Shown in pieces: positions 1-64,000 of a stretch of 64,000 nucleotides of DNA (position 1 is the first letter of the stretch; every line of letters starts with the position of its first letter). A program made the translations under genes and the position numbers. The DNA comes from Sphingobium sp. YR768 (GTDB lineage: Bacteria > Pseudomonadota > Alphaproteobacteria > Sphingomonadales > Sphingomonadaceae). The notes beneath the pieces are model-generated. The model was not told where the DNA came from. It searched no databases and was given only the letters and a program-made list of their open reading frames with translations. The stretch spans positions 124,001-188,000 of the forward strand of contig NZ_FOGE01000006.1 of the NCBI RefSeq assembly GCF_900111125.1, read 5' to 3'.

Positions 1-1
1 A

Positions 2-97
2 ATCGATCTGCCCTTTGCTGATCCGGGTGCCTATGTGAACTGGCTGAGCCGGGAAGGGCGCCGGACGATAGGCGTCTCTGCACAGATGAAGTTCTGA
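2..97 (+). CDS. TonB-dependent receptor, C-terminal end (partial)
   Basis: Only the last 31 codons are in the window. The reading frame ends with an aromatic terminal strand (…QMKF, stop at 95-97), which is the usual last beta-strand of an outer-membrane TonB-dependent barrel with a terminal Phe. A perfect terminator hairpin follows at once. Because the glycosidase genes downstream lie on the same strand, this receptor probably imports the glycoside or oligosaccharide they process. The family call rests on the C-terminal signature and the context only. Confidence 0.6.
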   Translation: MDLPFADPGAYVNWLSREGRRTIGVSAQMKF

Positions 98-108
98 GAA
101 ATACGAAG

Positions 109-143
109 AAAAGGATGGGCGGCGCAGCGTCGCCCATCCTTTT
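109..143 (+). terminator. Rho-independent terminator after the receptor gene
   Basis: A perfect 13-bp stem (109-121 with 131-143) closes a 9-nt loop. The downstream arm ends in TTTT. It starts 12 nt after the receptor stop codon and separates the receptor from the MBL-fold gene at 177. Confidence 0.85.
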
Positions 144-176
144 CTGCCAATAGTACGGGCGTGGTGAAGGAGAGAG

Positions 177-1172
177 ATGGGAATGCATAAGTCGAGCCAG
201 TTTCGTACCTTGCTGTTGGCGGGCTTGCTGTCGCTCTCTCCCGGTGTCGCCTTCGCGCAGGGGTCATGCCTGGCCTTGCGTTGGGTGACATTGGGTACGG
301 CGGGAGGCCCGGTTCCGACTGCCGATCGGTCCGAACCCGCCAATCTGCTGATCGCCGGTGATCAGAGAATATTGGTCGACACCGGCGATGGCACGATCGA
401 CCAGTTGGCGCGGATTGGCATGGACATGCGCCTGGTCCGTACCGTGTTCATCAGCCATCTACATCTCGATCATAGCGGCGGCCTCGGCGCGGTCATTGGC
501 CTGCGCTGGATGAACCAGTTTCCGGGGGTACTGACCGTCTATGGCCCGCCCGGTACGAAGGAGGTGGTCGACGGCATCGTCGCGTCCATGGGACCGCCGG
601 CCAGAATCGGTTTCGGTCTGGGCGCGCTGCCGCCCACGCCTGCCGGATCGGTCCGCGCCATGGAACTGCGCGACGGGCAGAGCATCACCCTCGACGGGGG
701 TGTGACCGTAAAGGCGGCGGCGAACAGCCATTTCGACCATGATGGAAAGCCAGATCCGGCCAATATCTCCCTCAGTTACCGTTTCGCGCTGGGTAGCCGC
801 AGCATCACTTATACGGGCGATACCGGACCCAGCGATGCGGTAACGGCGCTGGCATCGGGGACCGACATGCTGGTCAGCGAGGTGATCGATCTCGACCGGT
901 TGATGAAGGAAATCCGGGAGCGCCGCGTTGATGCCTCGCCCGAAATGCTGGTTTCCATGCAGAAGCATCTGTCGACCCACCACCTGTTGCCGGCTGATAT
1001 CGGGACGATCGCGTTCAAGGCGAAGGCGGGCAAGGTAGTGCTGACCCATTATGCGATTCCGGGCCTGCTTAGCGAATCCGAACTGTCGATCCGCACGGAT
1101 ATCGGCAAGGCCTATGCCGGCCCGGTCGATCTGGCGCGGGATCTTTCCAGCTTCGATCTGGGATGTCGGTGA
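177..1172 (+). CDS. Exported MBL-fold metallohydrolase
   Basis: This 331-aa protein has an N-terminal signal peptide (hydrophobic residues 11-26, likely cleavage after AFA/Q). The metal-binding motif HLHLDH at residues 94-99 defines the metallo-beta-lactamase fold. The overall pattern (VDTGDGT before the motif, HFDHDG near residue 185, YTGDTGPSD near residue 220) is closer to the RNase Z/arylsulfatase-like branch of lipid, ester or sulfate hydrolases than to antibiotic-hydrolysing enzymes. An AGGAGAG-type ribosome binding site lies directly upstream. The stop codon overlaps the start region of the next hydrolase gene, so the two are probably co-translated. The substrate is unknown; the locus suggests a glycoside or ester. 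Confidence 0.8.
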   Translation: MGMHKSSQFRTLLLAGLLSLSPGVAFAQGSCLALRWVTLGTAGGPVPTADRSEPANLLIAGDQRILVDTGDGTIDQLARIGMDMRLVRTVFISHLHLDHSGGLGAVIGLRWMNQFPGVLTVYGPPGTKEVVDGIVASMGPPARIGFGLGALPPTPAGSVRAMELRDGQSITLDGGVTVKAAANSHFDHDGKPDPANISLSYRFALGSRSITYTGDTGPSDAVTALASGTDMLVSEVIDLDRLMKEIRERRVDASPEMLVSMQKHLSTHHLLPADIGTIAFKAKAGKVVLTHYAIPGLLSESELSIRTDIGKAYAGPVDLARDLSSFDLGCR

Positions 1173-2011
1173 TGCGCGCTGCCATCTCGGCGATGGGAAC
1201 CGATCTCGGTCCGGATGTGCTGAGTCAATGTCGGGCGTTGTTCGATGCTGAACAATCGACTCTGGCGGCGCAGGTGCCGGTGACGGTGACAGATGTCACC
1301 TATGGCCCGCATGAACGCCACCGCCTCGACCTATACCGCCCGCAGGTGGAAAGCCCAGCCCCGATCCTCGTCTTCGTGCATGGCGGCGGCTTTCTGAAGG
1401 GGGACAAGGGCGGCGCGACCGACTGGCCCAATGCCAATGTCGGCCGCATGGCCGCGCAGGCCGGGTTTCTGGGCGTCGTCATCAACTATCGGCTGGCGCC
1501 CGACAATGTCTGGCCCGCCGGGTCGGAAGATGTGGCGGCTGTCATCGACTGGCTGAAGGCCAATGCCGCGCAGCATGGCGGCGACCCCGACCGCATCGTG
1601 CTGATGGGCACGTCGGCCGGCGCGGTCCATGTCGCAGGCTATCTCAAGCTGGCTGGCGATCGCGGCATCCGGGCCGCGATCCTGCTGTCGGGCCTCTATG
1701 GCTACACCCCGCTCGATCAGCGCGACATGCTCTATTATGGCGACCCCGCGCTCTATCCCGACCGCATGCCGCTGGAGGCCGTGGCGGCGACCAGCCTGCC
1801 GCTATTCCTCGCCTGCGCCGAATATGATCCGCCCCGCTTTCAGGCCGAATTTCTGGGCCTGATGCAGGATCGCCTGACCCGCCATGGCGCGATGCCGCGC
1901 GCCTTCATTCATTCGGGACATAATCATTACAGCATGGCCATGCATCTGGGCACCGCCGACCGGCGGCTGTCCCAAGAAATCTGCGCTTTCGTGCGCGAAA
2001 CCACTGCCTGA
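1163..2011 (+). CDS. Alpha/beta hydrolase (HSL/kynurenine formamidase-like esterase)
   Basis: This 282-aa protein has no clear signal peptide. The oxyanion-hole motif HGGGF is at residues 73-77 and the nucleophile elbow GTSAG at 149-153 (Ser151). A His in the C-terminal HSGHNHYS segment is a likely third triad member. These features match the hormone-sensitive-lipase / arylformamidase group of esterases. An in-frame second ATG at 1172 forms a TGATG overlap with the upstream stop and could be the true start. It is part of the + strand glycoside locus, where an esterase could remove acyl groups from a plant glycoside. The substrate is an inference. Confidence 0.8.
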   Translation: MSVMRAAISAMGTDLGPDVLSQCRALFDAEQSTLAAQVPVTVTDVTYGPHERHRLDLYRPQVESPAPILVFVHGGGFLKGDKGGATDWPNANVGRMAAQAGFLGVVINYRLAPDNVWPAGSEDVAAVIDWLKANAAQHGGDPDRIVLMGTSAGAVHVAGYLKLAGDRGIRAAILLSGLYGYTPLDQRDMLYYGDPALYPDRMPLEAVAATSLPLFLACAEYDPPRFQAEFLGLMQDRLTRHGAMPRAFIHSGHNHYSMAMHLGTADRRLSQEICAFVRETTA

Positions 2012-2036
2012 CACAAAGAATAGGAGAGACGGAAAC

Positions 2037-3341
2037 ATGCTGGACCGCAGAACCCTTCTGGCGACCGGTGCCGCCCTGATGGCCGCCCCCGCCTTCGCTG
2101 CGCGCAAGACTGCCGATCCCGCCTTTCCCAAGGGCTTTTTCTGGGGCACGGCCACCGCGCCACACCAGATTGAGGGCAATAATGTCGCCAGCGACCTGTG
2201 GTTTCTGGAGAACCAGCAGCCCACCGTCTTCGCCCAGCCTTCGGGCGACGCCTGCAACAGTTTCGAACTGTGGGAAACCGACCTCGACATCGTCAAGACT
2301 ATGGGCCTCAACGCCTATCGCTTCGGTATCGAATGGGCGCGGATCGAGCCGGAAAAGGGCCTGTTCAGCCAGGCGATGCTCGATCATTACAAGGCGATCA
2401 TCGATGGTTGCCACGCCCGTGGCCTGACCCCCATCGTCACCTACAGCCATTTCACCGCGCCGCGCTGGTTCAGCGCGCAGGGCGGCTGGACCAACCCCGA
2501 AAGCGCAGAGCTTTTTGCCCGCTATTGCGACAAGGCGACCCGTGCATTCGGGCAGGGGATCGACCGGGTCATCACCTTCAACGAACCCAATATCCTGCTG
2601 CTGCTGAAGCCGATGCTGCCGCCGCAGGTCTGGGATATCCAGAAGCTGACGCTGGAAACCGCCGCCAAGCGTCTGGGCGTGCCCAAATTCGTCAGCGCCA
2701 ATGTCGCGGGTTTCGATGATCTCCCAGCACTGCAAGCCGGCCTGCTGGCCGCGCATAAGGCCGGCAAGGCGGCGATCAAGGCGGTGCGCCCCGACCTGCC
2801 CGTCGGCATATCGCTGGCGATGATGGACGATCAGGCCGTCGGCAAGGCGTCGGTCCGCGACAAGATGCGCGGCGAGCTTTACGGCCAATGGCTGAATGTC
2901 GCCAAGGGTGACGATTTCATCGGCGTGCAAAATTACGAGCGTGCGCTCTGGGGCGACAAGGGCCGCCTGCCTGCGCCCAAGGGATCGACCGTCAACTGGT
3001 CGGGCACCGAAGTCTGGGCGGGTTCGCTCGCTGGCGCGGTCCGCTATGCCCATGAAGCGACCGGCGTGCCGATCCTGGTGTCCGAACATGGTGTCGGCAC
3101 TGATGATGACGCGATCCGCGCCAAATTCATCCCCGAAGCGCTCGCCGGCCTGAAGGCGGCGATCGATGATGGCGTGCCGGTACTGGGCTATTGCCACTGG
3201 TCGCTGCTCGACAATTTCGAATGGATTTTCGGCTACAAGCCCAAATTCGGCCTGGTCAGCGTCGATCCGGTCACCTTCGCCCGCACGCCCAAGCCCAGCG
3301 CCGCCGTCTATGGCGCGATCGCCCGTAGGAACGCGCTGTAA
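2037..3341 (+). CDS. GH1 beta-glucosidase with Tat-type signal
   Basis: A 434-aa family GH1 glycosidase. The start at 2037 follows a GGAGAGACGG ribosome binding site and yields a twin-arginine leader (DRRTLL, residues 3-8, then a hydrophobic stretch to AFA at 19-21). That implies export of a folded enzyme. The catalytic acid/base is Glu183 in TFNEPN and the nucleophile is Glu350 in LVSEHG; the sugar-binding FEWIFGY segment is at 394-400. GH1 enzymes hydrolyse beta-glucosides and related glycosides with retention. At 434 residues it is slightly short for the family but contains all key segments. With the GH106 rhamnosidase in the same locus, a rhamnosyl-glucoside such as a flavonoid rutinoside is a plausible substrate (inference). 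Confidence 0.85.
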   Translation: MLDRRTLLATGAALMAAPAFAARKTADPAFPKGFFWGTATAPHQIEGNNVASDLWFLENQQPTVFAQPSGDACNSFELWETDLDIVKTMGLNAYRFGIEWARIEPEKGLFSQAMLDHYKAIIDGCHARGLTPIVTYSHFTAPRWFSAQGGWTNPESAELFARYCDKATRAFGQGIDRVITFNEPNILLLLKPMLPPQVWDIQKLTLETAAKRLGVPKFVSANVAGFDDLPALQAGLLAAHKAGKAAIKAVRPDLPVGISLAMMDDQAVGKASVRDKMRGELYGQWLNVAKGDDFIGVQNYERALWGDKGRLPAPKGSTVNWSGTEVWAGSLAGAVRYAHEATGVPILVSEHGVGTDDDAIRAKFIPEALAGLKAAIDDGVPVLGYCHWSLLDNFEWIFGYKPKFGLVSVDPVTFARTPKPSAAVYGAIARRNAL

Positions 3342-3355
3342 AAAGGAGGTCTGCC

Positions 3356-4264
3356 ATGAAGCGCTTTGCCCTCATTTCCGCCCTCCTTCTCGCCACGCCG
3401 GTTGCCGCACAAATGCCTGTGCCAACACCGGCGCAGGCACCTGCCGAACCCGATGCCATCCCGCTCTATCCGGATGTGAAAGCACCCAAGACATCGACCG
3501 AAAACTGGGTGCGCTTCGGCAATGATCTGGCGGTGCGCAACGTCACCGTGCCGACATTGACGCCGATCCTGCCCGATCCTGCCAAGGCGACCGGCGCGGC
3601 GGTCGTGGTGGCGCCGGGCGGCGCCTTCATGCTGCTGGCGATGGATCATGAGGGCTGGAGCGTGGCGCGCTGGCTGGCCGATCATGGGATCGCGGCCTTC
3701 GTCCTCAAATATCGGCTGAACCAGACCCCGGCCGATACGGCGGAAGCATCCGCCTATATGGGCAAGCGGATGGCGGACTCGCTGCGCGATCCCGATGCGC
3801 CGCCCTCCATCAGCGAACCCCGCGCCACGCTCGATGCGCTGGCCGCGCTCAAGCTGGTGCGCGCCAATGCGGGCAAATGGGGCGTCGACGCCGGTCGGGT
3901 CGGGATGATCGGCTTTTCCGCCGGCGCGATGACGACGATGAATGCCGCGCTGGAAGGAAAGGGCGGCGATCGACCGTCCTTCATCGGCTATGTCTATGGC
4001 CCGATGCTGGCGCGCGATGTTCCGGCGGACGCCCCGCCGATGTTCGCCGCGATCGCCAATGACGACAGCCTCTTCTCCACGCCATCCTATGCACTGGTCG
4101 AAAGCTGGCGCCGGGCGCATGTGCCGGTGGAACTCCATGCCTATGAACGGGGCGACCATGGCTTTGGCATGGGCAAGCCCGGCACCACGACGATGGGCGT
4201 CCTGCCGCAATTCCTGTCCTGGATGGAGATGCGCGGCCTTCTGACGACGAAGGCGGGCCAGTGA
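3356..4264 (+). CDS. Secreted alpha/beta hydrolase (acetyl-xylan-esterase-like)
   Basis: This 302-aa protein starts after a strong AAGGAGG site and has a signal peptide (residues 1-19, VAA/Q). The oxyanion region GGAF is at 88-91, the nucleophile motif GFSAG at 186-190 (Ser188), an Asp pair at 236-237, and the terminal His268 in GDHGF. The pattern fits BD-FAE/acetyl-xylan-esterase-like carbohydrate esterases. It lies 14 nt after the beta-glucosidase and overlaps the next gene by a GTGA junction. A role in deacylating sugar side chains before the glycosidases act is likely but inferred from context. Confidence 0.78.
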   Translation: MKRFALISALLLATPVAAQMPVPTPAQAPAEPDAIPLYPDVKAPKTSTENWVRFGNDLAVRNVTVPTLTPILPDPAKATGAAVVVAPGGAFMLLAMDHEGWSVARWLADHGIAAFVLKYRLNQTPADTAEASAYMGKRMADSLRDPDAPPSISEPRATLDALAALKLVRANAGKWGVDAGRVGMIGFSAGAMTTMNAALEGKGGDRPSFIGYVYGPMLARDVPADAPPMFAAIANDDSLFSTPSYALVESWRRAHVPVELHAYERGDHGFGMGKPGTTTMGVLPQFLSWMEMRGLLTTKAGQ

Positions 4265-4701
4265 CGAGCGCCGTTTCGATCCGGCGGGAAGCGGCAATCA
4301 GCGTCGTCATCAATGGCGTGCTGAGCCTTGCCTTCTTCCTCGGCGTCTTCGGCATGCAATCGCGGCCGCTAAGCTGGGGTACGCCCGATGGGCTGGCGCT
4401 GGACTTCATCCCGCAGAGCATCGCGGTTTGCCTGATGAGCGCTCTGGTTCCGGCGCTGATCGCGCGTCGGCAATTGGGCAATGGTCCCACCATCGGCCCC
4501 ATTCTGCGCCGTGCCATGCTATTTGCCATAGCCGGGGCAGCGCTGGGCGGCCTGCTCGCCTTTTCGATCGGTAATGCCGGCTTTCCGACTATGGCTTGGG
4601 CCACGGCTTTGACGATCAAGATCGCTTATGGCGGTGCGCTCGGCGCGCTGGTGGCCAGCCTGTCGCTGCGACGGCTGCTGACCTCCGCCCAAAATATATG
4701 A
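4261..4701 (+). CDS. Small integral membrane protein, unknown function
   Basis: This 146-aa protein starts at a GTG that overlaps the previous stop (GTGA). About four hydrophobic segments are visible (roughly residues 12-30, 48-68, 81-105 and 112-134), so it is probably an inner-membrane protein. The N-terminus is basic (RRE). No family is recognised with confidence. Translational coupling to the esterase and its position before the rhamnosidase tie it to the glycoside locus, but no function is proposed. Confidence 0.65.
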   Translation: MTSAVSIRREAAISVVINGVLSLAFFLGVFGMQSRPLSWGTPDGLALDFIPQSIAVCLMSALVPALIARRQLGNGPTIGPILRRAMLFAIAGAALGGLLAFSIGNAGFPTMAWATALTIKIAYGGALGALVASLSLRRLLTSAQNI

Positions 4702-4720
4702 AGTAGAGGATAGTCTGTTG

Positions 4721-8054
<3,334 letters not shown>

Positions 8055-8056
<2 letters not shown>

Positions 8057-8089
8057 TGACGCACCGGAGCGAAGGCCCGGCGCGTCATC
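8055..8089. terminator. Bidirectional terminator between convergent genes
   Basis: Arms 8055-8067 and 8077-8089 pair (GATGACGC and CCGG blocks with one mismatch). The hairpin overlaps the rhamnosidase stop (8054-8056) and the amidohydrolase stop (8085-8087), so it serves both convergent transcripts. Confidence 0.6.
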
Positions 8090-8957
8090 CCAGCCCCAGC
8101 AGCTTCACAGCATTATCCTTCATAATCAGCGGCAGCACTTCCTCACGGAAACCCGCCTCGCGCGCCGCGTCGATCCATTTTTCAGGGCGAATGAGTGGCC
8201 AGTCGGAGCCGAACAGCATCTTGTGCTTCAGCTGCGTGTTTGCATATTGAATCACCTGTTTCGGGAAATATTTGGGCGACCAGCCGGACAGGTCCATGAA
8301 GACATTGTCCTTGTGCAGCGCCATCGACAGGCTCTCGTCGGTCCATGGCCAGCTTGGGTGGGCCAGGATGATCTTCATGTCGGGGAAGTCGACCGCGACA
8401 TCGTCCACCAATATAGGCTGGCCATATTTCAGGCGCACCCCGCCGCCGCCGCGCATCCCCGTGCCCATGCCCGAATGGCCGGTGTGGAAGATGGCGGGCA
8501 GCTTATATTCGGCGATCACTTCATAGATGGGATAGGCGACCCGGTCGGCCGGGTGACAATCCTGCATGATGCCGTGGAATTTGAAGCCTTTGACCCCATA
8601 ATTTTCGACCAGATCGCGGGCTTCGCGCGCGCCATATTTGCCTTTGCGCGGGTCGATCGAGGCGAAGGGGATGACGATGTCGCTGTCATTGGCGGCCAGT
8701 TCCGCTACCTCATAGTTACTGATCCGCTTGGCCCCGATCCCGCTCTCGCAATCGACGGTGAACAGGCAGAAGGCGATATTCTGCGCCCGATAATAAGCGA
8801 TGGTTTCGGGGATGGTCGGCCGCTTGCGATCCGCCTTGAAATAGGCCGACGCCGCGTCGAAATATTTGGCCATCACCGGGTCTTCAGGGTCGTGGCACGA
8901 CACTTCGGCATGGACATGGACGTCGATGGCGACAACCTTGGTCGGGTCAACGGGCAT
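8085..8957 (-). CDS. Amidohydrolase-2 family hydrolase/decarboxylase
   Basis: A 290-aa TIM-barrel protein. Metal-binding residues are visible as the N-terminal HVH (His14, His16), His158 in FHTGH, His200 in LAHPSW and Asp252 in GSDWP. This is the amidohydrolase-2 group that includes non-oxidative aromatic decarboxylases and ring-fission-product hydratases. The chosen start (8957) begins at the conserved barrel and overlaps the upstream PQQ dehydrogenase stop by 11 nt, so the two are co-translated. The longer upstream extension in this frame would run inside the dehydrogenase gene and is rejected. Substrate unknown; decarboxylation or hydrolysis of an aromatic acid is plausible. Confidence 0.75.
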   Translation of the reverse strand: MPVDPTKVVAIDVHVHAEVSCHDPEDPVMAKYFDAASAYFKADRKRPTIPETIAYYRAQNIAFCLFTVDCESGIGAKRISNYEVAELAANDSDIVIPFASIDPRKGKYGAREARDLVENYGVKGFKFHGIMQDCHPADRVAYPIYEVIAEYKLPAIFHTGHSGMGTGMRGGGGVRLKYGQPILVDDVAVDFPDMKIILAHPSWPWTDESLSMALHKDNVFMDLSGWSPKYFPKQVIQYANTQLKHKMLFGSDWPLIRPEKWIDAAREAGFREEVLPLIMKDNAVKLLGLG

Positions 8958-11079
8958 TGTGGGCGCTTTCCAGTGTCTTGTCCTCATTGGCACGGTGGAT
9001 GACATAGGCGCGGATGCTCTCGATTTCCGCAGGGGAGAAGATCGACGCAAAGCTGACCATGCCATTATCCTTGAGCGCGCCGTCATGCACGATCATCTGC
9101 CATGTGCCCTTGTCGTTCAAGGCCGCGCTGCGGCGCAGGTCGGGGACGATGCTGCCGCCGACCGCCGCGTCGCCATGGCAGGTGCTGCAATAGCGGCCGA
9201 AGCGGGCCGCGCCCGCCGCGATCTCCGCCGCGCTGGCGGTAGAGGGCGGCGGGTCGAGCGGCATGGCGCTATGCGGCGGCGGTGCGGGCAGCGCGCTTTT
9301 CCCATCCAGCTTGAACACCAATAGCCGGCTGATATTGCGGCTGGGGCCACTCTTGTCGGAGAGGATGCCGGGCGCCAGTGCCCAGACGCCACCCCAGCCG
9401 GCCATCACCGCCACATATTGTTGTCCGTCCAGCTCATAGCTGATGGGCGCCGCGACAATACCGGTCTGCGCCGGGAAGGACCAGAGCTTACGCCCATCCT
9501 GCGTGGCATAAGCGTTGAAGTCGCCTGTCGCCGTCCCCTGAAACACCAGATCGCCGCCGGTCGCCAGTAAGCCGCCATTCCAAGGCCCCTTGTAGGAAAC
9601 ACGCCATTTTTCCTTCTGTGCGACCGGATCCCAGGCAATGAGCGCGCCGGTGGTCGCTTTCATCGCGGCGTCGCGCACCGCCTTGTCGGCCGGCATGGCG
9701 GCCGCCGCGATATCGACGCCGACGTTGAAGCCTAGCCTGTTCGCCTTCCATCCCTTTTCCGGGATATAGGGGAAGGCGGCGAGGTTGGCGGGGATGAAGA
9801 CGGTCTGGCTCTTTGGATCGAAGGCCATCGGATGCCAGCTATGCGCGCCAGTCGCGCCGGGCGATCCGATGAAGGGCTTGCCGGTCTTGTAGTAACGCGC
9901 GTCGGGATTTTCGATCGGCCGCCCGGTCTTCATGTCGATACCGCTGGCCCAGTTGACCGGCACGAAATTCTTGGCGGACAGCAGTTTGCCGTTGGCGCGG
10001 TCCAGCACATAGAAAAATCCGTTTTTGGGCGCCTGCATCAGCACTTTCTTTTTCTGGCCGCCCATCTCTATGTCCGCCAGCATGATGTGCTGGGTGGCGG
10101 TAAAGTCCCAGCTATCGCCGGGGGTCGTCTGATAATGCCAGGCATATTCGCCGGTCTTCGCATGGACTGCGACGATCGAGGAGAGGTAGAGATTGTCGCC
10201 CTTGCCCTCCGACCGGTAGGCCTGATTCCAGGGCGAGCCATTGCCGACGCCGATATAGAGCAGGTCCAGCTCCGGGTCATAGGCCATGGCGTCCCACACG
10301 GTGCCTCCGCCGCCCTGCTTCCACCATTCGCCATACCAGGTCGAGGCGGCTTTCCTGAGGTAATCCGGTTCCTTTTCCGTGCCGGGCTGGGCCGGGACGG
10401 TGTAGAATTTCCACTTTTCGGTGCCGGTATCGGCGTCATAAGCGGCGACATAACCGCGCGCGCCGAACTCCGCGCCGCCATTGCCGATGACGACCATGCC
10501 ATTCACCACGCGCGGCGCGCCGGTGATGGTGTAGTTTTTCGTCTGGTCGAGCGTGACCTTGGTCCAGACCGGCTTGCCGCTCTTGCGATCGATGGCGATC
10601 AGTCGCCCGTCCAGCGTGCCCACGAAGATCTTGTCGCCCCATGCCGCCACACCGCGATTGACCGCGTCACAACAGGCCTTGACCAAAGTGTCGCGCGGGA
10701 CTTCCGGATCATAGGACCAGAGCAATTTGCCGCTGCGCGCGTCATAGGCCTTCACCATGCTCCAGGCGGTGGAGACATAGAGGGTGCCGTCGATGAAGAG
10801 CGGCGTCGCCTCCTGCCCGCGATTGGTGTCCATGTCGGCCGACCAGGCGAGGCCGAGTTTGCCGACCGTCTCCTGATTGATCGCGGACAGCGGGCTGAAG
10901 CGCTGTTCGTCATAGGTGCGACCGGTCGAGAGCCATTCTGCGGGCTTGGCCGCGATGATCCGCGCGGCATCCACGCCGCCGGTGGAGGCGGATGGCGCGG
11001 CCGCGTCCTGGCTCGTCCCTTTGCCACAGGCCGACAGGGCCAGACTCGTTCCCAACAGCAGCGCAATCGCGACCCGCAT
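8947..11079 (-). CDS. PQQ alcohol dehydrogenase with fused cytochrome c (quinohemoprotein)
   Basis: This 710-aa protein starts after GGAGAGGAAGAGG. Its lipoprotein-type signal has a lipobox-like LSAC (Cys18), and an eight-bladed PQQ propeller follows. The vicinal disulfide Cys136-Cys137 (ACCDAV), diagnostic of PQQ dehydrogenases, is present. A C-terminal cytochrome c domain carries CSTCH (631-635) with a candidate axial Met at 674. Type II quinohemoprotein alcohol dehydrogenases oxidise alcohols in the periplasm and pass electrons through the attached heme. The gene lies downstream of the CoA-ligase operon but has its own dyad-bearing promoter region. Oxidation of a lignin-type alcohol side chain is a reasonable guess. 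Confidence 0.85.
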   Translation of the reverse strand: MRVAIALLLGTSLALSACGKGTSQDAAAPSASTGGVDAARIIAAKPAEWLSTGRTYDEQRFSPLSAINQETVGKLGLAWSADMDTNRGQEATPLFIDGTLYVSTAWSMVKAYDARSGKLLWSYDPEVPRDTLVKACCDAVNRGVAAWGDKIFVGTLDGRLIAIDRKSGKPVWTKVTLDQTKNYTITGAPRVVNGMVVIGNGGAEFGARGYVAAYDADTGTEKWKFYTVPAQPGTEKEPDYLRKAASTWYGEWWKQGGGGTVWDAMAYDPELDLLYIGVGNGSPWNQAYRSEGKGDNLYLSSIVAVHAKTGEYAWHYQTTPGDSWDFTATQHIMLADIEMGGQKKKVLMQAPKNGFFYVLDRANGKLLSAKNFVPVNWASGIDMKTGRPIENPDARYYKTGKPFIGSPGATGAHSWHPMAFDPKSQTVFIPANLAAFPYIPEKGWKANRLGFNVGVDIAAAAMPADKAVRDAAMKATTGALIAWDPVAQKEKWRVSYKGPWNGGLLATGGDLVFQGTATGDFNAYATQDGRKLWSFPAQTGIVAAPISYELDGQQYVAVMAGWGGVWALAPGILSDKSGPSRNISRLLVFKLDGKSALPAPPPHSAMPLDPPPSTASAAEIAAGAARFGRYCSTCHGDAAVGGSIVPDLRRSAALNDKGTWQMIVHDGALKDNGMVSFASIFSPAEIESIRAYVIHRANEDKTLESAHNAR

Positions 11080-11151
11080 CCTCTTCCTCTCCTTATGCGG
11101 TGCAGATGTTTTCATCTGTCACCCGTTTCTGTTTGCCGCGATTTCCGAGCC

Positions 11152-11170
11152 GTCAAATGTGCCACTTGAC
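11152..11170. promoter_or_regulatory. Inverted repeat upstream of the PQQ dehydrogenase
   Basis: GTCAA-TG…CA-TTGAC, a 19-bp dyad in the 100-bp gap between the CoA-ligase stop and the PQQ dehydrogenase start. It has the geometry of a transcription-factor operator. It does not match the MarR-type motif found elsewhere in the cluster, so a separate regulator is likely. Confidence 0.35.
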
Positions 11171-11179
11171 TGAAATCGC

Positions 11180-12742
11180 TCAATTGACCATCCGCGCGCC
11201 GGTCCAATAGGCGGCGCGCAGGGCTTTCTTGTCCATCTTTCCGGCGGCGGTCCGGGGAATGGCGGGGACGAAGGCGACGCTCTTGGGCGCCTTCACTCCG
11301 CCCAGCCGGGCCTTGGCGTGGGAGATGATCTCTGTCTCCCCGATATTGTCGGCGACGACAATGGCATGGACGGCCTCGCCCCATTTTTCATGCGGGATGC
11401 CGATCACGGCGCACTCGCGCACGGCGGCCAGTTCGGTGACGGCGGCCTCCACCTCGGCGGAAAAGACGTTGAAGCCGCCGGACACGACCATGTCCTTCTT
11501 GCGATCGACGATGTAGAGATAGCCGTCCCTGTCGCGCCGGGCGATATCGCCCGTATGGTGCCAGCCATGGCTGCGCACTTCGGCGGTCGCATCGGGCATA
11601 TCATAATATTCGCGCGACACGAGCACCCCGCGCACCACCAGTTCGCCCGCCTCGCCATCGGGCAGCAGGCTGCCATCCTCGCCCATGATGGCGACGGTCA
11701 CGGATCGGGTTGGCCGCCCACAACTGGCGAGCCGTTCGGGTCGGTCGCCCGCCGCTGCCGCTGCGACATCCTCGGGCGGCAGCCAGGTGACGATCATGGG
11801 CGATTCCACCTGCCCATAGGCCTGGCAAAGGCAGGGGCCGAAGATGTCGACCGCGCGGCGAAGTTTCTCCGGGGAAACGGCGGAGCCGACCAGAAGGAAG
11901 AATTTCAACGAGTTGGTATCGCTGTCTGCCAGTTCGGGCGCATCAAGCAGGTTGTAAAGCGCAGTCGGCGGCAGATAGATATGGGTGACACGATAGCGCG
12001 CGATCGCCGCCAGCACGGCAGCGGCGTCGAAGCCGGGCAGGATGATCTGCGTCGCCCCCAGCGACAATGTCGCCAGCGCCACCGGACCGGCCGCATGGGT
12101 GATCGGTGCGACAACGAGCGAGACAGGTGAATCGCATTTTCCATCGACCGCGTCGGCAAGCGTTTCGATCATCGTGCCCCAGCCCAGATTGGTCACGACC
12201 ACGCCCTTTGACGGTCCTGTCGTGCCGCCGGTGGGGAACAGGCCGACCACATCGTCGGGCTTGCCGAACGGATCGGAAAAATCCGGCAAACTGTCCACTT
12301 CGCTGTCGCGGATAAACTGGTCGAGCGAAGGATCGCCATCATGCGGGCGGTCAAGGCAGACGAAGTGGGTAAGGCTTGGAACCCGCGCCTTCAGCGCAGC
12401 CACATCCGCCGCCTGACTGCTATGATAGAAGAGCCAGCCGCAACGGACATAGTCGAGATAGGCGGCATTGGCGTCGATGGCGTTGCGGGTGTTGACCGGC
12501 ACCCACTGGCCATTGGCGCGCCAGATGGCCAGCAGGGCGACCATCATCGTCGCGCTGTTGGGACCATAGAGCGCGATCGGCTGCTGATCGCGGAACCCCG
12601 CCGCATGCAGCGCGGCGGCGATCCGGATGGTCAGAGCCCGGACCTGCGCGAAGCTCAGCGTCTCACCGCTGGCGTCGTCGATCAGGCAGGGTCGTTCGGG
12701 ATCACGGTCATGGCCCCGGTCGAAATAGTCGATCGCGCGCAT
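11180..12742 (-). CDS. AMP-forming acyl/aryl-CoA ligase
   Basis: A 520-aa ANL-superfamily ligase that activates a carboxylic acid as its CoA thioester through an acyl-adenylate. The P-loop-like TGGTTGPSKG lies near residue 170, the A5-like motif YGQVES near residue 310, the hinge region HTGDIARRD near 395, DRKKDM near 410, and the C-terminal catalytic Lys in PRTAAGKMDKK. Start 12742 lies 4 nt past the stop of the GST gene, so it is the last gene of a receptor-GST-GST-ligase operon. In an aromatic catabolic context a cinnamate/ferulate-type acid is the likely substrate, but fatty or other aryl acids cannot be excluded. Confidence 0.82.
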   Translation of the reverse strand: MRAIDYFDRGHDRDPERPCLIDDASGETLSFAQVRALTIRIAAALHAAGFRDQQPIALYGPNSATMMVALLAIWRANGQWVPVNTRNAIDANAAYLDYVRCGWLFYHSSQAADVAALKARVPSLTHFVCLDRPHDGDPSLDQFIRDSEVDSLPDFSDPFGKPDDVVGLFPTGGTTGPSKGVVVTNLGWGTMIETLADAVDGKCDSPVSLVVAPITHAAGPVALATLSLGATQIILPGFDAAAVLAAIARYRVTHIYLPPTALYNLLDAPELADSDTNSLKFFLLVGSAVSPEKLRRAVDIFGPCLCQAYGQVESPMIVTWLPPEDVAAAAAGDRPERLASCGRPTRSVTVAIMGEDGSLLPDGEAGELVVRGVLVSREYYDMPDATAEVRSHGWHHTGDIARRDRDGYLYIVDRKKDMVVSGGFNVFSAEVEAAVTELAAVRECAVIGIPHEKWGEAVHAIVVADNIGETEIISHAKARLGGVKAPKSVAFVPAIPRTAAGKMDKKALRAAYWTGARMVN

Positions 12743-12746
12743 CGCC

Positions 12747-13496
12747 TCAGCCCCAGCGGTTGATCTCCGGGCCGGGCGCCCAGATCGCTTCGGGTTCGGG
12801 AATAGTGGCAAGGCCCAGGGCCTTCACCACGGCGGGCCGGGCGCGCAGCCGCGCTTCCCAGGCATCGGTCAACGGCGCGGCGGCGAAGGCATCGGGCACG
12901 ATCGCGCGCATCCCCGCCAGCCAGCCATGGGTTTCGAGGTCCGCGATGGAGAAATCGCCCATCAGCCAGTCGCGCCCGTCGGCCAGTTGCGCTTCGATCT
13001 TCTCGACCGCCTGCACGATCTTGGTGCGGCTGTCGGTCAGGCGGCTTTCCTCGACCTTGCCTTCCACCGCCTCGGTCCAGCGTGCCGCAAGATCCGCGCT
13101 GGCGATGCCGGCCGGGACGGCAGGCGGCGGCGCGGCCGCATTGCCCAGCGCGGCGGCGGCGGGCGCCACACGCTCGATCACATAGCGGCACCAGGCCATC
13201 ATCTGCCAGCGGGCATAGGGATCGGCCGGGCGGATCGCCGGACCGCTGCCGACCTCATCCAGATAGCAGGCCACAAAAACGCTGTCGGTCATGGCGACGC
13301 CATCCACGACCAGCACGGGGCCTTCGCCTTCGATCGACTGGTCGACTTCGATGGCATGGGGCAGGGCGGTCGAGTGGCGCTCGCCCGCAACCAGATCGAT
13401 CGCGCGCAAGTCCAGATCGACGCCTTTTTCGAAGGCAGCGGCCAGGACGGTGAAGGACGGGCCATTGGGCTGGCCATGATAGAGAATGCCGGTCAT
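12747..13496 (-). CDS. Glutathione S-transferase family protein (second GST of the pair)
   Basis: A 249-aa protein with an N-terminal thioredoxin-like domain (LYHGQPNGPSF, then the cis-Pro region VLVVDG and the glutathione-gamma-Glu site MTDSVFV) and an all-alpha C-terminal domain. It overlaps the stop of the LigF-like GST by ATGA. The glutathione-site sequence is less canonical than that of its partner: the usual TES is replaced by TDS, and the TNPxGxVP segment is not obvious. It may be a diverged beta-etherase, a glutathione lyase or an isomerase acting on the partner's product. Function is inferred only at family level. Confidence 0.7.
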   Translation of the reverse strand: MTGILYHGQPNGPSFTVLAAAFEKGVDLDLRAIDLVAGERHSTALPHAIEVDQSIEGEGPVLVVDGVAMTDSVFVACYLDEVGSGPAIRPADPYARWQMMAWCRYVIERVAPAAAALGNAAAPPPAVPAGIASADLAARWTEAVEGKVEESRLTDSRTKIVQAVEKIEAQLADGRDWLMGDFSIADLETHGWLAGMRAIVPDAFAAAPLTDAWEARLRARPAVVKALGLATIPEPEAIWAPGPEINRWG

Positions 13497-14260
13497 GCGG
13501 GTTCGCTTTCAAGCAGGGAGATGCGGCGGGCGAGGTCGGTGCGGCCCAGCGCCCAGCAGGCGCGGGTGGCAGGCCGTGCATAGATGGCACGCAGCCAGCG
13601 CATGATATTGGGCGTCAGTTCGTCATTGCAGAGCTGTGGCTGCGACAAGGGCATGGCATAGGCGAGGTTGAAGCCATTGATGTCGGCCAGACCATATTCG
13701 TCCGACGCCAGCCATTCCCGTTGCCCCAGCGCCTGCTCCAGATAGCCGATGCCGAGCGCGACACGACGCTGCGACTCCGTCATCTCCTCCGCTGAGAAGG
13801 CGCCATGGATCGCCTTGCGCCACGCCACGCGCCGTTCGGGCATCGGAATGCGGTCGATCGCGGCTTCCAGTTCGGCGGGATCTTTCTGCCGGACCGAGGG
13901 GCCGACGAATACGCTCCAGCCGATCATGGAGAAGCTGGGGGCGAGCCACTGGTCGAGAAATTTCATCCACCAGCGGGTGCGCCATTGATCGACGGGATCG
14001 GCGGGCATCAGGCGCGGGCCATCAAATGCCTCGTCCACATATTCCATGATGGCGGTGGATTCGGTCAGCACCTTGTCGCCATGGGTCATGGCCGGGATGG
14101 TGCCGAGCGGATTGACCGCCAGATAGTCCGGCCGATGCTGGTCGAAATTCAACAGGTCCAGATAATGGCTGTCGAACGCGACGCCCTTTTCGAACAGGGC
14201 CAGCATCGGCTTGCCCGAATTGGCGTTGGGTTCCCAATGATAAAGTGTGACGTCGGTCAT
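13493..14260 (-). CDS. LigF-like glutathione S-transferase (candidate beta-etherase)
   Basis: A 255-aa GST. The N-terminal domain has the PNANSGKP segment (residues 9-16) at the place where LigF-type beta-etherases carry NSLKP, followed by NPLGTIPAM and TESTAIMEY. The helical domain has WxKFLDQW, MIGW and a PMPERRVAWRKA block, all reminiscent of the LigF family, which cleaves beta-aryl ethers of lignin dimers with glutathione. The start 14260 removes an unsupported 32-residue extension. It sits 65 nt after the receptor gene behind a hairpin. LigF similarity is from remembered family sequences, and enantiomer preference cannot be judged. Confidence 0.72.
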   Translation of the reverse strand: MTDVTLYHWEPNANSGKPMLALFEKGVAFDSHYLDLLNFDQHRPDYLAVNPLGTIPAMTHGDKVLTESTAIMEYVDEAFDGPRLMPADPVDQWRTRWWMKFLDQWLAPSFSMIGWSVFVGPSVRQKDPAELEAAIDRIPMPERRVAWRKAIHGAFSAEEMTESQRRVALGIGYLEQALGQREWLASDEYGLADINGFNLAYAMPLSQPQLCNDELTPNIMRWLRAIYARPATRACWALGRTDLARRISLLESEPA

Positions 14261-14283
14261 GCCGCTTATGTCTCCGAAAAGAA

Positions 14284-14313
14284 GCCGGTCGGGCCGTGCG
14301 CTGCCCGACCGGC
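14284..14313 (-). terminator. Hairpin between receptor and GST genes (attenuator or terminator)
   Basis: A perfect 11-bp GC-rich stem (14284-14294 with 14303-14313) lies just after the receptor stop. On the - strand it is followed by TTCTTTT. It could end most receptor transcripts or protect the upstream mRNA, lowering expression of the GST and ligase genes relative to the receptor. Confidence 0.55.
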
Positions 14314-14325
14314 CAAGGGGGAGGC

Positions 14326-16833
14326 CTAGAATTTCTTCTTCACCGTCACGGCCCATTCGCGCGGATTGCCGGGACGTGCCTTGCGCACGCCAGCACCCGC
14401 GCCGCGCAGGTCGAAGACGGAGAGATAATAATATTTGTCGAAGAGGTTGGTGACTTCGAGCGAGACGTCGAGATCCTCGTCCGCATTCTGCCAGGTGACA
14501 CGCGCATTGGCGAGCGTATAGGCCGGCACGAAATTGAGAACCCGGGTGCCGCCGATGACCGCCGCGCCACCGAACTTCTTGTCTTCATAGGTGACGTCGA
14601 AGCGCGGGGTCAGGCTGCCGGCCTTGTCCATGTCGATCTTATATTGCGCGCCCAGGCTGAACTTCCAGGGCGGCGACACTGGCGGATCGTCGGCCGACAC
14701 GCCGCCCGGATTGGTCGGATAGGCGGCGGCGGGATCAAGGCTGCTCGCAATATATTTGAAGTCGAGATAGCTGATCGACGCATCGATCGCGAGGCCGTCG
14801 ATCGGATAGGCGGACAGTTCCGCTTCGAAGCCCTTCACCCGTGCATCACCGGCATTCAGGCGGGCGGCGCAGGGCGCAGTCGGGCAGGTCAGCACCGGGA
14901 TCTGGATGTCGACATAGTCATTGATAAAGGCCGCAGCGTTCAACCGGACGCGGCGATTGAAGAAGTCGCTCTTGAAGCCGATTTCATAGGCGGTCAGCTT
15001 TTCCGGGCGGAAGGCGATGACCTGCTGCGTGGTGAAGGGGCGCGGGTTGGAGCCACCACCCTTGAAGCCGGTCGACACCGACCCATAGACCATCAGGCTG
15101 TCGGTCAGGCGATAGTCGGCCGCGACGCGATAGTCCCAGCGCTTGGCGCTATAATGGGCGGTCAGGCCGGACAGCGCCGTGACGATCTCGGACGTGTTGC
15201 CGTTGCCGTTATAGTCGAGCGTGTCCGCACCAGAATAGCCGATGCCATAGGCTGCGCCGACCGGATCGAGGAAGTGATTGACCGTGCCGTCATAGTTGAG
15301 GCGATAATAGGTCTGGTCCTTCGTCTCCGCCGTGTAGCGCAGGCCACCGCTGAGCGTCAGCCGGTCGATCGGTTTCCAGGAGAGGTGCGCGAACGCGGCC
15401 TTTGCTTCCGCCTTGGTCGGGTCGGGCTGGCGGAATTGCAGCGGATAGACCGGGACGTAGCGAATGTCCTGAAGCGAGTCATAGGTCGACTTCTGCTTAA
15501 AATAATAGCCGCCGACCGTGCCGTTCAGATTGTCGCCCAGTTCCGCGTTCAGCCGGACCTCCTGGCTGAAGCTCCAATTCTCCAGATAGTTGCGGCCAAA
15601 ACCGATATTGGCGGGCGAGATATCATCGTCGGAATCAAACTGGGTGTTGAAGGTGCGATAGCCGGTGATGGACGACAGTTTGAACGCATCCGACAGGGCA
15701 TAGTTGATCTGGCCTGACACGCCCCAACCCTTGTACAGGCTGCGGTCCGTGCCCTGCGTGGCGGCGAGCGGTGTGCCCGATGCATTATAGGGATCGACCG
15801 GGATGGGGGGCGTCCATGTGCCCGCAGGCTGGCCGGTGCCGATATAGTTGCAATAGCGGCCGCAGATGAAGCGATCATCATAGACGATGCCGGGTGCCGG
15901 ATTGGTGTTGGGCGAATTGACCGTGCTGGTTGCCAGCAGCACTTCGCCGGCGATCGTATGTTCGTCGCGCGTATAATCACCGATCACGGTGACATCCAGC
16001 TTGTCGCTCGGTTCCCAGAAGGCGATGGCCCGGATCGCCTGATAGCCCACGCCGCCCAACTTGCTGATGACGCAGTCACCAGCCGGTTGGGTCGAGGCTA
16101 TGCCGCTGTCCGGATTGGCGCAGCCATAATCGATCCGGTCGACAAACCCGTCCTGCTGCTTGGCGACGCCGGAAATGCGGACGGCCAGCGTGTCGGTGAT
16201 GCCGAAATCGGCGGCGGCGCGGATGCCGATACGGTTGCGGATACCGTAATTCACCTCGACGAAACCGCCGCCATCGCCGGTGGGGCGCTTGGAATAGAGC
16301 TTGATCGCGCCGCCCTCGGCATTGCGGCCGGCCAGCGTGCCCTGTGGCCCGCGCAATATTTCGACGCGGTCGAGGTCGAGCAGTTCGAACACCGCGCCGG
16401 TCAACTGCGGATAATAGACATCGTCGATATAGATGCCGACACCCGGTTCATAGGCGGGGTTGAAGTCATTCTGGCCGACGCCGCGGATCGACGCGGTGAT
16501 GGAGGGGCCGAAGGACGCGCCCTGCGGTTTCAGCGACACGTTGGGCGCGGCGTCGGCCATCTGCGCCAGATTGGTCTGGCTCTTGGCCTCCAGTTCGGCC
16601 GCGCCGACGGCGGTGATGGAAATCGGCGTGTCCTGCAACCGCTGCGCGCGGAACTGGGCGGTGACGACGATGTCGGCGACCGCGCTGGCGGGTAGCGTGT
16701 CCTGATCGGCGCTTTGTGGCGCCGCGTCGGCTGGTTGGGCCTGCGCCAGGGCGCTGGCCGGAGTGGTGATGGCAAGTATCGAAGCGGACGCCAACAGGGC
16801 GCGCGCCATCATTGCACGAAGTTCGTGTTGCAT
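14326..16833 (-). CDS. TonB-dependent outer-membrane receptor
   Basis: This 835-aa protein starts after GGAGAGGGG. It has a signal peptide (ALA/Q near residue 30), a TonB-box-like ADIVVTAQ region near residue 52, a plug domain (TPISITAV, then SIRGVGQND and GVGIYIDDVYY), and a beta-barrel ending in the aromatic terminal strand VTVKKKF. It uses proton-motive force through TonB-ExbBD to bring a ligand across the outer membrane. It is the first gene of the operon that continues into two GSTs and a CoA ligase. A copy of the shared dyad motif lies 79 bp upstream. The ligand is probably a lignin-derived aromatic dimer (inference). Confidence 0.88.
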   Translation of the reverse strand: MQHELRAMMARALLASASILAITTPASALAQAQPADAAPQSADQDTLPASAVADIVVTAQFRAQRLQDTPISITAVGAAELEAKSQTNLAQMADAAPNVSLKPQGASFGPSITASIRGVGQNDFNPAYEPGVGIYIDDVYYPQLTGAVFELLDLDRVEILRGPQGTLAGRNAEGGAIKLYSKRPTGDGGGFVEVNYGIRNRIGIRAAADFGITDTLAVRISGVAKQQDGFVDRIDYGCANPDSGIASTQPAGDCVISKLGGVGYQAIRAIAFWEPSDKLDVTVIGDYTRDEHTIAGEVLLATSTVNSPNTNPAPGIVYDDRFICGRYCNYIGTGQPAGTWTPPIPVDPYNASGTPLAATQGTDRSLYKGWGVSGQINYALSDAFKLSSITGYRTFNTQFDSDDDISPANIGFGRNYLENWSFSQEVRLNAELGDNLNGTVGGYYFKQKSTYDSLQDIRYVPVYPLQFRQPDPTKAEAKAAFAHLSWKPIDRLTLSGGLRYTAETKDQTYYRLNYDGTVNHFLDPVGAAYGIGYSGADTLDYNGNGNTSEIVTALSGLTAHYSAKRWDYRVAADYRLTDSLMVYGSVSTGFKGGGSNPRPFTTQQVIAFRPEKLTAYEIGFKSDFFNRRVRLNAAAFINDYVDIQIPVLTCPTAPCAARLNAGDARVKGFEAELSAYPIDGLAIDASISYLDFKYIASSLDPAAAYPTNPGGVSADDPPVSPPWKFSLGAQYKIDMDKAGSLTPRFDVTYEDKKFGGAAVIGGTRVLNFVPAYTLANARVTWQNADEDLDVSLEVTNLFDKYYYLSVFDLRGAGAGVRKARPGNPREWAVTVKKKF

Positions 16834-16911
16834 GGGAAATCCCCTCTCCTGATCCGGCTTTAAGATCCGCCCTGACCGAGCGCGACCCGCCGTAACGCCT
16901 TCCGTGATATT

Positions 16912-16926
16912 GTTAGTAAGGCATAC
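16912..16926. promoter_or_regulatory. Candidate MarR operator, site 1
   Basis: GTTAGTAAGGCATAC, followed by AAT. It matches the consensus GTNAGTNNNNYATAC shared with three other promoters in this cluster. It lies in the 280-bp gap between the receptor and MarR genes, 79 bp upstream of the receptor start. The rest of that gap holds only the MarR terminator. Confidence 0.55.
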
Positions 16927-17059
16927 AATTTTTAGCGATGCAAGAGGCTGATCGCCCCCGCAACACCGATAATGCGATTATTTTACGATATTGGGAGAGG
17001 GCAAATAGTAGCGGTATTTCCATTGGTGGTAGTGGAAGTAATAGCTTCGTCCAAAACGC

Positions 17060-17095
17060 AAAAAGGCCTGCTCCCGTTTTGCAGGAACAGGCCTT
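17060..17095 (-). terminator. Terminator downstream of the MarR gene
   Basis: Arms AAGGCCTG (17063-17070) and CAGGCCTT (17088-17095), with extra TCC/GGA pairing inside. On the - strand the stem is followed by a T-run (complement of 17060-17064). It lies 19 nt past the MarR stop codon. Confidence 0.75.
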
Positions 17096-17113
17096 GCGCC
17101 GATGCTTCTATTT

Positions 17114-17578
17114 TCAGATGTAAACGCGGCGCAGCAGCTCCACCAGCATCGCCGTTTCGGCCGGGGTGAAGCGATCCTTCAGCCATTTCTCATGTTCGGC
17201 GATGCAGCTACGCGCCTGTTCCAGCGAGCCATGGCCCGCCTCGGTCAGGCTAAGCGTCTGGCGCCGGCGATCCTGTTCGGATGCGCCGCGCCGCACGAAA
17301 CCGCGATCCTGCATGCGGTTGACGATCGCCATGACGCTGGCCCGGTCCATTTTCAGCCGTCGGCCAATGTCCGCCTGGGCGATGCCGGGCTGGTCCTCGA
17401 TCAGCCAGAGCACCGCCACCTGCTTCTGCGTCAGGCCAAGGTCGCTGAACGTCTCGGTAAAATGCTGGTAGACCGCCGCGCTCGCCAGCCGGATGTGGAA
17501 ACCGACCAGTCCGTCAATGCCGCTGAGACGGGGATCGGGGAAGAGGCCGAGCGGCTCCATATCGTGCATGGTATTCAT
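17114..17578 (-). CDS. MarR-family transcriptional regulator
   Basis: A 154-aa winged-helix protein. The dimerisation helix at the N-terminus is followed by a helix-turn-helix (GIAQADIGRRLKMDRASVMAI, split at residues 65-85) and the wing with the MarR-type DRRRQTLSLTEAG at 103-115. MarR proteins usually repress divergent catabolic genes and release DNA on binding an aromatic ligand. It is divergent from the lignostilbene dioxygenase gene, and the shared intergenic region carries the dyad motif inside a sigma-70-type promoter. Alternative starts at Met4 or Met7 are possible; longer upstream reading is antisense to the dioxygenase. It is the likely local regulator of the aromatic cluster. Confidence 0.85.
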   Translation of the reverse strand: MNTMHDMEPLGLFPDPRLSGIDGLVGFHIRLASAAVYQHFTETFSDLGLTQKQVAVLWLIEDQPGIAQADIGRRLKMDRASVMAIVNRMQDRGFVRRGASEQDRRRQTLSLTEAGHGSLEQARSCIAEHEKWLKDRFTPAETAMLVELLRRVYI

Positions 17579-17622
17579 AGTAACAGTGTGCGGAGTAAAT
17601 AGCGGCGCGTCAATCCTGCGGC

Positions 17623-17650
17623 TTGAAAAAATGTGAGTGACACATACAAT
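17623..17650 (+). promoter_or_regulatory. Sigma-70-type promoter of the dioxygenase gene
   Basis: TTGAAA (17623-17628), a 16-bp spacer and TACAAT (17645-17650). The candidate operator at 17633-17647 covers the spacer and half of the -10 element, the arrangement expected for repression by blocking RNA polymerase. Confidence 0.5.
17633..17647. promoter_or_regulatory. Candidate MarR operator, site 2
   Basis: GTGAGTGACACATAC, followed by AAT, matching GTNAGTNNNNYATAC. It lies 54 bp upstream of the MarR start and 33 bp upstream of the dioxygenase start. A second dyad, GTGACA…TGTCAC (17637-17655), overlaps it, so two binding registers are possible. Confidence 0.6.
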
Positions 17651-17680
17651 GTCACCAACAAGATCAGGAGAGGATTCATC

Positions 17681-19150
17681 GTGGCGCATTTTCCCGACAC
17701 GCCTGCTTTTACCGGTTTCAACACACCGTCGCGGATCGAGGCGGATATTGCCGATCTGGATGTGAAGGGCATGATCCCGCCGGAACTGGATGGCGCTTTC
17801 TACCGGGTGCAGCCCGACCCGCAATTTCCGCCCCTGCTGGGGGATGATATCGCTTTCAACGGCGACGGCATGATCTCCATGTTCCGGTTCCGCGATGGCA
17901 AGGTCGATCTGCGCCAGCGCTGGGCGAAGACGGACAAGTGGAAGCTGGAGCATGCGGCGGGGCGGGCGCTGTTCGGCGCCTATCGCAATCCGCTGACCGA
18001 CGACGAGTCGGTGAAGGGGCAGTTTCGCGGCACCGCCAATACGACCGCCTTCATCCATGGCGGCCGACTCTATGCGCTGAAGGAGGACAGTCCGGCACTG
18101 GTAATGGATCCGGCGACGCTGGAGACGGACGGCTATACCCGGTTCGATGGCGCGATGACCGGCCAGACCTTCACCGCCCATCCCAAGATCGATCCTGCAA
18201 CCGGCGACATGATCGCCTTCGGCTATGCGGCCAAGGGGGTGCTGACGCGCGACATGACCTATTATGTCGTGTCGCCAGACGGCGTGCTGAAGCAGGAAAC
18301 ATGGTTCGAACTCCCTTATTACGCCATGATGCACGACTTCGCGATCACGCCCGATTATGCGCTGTTCCATGTCGTGCCCAGCACCTCCAATTGGGAAAGG
18401 CTGGAGCAGGGGCTGCCGCATTTCGGTTTCGATACCACGCTACCCGTCTATCTGGGCGTGCTGCCGCGTCGAGCGGATGCAACGGCGGCGGACATTCGCT
18501 GGTTCAAACGCGACAATTGCTTCGCCAGCCATGTCATGAACGCCTTTCAGGAGGGGACGAGAATCCATTTCGACACGCCCGAGGCGAAGAATAATATGTT
18601 CCCCTTCTTCCCCGATATCCACGGCGCGCCATTCAACCCGATGGAGGCCGCCAGTTTCCTGACCCGCTGGACCGTGGACATGGCGTCAAATGGCGAGGAT
18701 TTCGCCAGCGTGCAGCGACTGACCGACATGATGGGCGAATTTCCGCGCATCGATGATCGCTTTACCGGCTTGCCCTATCGCTATGGCTGGATGCTGGTGA
18801 TCGACCCGACCAAGCCGGTGGAACTGAAGGGCGGCAGTCCTTCGGGCATGTTGATGAATACGCTGGGCCTGATCGACCATCGGACTGGCGAAGAGCAACG
18901 CTGGTGGTGCGGACCGGTGTCGTCGCTACAGGAGCCCTGCTTCATCCCGCGCAATCCGGATGCGGCCGAAGGAGATGGCTGGATCGTGCAGGTCTGCAAT
19001 CGGCTGGAGGAGCATCGCAGCGACCTGCTGCTGTTCGATGCGACAGATATCGCCAAGGGACCGATTGCGGAGATACAGGTGCCGATCCGCCTGCGCTTCG
19101 GCCTGCATGGCAATTGGGCAAGCGCAGATCAGATCGGGCTGCCCGCATGA
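17681..19150 (+). CDS. Lignostilbene alpha,beta-dioxygenase (carotenoid oxygenase family)
   Basis: A 489-aa non-heme iron enzyme. The GTG start follows AGGAGAGGA and gives the N-terminus (V/M)AHFP, as in characterised lignostilbene dioxygenases. Four metal His ligands are visible: His167, His218, His284 and His476 (GLHGNW). Phe59, Tyr101 and Lys134, known in the sphingomonad enzyme LsdA to contact the substrate's phenol, fall at the same positions. The enzyme cleaves the central double bond of 4-hydroxystilbenes to two aromatic aldehydes. It overlaps the DUF3237 gene by ATGA. Substrate range (lignostilbene or a phenylcoumaran-derived stilbene) cannot be read from sequence. Confidence 0.9.
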   Translation: MAHFPDTPAFTGFNTPSRIEADIADLDVKGMIPPELDGAFYRVQPDPQFPPLLGDDIAFNGDGMISMFRFRDGKVDLRQRWAKTDKWKLEHAAGRALFGAYRNPLTDDESVKGQFRGTANTTAFIHGGRLYALKEDSPALVMDPATLETDGYTRFDGAMTGQTFTAHPKIDPATGDMIAFGYAAKGVLTRDMTYYVVSPDGVLKQETWFELPYYAMMHDFAITPDYALFHVVPSTSNWERLEQGLPHFGFDTTLPVYLGVLPRRADATAADIRWFKRDNCFASHVMNAFQEGTRIHFDTPEAKNNMFPFFPDIHGAPFNPMEAASFLTRWTVDMASNGEDFASVQRLTDMMGEFPRIDDRFTGLPYRYGWMLVIDPTKPVELKGGSPSGMLMNTLGLIDHRTGEEQRWWCGPVSSLQEPCFIPRNPDAAEGDGWIVQVCNRLEEHRSDLLLFDATDIAKGPIAEIQVPIRLRFGLHGNWASADQIGLPA

Positions 19151-19632
19151 TCGCCGATGCAGCACCAATGGGGGCAATCCGACCCGGCCTGGAATTTGTC
19201 TATGAGGCCGTCGGCGATCTGGGCGCGCCGATGCCGATCGGCGACTGCCATGATGGCGTACGGCGGATCATCCCCATCCTGTCCGGCACGGTGCGGGGGC
19301 CATTATTGTCCGGCCGATTGCTCGGGGTTGGCGCCGACTGGCAAGTGTCCCGGCCGGACGGCGTGACGGTTGCCGATGCCACCTATGCGATAGAAACGGA
19401 GGATCATGTTCTTATCCAGATCCGCAATCGCGGACTGCGCCATGGCCCGCCCGACGTCATGGATCGGCTGAACCGTGGCGAAGTCGTCGACCCGGCGGAC
19501 TATTATTTTCGCACCGTTCCGGAATTCGTGGCGCCGACAGGGCGCTATGACTGGCTCAACCGCAGCATTTTCCTGTGCACCGGCGCCCGTTACGAGCGGT
19601 CGATCCATCTGTGGGTCTGGCGCGTGACATGA
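19147..19632 (+). CDS. DUF3237 family protein
   Basis: A 161-aa protein without a signal peptide whose start overlaps the dioxygenase stop (ATGA), so translation is coupled. The sequence has DUF3237 features: a RPGLEFVYEA strand, IPILSGTVRGP, ADWQVSRPDG, and a C-terminal DWLNRSIFLCTG. The fold is a small beta-barrel of unknown biochemical role, often found in aromatic catabolic clusters. A role with the stilbene cleavage product or the dioxygenase is inferred from coupling only. A terminator hairpin follows 18 nt later. Confidence 0.75.
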   Translation: MIADAAPMGAIRPGLEFVYEAVGDLGAPMPIGDCHDGVRRIIPILSGTVRGPLLSGRLLGVGADWQVSRPDGVTVADATYAIETEDHVLIQIRNRGLRHGPPDVMDRLNRGEVVDPADYYFRTVPEFVAPTGRYDWLNRSIFLCTGARYERSIHLWVWRVT

Positions 19633-19635
19633 CGG

Positions 19636-19796
19636 CTCAGAGACCGTTTGAAAAATGCGCGAAAGAGCGCATTTTTGTAGCCGCACCGGCCCTCACCCCC
19701 ACCCGACCACCCACATATGGTACCCTGTTGGGCGGTCGGGTGGGGGTGAGGGCCGGTGCGGATGCGCCAAAGGCGCATTCCCAAACAGCCTCTCAG
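19636..19796. repeat. 161-bp palindromic intergenic element (MITE/REP-like)
   Basis: Three nested inverted repeats. The outer arms 19636-19650 and 19782-19796 match at 12 of 15 positions. Two short hairpins (19651-19676, and around 19763-19779) share ATGCGC cores. The centre has 28-bp perfect arms (19681-19708 with 19734-19761). It fills the gap between convergent genes and supplies the MFS stop codon at 19793-19795. Terminal inverted repeats without a coding region suggest a non-autonomous mobile or REP-like sequence; copies elsewhere in the genome would be expected. Confidence 0.6.
19651..19676 (+). terminator. Terminator after the dioxygenase-DUF3237 operon
   Basis: AAAAATGCGC (19651-19660) pairs perfectly with GCGCATTTTT (19667-19676) around a 6-nt loop. 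The 3' T-run gives a canonical intrinsic terminator 18 nt after the DUF3237 stop. It forms the left part of the larger palindromic element. Confidence 0.75.
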
Positions 19797-21397
19797 ACCG
19801 CTTCCCCCGCCGATCGCGCGCGGGGCAACAGGCTGGCATGATCGCGCTCAACCCGGAACAGCAGGATCAGCAACAATAGCACCAGCGGCGGGGCGACCCA
19901 GTTGATCGACAGGATCGCCCCGCCCAGATCGCCGCCCCGCGCATCGCTGATCATCCCCACTGCATAGGGGCCGATGCCGAGGCCAAAGATGGTCGATACG
20001 ACGATATAGAGGCTGACCGTCAGGCCGCGCATGCGCGGCAGAACCTGTTCGAACAGCACCGCATAAAGCGGCGGCATCCACATGGTCAGGATCAGGCTGT
20101 AGAGGGTGAAGCGCAGATAGAAGCTGCTCGCATCGCCGGCGCGATAGACCCAGAGCGCGATCAGCGGCGACAGGCCCATGGCGAACAACGCCACCCAGAC
20201 CCGGCGCGCCAAGCGATGCGCGCCGATCCGATCGGATAGCGGCCCGGCAATCAGCGGGCCGGCCACGCCCAGCGCGGCGGATAGCAGGCCGAATTGCATA
20301 CCCGTATCAGCGGGGGAGAGGCCGTAGCTTTTCATCAGGAAGGAGGGCGTGAAGCCCATCACGCCATAGTTGATCACGCCCTGTAGCGATCCCGCCGCAA
20401 CGCAGAGCAGCAGCGAGGGATTGCGAGTGATGAGCGCAAAGGCCACCGCATCGCGGCGCTTGAGCGACTGGATCAGGTTGAGGATGACGATGGCGCCGAA
20501 GCCGATCACGCTCCATTGCACGACATGCGGACTGATCGCGATCCCGCCCAGCAACAGGGGTGGCCGGGGAGAAAAGGCTTCGGCCCAGCGGATCGCCAGC
20601 AGCATCGCAACGATGATCAACGCCATAAGGCCGATATTGCGCATCCATTCGCGCCCGCTGGCGCGTGCTTGCGCGAGGCTGAGCCAGTGGAAGCCAGGCG
20701 TCACCGCGCCCAGCAGGGAGATGCTGGCGCGGAAGGGATGCGGATCGGGCGGCGTCGCGATGCCGTCGATCGCGCCGCGCTGCGGTTCGGCAAGCCGGCT
20801 CATCAGGAAGGCGATGAGGAAGCCGGGCGTCGCCGCCACGGCAAAGGCGAATTGCCAGCCTTTCAGGCCCAGCGGCGCCCCGCCCATTGCATAGCGCGCA
20901 TCCCACCATTGCGCCGCTACGCCGCCGATGATCAGCGATCCGCCAAGGCCGATGGCGATGGCGGCGGCCATCACCGCCATCACCATGCCGCGCTTCTCGC
21001 GCGGGAAATAATCATAGGTCAGGCTGGTCCCGGCCGGTTGCGACGCCGCTTCGCCAATGCCGACGCACAGGCGCGACAGCATGAGCGTGAAAAAGCCGGT
21101 GGCAAAGGCCGCGCCGCCGGTCGCCAGCGACCAGAAGCCGATGGTGATGGCCAGCAGCTTCGTGCGTATCCATCCGTCCGCCAGCCGCCCCAGCGGCAGG
21201 GAGAAGAGCGCGTAGAAGAGCGCGAAGACGGTGCCGTAGAGCAGGCCCATCTCCGCGTCGCCGATCTTCAAATCCGCCTTGATCGCCGGAGCCAGGATGG
21301 CGAGGATGTTGCGGTCGAGCAGGCTGACCAGATTGGTGCCTGCGACCAGCGCGAGTGCATAATAAGCGGTGCTACGCGGCGGGATCGTCTGGCTCAC
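19793..21397 (-). CDS. MFS transporter (spinster-like)
   Basis: A 534-aa major-facilitator permease with about 12 hydrophobic segments. The cytoplasmic loop after helix 2 (GRLADGWIRTK) is the MFS signature, and SLLDRNILAILAP in helix 1 is typical of the spinster-type aromatic-acid/sphingolipid-like group. The start overlaps the ligW stop by ATGA, making it the last gene of the NTF2-ALDH-ligW-MFS operon. It likely carries an aromatic acid or dimer across the inner membrane. Its stop codon is contributed by the palindromic element. Confidence 0.82.
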   Translation of the reverse strand: MSQTIPPRSTAYYALALVAGTNLVSLLDRNILAILAPAIKADLKIGDAEMGLLYGTVFALFYALFSLPLGRLADGWIRTKLLAITIGFWSLATGGAAFATGFFTLMLSRLCVGIGEAASQPAGTSLTYDYFPREKRGMVMAVMAAAIAIGLGGSLIIGGVAAQWWDARYAMGGAPLGLKGWQFAFAVAATPGFLIAFLMSRLAEPQRGAIDGIATPPDPHPFRASISLLGAVTPGFHWLSLAQARASGREWMRNIGLMALIIVAMLLAIRWAEAFSPRPPLLLGGIAISPHVVQWSVIGFGAIVILNLIQSLKRRDAVAFALITRNPSLLLCVAAGSLQGVINYGVMGFTPSFLMKSYGLSPADTGMQFGLLSAALGVAGPLIAGPLSDRIGAHRLARRVWVALFAMGLSPLIALWVYRAGDASSFYLRFTLYSLILTMWMPPLYAVLFEQVLPRMRGLTVSLYIVVSTIFGLGIGPYAVGMISDARGGDLGGAILSINWVAPPLVLLLLILLFRVERDHASLLPRARSAGEAV

Positions 21398-22449
21398 AGG
21401 CGGAACACGCGCTCGGCATTACTCTGCATCAGCTTGCGCTTCGCTGCGTCCGATATGTCCAGCAGGTCATGAGTCCGCACCTCATCCGCCACAAATTGAT
21501 AGGGATAGTCCATCGCATACATGACCCGATCCTCCCCCAGCACGGATTGCGCGAACTTGATCGCCGGCTCCCATGCCATGCCGCTGGTGGTAACGCAGAC
21601 GTTGGATCGCATATAGTCTTGAATGGACTTTTGCAGCGGCTTCATCCGCTCATAGCGCTGCGACCGCACGCCCGCCTGGTGCATATAGTCGAGGCGGTAG
21701 AGCCAATAGGGCAGCGCCTCCCCCATATGGCCGACGATGATCTGCAAATCGGGATAGCGATCGAAAATGCCGATGGTGATGAGGCGGAGCAGATGCATGC
21801 CCGTTTCGACGCCAAAGCCGAAGATCGCGCCGTCCAGCCCGGCTTCCAGCATCGGCCCGATCATGGCGTCGGGCGGGGTCGAGGGATGGATATAGAGCGG
21901 CTGGCCGGTATCGGCGAGCGCGCGGAAGATCGGGTCGAACTTCGGATCGTCCAGATATTCGCCCTGGGTATGGCTGTTCACCATCACCCCCCTGAAGCCC
22001 AGGTCGCCCGCGCCACGCCGGATTTCGGCGGCCGACCAGTCCGGGTCTTGCGGCGCGATCGAGGTCATGCCGACGAAGCGGGTGGGGTGAGCGGCGCAGC
22101 GGTCGGCCAGATGATCGTTGGCGCGCGTCACCATCACCTTGGCTTCGGCCATATCCAGCAACGGTTGCACACCGGGCGAGGTGAGCGACAGGATCGCCAC
22201 ATCAATGCCGGTCGCATCCATGTCCGCCAGTCGCTGATCGCCCAGTTCCAGCAACCGGTCGATGATCTGAGTCGCGCGCTTCGACGGCGACTGGGCGTAG
22301 AAACCCCAGAGCGACGTCATGCCTTTGTCAGTTGTCCCGTCGCGCACCATGCGCAGGTAGGCATCGATCTGCTCGCGGGTGGCGAAAGCCTCTTCGGTGG
22401 CGATCCGCAAATAGCCGCGATCGCCGCCAGTGTTTAACGCATGCGTCAT
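21394..22449 (-). CDS. ligW: 5-carboxyvanillate decarboxylase (LigW)
   Basis: A 351-aa amidohydrolase-superfamily non-oxidative decarboxylase. The sequence follows LigW from Novosphingobium/SYK-6 closely along its whole length as I recall it (RIATEEAF, GMTSLWGFYAQSPS, FGFGVETGMHLLRL, YAMDYPYQ). Metal ligands known in LigW fall at the same numbers: Glu19, His188 and Asp314, with His241 nearby. LigW removes the 5-carboxyl group of 5-carboxyvanillate to give vanillate, in a Mn-dependent reaction, downstream of biphenyl- and 5-formylferulate-type lignin dimers. It lies between the aldehyde dehydrogenase gene (3-nt gap) and an MFS gene (ATGA overlap). Confidence 0.9.
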   Translation of the reverse strand: MTHALNTGGDRGYLRIATEEAFATREQIDAYLRMVRDGTTDKGMTSLWGFYAQSPSKRATQIIDRLLELGDQRLADMDATGIDVAILSLTSPGVQPLLDMAEAKVMVTRANDHLADRCAAHPTRFVGMTSIAPQDPDWSAAEIRRGAGDLGFRGVMVNSHTQGEYLDDPKFDPIFRALADTGQPLYIHPSTPPDAMIGPMLEAGLDGAIFGFGVETGMHLLRLITIGIFDRYPDLQIIVGHMGEALPYWLYRLDYMHQAGVRSQRYERMKPLQKSIQDYMRSNVCVTTSGMAWEPAIKFAQSVLGEDRVMYAMDYPYQFVADEVRTHDLLDISDAAKRKLMQSNAERVFRL

Positions 22450-22452
22450 GGG

Positions 22453-23880
22453 TTATCCTTCGTGAATGGCTTTGGTGACGAGGCAGGCGTCAATGCCCTC
22501 CGGCCCGTCCTCCGCGCCATGGCCGGACCATTTGACCCCGCCAAAGGGCGAGTCCGACCCGCCGATCATGGATGTGTTGATGCCGACCATCCCTGCCTCG
22601 ATCTCTCGCGCGACCCGGCGTTGTCGTGCGGCATCGCTGGTCCAGGCATAGGCGGCGAGGCCATAGGGCAGGCGATTGGCTTCGGCGATCATCGCGGCCT
22701 CATCCCGATAGGCATTGATCAGCGCGACGGGGCCGAACGGTTCTTCGTTCATGATGGCGGCATCCAGCGGCGTGGCGGACAGGACGGTGGGCGCATAGAA
22801 AAAGCCCGCATTGCCGATCCGCGCGCCGCCGGTTTCGAGGCGGGCGCCCTTCGCGACCGCGTCGCCGATCAGCCGATCCATCGCGTCCAGCCGCCGGGGA
22901 TTGGCCATCGGTCCCATGATGCTGTCGGGCGCCGATCCGTCACCCACCACGACCTTTTCCGCGCGCTCCACGAAGCCGGCGAGGAAGCGATCATGCACGC
23001 TGGCTTCCACGATGAAGCGGGTCGGCGACACGCACACTTGCCCGGCATTGCGATATTTGCCCGCCACCACCGTATCGAGCGCCTTTTCGATATCGGCGTC
23101 GGCGAAGACCAGCACCGGGCCGTGGCCGCCCAGTTCCATCGTCGTGCGCTTGCAATCCTCCGCCGCCAATTTGGCCAGATGCTTGCCGACCAGGGTGGAG
23201 CCGGTGAAGCTCATCTTGCGGATGATGGGCGACCCAAGCAGGTGGCGCGACACTTCGTCGGGCACCCCGAACACCGCCTGCGCCACATCGCCGGGCAGAC
23301 CCGCATCGATCAGGCATTGCAGCACGGCGAGCGCGCTGGCTGGCGTTTCCTCCGCCGCCTTCAGGATCACTGAACATCCCGCCGCGATCGGCGCGCCCAG
23401 CTTGCGGCCGGGATTGCCGATCGGGAAGTTCCACGGCGCGAAGGCCGCGACCGGCCCCACCGGCTCTTTCGTCACCGTCGATCGCTGTCCGGCCGGACGC
23501 ACCAGCGCCCGACCGTAGAGGCGAAACACCTCCCCGGCATAGAAGTTGAACAGGCCGACATTCATCATCACTTCGATGCGCGCTTCGGCCAGCGTCTTGC
23601 CCTGTTCCAGCGTGGCGATGCGGGCCAATTCCTCCTGCCGCTCCACCATCAGCCGCGCCGCGCCTTGCAGCACGGTGGCCCGTTCCTGCGGTGTCGAGTC
23701 CCGCCAGCGACGGAAACCCCGCTGCGCCGCTGCCAGCGCCGCATCCAGGTCCGCCGCATCGGCCAGCGGCAAGTCGGCCAGCACGGCGCCGGTGGCGGGA
23801 TTGACGACCTTGTGGGTCCGCCGCCCGCCGCCCGACAGCCGCTGGCCATCGATCATCAGATAGAGATCGGGATAGGCCAT
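22453..23880 (-). CDS. NAD(P)-dependent aldehyde dehydrogenase
   Basis: A 475-aa ALDH. Active-site residues are visible: Asn151 (PWNFP), Glu249 (MELGGHGP) and the nucleophile Cys283 in NAGQVCVSP. The glycine motif FTGST is at 225-229. The best family match is the succinate-semialdehyde/aromatic-aldehyde dehydrogenase branch. Its position next to ligW and in the same regulon as lignostilbene dioxygenase makes an aromatic aldehyde from stilbene cleavage (vanillin- or 5-formylferulate-like) the likely substrate; this is inference. It lies 5 nt after the NTF2-like gene. Confidence 0.85.
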   Translation of the reverse strand: MAYPDLYLMIDGQRLSGGGRRTHKVVNPATGAVLADLPLADAADLDAALAAAQRGFRRWRDSTPQERATVLQGAARLMVERQEELARIATLEQGKTLAEARIEVMMNVGLFNFYAGEVFRLYGRALVRPAGQRSTVTKEPVGPVAAFAPWNFPIGNPGRKLGAPIAAGCSVILKAAEETPASALAVLQCLIDAGLPGDVAQAVFGVPDEVSRHLLGSPIIRKMSFTGSTLVGKHLAKLAAEDCKRTTMELGGHGPVLVFADADIEKALDTVVAGKYRNAGQVCVSPTRFIVEASVHDRFLAGFVERAEKVVVGDGSAPDSIMGPMANPRRLDAMDRLIGDAVAKGARLETGGARIGNAGFFYAPTVLSATPLDAAIMNEEPFGPVALINAYRDEAAMIAEANRLPYGLAAYAWTSDAARQRRVAREIEAGMVGINTSMIGGSDSPFGGVKWSGHGAEDGPEGIDACLVTKAIHEG

Positions 23881-23885
23881 GATGT

Positions 23886-24644
23886 TCAGGCGCTCACCGC
23901 TTCACGGGCCGCCGTCTCGCGGTCGATATCGCCCTGCCAGCGTTCGGCGACGATTTCCTTGCCGGTCACCGGATGGGGCATATGGAACGGCACCAGCTTG
24001 TGCGTCGGCCACAGCCAGTGATCGGTGATCAGCGCGTCCGGCCCGGTGGGGTCTTCGGGATAGGTAATCTTGGGGAAAGGCACATATTCGGCCGGCGTGT
24101 TGGCCCAGCCCTTGTCGAAATCGGCATGCCATTGCGGCATGTAGTTCAGGATCTGGATGCGCCAGATGCCATCCACCTTCTTGTAGGTGTTCTCGTAAAT
24201 GCCGCCTTCCCACCATTGGCGCGCGCCCAGCATCGGGTTGGACGGGTCGGCATAATCCTTGTGCCTGCCGGCCTGCATCATGGACCGGGCGCGGGCATGG
24301 GCCGTCACACCATCGGGGTCGATGTCAACAATGTCCTGCAATTGCGGATGGTCGAGCAGGAAGCCGTCGATCGGCCCGTTGGTGCCATGGGTGAAGCGCG
24401 CCTGAAACCGTTCGACATAGAGGCGACGAATGCCTGCCTTGCCGCGCCACACCCCGCCGAAAAAGCGCACTTCGCCATCGTCGGTGAACAGGTCCGCCGT
24501 CTCGTTATACAGGCATTTGTCGATCAGATAGCCGTAGAGATGCTGGAGCTTGCGCACATCCAGTTCATCCTCGCGGCGCTGGAGGCGGGTGGAAAGGGCG
24601 GCGACAGACTGTTCCAGCTGCGCAATACGATCAGCATCGGACAT
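23886..24644 (-). CDS. NTF2/SnoaL-like protein (candidate cofactor-free dimer lyase or decarboxylase)
   Basis: A 252-aa protein starting after GGAGAG. Residues of roughly 30-170 form a SnoaL-like NTF2 domain (RKLQHLYGYLIDK, then DLFTDDGEVRF, QWWEGGIYENTYKK and MPQWHADF), with a C-terminal extension of about 80 residues. Sphingomonad NTF2-like proteins of this type include LsdE/LdpA, which converts a diarylpropane to lignostilbene plus formaldehyde without a cofactor. The gene leads the ALDH-ligW-MFS operon and shares its operator motif with the dioxygenase, so making the stilbene is an attractive role. It may instead be a decarboxylase. The exact reaction is not established. Confidence 0.72.
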   Translation of the reverse strand: MSDADRIAQLEQSVAALSTRLQRREDELDVRKLQHLYGYLIDKCLYNETADLFTDDGEVRFFGGVWRGKAGIRRLYVERFQARFTHGTNGPIDGFLLDHPQLQDIVDIDPDGVTAHARARSMMQAGRHKDYADPSNPMLGARQWWEGGIYENTYKKVDGIWRIQILNYMPQWHADFDKGWANTPAEYVPFPKITYPEDPTGPDALITDHWLWPTHKLVPFHMPHPVTGKEIVAERWQGDIDRETAAREAVSA

Positions 24645-24663
24645 GATTTTCTCTCCTATCATT

Positions 24664-24678
24664 GTATGTAATACTTAC
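24664..24678. promoter_or_regulatory. Candidate MarR operator, site 3
   Basis: On the - strand GTAAGTATTACATAC followed by AAT, the most symmetric copy (GTA-GTA-TAC-TAC). It lies 20 bp upstream of the NTF2-like start and 16 nt upstream of GGAGAG; TACAAT on the - strand could be a -10 element. It separates the operon from the MFS gene at 24682, whose stop codon is 3 bp away. Confidence 0.6.
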
Positions 24679-24681
24679 GAA

Positions 24682-26103
24682 TTAAACCGCTTCAGCAGCC
24701 AGCCGCTCCACTTCTTCCCGATAGGGCCTGATCGCGCGGATCATGCAGAGCGTGGCGAGGGGCAGCAGCAGGCTGGCAGTCAGCACCAGCGTCTTCCAGA
24801 GCTGGGTCGGATCGCCGATCACATAATCCTGCACCAGTCCGACCAGAAAGCTGCCCATCGCGCCGAAGAAGGTGAACATGAACAGATAGATGGCCGTCAC
24901 CTGCCCGCGCATCGCATTGGGGGCGACGCGCTGGATCGCGGCATTTTGCGGCACGGCGCCGGCAATGCCGAACATCGCCCCGATGCTGGCGACGCCCAAT
25001 GAGGCATAGCCATTGGGCATCATTGGCGCGAGAATGGCGCAGACGGTGACGCAACTGAAGAAAATCGCGGCCGCGCGGACATTGGCGTCGGCATAGCGTT
25101 TGGCCAGCCATTCCACGAAGATGCCACCCAGCAGCAGACCGGTCAGCGACGCAGCCAGCGTCAGCGATCCCATCACCGCGCCGATCTGCGCCTCGTTCCA
25201 GCCATAGGTGCGGATCATGAAAGGCACGCGCCAGAATTGCAGGCCGAACGTCTCGATCGCGCTGAGGGCAAGACCGGCGAACAGCGGATAATAGACGCGA
25301 CGCTTGGCATGGATCGCCTTGGCGGCGTCCAGACCGGTGAAGGTCAGGATGCGGCGGCCAAGGGACGCGCCCTGCGGCAACGTGATCGCCCCTGTGGCCA
25401 TGCGGCGCGGCGGTTCTTTTATTGTCAGGAAAAGCAGGGAGACGAGCAGGGCAGGCAGACCCAGCCAGATCATCAGCCATTGCCAGCCCAATATGGTGAT
25501 GCCGCCATGCTGGGTCGGGGCCCAACCGACCGCCGTGGCGATCAGCATCCCGCCGATCGCCGGTCCCAGCGTCGTGCCGCCGATAAAGCCGAATTGCAGC
25601 AGCGCAAAGGCGCGGGTCAGGATGCGCGGCGGAAAGGCGTCGGCCAGCAGCGAGTAGGAGGACGGCGCATGGGCCGATCCACCTGCTGCCAGAAAGACCC
25701 TTGTCCCCACAAACTGACCGAAATTCTGCGCGATGCCCCCCAGCGAGGTGATGACGCCCAGCGCTGCGACCCCGCCCGCCAACACGAATTTGCGCGGGAA
25801 GATGTCTGCCAGCCTTGCCAGCGGAATGCCGACGAACAGATAGCAGATGATGCTGGCTGGCCCAGCCAGAAAGCCAAGCTGCGAATCGGACAGGCCGAAA
25901 TCCGCCTTGATCCGCTCTGCCAGCATGGCGAAAACCACCTGTTCGAAGAAGGTGATGAAGGTTGCCAGGATGATGACGAACAGCGCCCAATAGGCGGCGG
26001 CCATCGAATAAGGCGGGGGCGCCGCGCGGGTCGGATCGGACGGAACAGCCGCCTCTTCGTCCCACAGGCTGTCGGTCGCAATAGGCGCGGGCGCCAGGGC
26101 CAT
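24682..26103 (-). CDS. MFS transporter (spinster-like), second copy
   Basis: A 473-aa permease with about 12 hydrophobic segments and the loop signature (LARLADIFPRK) between helices 2 and 3. The N-terminal 30 residues are a low-complexity cytoplasmic tail. GAGAGGAGAAGG precedes the start. It is divergent from the LigD-like SDR gene across a region with operator site 4, and convergent in position with the upstream end of the NTF2 operon. Its general class matches the other MFS protein of the cluster; the two may import different dimers, or one may export an intermediate. Confidence 0.82.
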   Translation of the reverse strand: MALAPAPIATDSLWDEEAAVPSDPTRAAPPPYSMAAAYWALFVIILATFITFFEQVVFAMLAERIKADFGLSDSQLGFLAGPASIICYLFVGIPLARLADIFPRKFVLAGGVAALGVITSLGGIAQNFGQFVGTRVFLAAGGSAHAPSSYSLLADAFPPRILTRAFALLQFGFIGGTTLGPAIGGMLIATAVGWAPTQHGGITILGWQWLMIWLGLPALLVSLLFLTIKEPPRRMATGAITLPQGASLGRRILTFTGLDAAKAIHAKRRVYYPLFAGLALSAIETFGLQFWRVPFMIRTYGWNEAQIGAVMGSLTLAASLTGLLLGGIFVEWLAKRYADANVRAAAIFFSCVTVCAILAPMMPNGYASLGVASIGAMFGIAGAVPQNAAIQRVAPNAMRGQVTAIYLFMFTFFGAMGSFLVGLVQDYVIGDPTQLWKTLVLTASLLLPLATLCMIRAIRPYREEVERLAAEAV

Positions 26104-26163
26104 GACCTTCTCCTCTCTATTTCTCCCTTTTTCACAGGGATGAAATTTCGGCTTGGCGAATTT

Positions 26164-26178
26164 GTAAGTGATCTATAC
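26164..26178. promoter_or_regulatory. Candidate MarR operator, site 4
   Basis: GTAAGTGATCTATAC followed by GAAT, fitting GTNAGTNNNNYATAC with one weaker half. It lies in the 132-bp gap between the divergent MFS and SDR genes, 61 bp upstream of the MFS start and 58 bp upstream of the SDR start. Confidence 0.5.
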
Positions 26179-26235
26179 GAATATGGCGAGAGCAAAAATT
26201 CACGACCGTTAAAAAATCAGCGAAGGGAGATAGGG

Positions 26236-27138
26236 ATGCTTCAGTTAAGTGGGCGAACCGCCTTTGTGACCGGTGGCGCCAACGGGATCGGCCTGGGCGT
26301 GGCCCGCGCCTTGCTGGCGGAAGGCTGCAAGGTGGCGATCGCGGACATACGGGAAGACGCCATCGCCGCCGCGCTCAAGACGCTGGACAATCAGGACGTG
26401 ATAGGTGTCCCGCTCGATGTCGCATCGCGATCGGGCTTTGCGGACGCGGCCGACCGGGCGGAGGGGAAACTGGGGCCGGTCAGTCTGTTGTTCAACAATG
26501 CCGGGATCAACCTGTTTCAGACCATCGATGAGTCCAGCTATGATGACTGGGACTGGGTGATGGGGGTCAATCTGCATGGCGTCATCAACGGCGTCATGAC
26601 CTTCGCGCCGCGGATGAAGGCGGCGGGGCAGGGCGGCCATATCGTCAACACCGCGTCCATGGCCAGTTTCCTGTGCGGGCCGGCGCCGGGCATCTATAAC
26701 ACCACCAAATTCGCCGTGCGCGGCATGAGCGAATCGTTGCGTTATAGTCTGGCGCCCCATGGCATCGGCGTTTCGGTGCTGTGTCCCGGTCTCGTGAAAA
26801 GCCATATCTATGCCAGCGACGAAATCCGTCCGGCGGCGCTTAGCGCGAACGCAAAGCCGGTCGACGGCGCGGCGGTCGATCGTCTGGCGCAAATCCATCA
26901 GTTCGGCATGGAGCCGGACGTGATCGCCGCGCGGACGATCGATGGCATCCGGGAAAATCGCTTCCACATCTTCTCCCATCCCGAATTTCGCGATGAACTC
27001 GACACGCTGTTCGGCGAGATATTGGCCGATTTCCGCGACTATCCGGAAGATGCGGGCTTCTCCCAGCGCACCGGCTTCGAAAAGATCCGGCGCGAAAGCT
27101 ATGAAAGCGCACGGCGCACCGCCCGTGCACGCGCATAG
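26236..27138 (+). CDS. LigD/LigL/LigN-like short-chain dehydrogenase (candidate C-alpha dehydrogenase)
   Basis: A 300-aa SDR. The start follows GAAGGGAGA. The cofactor motif TGGANGIG is at 12-19, NNAG at 87-90, and the catalytic Ser141, Tyr154 and Lys158 (YNTTK) are present. The YDDWDWVMGVNLHGVING stretch (102-119) and the C-terminal HQFGMEPDVIAARTIDGI block are close to C-alpha dehydrogenases LigD/L/N, which oxidise the benzylic alcohol of beta-aryl ethers to a ketone before LigE/F cleavage. In this cluster a LigF-like GST is also present. Similarity is from recalled family sequences; stereochemistry and substrate are unknown. Confidence 0.8.
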   Translation: MLQLSGRTAFVTGGANGIGLGVARALLAEGCKVAIADIREDAIAAALKTLDNQDVIGVPLDVASRSGFADAADRAEGKLGPVSLLFNNAGINLFQTIDESSYDDWDWVMGVNLHGVINGVMTFAPRMKAAGQGGHIVNTASMASFLCGPAPGIYNTTKFAVRGMSESLRYSLAPHGIGVSVLCPGLVKSHIYASDEIRPAALSANAKPVDGAAVDRLAQIHQFGMEPDVIAARTIDGIRENRFHIFSHPEFRDELDTLFGEILADFRDYPEDAGFSQRTGFEKIRRESYESARRTARARA

Positions 27139-27167
27139 GGCAGGACGATATGGTCCAATAAAGTAAT

Positions 27168-27182
27168 TGCAAATCGATTGCA
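27168..27182. promoter_or_regulatory. Fur-like box upstream of the flavoreductase gene
   Basis: TGCAAATCGATTGCA, a near-perfect 15-bp dyad 39 bp upstream of the GTG start at 27222. It resembles the 7-1-7 Fur-type operator (TGCGAATNATTCGCA) and would make the downstream reductase iron-regulated. Confidence 0.4.
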
Positions 27183-27221
27183 GTATCACTAGCCGAGCCT
27201 CTGACAAGGGGCAGGGCCGCA

Positions 27222-29732
27222 GTGACACGTCGTATATTCTTCCAGATTCACTGGTTCCTCGGAATCACCGCTGGCCTGGTGCTGGCGGTGATGGGCGTGA
27301 CCGGTGCAATGCTGAGCTTCGAAGACGAGATCATGGCGGCGATCAGCCCGGGTATCGTCACGCTGACGCCCGGCAACGCGCCGCACCTCGATCCCGATAC
27401 GGTGATCGCCCGTGCATCGGCCCAACGCGCCGGTCTGCGTGTCGCGTCGCTGACGGTGGAAGAAGCCCCGGATAAGGCATGGCGCATCCAGTTCGATCCG
27501 CTCAAGGGGGAAAAAGGCCGCGGCGAGCGCAGCTTTGTTGATCCGCGTGACGGCCGCCTTTTGGGCAATGCCAATGGCAGTGGCTTTTTTCGCACCATCA
27601 CCAGCCTGCATCGCTGGCTGGCACTGCCGGGCGGCGGCAATGGCATCGGTCGTCAGATCACCGCCTTCTCCGCCATTTCGCTGATCTTTTTCGCCCTGTC
27701 CGGCCTCTACCTGCGTTGGCCCAAGCGCGCGCTCGACTGGCGGGCCTGGCTGGTTCTCGATCTGCGCAAAAGTGGCCGCAACCTCTATCGCGCGCTCCAT
27801 GCCGTCATCGGTGGATGGGTCGTCCTCTTCTATTTGCTCAGCGCCACCACCGGCCTGTGGTGGTCCTATGACTGGTATCGGCAGGGCGTCCTCTATGCCC
27901 TCACCGGCAAGACAAGCCGTGGCGAACAACAGCGTGACGAGGGGAAGAAAGACGCCGGCCCCGTTGCCTCTCCATCGCTGAAGCAGGCCTGGTCAGCCTT
28001 CACGCAACTGACCGGCAGCCAGTTCGAATCGGTCACCATCACGCTGCCTAAAGGCAAGAAGCCGGTCGATTTCCGCATGCTGCTCCCTGATGCACGGCAT
28101 GAGCGGATGACGGATACGATCCGGATCGACCCCGCCAATGGTCGGGTTGTCAAAGTCGAGCGCTATGCCGATCGCACCGTGGGCGAAGTCATTACGACCA
28201 GCATGCTGGAAGTCCATCGCGGCGCGATCTTTGGTTTGCCCGGACGATTGTTCCTCTTCGTCACCAGCCTGACGATGCCGCTCTTCACCATAACTGGCCT
28301 GCTTCTCTATCTCGCCCGGCGACGCAAGAAACGACCGGCTGACGAAGAAACTGTCGAGATTGTGGGCACGCCGGAAGCGGCCGACATGCTTGTCGCCTTC
28401 GCCAGCCAGACCGGCGGGGCAGAGAGACTGGCGCGGCAGACCGCCGCCGCTCTGGGCGCAACGCGCGTGCTGCCCTTGACGTCGGTTGATGCAGCGCAAC
28501 TGGCGCAGGTCGATCGCGCCCTGTTCGTCATCAGCACCTATGGCGAAGGCGAACCGCCCGATCGGGCGCGTCGTTTCGCCCGGCAGGACATGGCCCAACC
28601 GCCAGCCGCCTCCCATCTTCATTATGCGGTCCTGGCGCTGGGCGACCGCGAATATGCCGATTTCTGCGCTTTCGGCCATCAGGTCGACCATTGGCTCCAT
28701 GCCGGCGGCGGGCAGCGGATGTTCGATATGATCGAGGTGGATGGCGAGGATGCCGACGCCCATCGCCAGTGGCAGCAGCAACTGGCCGCACTCGGCGCAC
28801 GTCCCGATGCACCGGACTGGGCGCCCGCCAGCTACGGCAAATGGCGTCTGATCGACAGGCGACTGCTCAATCCGGGCAGCGCTGGCGGTCCCGCCTATCT
28901 GGTATCGCTCGAACCGTGCGACGGCCTGTTCCCGGATTGGGAAGCCGGCGACATTGCCGAAATTCTGCCGCGCAACGATCCTCAGCGGGTTGCGGACTTC
29001 CTGCTGCGGCGGGATCTGGATGGCGCAACCATCGTCGACGCCGAAGGCACGATGTTGCAGACGCATCTGGCAGGTGCGATCCTGCCTGACGACATAAACG
29101 ATATGACTCTACCAGCCGATCTGCGCCCCTTGCCGCATCGCGAATATTCGGTCGCGTCGATCGCAGCGGACGGACGCATCGAATTGCTGATACGTCAGGT
29201 ACGGCGCGACGATGGCAGGCTGGGCCTTGGCTCTGGCTGGCTGACCCGGCATGCGCCACTGGGCGCTGAAGTCGACCTGCGCGTCCACGCCAATCTGGGC
29301 TTCCGCGCGCCGCCGGGCGATCGTCGCCTGATCCTGATCGGCAATGGCACCGGGCTTGCCGGGCTGCGCGGTCATCTGCGCCAGTCTGCGGCACGGGGCG
29401 TTGGCGGTCACTGGCTATTCCTGGGCGAACGCAATGCGGCGCATGACGCCTTCCTGTCCGACGAACTGGAACGGATGCTGGCGGACGGCACGCTGGAGCG
29501 CCTCGATCGCGCCTATTCGCGAGATGTCGGTTGCGGACGCTATGTGCAGCATCTGGTGGAGGCGCAGGCCACCACCCTGCGCGCATGGGTGGAGGATGGC
29601 GCCGCCATCCTCGTCTGCGGCAGTTTGGAAGGGATGGCGCCAGCGGTCGACGCAGCCCTGCGCACGGCGCTAGGCGATGAAAGGCTGGAGGCCATGGCCG
29701 AAGCAGGATTGTACCGCCGCGACATCTACTGA
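27222..29732 (+). CDS. PepSY-TM / flavodoxin / ferredoxin-reductase fusion (iron-related NADPH flavoreductase)
   Basis: An 836-aa membrane flavoprotein with a GTG start after a modest GGGGCAGGG. The N-terminus has a membrane helix (about 8-33) and a PepSY-like region with further helices near 140-165, 195-215 and 335-365. A flavodoxin-like domain begins near residue 385 (FASQTGGAERLA). A cysteine-reductase-type FAD/NAD(P)H domain follows, with IGNGTGLAGLRGHL near 703 and the C-terminal aromatic Tyr typical of such reductases. Related proteins reduce ferric chelates released inside the cell or periplasm. The Fur-like box upstream agrees with iron acquisition. No TonB receptor is adjacent, which is less usual. 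Confidence 0.82.
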   Translation: MTRRIFFQIHWFLGITAGLVLAVMGVTGAMLSFEDEIMAAISPGIVTLTPGNAPHLDPDTVIARASAQRAGLRVASLTVEEAPDKAWRIQFDPLKGEKGRGERSFVDPRDGRLLGNANGSGFFRTITSLHRWLALPGGGNGIGRQITAFSAISLIFFALSGLYLRWPKRALDWRAWLVLDLRKSGRNLYRALHAVIGGWVVLFYLLSATTGLWWSYDWYRQGVLYALTGKTSRGEQQRDEGKKDAGPVASPSLKQAWSAFTQLTGSQFESVTITLPKGKKPVDFRMLLPDARHERMTDTIRIDPANGRVVKVERYADRTVGEVITTSMLEVHRGAIFGLPGRLFLFVTSLTMPLFTITGLLLYLARRRKKRPADEETVEIVGTPEAADMLVAFASQTGGAERLARQTAAALGATRVLPLTSVDAAQLAQVDRALFVISTYGEGEPPDRARRFARQDMAQPPAASHLHYAVLALGDREYADFCAFGHQVDHWLHAGGGQRMFDMIEVDGEDADAHRQWQQQLAALGARPDAPDWAPASYGKWRLIDRRLLNPGSAGGPAYLVSLEPCDGLFPDWEAGDIAEILPRNDPQRVADFLLRRDLDGATIVDAEGTMLQTHLAGAILPDDINDMTLPADLRPLPHREYSVASIAADGRIELLIRQVRRDDGRLGLGSGWLTRHAPLGAEVDLRVHANLGFRAPPGDRRLILIGNGTGLAGLRGHLRQSAARGVGGHWLFLGERNAAHDAFLSDELERMLADGTLERLDRAYSRDVGCGRYVQHLVEAQATTLRAWVEDGAAILVCGSLEGMAPAVDAALRTALGDERLEAMAEAGLYRRDIY

Positions 29733-29742
29733 CATCGGGCGT

Positions 29743-30108
29743 TTAAGCGGTCACGATCCATTCGTCCCTGACCGCGACGGGCCAGGACATCAGCGACTGG
29801 CCCATACAGGGGCCGGCACGGCACGCGCCGTCCTCGATCTGGAACAGCGCACCGTGCCAGCTACAAGCGATCCACTGGCCGTCAGGCGCCAGATACTCGT
29901 CCAGCCGCTGCGCCAGCGGCAATCCGGCATGAGGGCAGCGGTCGACATAACCATGCACCCTGTCGCCTGACCGCACGATAAAGCCATGGAAACGCCCCGC
30001 CCGCATTTGCAGGACGAAATTGCGTGCGCTGTGGTCAGCCATGGTATCGAGCCGGCAGAGTTGCACGCCGGCGGGCGTTTCGGTCAGTCTGGCGACGGCA
30101 TCGCTCAC
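29743..30108 (-). CDS. Rieske [2Fe-2S] ferredoxin-like protein
   Basis: This 121-aa protein is a stand-alone Rieske domain: the ligand pairs C-x-H (CPHAG, near residue 58) and C-x2-H (CSWHG, near residue 82). There is no signal peptide. The GTG start overlaps the maiA stop (GTGA), so it is the last gene of the tyrosine-degradation operon. It may serve as an electron carrier for an oxygenase, or a non-redox role is possible; no oxygenase partner is adjacent. It is an unusual member of a homogentisate operon, and its job there is unknown. Confidence 0.8.
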   Translation of the reverse strand: MSDAVARLTETPAGVQLCRLDTMADHSARNFVLQMRAGRFHGFIVRSGDRVHGYVDRCPHAGLPLAQRLDEYLAPDGQWIACSWHGALFQIEDGACRAGPCMGQSLMSWPVAVRDEWIVTA

Positions 30109-30749
30109 GGATCAGCGTCCGGCTGCCTGTCAGGATGCGCCGCCATGACAGCGGGCAGACGACCGGCGGCCTCTCCGGCGGCGACAAGGCGCGGATAAGC
30201 CGACAGGTCGACGCCAAAGCGCCGTGCGCTGTAGATTTGGGGGACGAGATAGCAGTCCGCCATCGTCGGACTGTCGCCGAATGCGTAAATGCCGCCGTGC
30301 TGGACTATGAGGGTTTCCAGCGCTGCGAAACCGTCCCTGATCCAGTGCGCCGTCCATGCCTCAACCTGTTCCGGGGAAGCAGCAAGATCGCTTCGCAGTG
30401 CATTGAGAATACGTAGATTGTTCAACGGATGGATGTCGCATCCGATCAAAGCTGCCATCGACCGCACGATGGCCGCTTCATCCGGATCGGCGGGCAGAAG
30501 GGGTGGAGCGGGCCAGCGGGCTTCCAGCCATTCCAATATGGCCATGCTCTCGATGATGCTCCGCCCTTCATATTCGATCGCCGGGACCAGGCCATGGGGC
30601 GCTATCGCCAGATAGTCTTGCAGCCGTTGCGCACCGGTACGAAGATCATGCGTTATCTGCCTATAAAGCAGGCCTTTCAGGTTCAGAGCGATCCGCACCC
30701 GATAGGCGGCACTGGAACGCCAATAGCCATGGAGAAGCATCTCGCTCAT
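30105..30749 (-). CDS. maiA: Maleylacetoacetate isomerase (GST zeta class)
   Basis: A 214-aa zeta-class GST. The glutathione site motif SSAAYRVR (residues 13-20) is diagnostic for MaiA, which isomerises maleylacetoacetate to fumarylacetoacetate using glutathione. The ESMAILEWLE segment completes the GSH site. The start 30749 overlaps the fahA stop by ATGA, and its stop overlaps the Rieske start. It completes the homogentisate pathway in this operon. Confidence 0.9.
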   Translation of the reverse strand: MSEMLLHGYWRSSAAYRVRIALNLKGLLYRQITHDLRTGAQRLQDYLAIAPHGLVPAIEYEGRSIIESMAILEWLEARWPAPPLLPADPDEAAIVRSMAALIGCDIHPLNNLRILNALRSDLAASPEQVEAWTAHWIRDGFAALETLIVQHGGIYAFGDSPTMADCYLVPQIYSARRFGVDLSAYPRLVAAGEAAGRLPAVMAAHPDRQPDADP

Positions 30750-32047
30750 CGCGCGGGCAGAACAATGGCACGGCACGCGCCAAAGCCGATCGAGGCGAAA
30801 CCCTCTGCTGATGCGCTCGCCCGCAACAATATTTCGTCGCCATCCTCAAGGAAAGTGCGGCGCTCGCCGCTTGGCAGGATGATCGGATCGCGCCCGCCCT
30901 GCGTCAGTTCCAGCAGGCTGCCAAAGCCGTCCCTTGTCACCGCTGAAATGGTGCCGGTGCCCAGCAGATCGCCGGGATTGAGGTTGCAGCCATTGGCGGT
31001 TTGGTGGGCCACGATCTGATTGATGGTCCAGTACATATTGCTTGCCGGGCCATGGCTCAGGCGAAACGGCGCCATGCCTTGCGCCCGCATCTTTTCACTG
31101 GAGATCAGCACTTCGAGCAAGATGGAAAGAGCACCATGCGCCTGATCGTCGGGATCGAACAGATAGGGCAGGGGGGCGGGATCGCCTTCCGGCCGCGCAG
31201 GCTGGGCGACGCGGAAAGGCGCCAGCGCCTCGCGCGTAACCACCCAGGGCGAAATACTGCTGTGGAAACTTTTTGAAAGAAACGGCCCAAGCGGTTGATA
31301 TTCCCACGCTTGTAGATCACGCGCCGACCAGTCGTTCAGCAGGCACAGGCCCGCCACATGATGCCCGGCCTCCGCGATCGGGATGGGCGAGCCCAGTTCA
31401 TTGCCCGCGCCGATCCACACGCCCATTTCCAGTTCATAGTCGAGCCGGGCCGTGGGCGCGTAGACCGGGCTGTCGGCATCGGGCGCCTTGCGCTGTCCAC
31501 TGGGGCGAACGAGCGGCACGCCGGACGGGCGGATCGAGGAAGCCCGGCCATGATAGCCGATCGGCACATATTTATAATTGGGGAGCAACGGATTGTCCGG
31601 ACGGAATTGCCGCCCGACATTATTGGCATGATGGATGCCGACATAGAAATCGCTATAGTCGCCTATCGCCGCCGGTAGGTGGAGCGTGCAGTCCTGCGCA
31701 GCGTGGAGTTTATCTTCGACCGATCCCCGCTTCGCCGGTTCCGAGAGCAGCACGGACAGTGCCTTGCGCAGATCGGTGCGAACAGCAGCAGAGGCCCCCA
31801 TCAACCGATTAAGCCTATTGTCTCCACAAAGGTCCGCGACCGCCTGCGGCACCAGCCCTTCTTCAGCGCAGGCCGCCAGATCGAGAATATAGTCGCCGAT
31901 CGCAACACCGATGCGCGCGCCGCCGTCCGCAGGGGAAAAGATACCGAAGGGCAGATTCTGGATCGGAAAATCGGCATGGCCGTTCGCGCTGTCCACCCAG
32001 CTTGTCAGCGCCGGATCATGCGTCTCATCCGTCTGCCACCAACTCAT
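30746..32047 (-). CDS. fahA: Fumarylacetoacetase
   Basis: A 433-aa enzyme with an N-terminal SH3-like domain and the FAH catalytic domain. Typical segments are YHGRASSI, the metal-binding [13 protein letters not shown], and [26 protein letters not shown] (split across residues 236-262). It hydrolyses fumarylacetoacetate to fumarate and acetoacetate. The start 32047 begins at MSWWQTDE and overlaps the hmgA stop (ATGA). The upstream extension from 32101 is rejected because it lies in the hmgA gene. Confidence 0.93.
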
Positions 32048-33363
32048 GCCCCATGCTCCGGGCCAGACGGCAGTTGCGCCTTGGGAAAGTCCTGCCAGCA
32101 AGCATCATAATCCTTCTGCAGCAACGGCGTGTCCATCGCCCAGCGGGTCGGCGCGAAACAATGGCGGCTCTCGAACATGAAGGCCATGCTATCCTCGATC
32201 TTGTGCGGTGAAAGGTCGGCGGCGACGGCCCGGCCATGGCTCTCGCGGTCCGGGCCGTGCGCCGACATGCTATTGTGCAGCGATGCGCCGCCAGGCGCGA
32301 AGCCGCCCGCCTTGGCATCATATTCGCCCTGAATAAGCCCCATAAATTCGCTCATGACATTGCGGTGGAACCAGGGCGGGCGAAATGTATCCTCCGCCAC
32401 CATCCAGCGCGGCGGGAAGATCACGAAATCGATATTCGCAGTGCCGGGCGTGTCGCTGGGCGATGTCAGCACGGTGAAGATCGACGGGTCGGGATGGTCA
32501 TAGCTGACCGTGCCGATCGTATTGAAACGACGCAGATCATAGCGCATCGGCGCCAGATTTCCATGCCAGGCAACCACGTCGAACGGGCTGTGATCGATCA
32601 TCGTCGACCAGAGATTTCCCTGGAATTTCTGGATGATCTCGAACGGTCTTTCCAGATCTTCGAAAGCGGCACCCGGTGTCTCAAAATCGCGCGCATTGGC
32701 AAGGCCGTTGGAACCGATCGGCCCCAGTTCCGGCAGGCGGAACAGCGCGCCATAATTTTCGCAAACATAGCCGCGTGCCGTCCCGTCGGGCAATTCGACC
32801 CGGAATCGCATCCCGCACGGGATAAGGGCGATCTCCAGCGGCCCGATAAGCAGGACGCCCAGTTCCGTCACCAGCCGCAGACGCCCCTGCTGGGGAACGA
32901 TCAGCCATTCCCCATCGGCGCAGAAGAAGGCGCGATCGACCATCGACGTCGTCGCGGCATAGAGATGGATGGCACAACCCGTTCCGCTGGCAGGGTCGCC
33001 ATTGCCGGCATAGGTCGTCAGCCCTTCGATAAAATCGATCGGCCCCTCCGGCAGCGACAGGCTGTCCCAGCGCAGCCGGTTGGGCGATACGGGACCATTT
33101 TGAAACGGCCCGGATCGGATCAGCGTTTCGCGCGCGAAGGGACGAAACGGCCCATGCGCGGCGGAAGGACGCATGCGATACAGCCAGCTTCGCCGATTTT
33201 CCGCGCGCGGTGCCGTAAAGGCCGTGCCGGAGATTTGTTCGGCATAAAGGCCATAGGGCGCATGCTGGGGCGAATTGCGGCCTTGCGGCAAGGCGCCGGC
33301 AATCGCCTCGCTCGCATGATGGTTGCCGAAGCCGCTTAGCGTCGAGGCGTTCTGCTCAGGCAT
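32044..33363 (-). CDS. hmgA: Homogentisate 1,2-dioxygenase
   Basis: A 439-aa iron(II) dioxygenase that opens the ring of homogentisate to maleylacetoacetate. Recognised by the N-terminal [11 protein letters not shown], the KFQGNLW block, and the C-terminal metal-ligand region [15 protein letters not shown] (His and Glu) with a later GRESHG segment. The first 8 nt overlap the hpd gene end, and the stop overlaps fahA. Full length for the family. Confidence 0.95.
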
Positions 33364-34402
33364 CGACCGTGATCACGCCACGCCGGATCTGGTCCAGTTC
33401 GATGGATTCGAACAAAGCCTGGAAATTGCCATTGCCAAAGCCCTCATTGCCCTTGCGCTGGATAATTTCGAAGAAGATCGGGCCGAACATATTTTCAGTG
33501 AAGATCTGGAGCAATATGCCTTCGCCCGTCTCGACCGATCCGTCGATCAGGATGCGGTTGCGGCGCAGCCGCTCCAGATCCTCGCCATGGCCGGGCACGC
33601 GCTTGTCGACCAGTTCATAATAGGTCTCGATCGTGTCCTGAAGGCGCACGCCGCGTGCGCGCAATTTCTCGACCGTCTCGAAGATATTGTCCGTCGTCAG
33701 CGCCAGATGCTGAATGCCTTCGCCATGATATTCGCGGATAAACTCCTCGATCTGGCTCTTGTCATCCTGGCTTTCGTTCAGCGGAATACGGATCGCCTTG
33801 TCCGGCGCGATCATCGCCTGACTGAACAGGCCGGTCGCCTGTCCTTTGATATCGAAATATTTCTGCTCCTCGAAACCGAAGAGCGTGCGGTAGAATGTGC
33901 TCCACACCCGCATCTGGCCACGGCGGACATTATGGGTCAGATGGTCGAGCAGGTCGAGGCCGACGCTATTGCGCGCTTCCGCTTCCTGCCAGCCGGGAAA
34001 TTCCGCCCAGTCGGCATAGGGATCTTCGCCGTCGCGGATGAAATAGAGATAGGAGCCGCCAATGCCGCGAATGACGGTATCGTCTTCCTCGGTCCGTTCC
34101 GCGCCATGCTCCAGCGCCCATTGCAAAGCCGCCTGCGGATCGGCGACGCGGAAGGCCATGGCACTTGCCGACGGACCATGTTCGCCGCGAAAGGCAGCGA
34201 CACGGCCGGCATCGTCGCGGTTCAGCATCAGGTTGATGCGTCCCTGCTTGTAGCGGGTGATATTCTTGCGCGGATGGCGGTGGCTGGCGACGAACCCCAT
34301 CTCCTCGAATTGCCGGGCCATCGCCTCCGGATCGGGGGAGGTGAATTCTACAAATTCGAAACCGTTCAGACCCAATGGGTTATTGGACGGAGCTTCCAGC
34401 AT
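33356..34402 (-). CDS. hpd: 4-hydroxyphenylpyruvate dioxygenase
   Basis: A 348-aa alpha-ketoacid-type oxygenase that forms homogentisate. The C-terminal iron-binding pieces are visible: GEGIQHLAL (His), and [14 protein letters not shown] (Glu) followed by [10 protein letters not shown]. The N-terminal domain begins [11 protein letters not shown]. It lies 15 nt after the aminotransferase gene, and its end overlaps hmgA by 8 nt. Length matches the class I bacterial enzyme. Confidence 0.95.
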
Positions 34403-34417
34403 GACTGCATTCCTCTC

Positions 34418-35620
34418 TTATATAGTCAGATAGGGCGCGATCCCGCGCGTAAAGGCGGGAATTATATCGATCGTCAGCCCCGCAATATTGATCCGCCCGT
34501 CCTGCGCCATATAGATGCCGTGTTGTTCCCGCGCGGCGATGACCTGATCGGAGGAGAGCGGCAGCAGCGCGAACATGCCGCGCTGACTGGCGATAGGCGC
34601 CAGTTGCGGATGGCACGCGCTTAGTTCCATCCGCAGGCCGTTCAGGCGGATACGCATGGCGTCCAGTTCCGCCATCCAGTCGGCGCGCAAATCCGGATTG
34701 TCGAGGATGACCCGCACGACCGCCGCACCATGATCCGGCGGCATCGACCACAGGCCACGCGCGATCGCCAGCATATTGCCCTTGGCAATAGCGGCCCCGG
34801 CGCCGGACCGGGATTGCACCCACAGCGCGCCGACCCGATCACGATACAGGCCGAAATTCTTGTCGCAACTATAGGCGATCAGCGCTTCGGGCAGCCGGGC
34901 GAGCATCATCCGGGTCGCAGCGGCATCCGCATCCAGTCCGTCGCCCAGCCCCTGATAGGCCAGGTCGATGAAAGGGATCAGACCGCGCCGTTCGCACAGG
35001 GCGGCTATGTCCCGCCACTGATCGGCCCCGAAGCCCGCACCGGTCGGATTATGGCAACAGCCGTGCAGCAACACTATATCGCCGGGCATCGCATCGCTCA
35101 GGTCGGCCATCATCGCGTCGAAATCGATCCGGCCGGTGTCGCGATGGTAAAAGGCGTGCGGCTGGATAGTCAGGCCCGCCGCACCGAAAATCGGCATATG
35201 ATTGGGCCAGGTCGGCGTCCCGATCCACACCCGCGCATCCGGCCGGGCGCGGGCGATCAGTTCTGCGCCCAATCGCAATGCCCCTGTTCCGCCAGGCGTC
35301 TGCACGCCAGCGAGTCGGTCCGTATCCGTGGCATCGGTCCCCAGCAGCAATTCCGCCAGCAATTCCGTGTAGCGTGCGTCGCCCTCCGCACCGAGATAGG
35401 CCTTGCTTTGCTGATCGGCCACAAGCCGCGCCTCGGCCGCTTTCACCGCCCGCATGACCGGCGTTGCGCCATGGTCATCGCGGAAGACGCCAACGCCCAG
35501 ATCGATCTTGTCCGGCCGCGGATCGGCCCGGAACGCCGTGATCAGGCCAAGCAGGGCATCAGGCGCCTGCGGTTGCAGGGCATCGAACAGGGCGTCCTGC
35601 GTGTCGGTAAACAGGGTCAT
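34418..35620 (-). CDS. tyrB: Aromatic amino acid aminotransferase
   Basis: A 400-aa class I PLP aminotransferase. The internal aldimine Lys is in SCDKNFGLYRD (near residue 245) and the PLP-binding region GCCHNPTG is near residue 180. The start at 35620 overlaps the phhA stop (ATGA); the longer reading from 35980 lies within phhA and is rejected. Position between phenylalanine hydroxylase and hydroxyphenylpyruvate dioxygenase indicates that it converts tyrosine to 4-hydroxyphenylpyruvate. The sequence resembles TyrB/AspC, so aspartate activity is also likely. Confidence 0.88.
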   Translation of the reverse strand: MTLFTDTQDALFDALQPQAPDALLGLITAFRADPRPDKIDLGVGVFRDDHGATPVMRAVKAAEARLVADQQSKAYLGAEGDARYTELLAELLLGTDATDTDRLAGVQTPGGTGALRLGAELIARARPDARVWIGTPTWPNHMPIFGAAGLTIQPHAFYHRDTGRIDFDAMMADLSDAMPGDIVLLHGCCHNPTGAGFGADQWRDIAALCERRGLIPFIDLAYQGLGDGLDADAAATRMMLARLPEALIAYSCDKNFGLYRDRVGALWVQSRSGAGAAIAKGNMLAIARGLWSMPPDHGAAVVRVILDNPDLRADWMAELDAMRIRLNGLRMELSACHPQLAPIASQRGMFALLPLSSDQVIAAREQHGIYMAQDGRINIAGLTIDIIPAFTRGIAPYLTI

Positions 35621-36483
35621 GCCGGCAGCGCCTTCGACCGGGCATAAGCCTGCGTACCCCGATGATGGACCCGATCGTCCGGCAGGATCGTGTCGATATC
35701 GAAATCGGGCGCATCGGCGAGTTGCGCATAGATGGGCGCAAAATCTGTTTCCACGGTCTGACGCAAGAGATCCTCGAAGCTGTCGATGATGAAATAGGTC
35801 TGTTGATAATCGTCGATCCGATATCGGGTCCGCATCACCCGCCGCAGGTCGAAGCCGATCCGGTTGGGGGAGGGGTCGTCCAGCGCGAACAGGGATTCCC
35901 CGTGCGAAGACACGATGCCGGCGCCATAAAGTTTCAGCCCGCCATCCTGCCGGATCAGGCCGAATTCGACCGTGTACCAATAGAGACGCGCAAGCCTCTC
36001 GATCGCGCCCAGCCCATCCGCGCGCAAACCGCCCCGCCCATAGGCCTGCATATAATCGGCGAAGACCGGGTGGGCGAGCAGCGGCACATGGCCAAAGACG
36101 TCATGGAAAACATCCGGCTCCTGTAGATAATCTATCTGCTCTGGCGTCCGTATGAAGCGCCCGGCGACAAAGCGGCGATTGGCCAGATGCTCGAAAAAGA
36201 CATGATCGGGCACCAGACCCGGCACGGCCACGACCTGCCATCCGGTCGCCTTCATCAGCCGTTCGGACAGTTCCTCAAAATTCGGGATGCCCGGCCGGGT
36301 CATCCGCAAGATGTCCAGACCATCGATAAATTCGGGCACGACGCGGTCGGGCAGCATCTTCGCCTGCCGCGCGAACAGATGGTCCCACATGGCATGATCC
36401 TGCGGGCTGTAAGAGTCCCAGGCCTGGTCGATGGTCCAGTCCGTTGCCGCATCATCGGGCCGCATGATATGTGCATCCGTCAT
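35617..36483 (-). CDS. phhA: Phenylalanine 4-hydroxylase
   Basis: A 288-aa pterin-dependent monooxygenase that makes tyrosine from phenylalanine. Iron ligands His127 and His132 (FHDVFGH) and Glu173 (WYTVEFGL) are present, along with the pterin-contact region. It is the first gene of the - strand phhA-tyrB-hpd-hmgA-fahA-maiA-Rieske operon, with overlapping starts and stops. The upstream 330-bp gap holds the operon promoter. Tetrahydrobiopterin recycling genes (phhB) are not seen nearby. Confidence 0.94.
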   Translation of the reverse strand: MTDAHIMRPDDAATDWTIDQAWDSYSPQDHAMWDHLFARQAKMLPDRVVPEFIDGLDILRMTRPGIPNFEELSERLMKATGWQVVAVPGLVPDHVFFEHLANRRFVAGRFIRTPEQIDYLQEPDVFHDVFGHVPLLAHPVFADYMQAYGRGGLRADGLGAIERLARLYWYTVEFGLIRQDGGLKLYGAGIVSSHGESLFALDDPSPNRIGFDLRRVMRTRYRIDDYQQTYFIIDSFEDLLRQTVETDFAPIYAQLADAPDFDIDTILPDDRVHHRGTQAYARSKALPA

Positions 36484-36754
36484 GGGATGACTATCTTACA
36501 AAAGCGCCAAATGATCTTCTCATAATGGAGGATACAGGCGGATTTTATGAGAAAATATATCGTAAATATGGATTGAAAGGAATGATATTGTCATGCTGCA
36601 ATGCAAAACGACAATGATCTTTTCCAGCAGGGTATGGCCGTTTCACCAACCCTCCGGCAAACCGAGTCATAACTCGATAATATACATTATGTTAAATTTA
36701 ATATCGTCCCGCAATCGTAAACACCTGTCTCACTCCCTGTCGCAGCAAAGCAGC
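36484..36754. promoter_or_regulatory. AT-rich promoter region upstream of phhA
   Basis: No gene is seen. The stretch is markedly AT-rich compared with its neighbours, and contains an ATTGTC…GACAAT dyad (36587-36592 and 36610-36615) about 105 bp upstream of phhA. Such dyads can serve Lrp/AsnC-type regulators of aromatic amino acid operons, but no regulator gene is adjacent and the assignment is a guess. Confidence 0.3.
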
Positions 36755-36789
36755 AAAAAGGCCCCGTCACACCATGTGCAACGGGGCCT
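36755..36789 (-). terminator. Terminator of the TolB-like gene
   Basis: AGGCCCCGT (36760-36768) pairs with ACGGGGCCT (36781-36789). On the - strand a TTTTT run (complement of 36755-36759) follows the stem. It is 27 nt downstream of the stop of the gene at 36816. Confidence 0.8.
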
Positions 36790-36815
36790 GAAATCCTTTC
36801 TCCGCGTTCAGAGGA

Positions 36816-38681
36816 TCAGGACGGATCGCTCAGATAGAGCGGCATCGAATCCTCCCATTTGCTGTCGGTCAGCAGGCGCTTGTTCGATCCGTCCGCGTTC
36901 ATCACATAGATCTGGCCATATTGCTGGAAGGTCTGGTCATAGAGCGCCGCTTCGTCGCGGAAGCCATGTTCCGACCCGCTCCACATGATCCGCCCGTCCG
37001 GCGACCAGACCGCATGGCCGTCGCTCGACGGATGGGTGGTCGCGCGAAACAGGCCGGTGCCGTCCGGCTTGATCGTGTAGATATCGAAATTGCCGTCCTC
37101 GCGCTTGCGGGTGAAGACGATGCGCTTGCCGTCGGGCGACCAGCCGGGGAGATTGTCCATCCCCTGCGTCAGCACCCGCGTCTTGCGCGTGTCGAGGTTC
37201 AGAACGCGCAGCCCCTTCTCCGTCTCGCTCCAGACGCGATAGACCAGTTCCTTGCCATCGGCCGAGTAGCTGGGGAAACCGGAATGGGTCGTGCCGTCGG
37301 TCAGTTGCTCCGCGCCGCTGCCGTCGCGACGGACGCGCCACAGCGCGGCGGTCATCTTGTCGCGCTCGGCGAACCAATAGCCCAGGCCAAAGGCGATCCA
37401 CTGGCCGTCCGGAGACCAGCAGGGCTGGAAGGCGCCGGCAAGGCCCATCTGCACCTTCTTTTCGTCCAGGCCATTGCCACTGGATTCGAAGACCTTGCGC
37501 TTCTCCGACCCATCGGGCCGCATCACCCAGACCGAACTGTTGCCCAGCTGCTTTTCGGTGAAGACGATCCAGCCGTCCCGCGACAGCAGCGGGAAGACAT
37601 CGACATGCTGATAGTCATAATCCTTGTCCCAGCTGAACAAGGGCTTGTACAGCGGCCGCACCGGCTTGAACGCGACCTTCTCATAGATCACCGACTTGCC
37701 GTCCGGGGTCCAACTCGGCGCACGGATGAAGGTCTGTTTCACTGCGGGGCGATCGGACGTATAGGCCAGCCCTTCATTGGGGCCATATTTCACCAGATAG
37801 CCGATCTCGCTATTGCTCAGAAATTGCGGCTGGAGCTTGAGGTCGGTGCCGCTCGTATGCTCCGTCCGCTCGCCGGTCGCGACATCGACCGACACGATCT
37901 GCGAATAGGCTTTCCCCACATAATTGGGCCGGCGTGCGCCCCATGTCGCCTCGACCGTCATTTCGTAAAAGACGATGCGCTTGCCGTCCGGCGACCATTT
38001 GGGCGAACCGAGGCAATAGCCGGGCTTGGACGCGACCTTGCGGAATCCGGTGCCATCGGGCTTGATGACATAGATGCTCAGTTCCTGGGTATGCTCCCAG
38101 CCCCTGCCCCCGTCATGGCCGGTCCATGTCGTGTTGCGATCGCTGGAAAAGGCGATCCACTTGCCGTCCGGCGACCATTGCGGGCGGAAATAGCAGTCGG
38201 GCATATCCTTCGTGCCCCGCACTTCGCCGATGCCGGTCAACTGCCTGACGCGGCCGGTGAACAGGTCCTGCAACCAGATATTGGCGCGATAGCCGTCCCG
38301 GGTCGACACGAAGGCCAGCGTGCGCCCGTCGGGTGAAAGGACTGCTGCGTCATCCATGCTGTCGGTGGTGACGACCGGAGCGATGCCGGTGCCATCAGGC
38401 CGAGCGCGGAAAATATCCGATTGCCCGTCACCACGCCGTTCCGACGTGAACAACAGCCACTGTCCGTCGGGCGAGAGCGATCCATTATATTCATAGCCCG
38501 TATCGACCAGCAGCTTGCGTTCGTTGCTGCCGTCCAGATTGGCGATCATCAGTTGCGAAAGGGACGGCGCGATGCGGTTCATCAGCATCACCCCCTTGCG
38601 GCCCAGCGGCACGTCGACCGCCCGCGCCGCCCCGGCCGCCAGTGCGCCCAGCGACAGTCCCATAAAATATCTGCGATTCAT
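36816..38681 (-). CDS. Tat-exported beta-propeller protein with PD40 repeats (TolB-like)
   Basis: A 621-aa protein. The start after GGAGCAGGAATG gives MNRRYFMGLSLGALAAGAARA, a twin-arginine-type leader. At least nine PD40/WD40-like motifs with the core SPDG or TPDG are spread along the chain (LSPDGQWLLF, WSPDGKWIAFSS, WTPDGKSVIY and similar), so it should fold as two periplasmic propellers. No C-terminal peptidase triad is visible, so it is not a full dipeptidyl-peptidase. Function unknown; a ligand-binding or scaffold role is possible. It lies 61 nt downstream of the TPP enzyme gene on the same strand. Confidence 0.78.
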   Translation of the reverse strand: MNRRYFMGLSLGALAAGAARAVDVPLGRKGVMLMNRIAPSLSQLMIANLDGSNERKLLVDTGYEYNGSLSPDGQWLLFTSERRGDGQSDIFRARPDGTGIAPVVTTDSMDDAAVLSPDGRTLAFVSTRDGYRANIWLQDLFTGRVRQLTGIGEVRGTKDMPDCYFRPQWSPDGKWIAFSSDRNTTWTGHDGGRGWEHTQELSIYVIKPDGTGFRKVASKPGYCLGSPKWSPDGKRIVFYEMTVEATWGARRPNYVGKAYSQIVSVDVATGERTEHTSGTDLKLQPQFLSNSEIGYLVKYGPNEGLAYTSDRPAVKQTFIRAPSWTPDGKSVIYEKVAFKPVRPLYKPLFSWDKDYDYQHVDVFPLLSRDGWIVFTEKQLGNSSVWVMRPDGSEKRKVFESSGNGLDEKKVQMGLAGAFQPCWSPDGQWIAFGLGYWFAERDKMTAALWRVRRDGSGAEQLTDGTTHSGFPSYSADGKELVYRVWSETEKGLRVLNLDTRKTRVLTQGMDNLPGWSPDGKRIVFTRKREDGNFDIYTIKPDGTGLFRATTHPSSDGHAVWSPDGRIMWSGSEHGFRDEAALYDQTFQQYGQIYVMNADGSNKRLLTDSKWEDSMPLYLSDPS

Positions 38682-38742
38682 CATTCCTGCTCCAATAAAG
38701 TCCATCATAGAACCGGATCGCATCTGTCGGCGACCTCCCTCC

Positions 38743-40440
38743 TCATCCCATCCATTTGCTGACCGGCACGGCCGACTGCTCCAGCGGCTGTGCGATCACG
38801 TCGATCAGCGTGGGTCCGTAATGGGCCATGGCCTGCCGCACGACCCCGTCCAGTTCGGCCGGATCGCGCACCGTCCAGGCCTTCACGCCATAGGCCTCCG
38901 CAATCCGGGCATGATCCGTGCGCGTGAAATCGACCGAAAAATAGCGTTCGCCATAGCCATCCTTCTGGCTCGCCTTGATCCAGCCGAAAGAGGCGTTGGA
39001 AAAGACGATCATGGTGATCGGCAGCCCCTTGCGCACCATCGTTTCCATTTCACCCACGGCAAAGCCGAAACTGCCATCGCCCATCACCGCCACGACCTTG
39101 CGGTCCGGCGCCCCGATCTGCGCCCCGATCGAGGCCGGGAGCGAGAAGCCGAGCGCGCCATGCGCCCGGTTGGTGATGAAGCGGCCGCCGGTGGAATTGA
39201 ACTGATAATGGCCGGAGAAATAGGGACAGGGCGTGCCCGGATCAGCCACGATGATCGCATCGGCGGGCAAGGCCGCCTGCAAGGCGGCGAGCACCCGCTC
39301 GGGCCGGATCGGCGTGTCGGTCGATGCGGCCAACCGGTCGAACCTGGCCCGCTTGGCTGCCTTCAGGCCGGCCAGCCGTTCCGCCGCGCCGCTATGCAGC
39401 CGCGCGACGGCCAGCCGCCGTTCGATCTCGATCTTCAGCGCCGACAGGCAGAGCAGCGCATCCCCGACAATCCCCGCCTCGACCCGGTAATTGCCCGAAA
39501 CGACCATAGGATCGATGTCGATATGGACGATCGGCATACCGCGCGACGGCACCGTGCCATGTTCCGTAGTGGTCGACCCCGCCCGGCATCCGACGAAGAT
39601 CACGGTGTCAGCGTCTGATATGGCCGCGCGCGTTTCGTCCGTGCCGCCATTGGCGCCGACCACGCCCACGGCCAGCGGATGATCGTCGGCAATCACGCCA
39701 TGGCCGCTGACGGTGGAGGCGACGGGCGCATCGAGTATCTCGGCCAGTTCTCTCAGCACATCGCACGCACCCGACAGGATGACCCCGCCGCCGCAGATGA
39801 AGGCAGGGCGCCCGGCGGCCAGCATCACATCAGCCGCCGCTGCGATCAGGTCCGGGTCCGGGCCGGTGCGATAGGCGGGGAAACAGCCATGGCGTGGATC
39901 GGCCCAGACATCCGCCGCGTCGACCATCTGCTTTTGCAGGTCATAGGGCAGGCCGATATGCGCCGCCCCCGGCCGCCCCGTCGTCGTCGCGCGAAAGGCG
40001 GTGCGGAAGATATGCGGAATCTGGCTGACATGATCGACCACGGCATTCCATTTGGTCAGCGGCGCAAACAAAGCGCGCTGGTCCAGTTCGGTCAGCGGAT
40101 AGCGGCCACGCGCCGTCACCGGCACGTCGGAGGTGATGGAGAGCAGCGCGACCGAACTTTCGTTCGCCTCGATCACGCCGGGCAGGATATAGGTCGCCCC
40201 GCCCCCGCTCGGCCCCTCGCACACGCCCACGCGGCCCGTCACCCGCGCATAGGCATCCGCCATATAGGCCGCGCTTCGCTCGTCGCGGGTCAGCACATGC
40301 TCCATGCCATGGTCCAGCCGGCACAGGGCATCGTAGAAAGGCAGGCTGGTGTCGCCGCACAGACCAAAGATATGGCGCACGCCATGCGCCTGAAGCGTGC
40401 GAACGGCGGCCTCGGCCCCGGTCAGGCTGTCGACGCTCAT
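38743..40440 (-). CDS. Thiamine-diphosphate-dependent enzyme (acetolactate-synthase-like)
   Basis: A 565-aa TPP enzyme with the three-domain layout. The N-terminal pyrimidine domain carries the catalytic Glu54 in TRDERSAAYMADAYAR, the central domain has the Rossmann-like VSGHGVIADDHPLAVG, and the C-terminal domain has MGDGSFGFAVGEMETM, the Mg-ThDP motif. It matches the acetolactate synthase / benzoylformate decarboxylase-type family, but no specific substrate can be assigned. It precedes the propeller gene on the - strand and may be co-transcribed with it. Confidence 0.8.
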   Translation of the reverse strand: MSVDSLTGAEAAVRTLQAHGVRHIFGLCGDTSLPFYDALCRLDHGMEHVLTRDERSAAYMADAYARVTGRVGVCEGPSGGGATYILPGVIEANESSVALLSITSDVPVTARGRYPLTELDQRALFAPLTKWNAVVDHVSQIPHIFRTAFRATTTGRPGAAHIGLPYDLQKQMVDAADVWADPRHGCFPAYRTGPDPDLIAAAADVMLAAGRPAFICGGGVILSGACDVLRELAEILDAPVASTVSGHGVIADDHPLAVGVVGANGGTDETRAAISDADTVIFVGCRAGSTTTEHGTVPSRGMPIVHIDIDPMVVSGNYRVEAGIVGDALLCLSALKIEIERRLAVARLHSGAAERLAGLKAAKRARFDRLAASTDTPIRPERVLAALQAALPADAIIVADPGTPCPYFSGHYQFNSTGGRFITNRAHGALGFSLPASIGAQIGAPDRKVVAVMGDGSFGFAVGEMETMVRKGLPITMIVFSNASFGWIKASQKDGYGERYFSVDFTRTDHARIAEAYGVKAWTVRDPAELDGVVRQAMAHYGPTLIDVIAQPLEQSAVPVSKWMG

Positions 40441-42958
<2,518 letters not shown>

Positions 42959-42965
42959 AACGTCA

Positions 42966-42995
42966 CCGGCTGGCTTGCAGTTGCGAGCCAGCCGG
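42966..42995. terminator. Bidirectional terminator between katG and the LysR gene
   Basis: CCGGCTGGCT (42966-42975) and AGCCAGCCGG (42986-42995) are a perfect 10-bp stem around a 10-nt loop. It lies between convergent stops (42958 and 42997). Confidence 0.6.
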
Positions 42996-42996
42996 A

Positions 42997-43926
42997 TCAG
43001 ACGTCGCTCATACCATCTGCTTCGCGATCATCCTGGCCCAGCGCGACAAACTGGTCGAGCAGCCACGATGCGGCCGGCCCCGGTGGTGTATCGCGCCGCC
43101 ATATGCCGGAAAATCGATAGGTGCCGCCGGGATGATCGGGCATGACGAGCTGCACCAGCGTCCCCGCCACCAGATCGGCCTCGATCATCGGCAGCGGCAT
43201 GTTGCCCCAGCCAATTCCCTCGCGCAGCAGCGCATGCTTCGCGCCCAAATCGGCGAGACGCCATGTCTTGGGGCTGCTGACGGAAAAGTCGCGTCCCTCG
43301 GTGAAGCGCGACCGGTCGGTCAGCACCAACTGGGTATAATCCCGCCCTGCCCCCGGCACGATCGCGTCCATCCGGCCCAGCGGATGGTCCGGCGCGGCCA
43401 CGGGCACCATCGGCACCAGCCCCGCCGCCATGCTTTCAATCCCTTCGACACCGGCGGACAGCGGCCCTGAAATGCCGATCACCGCGCCCCGGTCCAGCAC
43501 CATGGCAGTGATCGCGCCCAGCGCTTCGGCATGGAGGCGCAATTGCACCGTGGGGAATTCCCGTGCAAAGGCGCGCAGCACCCTGCCCAGCCGGTCGGCG
43601 GGCAGCATCACGTCGATGGCGATATTGACCTCCGCCTCCAGCCCGTCGAGCAACCCCTTCACCTTGGCTCGCAGCCCATCCATGCCATGCGATATGCTAC
43701 GCACTTCCGCCAACAACGCGCGACCGGCGACGGTAAGTTGCGGCTTGCGCGTCCCTTCCCGCTCGAACAGCAGCAGGCCCAGTTGCGCCTCCAGATTGGC
43801 GATGCCATAGCTGATCACCGACACCGCCCGGTTGAGCGTGCGCCCAGCGGCGGCAAAACTGCCCGTGTCGACGATCGTCAGGAATATGCGCAACTGGTCG
43901 AAAGTCGGCGTACCGGGATTATTCAC
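42997..43926 (-). CDS. LysR-family transcriptional regulator
   Basis: A 309-aa LTTR. The winged helix-turn-helix is at the N-terminus (LRIFLTIVDTGSFAAAGRTLNRAVSVISYGIANLE, split at residues 12-46), and the effector domain follows. The chosen GTG start (43926) has GAGGAAATCG upstream; the ORF extension to 44004 has no such site. It is divergent from the pirin gene, and a TTCGA-N5-TCGAA dyad spans its own start region, so regulation of itself and of the pirin is likely. Effector unknown. Confidence 0.85.
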   Translation of the reverse strand: MNNPGTPTFDQLRIFLTIVDTGSFAAAGRTLNRAVSVISYGIANLEAQLGLLLFEREGTRKPQLTVAGRALLAEVRSISHGMDGLRAKVKGLLDGLEAEVNIAIDVMLPADRLGRVLRAFAREFPTVQLRLHAEALGAITAMVLDRGAVIGISGPLSAGVEGIESMAAGLVPMVPVAAPDHPLGRMDAIVPGAGRDYTQLVLTDRSRFTEGRDFSVSSPKTWRLADLGAKHALLREGIGWGNMPLPMIEADLVAGTLVQLVMPDHPGGTYRFSGIWRRDTPPGPAASWLLDQFVALGQDDREADGMSDV

Positions 43927-43928
43927 TT

Positions 43929-43943
43929 TTCGATTTCCTCGAA
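43929..43943. promoter_or_regulatory. Dyad in front of the LysR gene
   Basis: TTCGATTTCCTCGAA, a 5-5-5 inverted repeat overlapping the LysR ribosome-binding region. It has the T-N11-A spacing typical of LTTR boxes and may be an autoregulatory operator. Confidence 0.35.
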
Positions 43944-44042
43944 CATAACGCCCTATTTTATCTCTCTGATCGGGAAAGTGTGCAAGGTCTAAAGACGGTT
44001 CCAACGCGAGGCGGCATTCCGCCCCCGCATGGAGACACGACC

Positions 44043-44741
44043 ATGATCGAACTTCGTCCTTTCGACAGCCTCGGCGGCGCCAACCATGGCTGGCTCGACG
44101 CCAAGCATCATTTTTCCTTCGCCGGCTATCATGATCCCAAGCGCACCCATTGGGGCAATCTGCGCGTCTGGAATGACGACACGATTGCGCCGAACACGGG
44201 CTTCCCGCCGCATCCGCACCGCGACATGGAAATCATCACCTATGTGCGCGAAGGCGCGATCACGCATGAGGACAGCCTGGGCAACAAAGGCCGTACCGAA
44301 GCGGGCGACGTTCAGGTGATGAGCGCGGGCACCGGCGTTCGCCATTCGGAATATAATCGCGAAGATGTGACGACGAAGATCTTCCAGATCTGGATCATCC
44401 CCACCCGGCAGGGCGAAGCGCCCAGTTGGGGTGCCCGCCCCTTTCCCAAGGGCGATCGCGCCGGCCATTTCGTGACGCTGGCGTCGGGATATGACAATGA
44501 CAATGACGCGCTGGCCATCCGCACCGATGCGCGGATCGTCGCTGCATCGCTCAAGGCAGGCGAAAGCGCCGAATATCCCATCGGGCGCGATCGCAAGGCC
44601 TATCTGGTGCCCGCCACCGGCGCGATCCAGATCGACGATGTCCGCGTCAACGCCCGCGATGGCGCCGCGATCAGCGACATCGACGTGATCCGCGTCACCG
44701 CGATCGAAGATAGCGAGATCGTTCTGGTCGACGCGGCCTGA
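44043..44741 (+). CDS. Pirin-family protein (quercetinase-like cupin)
   Basis: A 232-aa bicupin. The N-terminal cupin contains the metal site GFPPHPHRDMEIITYV (His residues near 57, 59 and 60) and the later HEDSLGNKG and GTGVRHSEYN, matching YhhW/pirin proteins, some of which have quercetinase activity. The first residue is after ATGGAGACACGACC, a weak site. Divergent from the LysR gene. A role in flavonoid breakdown would fit the distant rhamnosidase/glucosidase locus, but pirins are also stress regulators. Confidence 0.85.
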   Translation: MIELRPFDSLGGANHGWLDAKHHFSFAGYHDPKRTHWGNLRVWNDDTIAPNTGFPPHPHRDMEIITYVREGAITHEDSLGNKGRTEAGDVQVMSAGTGVRHSEYNREDVTTKIFQIWIIPTRQGEAPSWGARPFPKGDRAGHFVTLASGYDNDNDALAIRTDARIVAASLKAGESAEYPIGRDRKAYLVPATGAIQIDDVRVNARDGAAISDIDVIRVTAIEDSEIVLVDAA

Positions 44742-44747
44742 TCAAGT

Positions 44748-44780
44748 TGCGGGGAGCCTGATGCATTCAGGCTCCCCGCA
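44748..44780. terminator. Terminator between pirin and DUF4198 genes
   Basis: A perfect 14-bp stem (44748-44761 with 44767-44780) with a 5-nt loop. It begins 7 nt after the pirin stop and 8 nt from the convergent DUF4198 stop. Confidence 0.8.
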
Positions 44781-44787
44781 TCATTCT

Positions 44788-45420
44788 TCAATCGTTGACG
44801 AAGGTCAGCGATGCCATGTGGTAGAGAGTGGATACTTTCTGCCCCGCGAGAGTCAGGTCGCCCTTTTCCTCATGGGTTGCCGACAGGATGAACCGACCCT
44901 TGTCTTTCAGCGGCAAGGTGACGCGGCCCTGCGCGTCGGTGGTGAAGCTCTTCGACCATTTGTCGGGCGAAATTACCGTCACCTTGGTCGCGGCCAGCGG
45001 CTTGCCGTCGCGCAGCAGGGTGAAGCTGTCGGCATGAGCGGCGGTCGGAACGATTTCCAGCGGCAGGCCTGCCTTGGCTTCCGCGCGACCGGCACGGGCG
45101 TAATAGATCACGCCCTCCTTCTTGCCCTCTTCGCCCCAAGGCACGAACACGCTGTCATCAATGACGCGGACGTCCCCGGCAGGCACGGCCACTTCGATAT
45201 AGCCCACCTTGCGGGTCTGTGCCGCGTGCGATGCGGGCACCAGACGCGGCGCTTTCAGCTTCTCGAACTCAGGATCGCCGCCCTCCGGCTGTACGTCGCC
45301 CGGTTCGCCCAGATAGATGCGCGCAGGGCCAGCGCCATCGCGCTCCACCCAGATTTCATGCGCCTGCGCGACCGAACCCAGGCCCAGCAGCACGGCCAGC
45401 AGCACCGACTGTTTCAGCAT
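44788..45420 (-). CDS. DUF4198 periplasmic protein
   Basis: A 210-aa secreted protein with a clear signal peptide ending VAQA/HEIW. The mature protein starts with HEIWVERDG and contains a Big-like beta fold (residues 120-200; KVTVISPDKWSKSFTTDAQGRVTLP), as in DUF4198 proteins linked to metal uptake. A Fur/Nur-like box (45491-45505) is 71 bp upstream, so metal-dependent control is likely. Partner transporter genes are not adjacent. Confidence 0.78.
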   Translation of the reverse strand: MLKQSVLLAVLLGLGSVAQAHEIWVERDGAGPARIYLGEPGDVQPEGGDPEFEKLKAPRLVPASHAAQTRKVGYIEVAVPAGDVRVIDDSVFVPWGEEGKKEGVIYYARAGRAEAKAGLPLEIVPTAAHADSFTLLRDGKPLAATKVTVISPDKWSKSFTTDAQGRVTLPLKDKGRFILSATHEEKGDLTLAGQKVSTLYHMASLTFVND

Positions 45421-45490
45421 CCCTCTTATCCTTCCTATCTTCGGCGCAAATCGCCGCCACCCGGCCGATTCGATACCGCTGTACAGCTAA

Positions 45491-45505
45491 TGCGACATAT
45501 TCGCA
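45491..45505. promoter_or_regulatory. Fur/Nur-like operator upstream of the DUF4198 gene
   Basis: TGCGACATATTCGCA matches the alpha-proteobacterial 7-1-7 metalloregulator box (TGCGAATNATTCGCA) in both outer half-sites. It is 71 bp upstream of the DUF4198 start. Confidence 0.55.
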
Positions 45506-45536
45506 ATTCCATGCGCACGAAGATAGGCGGCCAAAG

Positions 45537-46199
45537 CTAGGATAACGCTGCTTTGACGGCCTGAAGAATATCGTCTGCCTCCGGCCGGTCGAGCCAGTCG
45601 GGGCTGACTTGCAGCCATAGCAACTCCCGCCCCGGCCCGACAATGGCGACCGCCGGTTGCGGCAATGCCCAGCTTCCCGTTCCCGTCACGTCGCCGATCC
45701 AGCCGGATGGCGGTGGCGATGGCTGATCATCGGGTTCGAAGGTGATGCCCAGATGATGGGCAAGCCCATTGTCCCGATCCGTCGCCACCCTGAAGGGCAA
45801 GGCATGGCGCGTCCTGATCTCGCGCAGCGCATCCGCTTTCTGCGGGCTGAGCGCGACCAGCCGAACGCCCTTGGCTGCGAGCGCAGGGAAGAGCTGTTCG
45901 GCATAATAGGGCAAGGCAAGGTTACAGGCCGGGCAATTGGCGAAGCGGAAATAGATCAGTACCGCCGGGCCATCTGCCGTCAGCGTGTCCAGCGACAGGC
46001 TGCCCCCGTCGACATCGTCGAAATCCGTGGGTGGCAGGATAGACCCCGCCTGCGCCACTGCCGCCGGATCGAACCGATCGACCAGTATCTGGCGCTGGCG
46101 GGCGTTGGCGGCCAGTTGCGCGGCGGGCCAGCTCCGTACCCGTTCCGCCTGCAGCGCGGCAAAACGGTCCTTGAGCGTTGCGGTGAGAAGTGTCGCCAT
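45537..46199 (-). CDS. Thioredoxin-fold redoxin (AhpC/TSA-like)
   Basis: A 220-aa protein starting with the second ATG after AAGGAGATC. The thioredoxin fold begins near residue 65 and the redox site is CPAC at 89-92 in YFRFANCPACNLA. The N-terminal 60 residues are helical. It resembles AhpC/TSA-type peroxiredoxin-like proteins that keep a CxxC instead of one peroxidatic Cys, so thiol-disulfide exchange is likelier than classical peroxidase activity. It faces the gene at 46293 across a 93-bp gap that holds only the ribosome binding site. Confidence 0.78.
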   Translation of the reverse strand: MATLLTATLKDRFAALQAERVRSWPAAQLAANARQRQILVDRFDPAAVAQAGSILPPTDFDDVDGGSLSLDTLTADGPAVLIYFRFANCPACNLALPYYAEQLFPALAAKGVRLVALSPQKADALREIRTRHALPFRVATDRDNGLAHHLGITFEPDDQPSPPPSGWIGDVTGTGSWALPQPAVAIVGPGRELLWLQVSPDWLDRPEADDILQAVKAALS

Positions 46200-46292
46200 C
46201 ATGATCTCCTTACGGTCCGGATCATAGTGAAGCGCCCCACCGCCCCGCGCCAATGAGTGTTGCCCGGCCTATGTCGATGAATCTTTATAGTT

Positions 46293-47642
46293 TCATGCCG
46301 CGTCACGACGGGCCGAAGGGGCGTGGTGGCGGCTCGCCGGAATGGTGAGGCCCAGATTGCCGCGCAGCGTATCCGCCTCATATTCTGTACGGAACAGGCC
46401 CCGATCCTGAAGGATGGGTATCACTTCCTGCACGAAGCGCCTGAACTGCGCCGGATGGCCCAGATGGACGTTGAGGCCATCCAATGCACGCCCTTCGAAC
46501 CAGCGCTGGATTTCATTGGCAACTGTCTCCGCCGATCCGACAAAGGGGCTGCCACGACCGGCGCGAACCCGTTCCACCGCCTGCCGCAGGGTCAGCCCCT
46601 GCTCGACGGCAAGATCAGTGACCTTCTTCGCCTGCGTGTAGAAGCTGCTCTTGGCATGCTCCAGCGCCTCGATCGGGAAAGGCGCATCGGGATCATATTG
46701 GCGGAAATCATGCCAGCCAAAGGGGCGGCCGAATTCGGCGAGGGCCTGATCGAAGCTTTGGTCTACACTGCGATAATGCTGCTGGATTGCCTGTGCGTCC
46801 GCATCGGTATCGCCCACATAGACGGAGAAGCCGGGCAGGATGACGATCTGATCGGGATCGCGGCCTTGACGCACGGCGCGCCCCTTCAGGTCGGCATAGA
46901 AGGCCTGCCCCTGTTCGATCGTGGCGGCATGGGTGAAGATAGCGTCAGCGATGGTCGCGCCCAGATCACGCCCCTGATCGCTGTCGCCCGCCTGGAAGAT
47001 GACCGGCTCCCCCTGCGGCGACCGCTGGAGGTTAAGCGGCCCGACCACCTGAAAAAATTCGCCATCATGATCCAGCCGGTGCAGCTTGTCGGCGTCAAGG
47101 AACTGGCCGGTCGCGCGGTCGCGGACCAGCGCGCCCTCTTCCCAGCTCGACCAAAGGCCCCGGGCGACGTCGAGGAACTCGACCGCGCGGCGATAACGAG
47201 TGTCATAGTCAAAATGTTCGGGCAGGCTGAAATTGCCCGCGGTCCCTGCGTCCCCACTGGTCACGACATTCCATCCCGCACGCCCCTTGCTGATCAGGTC
47301 GAGCGAGGCGAAACGGCGGGCCAGATTGAAGGGATCATTATAGGATGTCGTCAGCGTGCCGACCAGACCGATCCGGCTGGTGGCCACGGCCAGCGCGGAC
47401 AGCAAGGTCAGCGGTTCCAGCCGGTTGAGATAGTGCGGCGGCGAATGGGCCGTGATGAACTGGCTGTCGACGATGAAGACGAGGTCGAACTTGGCCGCCT
47501 CCGCCTGACGCACCACATCGATATACCAGTCGATACTGACGCTGGCGTCGACCGGAATGTCGGTGTCCAGCCAGCGATTGCTGTCGCCGGGGCCACCGAC
47601 ACCCGTGGGAACGAGGCCGAGTTTGAGCTGACGCTGCGTCAT
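46293..47642 (-). CDS. LLM-class FMNH2-dependent monooxygenase (NtaA/SnaA/DszA-type)
   Basis: A 449-aa bacterial-luciferase-fold enzyme. The N-terminal RQLKLGLVPTGVGG, the central WNVVTSGDAGTAGNF and the flavin region VIFQAGDSDQGRDLG are typical of the nitrilotriacetate/dibenzothiophene-sulfone monooxygenase branch. These enzymes use reduced FMN from a separate reductase. It lies 18 nt after the aldolase gene and is likely co-transcribed. The substrate (a sulfone, sulfonate or amino-polycarboxylate) is unknown. Another LLM enzyme (SsuD) is encoded to the right. Confidence 0.85.
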   Translation of the reverse strand: MTQRQLKLGLVPTGVGGPGDSNRWLDTDIPVDASVSIDWYIDVVRQAEAAKFDLVFIVDSQFITAHSPPHYLNRLEPLTLLSALAVATSRIGLVGTLTTSYNDPFNLARRFASLDLISKGRAGWNVVTSGDAGTAGNFSLPEHFDYDTRYRRAVEFLDVARGLWSSWEEGALVRDRATGQFLDADKLHRLDHDGEFFQVVGPLNLQRSPQGEPVIFQAGDSDQGRDLGATIADAIFTHAATIEQGQAFYADLKGRAVRQGRDPDQIVILPGFSVYVGDTDADAQAIQQHYRSVDQSFDQALAEFGRPFGWHDFRQYDPDAPFPIEALEHAKSSFYTQAKKVTDLAVEQGLTLRQAVERVRAGRGSPFVGSAETVANEIQRWFEGRALDGLNVHLGHPAQFRRFVQEVIPILQDRGLFRTEYEADTLRGNLGLTIPASRHHAPSARRDAA

Positions 47643-47660
47643 GCAAAATATCCTTGGAAA

Positions 47661-48452
47661 TCAGATGTCGTAACCGGGCGCCTGACGCTGCGCCTTGCGC
47701 AGGGCGGCTTCCCAGACGAGGTCGTAATGGGATTTGGCGCCTTCCACCGGCTTGCGCTCCCGGCTCATCTGGCGGCGCACTTCCTCCTGTGCTTCCTCGG
47801 GCGCGATCAGCACCTTGTCGCGGCCGATGCTGAGGCTGCGCACCTGCGTCTTGCAGGCTTCCTCCAGATGATAGATGCCGCTGAACGCCTCACCCGGCGT
47901 CGATCCGATCGCCAGCGTGCCATGGTTGCGCAACAGCATGATCTTCGTGTCGCCAAGGTCCGCGACGATGCGTTCCCGCTCATCGAGATTGAGCGCGACC
48001 CCTTCATAATCATGATAGGACAGGCGCGGGATCAGCGACAAGGCGCGCTGGTTGAGCGGCAGCAGTCCTTCGGCATGGGCCGACACGGCCATGCCGTCAG
48101 CGCTGTGGAAATGGGCGATATAATGGGCATCGTCGCGCGCGCCATGGATCGCGGAATGGATCACATAGCCGGCATAGTTGATGCCATAGTCGCTCTCGCC
48201 GATCACATTGCCGTCCAGATCGACCTTGACCAGGCTGGACGCGGTGATTTCATCGAACATCAGGCCAAAGGGATTGATCAGGAAATGATGATCCGGCCCC
48301 GGCACCCGCGCAGAGATATGGGTGTAGATGAAATCATCCCAGCCATAGAGGGCGGACAGGCGATAGAAAGCGGCGAGGTCGACGCGAACCTTCCATTCCG
48401 CTTCGCTGATGCCGGACTGACGAAACCGATCGTCTTTCAAAACTGTGGCCAT
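47661..48452 (-). CDS. Class II aldolase/adducin family protein
   Basis: A 263-aa protein. The zinc-binding motif is IAHFHSADG (HxH, near residue 113) with a third His in LLRNHGTLAIG, typical of fuculose/ribulose-type aldolases. The start after GCAAAGGAGCATATCC is good. It precedes the LLM monooxygenase on the same strand and could process its product, for example by retro-aldol cleavage. No substrate is assigned. Confidence 0.82.
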   Translation of the reverse strand: MATVLKDDRFRQSGISEAEWKVRVDLAAFYRLSALYGWDDFIYTHISARVPGPDHHFLINPFGLMFDEITASSLVKVDLDGNVIGESDYGINYAGYVIHSAIHGARDDAHYIAHFHSADGMAVSAHAEGLLPLNQRALSLIPRLSYHDYEGVALNLDERERIVADLGDTKIMLLRNHGTLAIGSTPGEAFSGIYHLEEACKTQVRSLSIGRDKVLIAPEEAQEEVRRQMSRERKPVEGAKSHYDLVWEAALRKAQRQAPGYDI

Positions 48453-48554
48453 GGATATGCTCCTTTGCGAGCATGTCTAGAGAGGCAACAGGCCGCCGCC
48501 CAATGAGAATGTCTGAAGTGTCGGCAAGCGCTGCTAATGCCGGGATGCGATTGC

Positions 48555-49127
48555 CTAAGTCCCAGTGGGTAGATTGGCCTGCGCCTGTCGCCACCGCCGG
48601 TAGCCCAATATCGCGAGCGCGATCATCGCCGCATAAAGGCCAGCCGTCAGCCACAACTCCTTGAAGAGGAACATGCCGACATAGAGCGTATCGACCGCGA
48701 TCCACAGCAGCCAACTGGCCGCATGGCGCCGCGCCGTCCAATATTGCGCGACCAGACTGAAGCTGCTGAGCCCGGAGTCCATCCAGGGTAAGGCGGCGTC
48801 GGTATAGCGACTCGTGCCCCAGCCTATCACTGCTGCACCGATCGCGCCGATCGCCAGTCCCGCCCATGCCCGCGCAGGCCGCAACGGCTCCACGGCAATC
48901 TCGCCCGTATCACTCCTGCCCCGCGCCCATTGGAACCAGCCATAGAGGATGGCAGCACCGAACAAAGCCTGAAGCACCATGTCGGCATAGAGGCGCACAT
49001 CAAGGAACAGCTTGAAATACAGCGCGCAGGCCAGAAAATTGACCGGCCAGCACAGCATCCGGCGTTTGGCGGTCAGCCAGATGCCCAGAAAGCTGATGGC
49101 AACGCCGGCGATTTCCAGAAACGACAT
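48555..49127 (-). CDS. pnuT: PnuT-type thiamine transporter (PnuC family)
   Basis: A 190-aa membrane protein with seven hydrophobic segments, the PnuC-family pieces CWPVNFLACALYFKLF and DMVLQALFGAAILYGWFQW, and a C-terminal basic tail. PnuC proteins carry nicotinamide riboside; PnuT members carry thiamine. The assignment to thiamine rests on its position in an operon controlled by a TPP riboswitch, behind a TonB receptor and a kinase. The start TGATG-overlaps the kinase stop. The long N-terminal reading from 49433 is rejected because it lies within the kinase. Confidence 0.82.
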   Translation of the reverse strand: MSFLEIAGVAISFLGIWLTAKRRMLCWPVNFLACALYFKLFLDVRLYADMVLQALFGAAILYGWFQWARGRSDTGEIAVEPLRPARAWAGLAIGAIGAAVIGWGTSRYTDAALPWMDSGLSSFSLVAQYWTARRHAASWLLWIAVDTLYVGMFLFKELWLTAGLYAAMIALAILGYRRWRQAQANLPTGT

Positions 49128-50269
49128 CAGGCCAATGCTCCCCGGCGCAATTCTGCCAGAAAGGCCTGTCCGGGCGAGGACAGGAACCAGCGGGCATGGT
49201 CGATCAGATAATCCTTCCACGCGATCATGGCCGCATCGCGATCGGCCAATATGCCGGCGAAATAGTCGACTTCCGACAGGGCGAACTCGATATGGACAAG
49301 TGGCAGCAGGCGGATGATCGTCGCCAGATCGTCCCGACCTAGCGGCAAGATCGATCGATAGCCCGCAAGGATCGAAAGTGCCGCGTCGGCATCGGCGATA
49401 CCGCGCCATATCCCGCCTTTCAGTTCCAGCCAAGGAATGGCGCAGCGCTCGATAGCGGTCGCGATATCGTGAAGCGCACAGGTCTGCGTCGCCAGCCCGA
49501 AATCGAAGATGCTGCTGACCGTGCCGTCCACCGACCAGAGAAGATTGGTCGGATGCCAGTCATTATGGGTCCAGAGCGCCGGCTGTCCTTCCAACCGTTC
49601 GGCCAGCCCCTCCCCCAGTGCTCCGAACAGGTCCGCCAGTTCCTGCCGCCATGGCTGATCGGCCAGAAAATCGGCCACCGCCGGACGCTCCGCCATATAG
49701 GCCTGCGTCGCCGCCAGGGGATCACGCGCCGGCAGGATGGCGAAGCTGCTTACAAGCGGATGCGGTCCGCGCGGCAGTGCGCTGAAATCGCGCGCGGCCA
49801 CATGCAACCGCGCCAAGGCTGCGCCCGCCGCATAGCCATGATCATGCGTCAGGAAGGGTGTCCATGACTGGCGATCGCGATAGAGGTCGGCGCCCGGCGC
49901 CTTGCGGTGCAGTTCATAGCTCCAGTCGCCCAGCGCGATCGCACTGGCGCCGTTGGCCACCTCCAGCACCTGCGGAACGGCCACGCCGCCAGCGCGCAGA
50001 TGCGCCATGAAGCCATGTTCTTCCGCAAGTGCGGCCGGTGTGCGGAGTGACTGATGGTGGCGCTTCAGGAAGAATTCGCCCCCGCCGGTCCGTGCCAGCG
50101 TCGCGGCTGAAAAAGGGCGCGGCGAATGCCAGTCCAATCCGATCAACCGACCCGCAGCCGGAAAATGGGCGAGCGCCGCCTCCGCCTCGGCCATGGTGAT
50201 GGCGGGCCATGTCGGGGCCTCCATCGCCATCCCCATGCCATGGACGAGGTGAGACACCGCGCCGCTCAT
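49127..50269 (-). CDS. Thiamine-kinase-like phosphotransferase (APH/choline-kinase fold)
   Basis: A 380-aa kinase-like protein. The ATP/catalytic loop HNDWHPTN is at 235-242 with Asp237 as the base, and the Mg motif FDFG (Asp256) is at 255-258. The fold is the APH/choline-kinase type. Position between a TPP-riboswitch-controlled receptor gene and a PnuT gene suggests phosphorylation of imported thiamine, so that it is trapped in the cell. The start lies 2 nt past the receptor stop and the end overlaps pnuT. Antibiotic-phosphotransferase function is unlikely from context. Confidence 0.78.
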   Translation of the reverse strand: MSGAVSHLVHGMGMAMEAPTWPAITMAEAEAALAHFPAAGRLIGLDWHSPRPFSAATLARTGGGEFFLKRHHQSLRTPAALAEEHGFMAHLRAGGVAVPQVLEVANGASAIALGDWSYELHRKAPGADLYRDRQSWTPFLTHDHGYAAGAALARLHVAARDFSALPRGPHPLVSSFAILPARDPLAATQAYMAERPAVADFLADQPWRQELADLFGALGEGLAERLEGQPALWTHNDWHPTNLLWSVDGTVSSIFDFGLATQTCALHDIATAIERCAIPWLELKGGIWRGIADADAALSILAGYRSILPLGRDDLATIIRLLPLVHIEFALSEVDYFAGILADRDAAMIAWKDYLIDHARWFLSSPGQAFLAELRRGALA

Positions 50270-50271
50270 GG

Positions 50272-52566
50272 TCAGAAGGTCCGGGACAGCGTCGCCACGA
50301 ACGCCCGGCCGCTGCCGATATAATAGGTCGGCGCCGAACCGGAAATCAAAGTGCCGTTGCGACCGGTCACGTCCTGTGCATTGCTGCTGATCGCCTGAAC
50401 GCCCGACAACACATGCGGATTGGTGATATTGATCGCGTTCAGGCGCAAATCGGTGCGCTGCTTGTCGATCAGCCCGGCCAGATGCACGCCGATCGACAGG
50501 TCCAGCGTGGCATAGCCCTTGATGCTCTCATCATTCATGAAGGTCGCATATTGGCGGCCGACATATTTGAGCGCGCTGCTGCCGAACAGCCGGCCGTCAT
50601 CATAGGTGGTGCCGACGCCGAACTGGAATTGCGGGCTGGAAACGGTGCGCTTGCCTTTGGTCGGCAGATAATCGCCATTGACGGACAGGTCGTCATCCTG
50701 CCGGGTATGCAGATATTCGCCGGAGATATAGATGCTCATGCCCTTGGCCGGACGATAGTCGATTTCGCCGTCCAGCCCATAGGATGTCTGGCTGCCGCCA
50801 TTGATCGTGGAATTGACCAGCGCGCCGCCGCTATTGACCACCGTCGCCACCTGACGATTGCGGAAATGATAGTGGAAGCCGGTCAACGAGAAGGACAGGC
50901 TGGGACCGATATAGCGATAGCCTACTTCCTGCGAGACCGAATATTCATTCTTGAGCGCGCTCGTCCCCTGGCTGACCAGTTCGCCGCCATAATAGCTGTT
51001 ATAGAGCGCGAATTCATTGGGCGTGCGGAAATTGGTCGTCACATTGGCGAACAATTGCTGCCGATCGTCCAGCTGATAATGGATCGCGGCGCGGGGCAGC
51101 GCGGCGAAGCTGTCGACATGCACCTTCGACTGCGGACCGGGCAGATAATTACGGCCGTTGCGCAGCAGGCTGACGCCCTTGAAACCGATATCGATGCCCA
51201 GTTTCGGCGTAACCGCGATACTGTCCGCCAGGAAAAAGCCCTTGGTCACGGTGACGGTGCGCTGGTTCTCATAGGCCAGCAGGCGCCCGTCGGGGGTGCG
51301 GATCGCCTTGTCCTGATAGCCCCAGGCATCGACCGGCTGCCCGTCCGCATTGACGGAAGTGTAGGACTGGGTCACCCGGTCGGTGCCATAATCGAACCAC
51401 AGGCCTGCTACGATCTTGTGTGCGCCAGCCTGAAGGGTGAATTTGCTCACATCACCAAAGCGACGCTGTTTGCCCGTCCAGTTGCCCAGCACGGTCGCGA
51501 CGCCATCCACGGCGCCAGGCAGCACGATCGGCTGGGTCAGCTCTTCGGTGCCCAGATAATTGCCGGTCGTGCTGAGCTGCGTGCCATAGGGCGAATTGCC
51601 ATGGCCGAACTGGGCATAGGCGCTGCTGTCGAAGCTGAGGCTGTCGCTCAGTTTCAGATGGATGGGCGCCGCGAAATAGAGGTTGCGGAACGGCCCGCGA
51701 TAGAGCTTCCAATAGCTGGTATCGCCGCCATTATAGCGTTCCGAAAAATTATAGTCGCGACCATAGGTCTGCCAGTCGGCCTTGCTGGGGCTGGGATAGG
51801 TCGATGTGATGGCGTCATTATAGGAAACGGCCAGGCTGGCCCGATTGCCATCGCCCCATTCGCGCAGGATCTTCGCGTCGATATGCTGGCGCTTGTCATA
51901 ACCCGCCCCGCGCCAGTTATCCGCCCGGTTTTTCGAGTAGGAGAGGAACGCCTTGAGGCCGCTATTGCCGATTTTGCCCGTGTCCAGCCGCACGAAGGCG
52001 CGCCGTTCGTTATAGGAACCGACCGACAGGTTCACCAGTCCGCCAAATTCTGCCTTGGGATCGTCCAGCGTCAGGGACAGCAGGCCACCCGCCGCAGCCA
52101 CCACCGGCGCGTCGATATCGGCGCTACCCTGCGCCAGCGCGATCTGGCGGACATTTTCCGCATCCGCAAATTGCGAGGGATAGGCATAATAATAGCCGAT
52201 GTCATTTTGCGGCGCGCCCTCCAGCAGCACCCCGATCTGGTCCTGCCCCAGTCCGCGCATCGTCAGGCTGGATGTTGCGGACAGGCCATAGGGATCGCTG
52301 CTGGATACATTGGCGCCCGGCAGCAGGTTGACTAGCTGGAACGCGTTCAGCGTCGGTGCCTGCTTGATGATGAAGTCGATGGAGATGGCGCTCACCGCCT
52401 TGGGCGCGGTCTGATCGGGCAGCAGGCCTTCGGGATCGGGATGGCCAGTGACCTGGATCGTCGCGCGATCGCTATCGTCGCCATCGGCGGCCATCGCGAC
52501 TGGCGCCATCAACAACAGCGGCGCCATCAGCGCGGCCCGACCAACAGAAACAAGAGCTATCTTCAT
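50272..52566 (-). CDS. TonB-dependent receptor, likely for thiamine
   Basis: A 764-aa outer-membrane receptor. The signal peptide (MAPVAMA near residue 25) precedes a plug with LTMRGLGQDQIGVLLEG and a 22-strand barrel ending in a terminal Phe (TLSRTF). The first gene behind the TPP riboswitch, it would import thiamine or a thiamine phosphate. The start at 52566 gives a cleaner signal peptide than the ATG at 52587; neither has a perfect ribosome binding site. Kinase and PnuT genes follow without gaps. Confidence 0.85.
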   Translation of the reverse strand: MKIALVSVGRAALMAPLLLMAPVAMAADGDDSDRATIQVTGHPDPEGLLPDQTAPKAVSAISIDFIIKQAPTLNAFQLVNLLPGANVSSSDPYGLSATSSLTMRGLGQDQIGVLLEGAPQNDIGYYYAYPSQFADAENVRQIALAQGSADIDAPVVAAAGGLLSLTLDDPKAEFGGLVNLSVGSYNERRAFVRLDTGKIGNSGLKAFLSYSKNRADNWRGAGYDKRQHIDAKILREWGDGNRASLAVSYNDAITSTYPSPSKADWQTYGRDYNFSERYNGGDTSYWKLYRGPFRNLYFAAPIHLKLSDSLSFDSSAYAQFGHGNSPYGTQLSTTGNYLGTEELTQPIVLPGAVDGVATVLGNWTGKQRRFGDVSKFTLQAGAHKIVAGLWFDYGTDRVTQSYTSVNADGQPVDAWGYQDKAIRTPDGRLLAYENQRTVTVTKGFFLADSIAVTPKLGIDIGFKGVSLLRNGRNYLPGPQSKVHVDSFAALPRAAIHYQLDDRQQLFANVTTNFRTPNEFALYNSYYGGELVSQGTSALKNEYSVSQEVGYRYIGPSLSFSLTGFHYHFRNRQVATVVNSGGALVNSTINGGSQTSYGLDGEIDYRPAKGMSIYISGEYLHTRQDDDLSVNGDYLPTKGKRTVSSPQFQFGVGTTYDDGRLFGSSALKYVGRQYATFMNDESIKGYATLDLSIGVHLAGLIDKQRTDLRLNAINITNPHVLSGVQAISSNAQDVTGRNGTLISGSAPTYYIGSGRAFVATLSRTF

Positions 52567-52608
52567 CGTCACACGTCCACTCCACATGGAGGGACAGCAG
52601 ACAGGCCA

Positions 52609-52707
52609 CCAACCCTCCCTACGCCGGTATCAGCCGGATCAGGTTCAACGGGTCGTGGCCTGTCTGGCCAGCTCTCAGCCGCGTATCAGCGGCCCCCCGG
52701 GGATGGG
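52609..52707 (-). promoter_or_regulatory. TPP riboswitch (THI element)
   Basis: On the - strand the core GCTGAGA (52679-52673), ACCTGATC (52644-52637) and GTAGGGAGGG (52622-52613) appear in the right order and spacing, with CGGCTGATACCGGCG closing the P4/P5 arm. They define a TPP riboswitch in the leader of the TonB receptor operon. A downstream segment (52600-52609, - strand GTGGCCTGTC) is perfectly complementary to the P3 segment (52655-52664), so an alternative fold can compete with the aptamer. High TPP should turn the operon off. Confidence 0.93.
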
Positions 52708-52793
52708 CGGCCTCTAGTCGGTAAAATGCGACGTGAAAAGTCTTATTGGACAGGAATGCCGGTCATCGCGTCATTTTCATGACAGATTGGCCG

Positions 52794-53747
52794 CTATTTC
52801 CCAAAGCTGGTATCAAAGGCCTGCGCAACATCGCGCTCACCGCTGAGCAGGCCGGCCTTGCTAAAGCGCGCCGTAATCTCCTGCTCATGCGCCACGATCT
52901 TGGCATCGATCGGCTGGGACACGCGATTGTTACGGTCGAAACTGGCACGGGCAATGTCGAGCGGCAGGCCGGTCTCTTTCGCCAGCACCTGCGCAAACTG
53001 GTCGGGATGCGCCCGCGCCCAGGCTACCGCCTTCGCCTCGCGTTGCAGGAAGTCCGCCAGGAGGGCGTGCTTGGGCGCAATCGAATCCGCGTGGGCGATG
53101 TCGATATAGAGCGGCAGGCCATAATCCTTGGCGTCGATCACGGCGCGCGCGCCTTCCTTGATCGCGACATTGGTATAGGGCGTCCATATCGCCCAGGCAT
53201 CGATCGAGCCGCTGTCGAACGCCGCCTTGGCATCGCCTGGCGTCAGGAAGGTGACGCGCACCTTGTCGGCCGGGATATTCGCCCGCTCCAGTGCCTGAAG
53301 CAGCAGGTGATGGCCGATCGAACCGCGCGTGGTGGCGATGGACTTGCCGACCAGATCCTGCGCGGACTTGATCGGTGACGCATTCTTGACCAGCACGGCC
53401 AGCGCTTCGGGCGCCTGATTGACCGGCGCCTGCACAGCGATAGCCTTGACCGGGCTGCCGCTCTGATAGGCAAAGATGAACGGGGCATCAGCCGCAAGGC
53501 CAAGGTCCGCCGCACCGCCGCCCACCGCTTCCAGCAGCGGTTGCGCTGCCGGAAATTCCGACCATTCGACCGTGTAGGGCGCGCCTTCCAGAGCACCCGA
53601 GGCGAGCATCATCGCCCTCACCTGCCCCTTCTGATTGGCGACGCGCAGGACATTGTCGTCACTCCGCTTAAAGGTCGCGGCGGCCAGGCCGAGGCCCGCC
53701 ACCGCGACGAGCGCCGCCGACAGGATGGCGACTTTCTTCTTCGACAT
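52794..53747 (-). CDS. ssuA: Aliphatic sulfonate ABC transporter, substrate-binding protein
   Basis: A 317-aa periplasmic binding protein of the SsuA/TauA group. A membrane-spanning leader (residues 5-25) is followed by the lobe ANQKGQVRAMMLASGALEG and the sulfonate-pocket region TTRGSIGHHLLLQAL. The typical DAWAIWTPY motif is present. It is the last gene of the ssuC-ssuB-CDO-rhodanese-ssuD-ssuA operon, 3 nt past ssuD. It binds alkanesulfonates outside the cytoplasm; specificity is unknown. Confidence 0.88.
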   Translation of the reverse strand: MSKKKVAILSAALVAVAGLGLAAATFKRSDDNVLRVANQKGQVRAMMLASGALEGAPYTVEWSEFPAAQPLLEAVGGGAADLGLAADAPFIFAYQSGSPVKAIAVQAPVNQAPEALAVLVKNASPIKSAQDLVGKSIATTRGSIGHHLLLQALERANIPADKVRVTFLTPGDAKAAFDSGSIDAWAIWTPYTNVAIKEGARAVIDAKDYGLPLYIDIAHADSIAPKHALLADFLQREAKAVAWARAHPDQFAQVLAKETGLPLDIARASFDRNNRVSQPIDAKIVAHEQEITARFSKAGLLSGERDVAQAFDTSFGK

Positions 53748-53750
53748 GGA

Positions 53751-54839
53751 TCAGCCTGCCAGTGCGAGGCTGGATGCCTCACGCTCTGCCACCTTGCGGC
53801 GGACGATGGGCAGCAGTTCGCGGCCGTACAGGATGGAATCGCCCAGCGGATCGAACCCACGGATCAGGAAATGGTCGATGCCGATGTCATAATAATCAAG
53901 CATCGCGTCGGCCACCTGTTCGGGCGTACCGACCAGACCGGTGCTGTTGCCAGCAGCACCGGTCAGTGCGGCCACCCCGGTCCAAAGGCGCTTGTCCTGT
54001 CGATTGGTGCTGGCGGTGTCGAGCAGGCGCAGGGAGCCTGCATTGGGCGGGCGATGGCCGGTGAGAGGCAGGCCTGCGGCAATGCGATTTTCACGCACTT
54101 GCTCCTCGATCTCCGCCGCGCGCTTCCACGCGGCTTCTTCCGTATCCGCAATCACCGGGCGCAGCGACAGCGAGAAGCCGGGGTTGCGGCCATAGCGGCT
54201 CGCAGACTTGCGCACGGCCCGCACCGTGTCCTGCACCGCTTCGAGTGTCTCGCCCCACAGCGCATAGACATCGGCGTGGCGACCCGCGACATCGATCGCT
54301 TCGTCCGACGATCCGCCGAAGAAGACCGGCAGATTGTCGGGCTTGATCGCGCTGAACGCCTGACGAATGTCGTAGAATTTCCCCTGATGGTCGAAAGGCT
54401 TGGCCTCCGTCCATTCCTGCCGCAGGATGGTCAGATATTCATCGGTGCGAGCATAGCGCTGCGCCTTCACCGTCTGTGTGTCGCCGTCGCGCGCCATTTC
54501 CTCATCGGCGCCACCGGTGATGATATGCACCGCGACCCGCCCGCCCGAAAGCTGGTCGAGCGTCGCCAGTTGCCGCGCGGCCACCGTCGGCTGGGTAAAT
54601 CCAGGCCGATGGGCGACCAGAAAGCCGAGCTTTGTCGTGATCGCGGCCGCATGAGCCGCCACGATCTGGCTTTCCGGGCTGTTCGATCCGAACGGGATCA
54701 GCACCCGGTCGAAGCCCCCCTCTTCCTGCGCCTTGGCCGCCGCGTTGACATAATCGGTGTCGAGCGCGCGACTGCGCACCGCCGCCTGCGTTTCCGAACC
54801 ATTGTTGAAGCCGATATAGCCGATGAACTTGACGCTCAT
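53751..54839 (-). CDS. ssuD: Alkanesulfonate monooxygenase
   Basis: A 362-aa LLM flavoprotein that uses FMNH2 and O2 to release sulfite from alkanesulfonates. The N-terminal KFIGYIGFNNGSE, the HRPGFTQPTVAARQLATLDQLSGGRV (split across residues 80-105) and the ITGGADEEMARDGD block follow SsuD. An FMN reductase (SsuE) is not seen in the window. It lies 17 nt after the rhodanese gene and 3 nt before ssuA. Confidence 0.9.
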   Translation of the reverse strand: MSVKFIGYIGFNNGSETQAAVRSRALDTDYVNAAAKAQEEGGFDRVLIPFGSNSPESQIVAAHAAAITTKLGFLVAHRPGFTQPTVAARQLATLDQLSGGRVAVHIITGGADEEMARDGDTQTVKAQRYARTDEYLTILRQEWTEAKPFDHQGKFYDIRQAFSAIKPDNLPVFFGGSSDEAIDVAGRHADVYALWGETLEAVQDTVRAVRKSASRYGRNPGFSLSLRPVIADTEEAAWKRAAEIEEQVRENRIAAGLPLTGHRPPNAGSLRLLDTASTNRQDKRLWTGVAALTGAAGNSTGLVGTPEQVADAMLDYYDIGIDHFLIRGFDPLGDSILYGRELLPIVRRKVAEREASSLALAG

Positions 54840-54856
54840 ATGCTGTCTCCTGATAC

Positions 54857-56119
54857 TTAGATGACGTAGAAGCCGTGGGTGCCGTCGCGTTCCAGCTGGG
54901 CGACAAGGCCATATTCCCAGTCGAGATAGGCCTGCATCGCAGCGGCCTTGTTGTCGGTGCCTTCATAGGGGCGCTTGTAGCGTCCCTCCGGCCCGCGCGG
55001 CGACGGTGCGCCATCCGGCCCCTTCTCCAGCGTCACGGCCGACCAGTCGACATCGAGCACAGACACATCCCAGCCAAGCTGCGCCAGCCAGGATGCCGTC
55101 ATGTCGGCACGGGGGCCAAGCGTATCGGTCACGACGATGCGCGCGCCACGCACCGGCGCATTATGGTCGGTTTCCTGCACCAGCTGCCCGCCCTGCGCAT
55201 TGCGGAAGCCGGGCAGATGGCCGCTTTCATAGTCGCGCGGCTGGCGCACGTCATAGAGATAGAGAGTGCGGGCGGTGTCCGCCTTGAACGTTTCCAGTTC
55301 GTTCCAGCCGATACGCTTCACCCCGGCGCGATAGGCGACGTCGCGTGCATGATCACGCGCCTCAATAGCCGCCAGATCATCCACTTCCGGCGCGACACGG
55401 GTCTGGCCATTCTCCAGTTCCTGTCCGGCGAGCGTCCAGCCGATCGTGCCGTTGCGCAGCGCAAACACCTTGTTGGGCACGCCGGCATTGACCAGCGACT
55501 GGGTGCCGATGATGGAGCGGGTGCGACCGGCGCAATTGACGATGATCGTGGTATCGGGATCGGGCGCGATGGTGCGGGCACGCAGCGCCAGTTCGGCGCC
55601 CGGCACGCTGGTCCCGGTCGGGATGCTCATCGTATTATATTCGTCATAGCGGCGGGCATCGAGAATCTTGATGTCGGCCTTTTCGCGGATCAGCGCCTGC
55701 ACTTCCTCCGCCGCAAGGCTGGGAGTTTGGCGGCGATGTTCGACGAGTTCGCCGAAAGCCTTGCTATAGCTGTTGACGTCCTCGAACAGTTCATAGCCAG
55801 CATCCCGCCAGGCAGCGAGGCCGCCATCCAACTCACGGACATGGCTGTAACCCAGCGCTTCCAGACGAACCGCAGCCTTGTGGGCCAGACCTTCGCCATC
55901 ATCATAGACGATGATCGGCGTATCGAGACGCGGGATGCGCCAGCGCGCTTCCTCATCGATCCGACGCAGCGGGATCTGCGCGGCGAACAGCGGATGGCCC
56001 TGCGCAAACTCATGTTCCTCGCGCACGTCGATCACGGCGATTTCGCTACCGACCAGCAGGGCGTGGCGAATGTCTTGCGGCGTGCTGGTCTGAACGCGGT
56101 CTAGAATATCAGTGCTCAT
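54857..56119 (-). CDS. Three-domain rhodanese-like sulfurtransferase
   Basis: A 420-aa protein made of three rhodanese domains (about residues 10-110, 135-235 and 275-360). Only the middle domain has a catalytic Cys (Cys196 in NCAGRTRS). The first has Asp at the equivalent loop (VYDDGEGL) and the third has Asp332 (VTDTLGPRAD), so those two are inactive or regulatory. It likely transfers sulfane sulfur, for example from thiosulfate or a persulfide. It lies between CDO and ssuD, with an ATGA overlap to CDO, in the sulfur operon. Confidence 0.85.
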   Translation of the reverse strand: MSTDILDRVQTSTPQDIRHALLVGSEIAVIDVREEHEFAQGHPLFAAQIPLRRIDEEARWRIPRLDTPIIVYDDGEGLAHKAAVRLEALGYSHVRELDGGLAAWRDAGYELFEDVNSYSKAFGELVEHRRQTPSLAAEEVQALIREKADIKILDARRYDEYNTMSIPTGTSVPGAELALRARTIAPDPDTTIIVNCAGRTRSIIGTQSLVNAGVPNKVFALRNGTIGWTLAGQELENGQTRVAPEVDDLAAIEARDHARDVAYRAGVKRIGWNELETFKADTARTLYLYDVRQPRDYESGHLPGFRNAQGGQLVQETDHNAPVRGARIVVTDTLGPRADMTASWLAQLGWDVSVLDVDWSAVTLEKGPDGAPSPRGPEGRYKRPYEGTDNKAAAMQAYLDWEYGLVAQLERDGTHGFYVI

Positions 56120-56742
56120 GGCTTTTTCGATCTGTCCCAGAGATTGGGGATCACGCCATTGGCGTAACCCGAAATGAAGGTCTTGGGCGTGCCATCGCTG
56201 GCATAGGTCGCCCGTTCGACAGCGCCGATATTGGCGCCGTAGATATGGATGCTGATGGATGGCCGGTCGGTCAGACCGTTGGTCACGCGATGGATATCGC
56301 CAACGCGGGGGGAAACGGCGTCCACCTCCCCCTCGCGCAACAGGTCTTCGCCCTCCGCGATCAGTCCGCCGGTCGGCAGGCGGCGGAAACGCTCCACCTT
56401 CTCGACACCACGCAGAACGCCGACCAGACCCCAGACGCTATGATCATGGATGGGCGTCGCCTGCCCCGGCCCCCAGACGAAGCTGACGACACTGAACCGC
56501 TCCCGACTGTCGCAATGCAGCAGATATTGCTGATAGCGATCGGGATCGGGACGGGTAAATTCCTCCGGCAGCCAGTCGTCGGTGGCGATCAGGCGAGCGA
56601 GCAGCGACCGGCCGCTTTCTAAGATCGCCTGTTCGTCCCGCGTGGCCGCCAGCAGATCGGCAAAGGCGGTGATGAAGCCGCGCAGCCGCCCGATATTGAC
56701 GGGTGCATCGACCGGGCGTTCCAATGTGGCGAGCGCGCTCAT
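56116..56742 (-). CDS. Cysteine dioxygenase family protein
   Basis: A 208-aa cupin-fold thiol dioxygenase. Iron ligands are in TPIHDHSVWGLVGVL (two His, near residue 98) and a third His in VGDIHRVTNG (near 151). Family members oxidise cysteine or 3-mercapto acids to sulfinates. It overlaps the SsuB stop and the rhodanese start by ATGA, a tight unit, so it belongs to the sulfur-scavenging operon. Substrate (cysteine or another thiol) is not determined. Confidence 0.85.
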   Translation of the reverse strand: MSALATLERPVDAPVNIGRLRGFITAFADLLAATRDEQAILESGRSLLARLIATDDWLPEEFTRPDPDRYQQYLLHCDSRERFSVVSFVWGPGQATPIHDHSVWGLVGVLRGVEKVERFRRLPTGGLIAEGEDLLREGEVDAVSPRVGDIHRVTNGLTDRPSISIHIYGANIGAVERATYASDGTPKTFISGYANGVIPNLWDRSKKP

Positions 56743-57521
56743 TCCGCCGCCACCGGGAAGGGCAGGACGCCATCGCCATGATCGTCGCCGCCCAGATAGG
56801 ATAGCAGCTTTTCGCGCAGCCGACCGGCAAAGCTGGCCCGCTCACCGCGCGGGGCGGTGATCCGCTCCTCTGCAACGATCCGGCCCTTGTCCAGCACCAG
56901 CACGCGATCGGCGAGCGCGATGGCTTCTTCCACATCGTGGGTTACGATCAGCACGGCGGGCTTGTGCCGGCGCCAGAGCGAAAGAACGAGATCGTGCATC
57001 CGATATCGGGTCAGCGCATCGAGAGCGGCGAAAGGCTCGTCAAGCAGCAGCAGCTTGGGTTCGCGCACCAGCGCCCGCGCTAGTGCCACGCGCTGCGCCT
57101 CCCCACCCGACAGCGTCAGCGGCCAGGCGTCGAGACGGTGCCCCAGCCCCACTTCCTTGAGTGCAGCCTCGGCCCGATCCCGACCGCCATCGCCCTTCAG
57201 GCCCAGCGAGACATTCCTCCAGACCGGCTTCCAGGGCAGCAGGCGCGCATCCTGAAAGACGACCGCCCGCGAATCGGGGACTTCGACATCCTGTCCGCGC
57301 ACTTCGTCCAGACCGGCCAATGTCCGCAGCAAAGTGGTCTTGCCCGATCCGGACCGGCCCAGCAGCGCGATGAACTCACCCGGCGCGATGTCGAGGTCCA
57401 GGCCATCGATGATCGTGTTGGGGCCAAAGCGCCGGGTAAAGCCCCGCAACCGAACGACGGGTTCGGAATGCGGCTGATGTACGGCGCTGTCGATGGTTGA
57501 AAAGCCGAGGCGAGCGTCCAT
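56739..57521 (-). CDS. ssuB: Aliphatic sulfonate ABC transporter, ATP-binding protein
   Basis: A 260-aa ABC ATPase. Walker A is LLGRSGSGKTTLL (near residue 55), the signature LTLSGGEAQRVALAR lies near 135, and Walker B LLLLDEPFAALD near 158. The sequence matches SsuB/TauB. It is 2 nt past ssuC and ATGA-overlaps the dioxygenase gene. With SsuC and SsuA it imports sulfonates. Confidence 0.9.
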   Translation of the reverse strand: MDARLGFSTIDSAVHQPHSEPVVRLRGFTRRFGPNTIIDGLDLDIAPGEFIALLGRSGSGKTTLLRTLAGLDEVRGQDVEVPDSRAVVFQDARLLPWKPVWRNVSLGLKGDGGRDRAEAALKEVGLGHRLDAWPLTLSGGEAQRVALARALVREPKLLLLDEPFAALDALTRYRMHDLVLSLWRRHKPAVLIVTHDVEEAIALADRVLVLDKGRIVAEERITAPRGERASFAGRLREKLLSYLGGDDHGDGVLPFPVAAE

Positions 57522-57523
57522 GC

Positions 57524-58357
57524 TTATTGCTCCACTATGCTGGGGCGCCAGATAAGGGCGCGGGCTTCGATGGTGCGGACCAGCCAGTCGGCGCCAAGGC
57601 CGAGAATGGCGTAGACCATGAGGCAGACGACGATGATGTCGGTCCGCATGAAATCGCGGGCGTTGTTGATGAGATAGCCAAGGCCCGCCGATGCGTTGAT
57701 CTGCTCGGCCACGACCAGCACCAGAATGGACACCGACAGGGCGTAGCGCAGGCCAACCAGCAGCGAAGGCAAGGCCGAGGGCAGGACGACATGCCAGATC
57801 TGCTCCCAGCGGCTCAACCCGAAGCTCTTGGCCGCATCGAGCAGGCGCAGGTCGACGCTGCGGATGCCGCTATAGAGGTTGAGATAGACCGGGAAGATTG
57901 TGCCGAAGGCGATCAACGCCACCTTGGGCGTTTCGCCGATACCGAACCAGACGATGAACAGGGGGGTCAGCGCCAGCGCCGGAATGGTCCGCTTGATCTG
58001 CATGAGCGGATCGACCGCCAGTTCGCCGGTGCGGGACAGGCCAGCGACCAGACCCAGCGCCAGACCAAGGCCGACGCCGATCAACAGGCCAGCGGCAACA
58101 CGGGCGAAGGATACCAGCAGGTTGGATGGCAGCTCGCCGGAGATAGCCATCTCGATCAGCGTCCCCAGCACGGCCGAGGGCGCCGCCAGCGTCCGCTCCG
58201 GGATCAGGCCGATGCGCGAGCCCGCTTCCCACAAGAGCAGCAGCACGACTGGCGAAAGCCAGCGCCCGCCAAAGCGTGAAATCGAAAAGCGACGCGCGGG
58301 GGCGACGGCCTGTCGCCGCCCCGCGCCGGGAATATCATTGATCGTTACAACCGCCAT
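57524..58357 (-). CDS. ssuC: Aliphatic sulfonate ABC transporter, permease
   Basis: A 277-aa inner-membrane permease with six hydrophobic segments and the EAA-type coupling loop FPVYLNLYSGIRSVDLRLLDAAKSF (split across residues 155-179). It is the first gene of the sulfur operon. The 290-bp promoter region upstream is shared with the LysR gene and contains an ACCTAT-N11-ATAGGT site. Confidence 0.88.
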   Translation of the reverse strand: MAVVTINDIPGAGRRQAVAPARRFSISRFGGRWLSPVVLLLLWEAGSRIGLIPERTLAAPSAVLGTLIEMAISGELPSNLLVSFARVAAGLLIGVGLGLALGLVAGLSRTGELAVDPLMQIKRTIPALALTPLFIVWFGIGETPKVALIAFGTIFPVYLNLYSGIRSVDLRLLDAAKSFGLSRWEQIWHVVLPSALPSLLVGLRYALSVSILVLVVAEQINASAGLGYLINNARDFMRTDIIVVCLMVYAILGLGADWLVRTIEARALIWRPSIVEQ

Positions 58358-58431
58358 ATCCGGGCCTTTTGTGATGTCCCGTAAAGCCCAACATGAATTG
58401 TCTACCTATTCAATTAAGTTTTTCTACCGCC

Positions 58432-58454
58432 ACCTATCAGCATTGATCATAGGT
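58432..58454. promoter_or_regulatory. LysR-type binding site candidate in the ssu/LysR promoter region
   Basis: ACCTAT-N11-ATAGGT, a perfect 6-bp inverted repeat with the T-N11-A core typical of LysR-type regulators. It is 75 bp upstream of ssuC and 192 bp upstream of the LysR start, in an otherwise gene-free 288-bp gap. Confidence 0.5.
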
Positions 58455-58645
58455 CGCATTTCATCGCCGTTGCGGGGCGGATTGACGGCAAAAATGGCGG
58501 TTTTCGGCGCATCAATCGTTCTGGCCAAGTTTTTCCTTGCCTTGACAAATCTCTACTATTTTGATTGATATATAAGTATCGGCGATATGTTAGAAACCCG
58601 TTCCCGACCCCGGATCGGCCTTCCCTTTATGAAATGAGGTCTCCC

Positions 58646-59482
58646 GTGCCGGTCAATTTGCCGACCAACTTGTTGAGAAGCTTCGTTGCGATCGTCGACA
58701 CCGGGTCGATGCTCAATGCATCGGAACAGGTGTTCGTAACCCAATCCGCCCTCAGCCTTCAGATCAAGCGACTGGAGGAACTGGTACAGCAAACGCTGTT
58801 TCTGCGTGAAGGCCGCCGACTCAATCTGACGTCGGCGGGCGATGTGCTGCTTGACTATGCCCGCCGCGTCTTGTTGCTGCATGACGAAGCCGTCGCTGCC
58901 GTCAGCGCCGGGCGCTTCGCCGGGCCAGCCCGGATCGGGATGGTGCAGGATTTTGCAGATACGCTGCTCAGCGGGCTGTTGTCGCGCTTTGCCGAACTGC
59001 ATCCCGATGCGCAAATCTATGCCAGGGTGGCCGGCACCGCTGAATTGCAGACTCTGCTCGACCGGCGCGAACTCGACATATTGCTGGGCTTCGCCGCTCC
59101 CAATGACGGCCATGCCGTCACGGTCGCGCCGATGAGCTGGTATGGCGAAAGCGCACTGGCGGATCGGGAGGTCATTCCGCTCGCCGTGCTGGAGCAGCCC
59201 TGCCGCTTCCGCGAAGCCGCTATTCGCGGACTGGAGGATGCCGGGCTGCAATGGCGGATCGCGGTGGAAACGCCCAATCTGGCGACGCTGAAAGCCGCGG
59301 TTGGCGCGGGCCTGGGCATTACCTGCCGCACTCATTTGTTCCTGGGTGAAGGCGCGACGCTGGAACATGACCGGTTGCCGCCCCTGCCTCGCGTCGCCGC
59401 GATCCTGCGCGCAGGCGACAAGCTGGACAAGGCAGCCCACCGCCTTGCCGAACTGGCGCGCGAAACGGTGCAGGCGCTTTGA
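58646..59482 (+). CDS. LysR-family regulator of the sulfur operon
   Basis: A 278-aa LTTR starting at a GTG with a well-placed GAGG; an upstream ATG at 58634 is an alternative. The helix-turn-helix is FVAIVDTGSMLNASEQVFVTQSALSLQIKRLEELV (split across residues 9-45). The effector domain follows. Divergent placement against ssuC makes it the probable local regulator, like Cbl/CysB, though the family match is general. A hairpin follows the stop. Confidence 0.85.
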   Translation: MPVNLPTNLLRSFVAIVDTGSMLNASEQVFVTQSALSLQIKRLEELVQQTLFLREGRRLNLTSAGDVLLDYARRVLLLHDEAVAAVSAGRFAGPARIGMVQDFADTLLSGLLSRFAELHPDAQIYARVAGTAELQTLLDRRELDILLGFAAPNDGHAVTVAPMSWYGESALADREVIPLAVLEQPCRFREAAIRGLEDAGLQWRIAVETPNLATLKAAVGAGLGITCRTHLFLGEGATLEHDRLPPLPRVAAILRAGDKLDKAAHRLAELARETVQAL

Positions 59483-59488
59483 CGGGTC

Positions 59489-59510
59489 AGGCCCTTCCTC
59501 GGAAGGGCCT
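59489..59510. terminator. Terminator after the LysR gene
   Basis: AGGCCCTTCC (59489-59498) pairs with GGAAGGGCCT (59501-59510). It begins 7 nt after the LysR stop and precedes the convergent dehydrogenase stop at 59532. Confidence 0.6.
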
Positions 59511-59531
59511 CTGCGACACTGTGAACTTCGC

Positions 59532-60482
59532 TCAATATCCCCGAACCGGATCGACAATGTCACTTGGTGCCTCGCCCCGCGCAAAACGGGAAATATCATC
59601 CCGCACCTTTTCCAGCAGCCGATGCCGCACCAGCGTATGGTTGCTGGAAATATGCGGAGTCAGGCGAACCCTGGGATGGGTGTAGAGGGCATGGCCCTCC
59701 GGCAATGGTTCGGGATCGGTCACGTCCAACGTAGCAAAGCCCGGCCCGCTATCGTCCCGGTCCAGTGCCCGCATCAGCGCGTCCTGATCGATGACAGAGC
59801 CCCGTGCAACATTGATGATATGAGCGCCGGGCTTCACTTTCGCCAACAGGGCGTCATCGAACAGATGCCGCGTTTCTGCGGTAGCTGGCACGGCAATGAC
59901 GATATGATCCGACCGGGCCACCAGCGCCTCGACATCGGCGACATTCTCGACGCCGCTGACACTGGATTGCGCGCCCGATCGACGCAGGCCGACGACCTGC
60001 GCGCCCAGCGCCAGCCCTCGCCGCGCTACCGCCTGTCCGATCGCGCCCAGCCCGACGATACCGATCGTCGTGCCCGACACCCGGCCCAGCGGCACATTGA
60101 TCCACTGCGCACGCGATCGGGCGGTCACCGCCTCCAGATTCTTGGCATGGGCATAGATGGCGGCGATCACATAATCGGCGATCTCATCCGCCGCGACCCC
60201 TCGCCCGCAGGTGACCAGCGGCGCATCGAGCAGCCAAGGCGGATAGAAATCGATCCCGGCCGATGCGCTGTAAACCCATTTCAACCGACCAGGCCAGGCA
60301 GGCGGCGGCGTTGCCAGAGGTTGCCGCCATGCCGGCGAAGGCCGGATCAACAGCACATCGGCTTCTGTGGCCGCCGCCCAGGGCTCTTCCTCCGCGACGT
60401 CGATCAGGATCGGCGCAATCGGGTGCTGGCCAAGGCCATGATTGAAATCGGCGTCAAGCTGGCTGGCGATGATGAGTGACAT
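59532..60482 (-). CDS. D-isomer-specific 2-hydroxyacid dehydrogenase
   Basis: A 316-aa NAD(P)-dependent dehydrogenase. The cofactor motif GLGAIGQ is at 144-150, the catalytic Arg is in INVARGSVID, the Glu in DPEPLPEGH, and the His in LTPHISSNH. The family oxidises or reduces 2-hydroxy acids. The first 11 residues of the longer reading are dropped because MSLIIASQ is a better N-terminus. The gene stands alone; substrate unknown. Confidence 0.85.
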   Translation of the reverse strand: MSLIIASQLDADFNHGLGQHPIAPILIDVAEEEPWAAATEADVLLIRPSPAWRQPLATPPPAWPGRLKWVYSASAGIDFYPPWLLDAPLVTCGRGVAADEIADYVIAAIYAHAKNLEAVTARSRAQWINVPLGRVSGTTIGIVGLGAIGQAVARRGLALGAQVVGLRRSGAQSSVSGVENVADVEALVARSDHIVIAVPATAETRHLFDDALLAKVKPGAHIINVARGSVIDQDALMRALDRDDSGPGFATLDVTDPEPLPEGHALYTHPRVRLTPHISSNHTLVRHRLLEKVRDDISRFARGEAPSDIVDPVRGY

Positions 60483-60905
60483 ATCAGTTCCCAAAGGCCG
60501 CGCGACCGGCGGCAATCAATATGGTGTCGGTGTGCAGACGATGATGCGCCTAAACCGGGATAGCGTGTTGAGGGCAGATCATCATGACGCCGCTTCGGAG
60601 ATTTGCCCAAGCATCTGCCGGAAAGGGCAAACGGTTGTAGATTTTGCTACCCTGCAGAACGGTATTGGTTCGCTTTGGAAGAATCTTCACCAACATGCTC
60701 GCTCGCTCCAGTCAAGTTATCCGGCTGCTGGAGGCGGCACGGAAGCACGAGACGGGCGAGGGATATATGAGAATGTTGGCATTCACATCTTAATATTTCT
60801 CAATAATATCATGTAAAATATCATTTGATCATGCAGCAAAATATCTGGGATTGAAAATCCAAAGATAGAATAATTTTTCTTCTGAGTAAGGAATATTTTT
60901 ACATA
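60483..60905. other. Gene-free stretch with AT-rich right half
   Basis: No convincing gene. The left part (60483-60770) carries short degenerate reading frames, possibly relics of a regulator. From about 60780 the sequence becomes strongly AT-rich (TTTAATATTTCTCAATAATA and similar), unlike the surrounding genes. The composition change marks the start of a region with foreign character that continues to the IS630 element. Confidence 0.5.
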
Positions 60906-62069
60906 ATGTCGACCGTACATGCCTTGCGGCCAAAATATGTTTCGGATGAGATACTCTCAACGTTACGAGACCGTTTCGCCATAACCGTTGCGGATCATGA
61001 CCGGGATGCCTCTTTTCCTTTCGAAAATTTTGCAGCTCTACATGAGCATGGGCTTCTGGCCCTGACTGTCGCGGAAGAGAGGGGCGGTTCCGGCGCTGGG
61101 CTTGGGGAAGCGTGCCGTGTTGTGCGAGAGATTGCGAAGGGCGACCCTTCAACAGCGCTTGTCCTCATCATGCAATATATGGTCCACGCCGACGTCAGGG
61201 GTAAAGATCGCTGGCCTCCTCATATTCGCCGCAAAATCGAGACTGAGGCGGTGTCGCGGGGCGCTCTTGCAAATGCTCTTCGCGTGGAGCCAGAGCTCGG
61301 CACGCCTTCACGCGGAGGACTGCCTGCGACTATAGCCCGGCGGAATGGGGAAGGCTGGCTGGTTTCCGGCCATAAGCTCTTCTCCACTGGCAGTCCCATC
61401 CTAAGCTACATGATCGTGTGGGCGCGCACCGAAGACGACGATCCACTGGTCGGCTACTTCCTCGTGCCCAGCGATAGCCCCGGAATATCCATCGAAAAGA
61501 CTTGGAACCACGCTGGCATGCGGGCCAGCGGCAGTCATGACGTCATTCTGGAGAATGTGACAATTCCACTGGACCATGCCGTGGACTTGCGTCGGCCGGA
61601 TGAGTGGAATGAAGAAAATTCCCTTCAAGTCGCATGGATGGTTGGCCTTATGGGCAGTCTCTATGATGCGGTGGCGCAGCAAGGACGCGACTGGTTCGCT
61701 CAGTTCGCCCGCACTCGGACGCCTTCAAATCTGGGGGCTCCCCTGTCCACGCTCTATCGCTATCAGGAATTACTGGGTCGCATTGACGCACTTTTGCTGA
61801 ATAATCGTCTTTTACTACAGGATTTGACGCGTCGCGCAGAAGCAGGGGCGCCATTGCCTTCGTCGGAAACGTTTCTGCTCAAATATCTCATTACCGGCAA
61901 CGCCATTGATGCAGTGGCGCTCGCGATCGAGGCAACGGGCAATCCGGGGCTGACACGTAACAATCCGCTCGAGCGATATTATCGCGACGTGTTGTGCAGC
62001 CGTGCTCATGCTCCCCAAAATGATTCGATCCTGTCTCTTGCAGGTCGAACTGGCTTTAATCGTAGCTGA
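60906..62069 (+). CDS. Acyl-CoA dehydrogenase-fold flavoprotein (DszC/SfnB-like)
   Basis: A 387-aa enzyme with the acyl-CoA dehydrogenase three-domain fold. The N-terminal helical domain has EERGGSGAGLGE and the middle beta domain GWLVSGHKLFSTGSP. The C-terminal end with LERYYRDVLCSRAHAPQNDSILSLAG is typical of the DszC/SfnB group, FMNH2-dependent monooxygenases for organosulfur compounds. No catalytic Glu of true acyl-CoA dehydrogenases is obvious. It sits near the ssu operon and beside an IS element in AT-rich DNA, suggesting acquisition for sulfur scavenging (inference). Confidence 0.75.
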   Translation: MSTVHALRPKYVSDEILSTLRDRFAITVADHDRDASFPFENFAALHEHGLLALTVAEERGGSGAGLGEACRVVREIAKGDPSTALVLIMQYMVHADVRGKDRWPPHIRRKIETEAVSRGALANALRVEPELGTPSRGGLPATIARRNGEGWLVSGHKLFSTGSPILSYMIVWARTEDDDPLVGYFLVPSDSPGISIEKTWNHAGMRASGSHDVILENVTIPLDHAVDLRRPDEWNEENSLQVAWMVGLMGSLYDAVAQQGRDWFAQFARTRTPSNLGAPLSTLYRYQELLGRIDALLLNNRLLLQDLTRRAEAGAPLPSSETFLLKYLITGNAIDAVALAIEATGNPGLTRNNPLERYYRDVLCSRAHAPQNDSILSLAGRTGFNRS

Positions 62070-62097
62070 AATAAACAAGTTAGCCGTGCGAACCAAG

Positions 62098-63232
62098 TAA
62101 TACCAACCTGCGCATTGCCTGACTCACGGGGGATTCCCAAGGGGGTGAAAATCTGAATCAATGGGGCTGAGACTTTGGCGTGCGGCACCATGGGTTCAGC
62201 GATCGGCTTGCGGGAAGATTTTGACGGGGCGACGCTGCGACGGTTGTCGCGGACTACGAAGAGCGCGAACCAAGCGCGGCGGTCGTTGGCATTGGCCGAG
62301 ATTTACGACGGAGGCAGCCGCAGTGCCGCGGCTCGCATCGGCGGAGTTGGCCTTCAGATTGTGCGTGACTGGGTGATCCGGTTCTATGCCTGCGGCCCCG
62401 ATGGATTGCTGGATGGCAAAGCGCCTGGCCCCCGTTCACGGCTGAACGATGCGCAGCGCCAGGCACTGGTCGATGTCGTCGGGAGCGGCCCGATCCCGGC
62501 AATCCACGGGGTGGTGCGTTGGCGGCTGATCGATCTGGCTCAGTGGCTCTATGACGAGTTTGCCGTCTCGCTCGACGAGACCACCATCAGCCCCGAGCTG
62601 AAGAAGTTGGGGTACGTCAGCGACCTCGCCACCATGCCCAGGACGAACATGCCATGGAAGCCTTCAAAAAAGGGGCTTCGCTGCCGAGCTGGCAAAGGTC
62701 AACGCCATCCTCTCGATGGGCACGCTCATAGAGATATGGTTCCAGGACGAGGCGCGTGCGGGCCAGAAGCGGAACGCGGCCATCGGCACCGAAGGATCAA
62801 CGGACGAAATCAGCCTATATCTTTGGTGCGATCTGCCCGAAACTGGACAAAGGCGCCGGGCTTGTCCTGCCCTTTTGCAATACCGATACCATGTCATTGC
62901 ATCTGGCCGAAATATCCCTTGCCGTCGCGCCGGGTGCCCACGCGGTTGTGCTGATGGACCAGGCTGGTGGCACATGACCGGCAAGCTCGATGTCCCGCAA
63001 AACATCAGCATTGTCGCGCTCCCGGCCAAATGCCCCGAACTCAACCCGATCGAAAACATCTGGCAGTTCATGCGCGACAACTGGCTTTCCAACCGCGTCT
63101 TCCCATCCTACGAAAACATTGTCGACCTCTGCTGTGAAGCTTGGCACAAGTTCGTCGATCAGCCTTGGCGCATCATGACCATCGGACGCCGTAAATGGAC
63201 GTGAAAGTCATGATCGGCGCAGGTGGGCATTA
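62098..63232. mobile_element. IS630-family insertion sequence (degenerate)
   Basis: A 1135-bp element bounded by imperfect terminal inverted repeats: the left end starts TAATACCAACCTGCGC and the right end, read inward, TAATGCCCACCTGCGC. TA dinucleotides at both edges fit the TA target duplication of IS630. Inside is a broken transposase with the IS630 domain order. It interrupts the AT-rich region between the DszC-like gene and the M14 peptidase remnant. Confidence 0.82.
62190..63204 (+). pseudogene. IS630 transposase, frameshifted
   Basis: The N-terminal helix-turn-helix part (to LKKLGYV, near 62620) is intact in one frame. The DDE core then moves between frames: IEIWFQDEARAGQK is in one (about 62725-62770), GTRPSAPKDQRTKSAYIFGAICPK and LMDQAG in another (about 62770-62970), and GKLDVPQNISIV with the D/E region PELNPIENIWQFMRDNWL in a third. 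A deletion after AGQK and a lost base in the LMDQAGW region are visible. At least three disruptions make it non-functional unless programmed frameshifting is unusual here. Confidence 0.85.
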
Positions 63233-63700
63233 GAGACCGTATAGGCAAAATTTGCCTGTCAACTTAAGTCTATTCGGCAGAATATATGAAGTATTATTGA
63301 TATATATTTTGTATATGATCAGTGTATTTTCTATTGTGATGATAGCATAATCGTCGAAATATTCTATAATGGTCTGGCTGAAGATAGGCATACGGTATAG
63401 TTGCGGACAGCAGGCGGCCACTGCACACCGGTAGCGGCGAAGGCTGGCTTCTGGGCGCGCAGTCGCCGAGCTTTACGGCCGTAAACGCCGTCTGCGGGGT
63501 TCGCGAATGGCGGAAGAGCGGTTCAACTTAGACCAAACCGCAAAGTGGAGACATATCGCATTCTGCTCTGATGATCGGCATGGGATGATCCCATTTTCGT
63601 TCCTGCACTTCGATGAGACATCTGTTCGATCAGAGTGGCAGACCACGACTGCCCGACAAAGTATATATAAGTGATTGTATAATTTTATATTTTGAGAGTT
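63233..63700. other. AT-rich intergenic stretch to the right of the IS element
   Basis: About 470 bp without a supported gene. It has AT-rich segments (63270-63400 and 63655-63700) around a more GC-rich middle with remnant-like reading frames near 63420-63560. The short frames do not match a family I recognise. A GGCAAAATTTGCC dyad lies near 63243-63255. Confidence 0.45.
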
Positions 63701-64000
63701 TCAGTCCCTCTCGCGTCTTATAAGGTAGACATGATGATAAGGGCTGTGATCGGAGAGCCGGGCCGACAGCCAGTCAAGCCGCGCATCGCCATCCGCCGCG
63801 AAGGCGGCATCGGCGGCCAGTTTCGCTTCAAATTCCTGCCGCATCTGCGGATCGGCGGCGAGCAAAGCCTCCGCGATCGGCGCGCGCACGAAATCTTCTG
63901 CGCCAGGTGGTGCAGCAAGAATTTCCGGGAAGAAGCCCCAGGCGAGGAAGCTGTCCTGGCTTTCGGGTTCCAGCAGCGCTGCCGCCAGCAGACCGAGCGG
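63701..64000 (-). CDS. M14-family metallopeptidase, C-terminal part (partial)
   Basis: A continuous - strand frame of 99 codons from the window edge to the stop at 63701-63703. The EPESQDSFLAWGFFPEIL segment, the AEDFVRAPIAEALLAADP segment and the LDWLSARL block match the C-terminal region of M14-like carboxypeptidase-type proteins that end in DAxLDW and a basic tail. The zinc-binding part lies outside the window. The codon usage is like ordinary genes, so this marks the end of the AT-rich mobile region. Confidence 0.7.
   Translation of the reverse strand, partial: PLGLLAAALLEPESQDSFLAWGFFPEILAAPPGAEDFVRAPIAEALLAADPQMRQEFEAKLAADAAFAADGDARLDWLSARLSDHSPYHHVYLIRRERD

Follow-up and report, generated by a model that had tools for sequence, protein, structure and literature searches.

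The closest described counterpart of the locus analyzed here is the DC-A (beta-5) cluster of Novosphingobium aromaticivorans (Saro_0796-0802 and neighbours), whose pathway was published in 2024 and whose cluster has been proven experimentally (PMC11323797). For beta-O-4 dimers, the reference is the heterodimeric beta(R)-etherase BaeAB, for which the roles of Asn14 and Ser15 in BaeA and an assay of the Sphingobium xenophagum enzyme have been described (PMC6369299). A third related locus is the lsdD-desR region of SYK-6 (SLG_12860/12870), in which the DesR operator was tested by EMSA; ring opening in SYK-6 is carried out by PhcC/D/F/G.

On the regulatory side, the DesR regulon of SYK-6 (PMC6888825) and the Saro_0803-nov1 pair of N. 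aromaticivorans (PMC10046596) have been described. The available text of these papers gives vanillate/syringate as effectors of DesR and resveratrol as that of Saro_0803, names desB, the ligM operon, desR and nov1 as targets, and does not name pcfL, baeAB or other dimer genes; the DesR paper further reports that DesR does not control desA. A published DAP-seq survey of 44 factors had Saro_0803 outside its set. According to another study, slow growth on lignin dimers may stem from misregulation rather than from missing enzymes (PMC11837543).

Gene content and conservation of gene order

The window, that is, the whole 64,000-nucleotide stretch of DNA analyzed, comes from the sphingomonad Sphingobium sp. 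YR768. It contains a 19-kb block that holds, by sequence comparison, relatives of proven enzymes for two types of lignin-dimer bond (Table 1). These assignments are based on identities of 78, 79, 75, 72, 69, 55 and 64% to N. aromaticivorans PcfL, FerD, LigW, LsdD, BaeA, BaeB and LigO, respectively, on the gene order of the proven cluster, and on retained residues.

Table 1. Genes and predicted operators of the block (window coordinates)
Feature	Position	Strand	Remarks
Amidohydrolase (Amidohydro_2), final gene of baeAB unit	8085-8963	-	Pfam 2.8e-40
PQQ dehydrogenase, C-terminal cytochrome c domain	8947-11079	-	Pfam PQQ 8.2e-78 and Cytochrome_CBB3; lipoprotein-like N-terminus
AMP-forming acyl-CoA ligase, baeAB unit	11180-12745	-	Pfam 1.3e-65; 67% to N. 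aromaticivorans baeB neighbour
baeB, beta(R)-etherase partner subunit (predicted)	12747-13496	-	Ser14 retained, position 13 Pro
baeA, catalytic subunit of heterodimeric beta(R)-etherase (predicted)	13493-14263	-	4-nt overlap with baeB
TonB-dependent receptor, first gene of predicted TonB-baeAB transcript	14326-16833	-	Pfam; predicted operator upstream
Predicted DesR operator, upstream of TonB-baeAB	16910-16928	+	TTGTTAGTAAGGCATACAA, 0 mismatches
desR-type MarR regulator	17114-17593	-	Pfam MarR_2 4.3e-17; adjoins lsdD
Predicted DesR operator, desR/lsdD divergent promoter	17631-17649	+	1 mismatch
lsdD, lignostilbene dioxygenase	17633-19150	+	likely GTG start 17681; 72% to LsdD/NOV1
DUF3237 gene	19147-19632	+	overlaps lsdD end; Pfam 2.9e-42
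MFS permease 1	19793-21397	-	Pfam; syntenic in N. aromaticivorans and SYK-6
ligW, 5-carboxyferulate/5-carboxyvanillate decarboxylase	21394-22449	-	75% to N. aromaticivorans LigW (solved: 4inf/4qrn)
ferD, 5-formylferulate dehydrogenase (ALDH)	22453-23880	-	79% to N. aromaticivorans FerD; 76% to SYK-6 syntenic copy
pcfL, phenylcoumaran gamma-formaldehyde lyase (predicted), NTF2/SnoaL	23886-24662	-	start probably 24644
Predicted DesR operator, immediately upstream of pcfL	24662-24680	-	1 mismatch
MFS permease 2	24682-26103	-	Pfam; 64% to N. aromaticivorans syntenic gene
Predicted DesR operator, divergent MFS2/ligO promoter	26162-26180	+	2 mismatches
ligO-type C-alpha dehydrogenase (SDR)	26236-27138	+	64% to N. 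aromaticivorans LigO (3ioy)

The original prediction had described a compact locus for lignin-dimer breakdown. Its observation is confirmed, every named gene occurring as an open frame at, or very close to, the position given, while its interpretation is partly supported and needs correcting. The DUF3237 gene and the MarR regulator were absent from its list. The unit also extends beyond position 11180 into the PQQ dehydrogenase gene, with its cytochrome domain, and the amidohydrolase gene, and the program-made open reading frame at 25237-27138 is a frame extension of the SDR gene.

To assess conservation, the NTF2 protein was used to retrieve 80 named loci, of which several were short. The order NTF2-ALDH-LigW on one strand was kept in 65 of the 80 loci and the longer order MFS2-NTF2-ALDH-LigW-MFS1 in 56, and the gene order in N. 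aromaticivorans is identical to that of this set. Because the order is kept across both, the grouping is not a matter of chance. The DC-A cluster shares ligO, MFS, pcfL, ferD, ligW, MFS, DUF3237, lsdD and MarR genes with the window in the same order, and differs in having, in addition, ligN and a further open frame placed between ferD and ligW. The SYK-6 locus shares MFS-FerD-LigW-MFS-DUF3237-LsdD-DesR within about 12 kb, so that the description of these genes as spread out in SYK-6-type genomes was only partly right; no PcfL-like or BaeA-like gene was found there in the 20 kb examined.

With its pathway already described in 2024 (PMC11323797), the compact cluster cannot count as novel. The fusion of beta-5 and beta-O-4 modules is new as far as the literature was searched: baeAB lies 2.2 Mb from the beta-5 cluster in N. 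aromaticivorans, whereas in the window the baeAB unit is joined to it behind the TonB receptor.

The beta-5 module

The NTF2 protein of the window, the sole match in its own genome at E 0.001, is 78% identical over 247 amino acids to Saro_0796 PcfL versus 44% to N. aromaticivorans LdpA, and its gene adjoins ferD, ligW and lsdD. An LdpA/LsdE identity, as originally assigned, was rejected on these values; chains 8abt-8abw were matched at only 186-189 bits. Since the protein belongs with PcfL, a beta-5 (phenylcoumaran) dimer is the likely substrate, in preference to the diarylpropane, the other type first proposed. A beta-1 pathway, in which an LdpA/LsdE-type lyase would act on a diarylpropane and 5-carboxyvanillate would be decarboxylated to vanillate, could draw on the shared NTF2 fold family, on the identity to LdpA and on the fact that 5-carboxyvanillate decarboxylation is a LigW activity. 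However, beta-1 cleavage gives two vanillin molecules and would need neither FerD nor LigW, and the closeness to PcfL and the conserved PcfL-FerD-LigW-LsdD order also speak against this pathway, which we regard as very improbable.

The remaining enzymes agree with the beta-5 assignment. The ALDH is orthologous to FerD and occupies the same position. LigW retains its key residues Glu19, His188 and Asp314. LsdD scored 897.7 bits against NCBIfam NF053778 (equivalog cut-off 800) and retains all four Fe-binding histidines (His183, His234, His300 and His492). The proposal of a lignin-dimer locus that would form a stilbene, cleave it, oxidize the aldehyde and carry out a decarboxylation is right in outline and fits these relatives of PcfL, LsdD, FerD and LigW. 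By analogy with N. aromaticivorans, PcfL would act on dehydrodiconiferyl acid, opening its phenylcoumaran ring and releasing formaldehyde. LsdD would cleave the stilbene to vanillin and 5-formylferulate, the latter would be oxidized by FerD, and LigW would convert 5-carboxyferulate to ferulate. This last step, predicted from the published pathway (PMC11323797), replaces vanillate as the suggested end product of LigW, although published work shows that LigW also decarboxylates 5-carboxyvanillate.

The stilbene part might instead serve mainly plant stilbenoids such as resveratrol, with lignin dimers secondary, given the in vitro cleavage of resveratrol by NOV1 and the response of Saro_0803 to this compound. 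We give this little credence, as breaking down resveratrol has no obvious need of PcfL, FerD or LigW and the lignin stilbene accumulates in lsdD mutants of N. aromaticivorans (PMC11323797).

The beta-O-4 module

The pair first read as a LigF-like GST plus a partner GST corresponds to BaeA and BaeB: the two genes are tandem and overlapping, BaeA retains Asn14 and Ser15, and BaeB retains Ser14. BaeA and BaeB are 95% and 83% identical, respectively, to a pair in S. xenophagum, which is the only tandem among the BaeA-like GSTs found in that species and, judging from its sequence, is very probably the assayed BaeAB. LigF was considered and rejected for the window GST, which is 37% identical to SYK-6 LigF; the orthologue in this genome lies elsewhere (C35:7980, 69%).

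As in the BaeAB system, the overlapping GST pair is followed by CoA ligase, PQQ dehydrogenase and amidohydrolase genes; the N. aromaticivorans unit has an ALDH gene between the last two. The PQQ dehydrogenase shares 58% identity with its counterpart in the N. aromaticivorans unit, and the amidohydrolase 80% with the orthologue adjoining baeAB there. The CoA ligase, one of the genes first listed, is conserved with BaeAB and not with the stilbene genes. The dehydrogenase called LigD/L/N-like is present as an SDR, with its identity corrected to an orthologue of N. aromaticivorans LigO, which we located by published primers and which the published study, unable to obtain the protein, did not assay.

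In the predicted route, the SDR would oxidize the C-alpha alcohol and BaeAB would cleave the beta(R) ether with glutathione. The phenylpropanone may then be processed by the PQQ dehydrogenase and the CoA ligase encoded in the same unit. A GST for glutathione removal after BaeAB cleavage was not found within the block.

A predicted shared DesR-type operator

The MarR protein of the window is 64% identical to DesR, the SYK-6 protein beside lsdD (SLG_12870, adjoining lsdD SLG_12860), and 52% identical to Saro_0803, and by sequence it is the orthologue of both. Like these two systems, the block combines an orthologous repressor, a place beside lsdD and an inverted repeat of the DesR class. The predicted desR/lsdD operator of the window lies in the same place as the EMSA-tested IR-R, the counterpart of the lsdD site in SYK-6, and as the Saro_0803 inverted repeat at nov1, which overlaps the N. 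aromaticivorans copy of the operator.

Four operators were predicted in the window versus 0.04 expected, a number reached in none of 100 shuffles, and all four sit at promoters of the block. The site upstream of the TonB receptor gene is conserved in eight Sphingobium-type loci; the MFS2/ligO site is weak, having 9-10 of 15 core bases in common with the SYK-6 inverted repeats. The whole genome yielded five matches within two mismatches versus six for a reversed control; what speaks for the operators is that four of the five matches fall in the block. From these sites we infer DesR-type binding in Sphingobium sp. YR768.

Across the 80 loci, 156 sites within two mismatches were identified in 64 loci, at MFS2/SDR (56), lsdD/desR (37), pcfL (35), TonB (8), CoA ligase (2) and elsewhere (18, of which 15 lay between ligM and purU). 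None of the 156 sites lay inside a matched gene. Counted as strand hits, the true pattern gave 187, versus a mean of 1.7 and a maximum of 6 for 30 letter-shuffled patterns. In N. aromaticivorans, the pattern precedes ligD, ligE, ligF1, baeA, pcfL, lsdD, ldpA, a Nu-class GST gene and ligM, and one site also lies upstream of a desA; the sites are of two sorts, GTTAG-type and symmetric GTATG-type. The published ligE promoter mutation, which gives about 1,000-fold more LigE, falls within a predicted operator. At the same stringency the only sites in SYK-6 are those of lsdD and ligM, so that control across the dimer genes does not hold in every sphingomonad. The pattern failed to pick up the DesR site known at desB in SYK-6 and is therefore incomplete.

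Taken with the gene content, these sites make it probable that a DesR-type repressor controls both the beta-5 and the beta-O-4 relatives in the block through the four predicted operators. Without ligand, DesR would occupy the TonB-baeAB, desR/lsdD, pcfL-ferD-ligW and MFS2/ligO promoters, and it would be released by vanillate, as SYK-6 DesR is, or by a stilbene, as Saro_0803 is; products of either route would then switch on both. Such sharing of a predicted operator by four promoters of one block is new as far as the literature was searched, as is the orthology of the MarR gene beside lsdD to both DesR and Saro_0803.

A possible but less likely reading is that the two modules are mere neighbours, with separate MarR proteins (of the DesR, DesX or FerC types) recognizing the operators and no common switch. 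The two sorts of site in N. aromaticivorans, the different ligands reported for DesR and Saro_0803, the position of desA outside DesR control in SYK-6 and the own-genome pattern count, which does not exceed its control, are in its favour. Nevertheless, the block has a single linked MarR gene, orthologous to both of the proteins shown to bind the sequence at lsdD/desR, and every window site falls at a block promoter. If one repressor does shut both beta-5 and beta-O-4 cleavage, this would link two regulators hitherto investigated separately, SYK-6 DesR and the resveratrol sensor Saro_0803.

Beyond this block, common control may extend further, and we see an even chance that DesR/Saro_0803 is the master repressor of sphingomonad lignin-dimer catabolism, with one operator class for beta-5, beta-O-4, beta-1, vanillate O-demethylation and one-carbon disposal, so that vanillate or stilbene from any bond type would open all of them. 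In that case, the regulon would cover about 17 promoters in N. aromaticivorans, the present genome would have the dimer genes of the regulon gathered in a single block that carries four operators, and the laboratory-selected increase in LigE would be explained as an operator mutation. The DUF3237 barrel protein coupled to LsdD would then supply it with a second source of stilbene.

A DUF3237 gene beside lsdD

The block points to a conserved DUF3237 gene adjoining lsdD in a pathway that is otherwise worked out. Its product carries the DUF3237 domain and thus has its family in common with the decarboxylases PhcF, PhcG and PinX; we predict a ring-opening decarboxylase or an elimination catalyst. 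In a tree, the lsdD-linked copies grouped in a clade of their own (97/90). The SYK-6 tandem pair, taken as PhcF/PhcG from its place near LSD7, fell outside this clade on long branches. A DUF3237 gene that overlaps lsdD and groups with such a clade is new as far as the literature was searched.

Gene content and the beta-5 module

The genome of Sphingobium sp. YR768 comprises 5.73 Mb, with the window on a 197-kb contig, and is assigned to the genus of the reference genome taken as Sphingobium sp. SYK-6. That reference is taken as SYK-6 because one of its proteins matches LigF (4xt0) at 100% and its eight lignostilbene dioxygenases are ordered like the published tags; a second is taken as N. aromaticivorans DSM 12444 from a 100% match to NOV1 (5j53) and from published primers fitting ligO, ligN, and ligD. 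The genes listed in the original prediction, which proposed a locus for diarylpropane or phenylcoumaran-type lignin dimers at 11180-27138, are real, as judged from open frames and domain matches. Below 11180, the unit runs on with PQQ dehydrogenase and amidohydrolase genes.

The beta-5 module (pcfL, ferD, ligW, lsdD) has the same gene order as in N. aromaticivorans, with identities of 78% for PcfL (the NTF2-like protein), 79% for FerD, 75% for LigW, and 72% for LsdD; LigO shares 64%. Working with mutants and extracts, Metz et al. (2024, PMC11323797) established that PcfL removes formaldehyde from dehydrodiconiferyl acid, giving a stilbene. According to the same report, LsdD cleaves this stilbene to vanillin and 5-formylferulate, FerD oxidises 5-formylferulate, LigW converts 5-carboxyferulate to ferulate, and all four enzymes are predicted in 82 organisms. 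The earlier beta-1 (LdpA-type) reading of the NTF2-like protein fails because its identity to LdpA is 44%. LsdD of the window keeps the iron-binding His residues and their Glu partners, and LigW keeps all residues checked. Only one gene of the PcfL/LdpA type is present in YR768, and likewise a single close LigW. Among the 80 loci retrieved with the NTF2-like protein as query, the NTF2-ALDH-LigW order was kept in 65 and the five-gene order MFS2-NTF2-ALDH-LigW-MFS1, which includes both permease genes, in 56.

Positions of features in the window
Feature	Position	Remarks
GH106 alpha-L-rhamnosidase gene	4718-8056	Immediately adjoins the baeAB unit
MarR regulator gene	17114-17593	Inside the predicted span, additional to the genes first listed
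DUF3237 gene	19147-19632	Inside the predicted span, additional to the genes first listed; start overlaps the dioxygenase stop
Inverted repeat	19686-19756	Long and exact, with GC-rich arms that reach 23 nt or more; lies where the DUF3237 and MFS1 genes converge
Phenylalanine/tyrosine-homogentisate block	30105-36483	Aromatic amino acid hydroxylase, aminotransferase, HPPD, homogentisate dioxygenase, fumarylacetoacetase, GST
Gene set resembling organosulfur scavenging	46293-57521	Luciferase-like monooxygenases, three-domain rhodanese, cysteine dioxygenase-like protein, NMT1-type binding protein, ABC ATPase

The beta-O-4 module

The two GST genes overlap by four bases, and their products match BaeA/BaeB in having Asn14/Ser15 and Ser14, respectively. 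Their identity to N. aromaticivorans BaeA/BaeB is 69%/55%, and it rises to 95%/83% for a tandem pair of S. xenophagum NBRC 107872, the strain from which BaeAB was cloned and assayed, with beta(R)-specific cleavage reported (Kontur et al., PMC6369299). The 95% pair is very probably the assayed BaeAB, since no other BaeA-like GSTs found in S. xenophagum stand in tandem; the equation draws on this uniqueness and not on matching tags. The N. aromaticivorans unit, baeA-baeB-CoA ligase-PQQ dehydrogenase-ALDH-amidohydrolase, lies 2.2 Mb from lsdD, whereas in the window the baeAB unit follows a TonB receptor gene and is joined to lsdD. Of the 11 closest Sphingobium-type loci (L003-L012, L077), eight show the TonB-baeA join and the other three have the TonB gene out of view; a different join occurs in Rhizorhapis (L059) and in a MAG (L063).

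A DUF3237 gene beside lsdD

We collected 51 LsdD orthologues (at least 55% identity, with 2.5 kb downstream) from the PcfL-fetched loci, the window, and the reference loci. A same-strand DUF3237 gene lay within 2.5 kb of lsdD in 29, including SYK-6 and N. aromaticivorans, and within 150 bp in 22; none was linked in the nine nearest Sphingobium-type loci holding lsdD. In a tree that carries a long-branch warning, the linked copies form one clade (97/90) that includes one unlinked S. xenophagum copy. A SYK-6 tandem pair near LSD7, presumed from its position to be PhcF/PhcG, falls outside this clade on long branches. PhcF, PhcG, and PinX are reported to be DUF3237 decarboxylases that introduce stilbene-type double bonds (PMC12607616, PMC12997858). 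We propose that the linked protein might open a gamma-carboxylated phenylcoumaran and pass the stilbene to LsdD. It cannot simply replace PcfL, because pcfL mutants accumulate dehydrodiconiferyl acid one for one (PMC11323797). Its predicted structure (pLDDT 93) resembles other DUF3237 structures and PhnH.

Elsewhere in the YR768 genome, contig C45 (115923 and 149136; L092, L095) carries another DUF3237 gene and, at a distance of 33 kb, a second lignostilbene dioxygenase homologue (41%) that adjoins a TonB receptor; these genes are possibly another dimer locus.

A predicted operator at dimer-cleavage genes

Visual comparison of intergenic stretches brought out a common element, TTGTNAGTNNNNCATACAA, with four window matches within 2 mismatches versus 0.04 expected, at the TonB-baeAB, desR/lsdD, pcfL, and MFS2/ligO promoters. 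Across the 80 loci, 156 sites (at most 2 mismatches) occurred in 64 loci, none within a matched gene: 56 at MFS2/SDR, 37 at lsdD/desR, 35 at pcfL, 8 at TonB, 2 at the CoA ligase, and 18 unlabelled. Fifteen of the 18 lie between divergent ligM-like (67-95% identity) and purU-like (69-85%) genes, which stand in the pcfL neighbourhood of 15 loci (e.g., L028, L038, L048, L070, near 2-5 kb). Thirty letter-shuffled patterns gave a mean of 1.7 and a maximum of 6 matches versus 187 for the real pattern, strands counted separately.

Genome-wide scans (at most 2 mismatches) were compared with the reversed pattern. YR768 had 5 matches versus 6 for this control; because counts alone show no excess, the evidence in this genome is placing, with 4 of the 5 inside the block. 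SYK-6 had 2 versus 1, and S. xenophagum 9 versus 2, four of the nine in its block. The known SYK-6 desB site was missed, so the pattern is incomplete.

N. aromaticivorans yielded 20 distinct sites (23 rows) versus 1. Seventeen are directly upstream of a gene (at gcvT, on its start), and three have no clear target. The targets are ligD, a formate dehydrogenase gamma gene, MFS2/ligN-ligO, pcfL, lsdD/Saro_0803, gcvT, ligF1, desA, ligE, two TonB receptors, a Nu-class GST, ldpA, ligM/purU, an aldehyde dehydrogenase, baeA, and folD. NCBIfam named ligE, desA, ligM, purU, gcvT, and folD above the curated cut-off and the formate dehydrogenase gene below it; ligF1 was named from 61% identity to SYK-6 LigF, the TonB receptors by eye, and the others by PDB sequence matches or primers (ligD, ligO, ligN). 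In the presence of G-diketone or GP-1, ligL, ligN, ligD, ligO, ligE, ligF, baeAB, and the Nu GST are reported to be more abundant, and GGE likewise brings a rise (Linz et al., PMC8612281); our scan demonstrated no site at ligL.

Laboratory evolution is reported to have given three of four strains one shared change, 55 bp upstream of ligE; it falls within an inverted repeat, with no regulator named for it (PMC11837543). On glucose, LigE was about 1,000-fold more abundant in the two evolved strains whose proteomes were examined, and the authors ascribe this to the change. The predicted operator covers -58 to -40 relative to the LigE start chosen here, and we take the mutation as an independent sign for it.

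A probable regulator

The window MarR protein shares 64% identity with its SYK-6 counterpart adjoining lsdD and 52% with Saro_0803. SYK-6 lsdD is SLG_12860 and desR is SLG_12870; their intergenic region was gel-shifted, with IR-R important, vanillate and syringate lift DesR, and SYK-6 desA is reported not to be acted on (PMC6888825). IR-R corresponds in SYK-6 to our lsdD site, and IR-M to our ligM site. At nov1, the Saro_0803 binding site is 22 bp long and encloses the inverted repeat GCAATA------TATTGC; resveratrol weakens the binding (PMC10046596). Six dashes are printed versus seven bases seen here between the arms, and the repeat overlaps the N. aromaticivorans lsdD site. DesR is named solely in the reference list of that paper. 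We infer that the window MarR, DesR, and Saro_0803 are one orthologous regulator whose reach includes dimer cleavage.

Both the enzymes and the beta-5 cluster have been described before. The baeAB fusion, the dimer-gene-wide operator, the equation of DesR with Saro_0803, and the lsdD-linked DUF3237 clade were undescribed in the open-licence literature searched, and some may be in print.

An inverted repeat

The inverted repeat downstream of the DUF3237 gene is possibly a terminator or a mobile palindrome; its 19-nt core is paired in one other relative among 224 loci, Sphingobium terrigena (L011).
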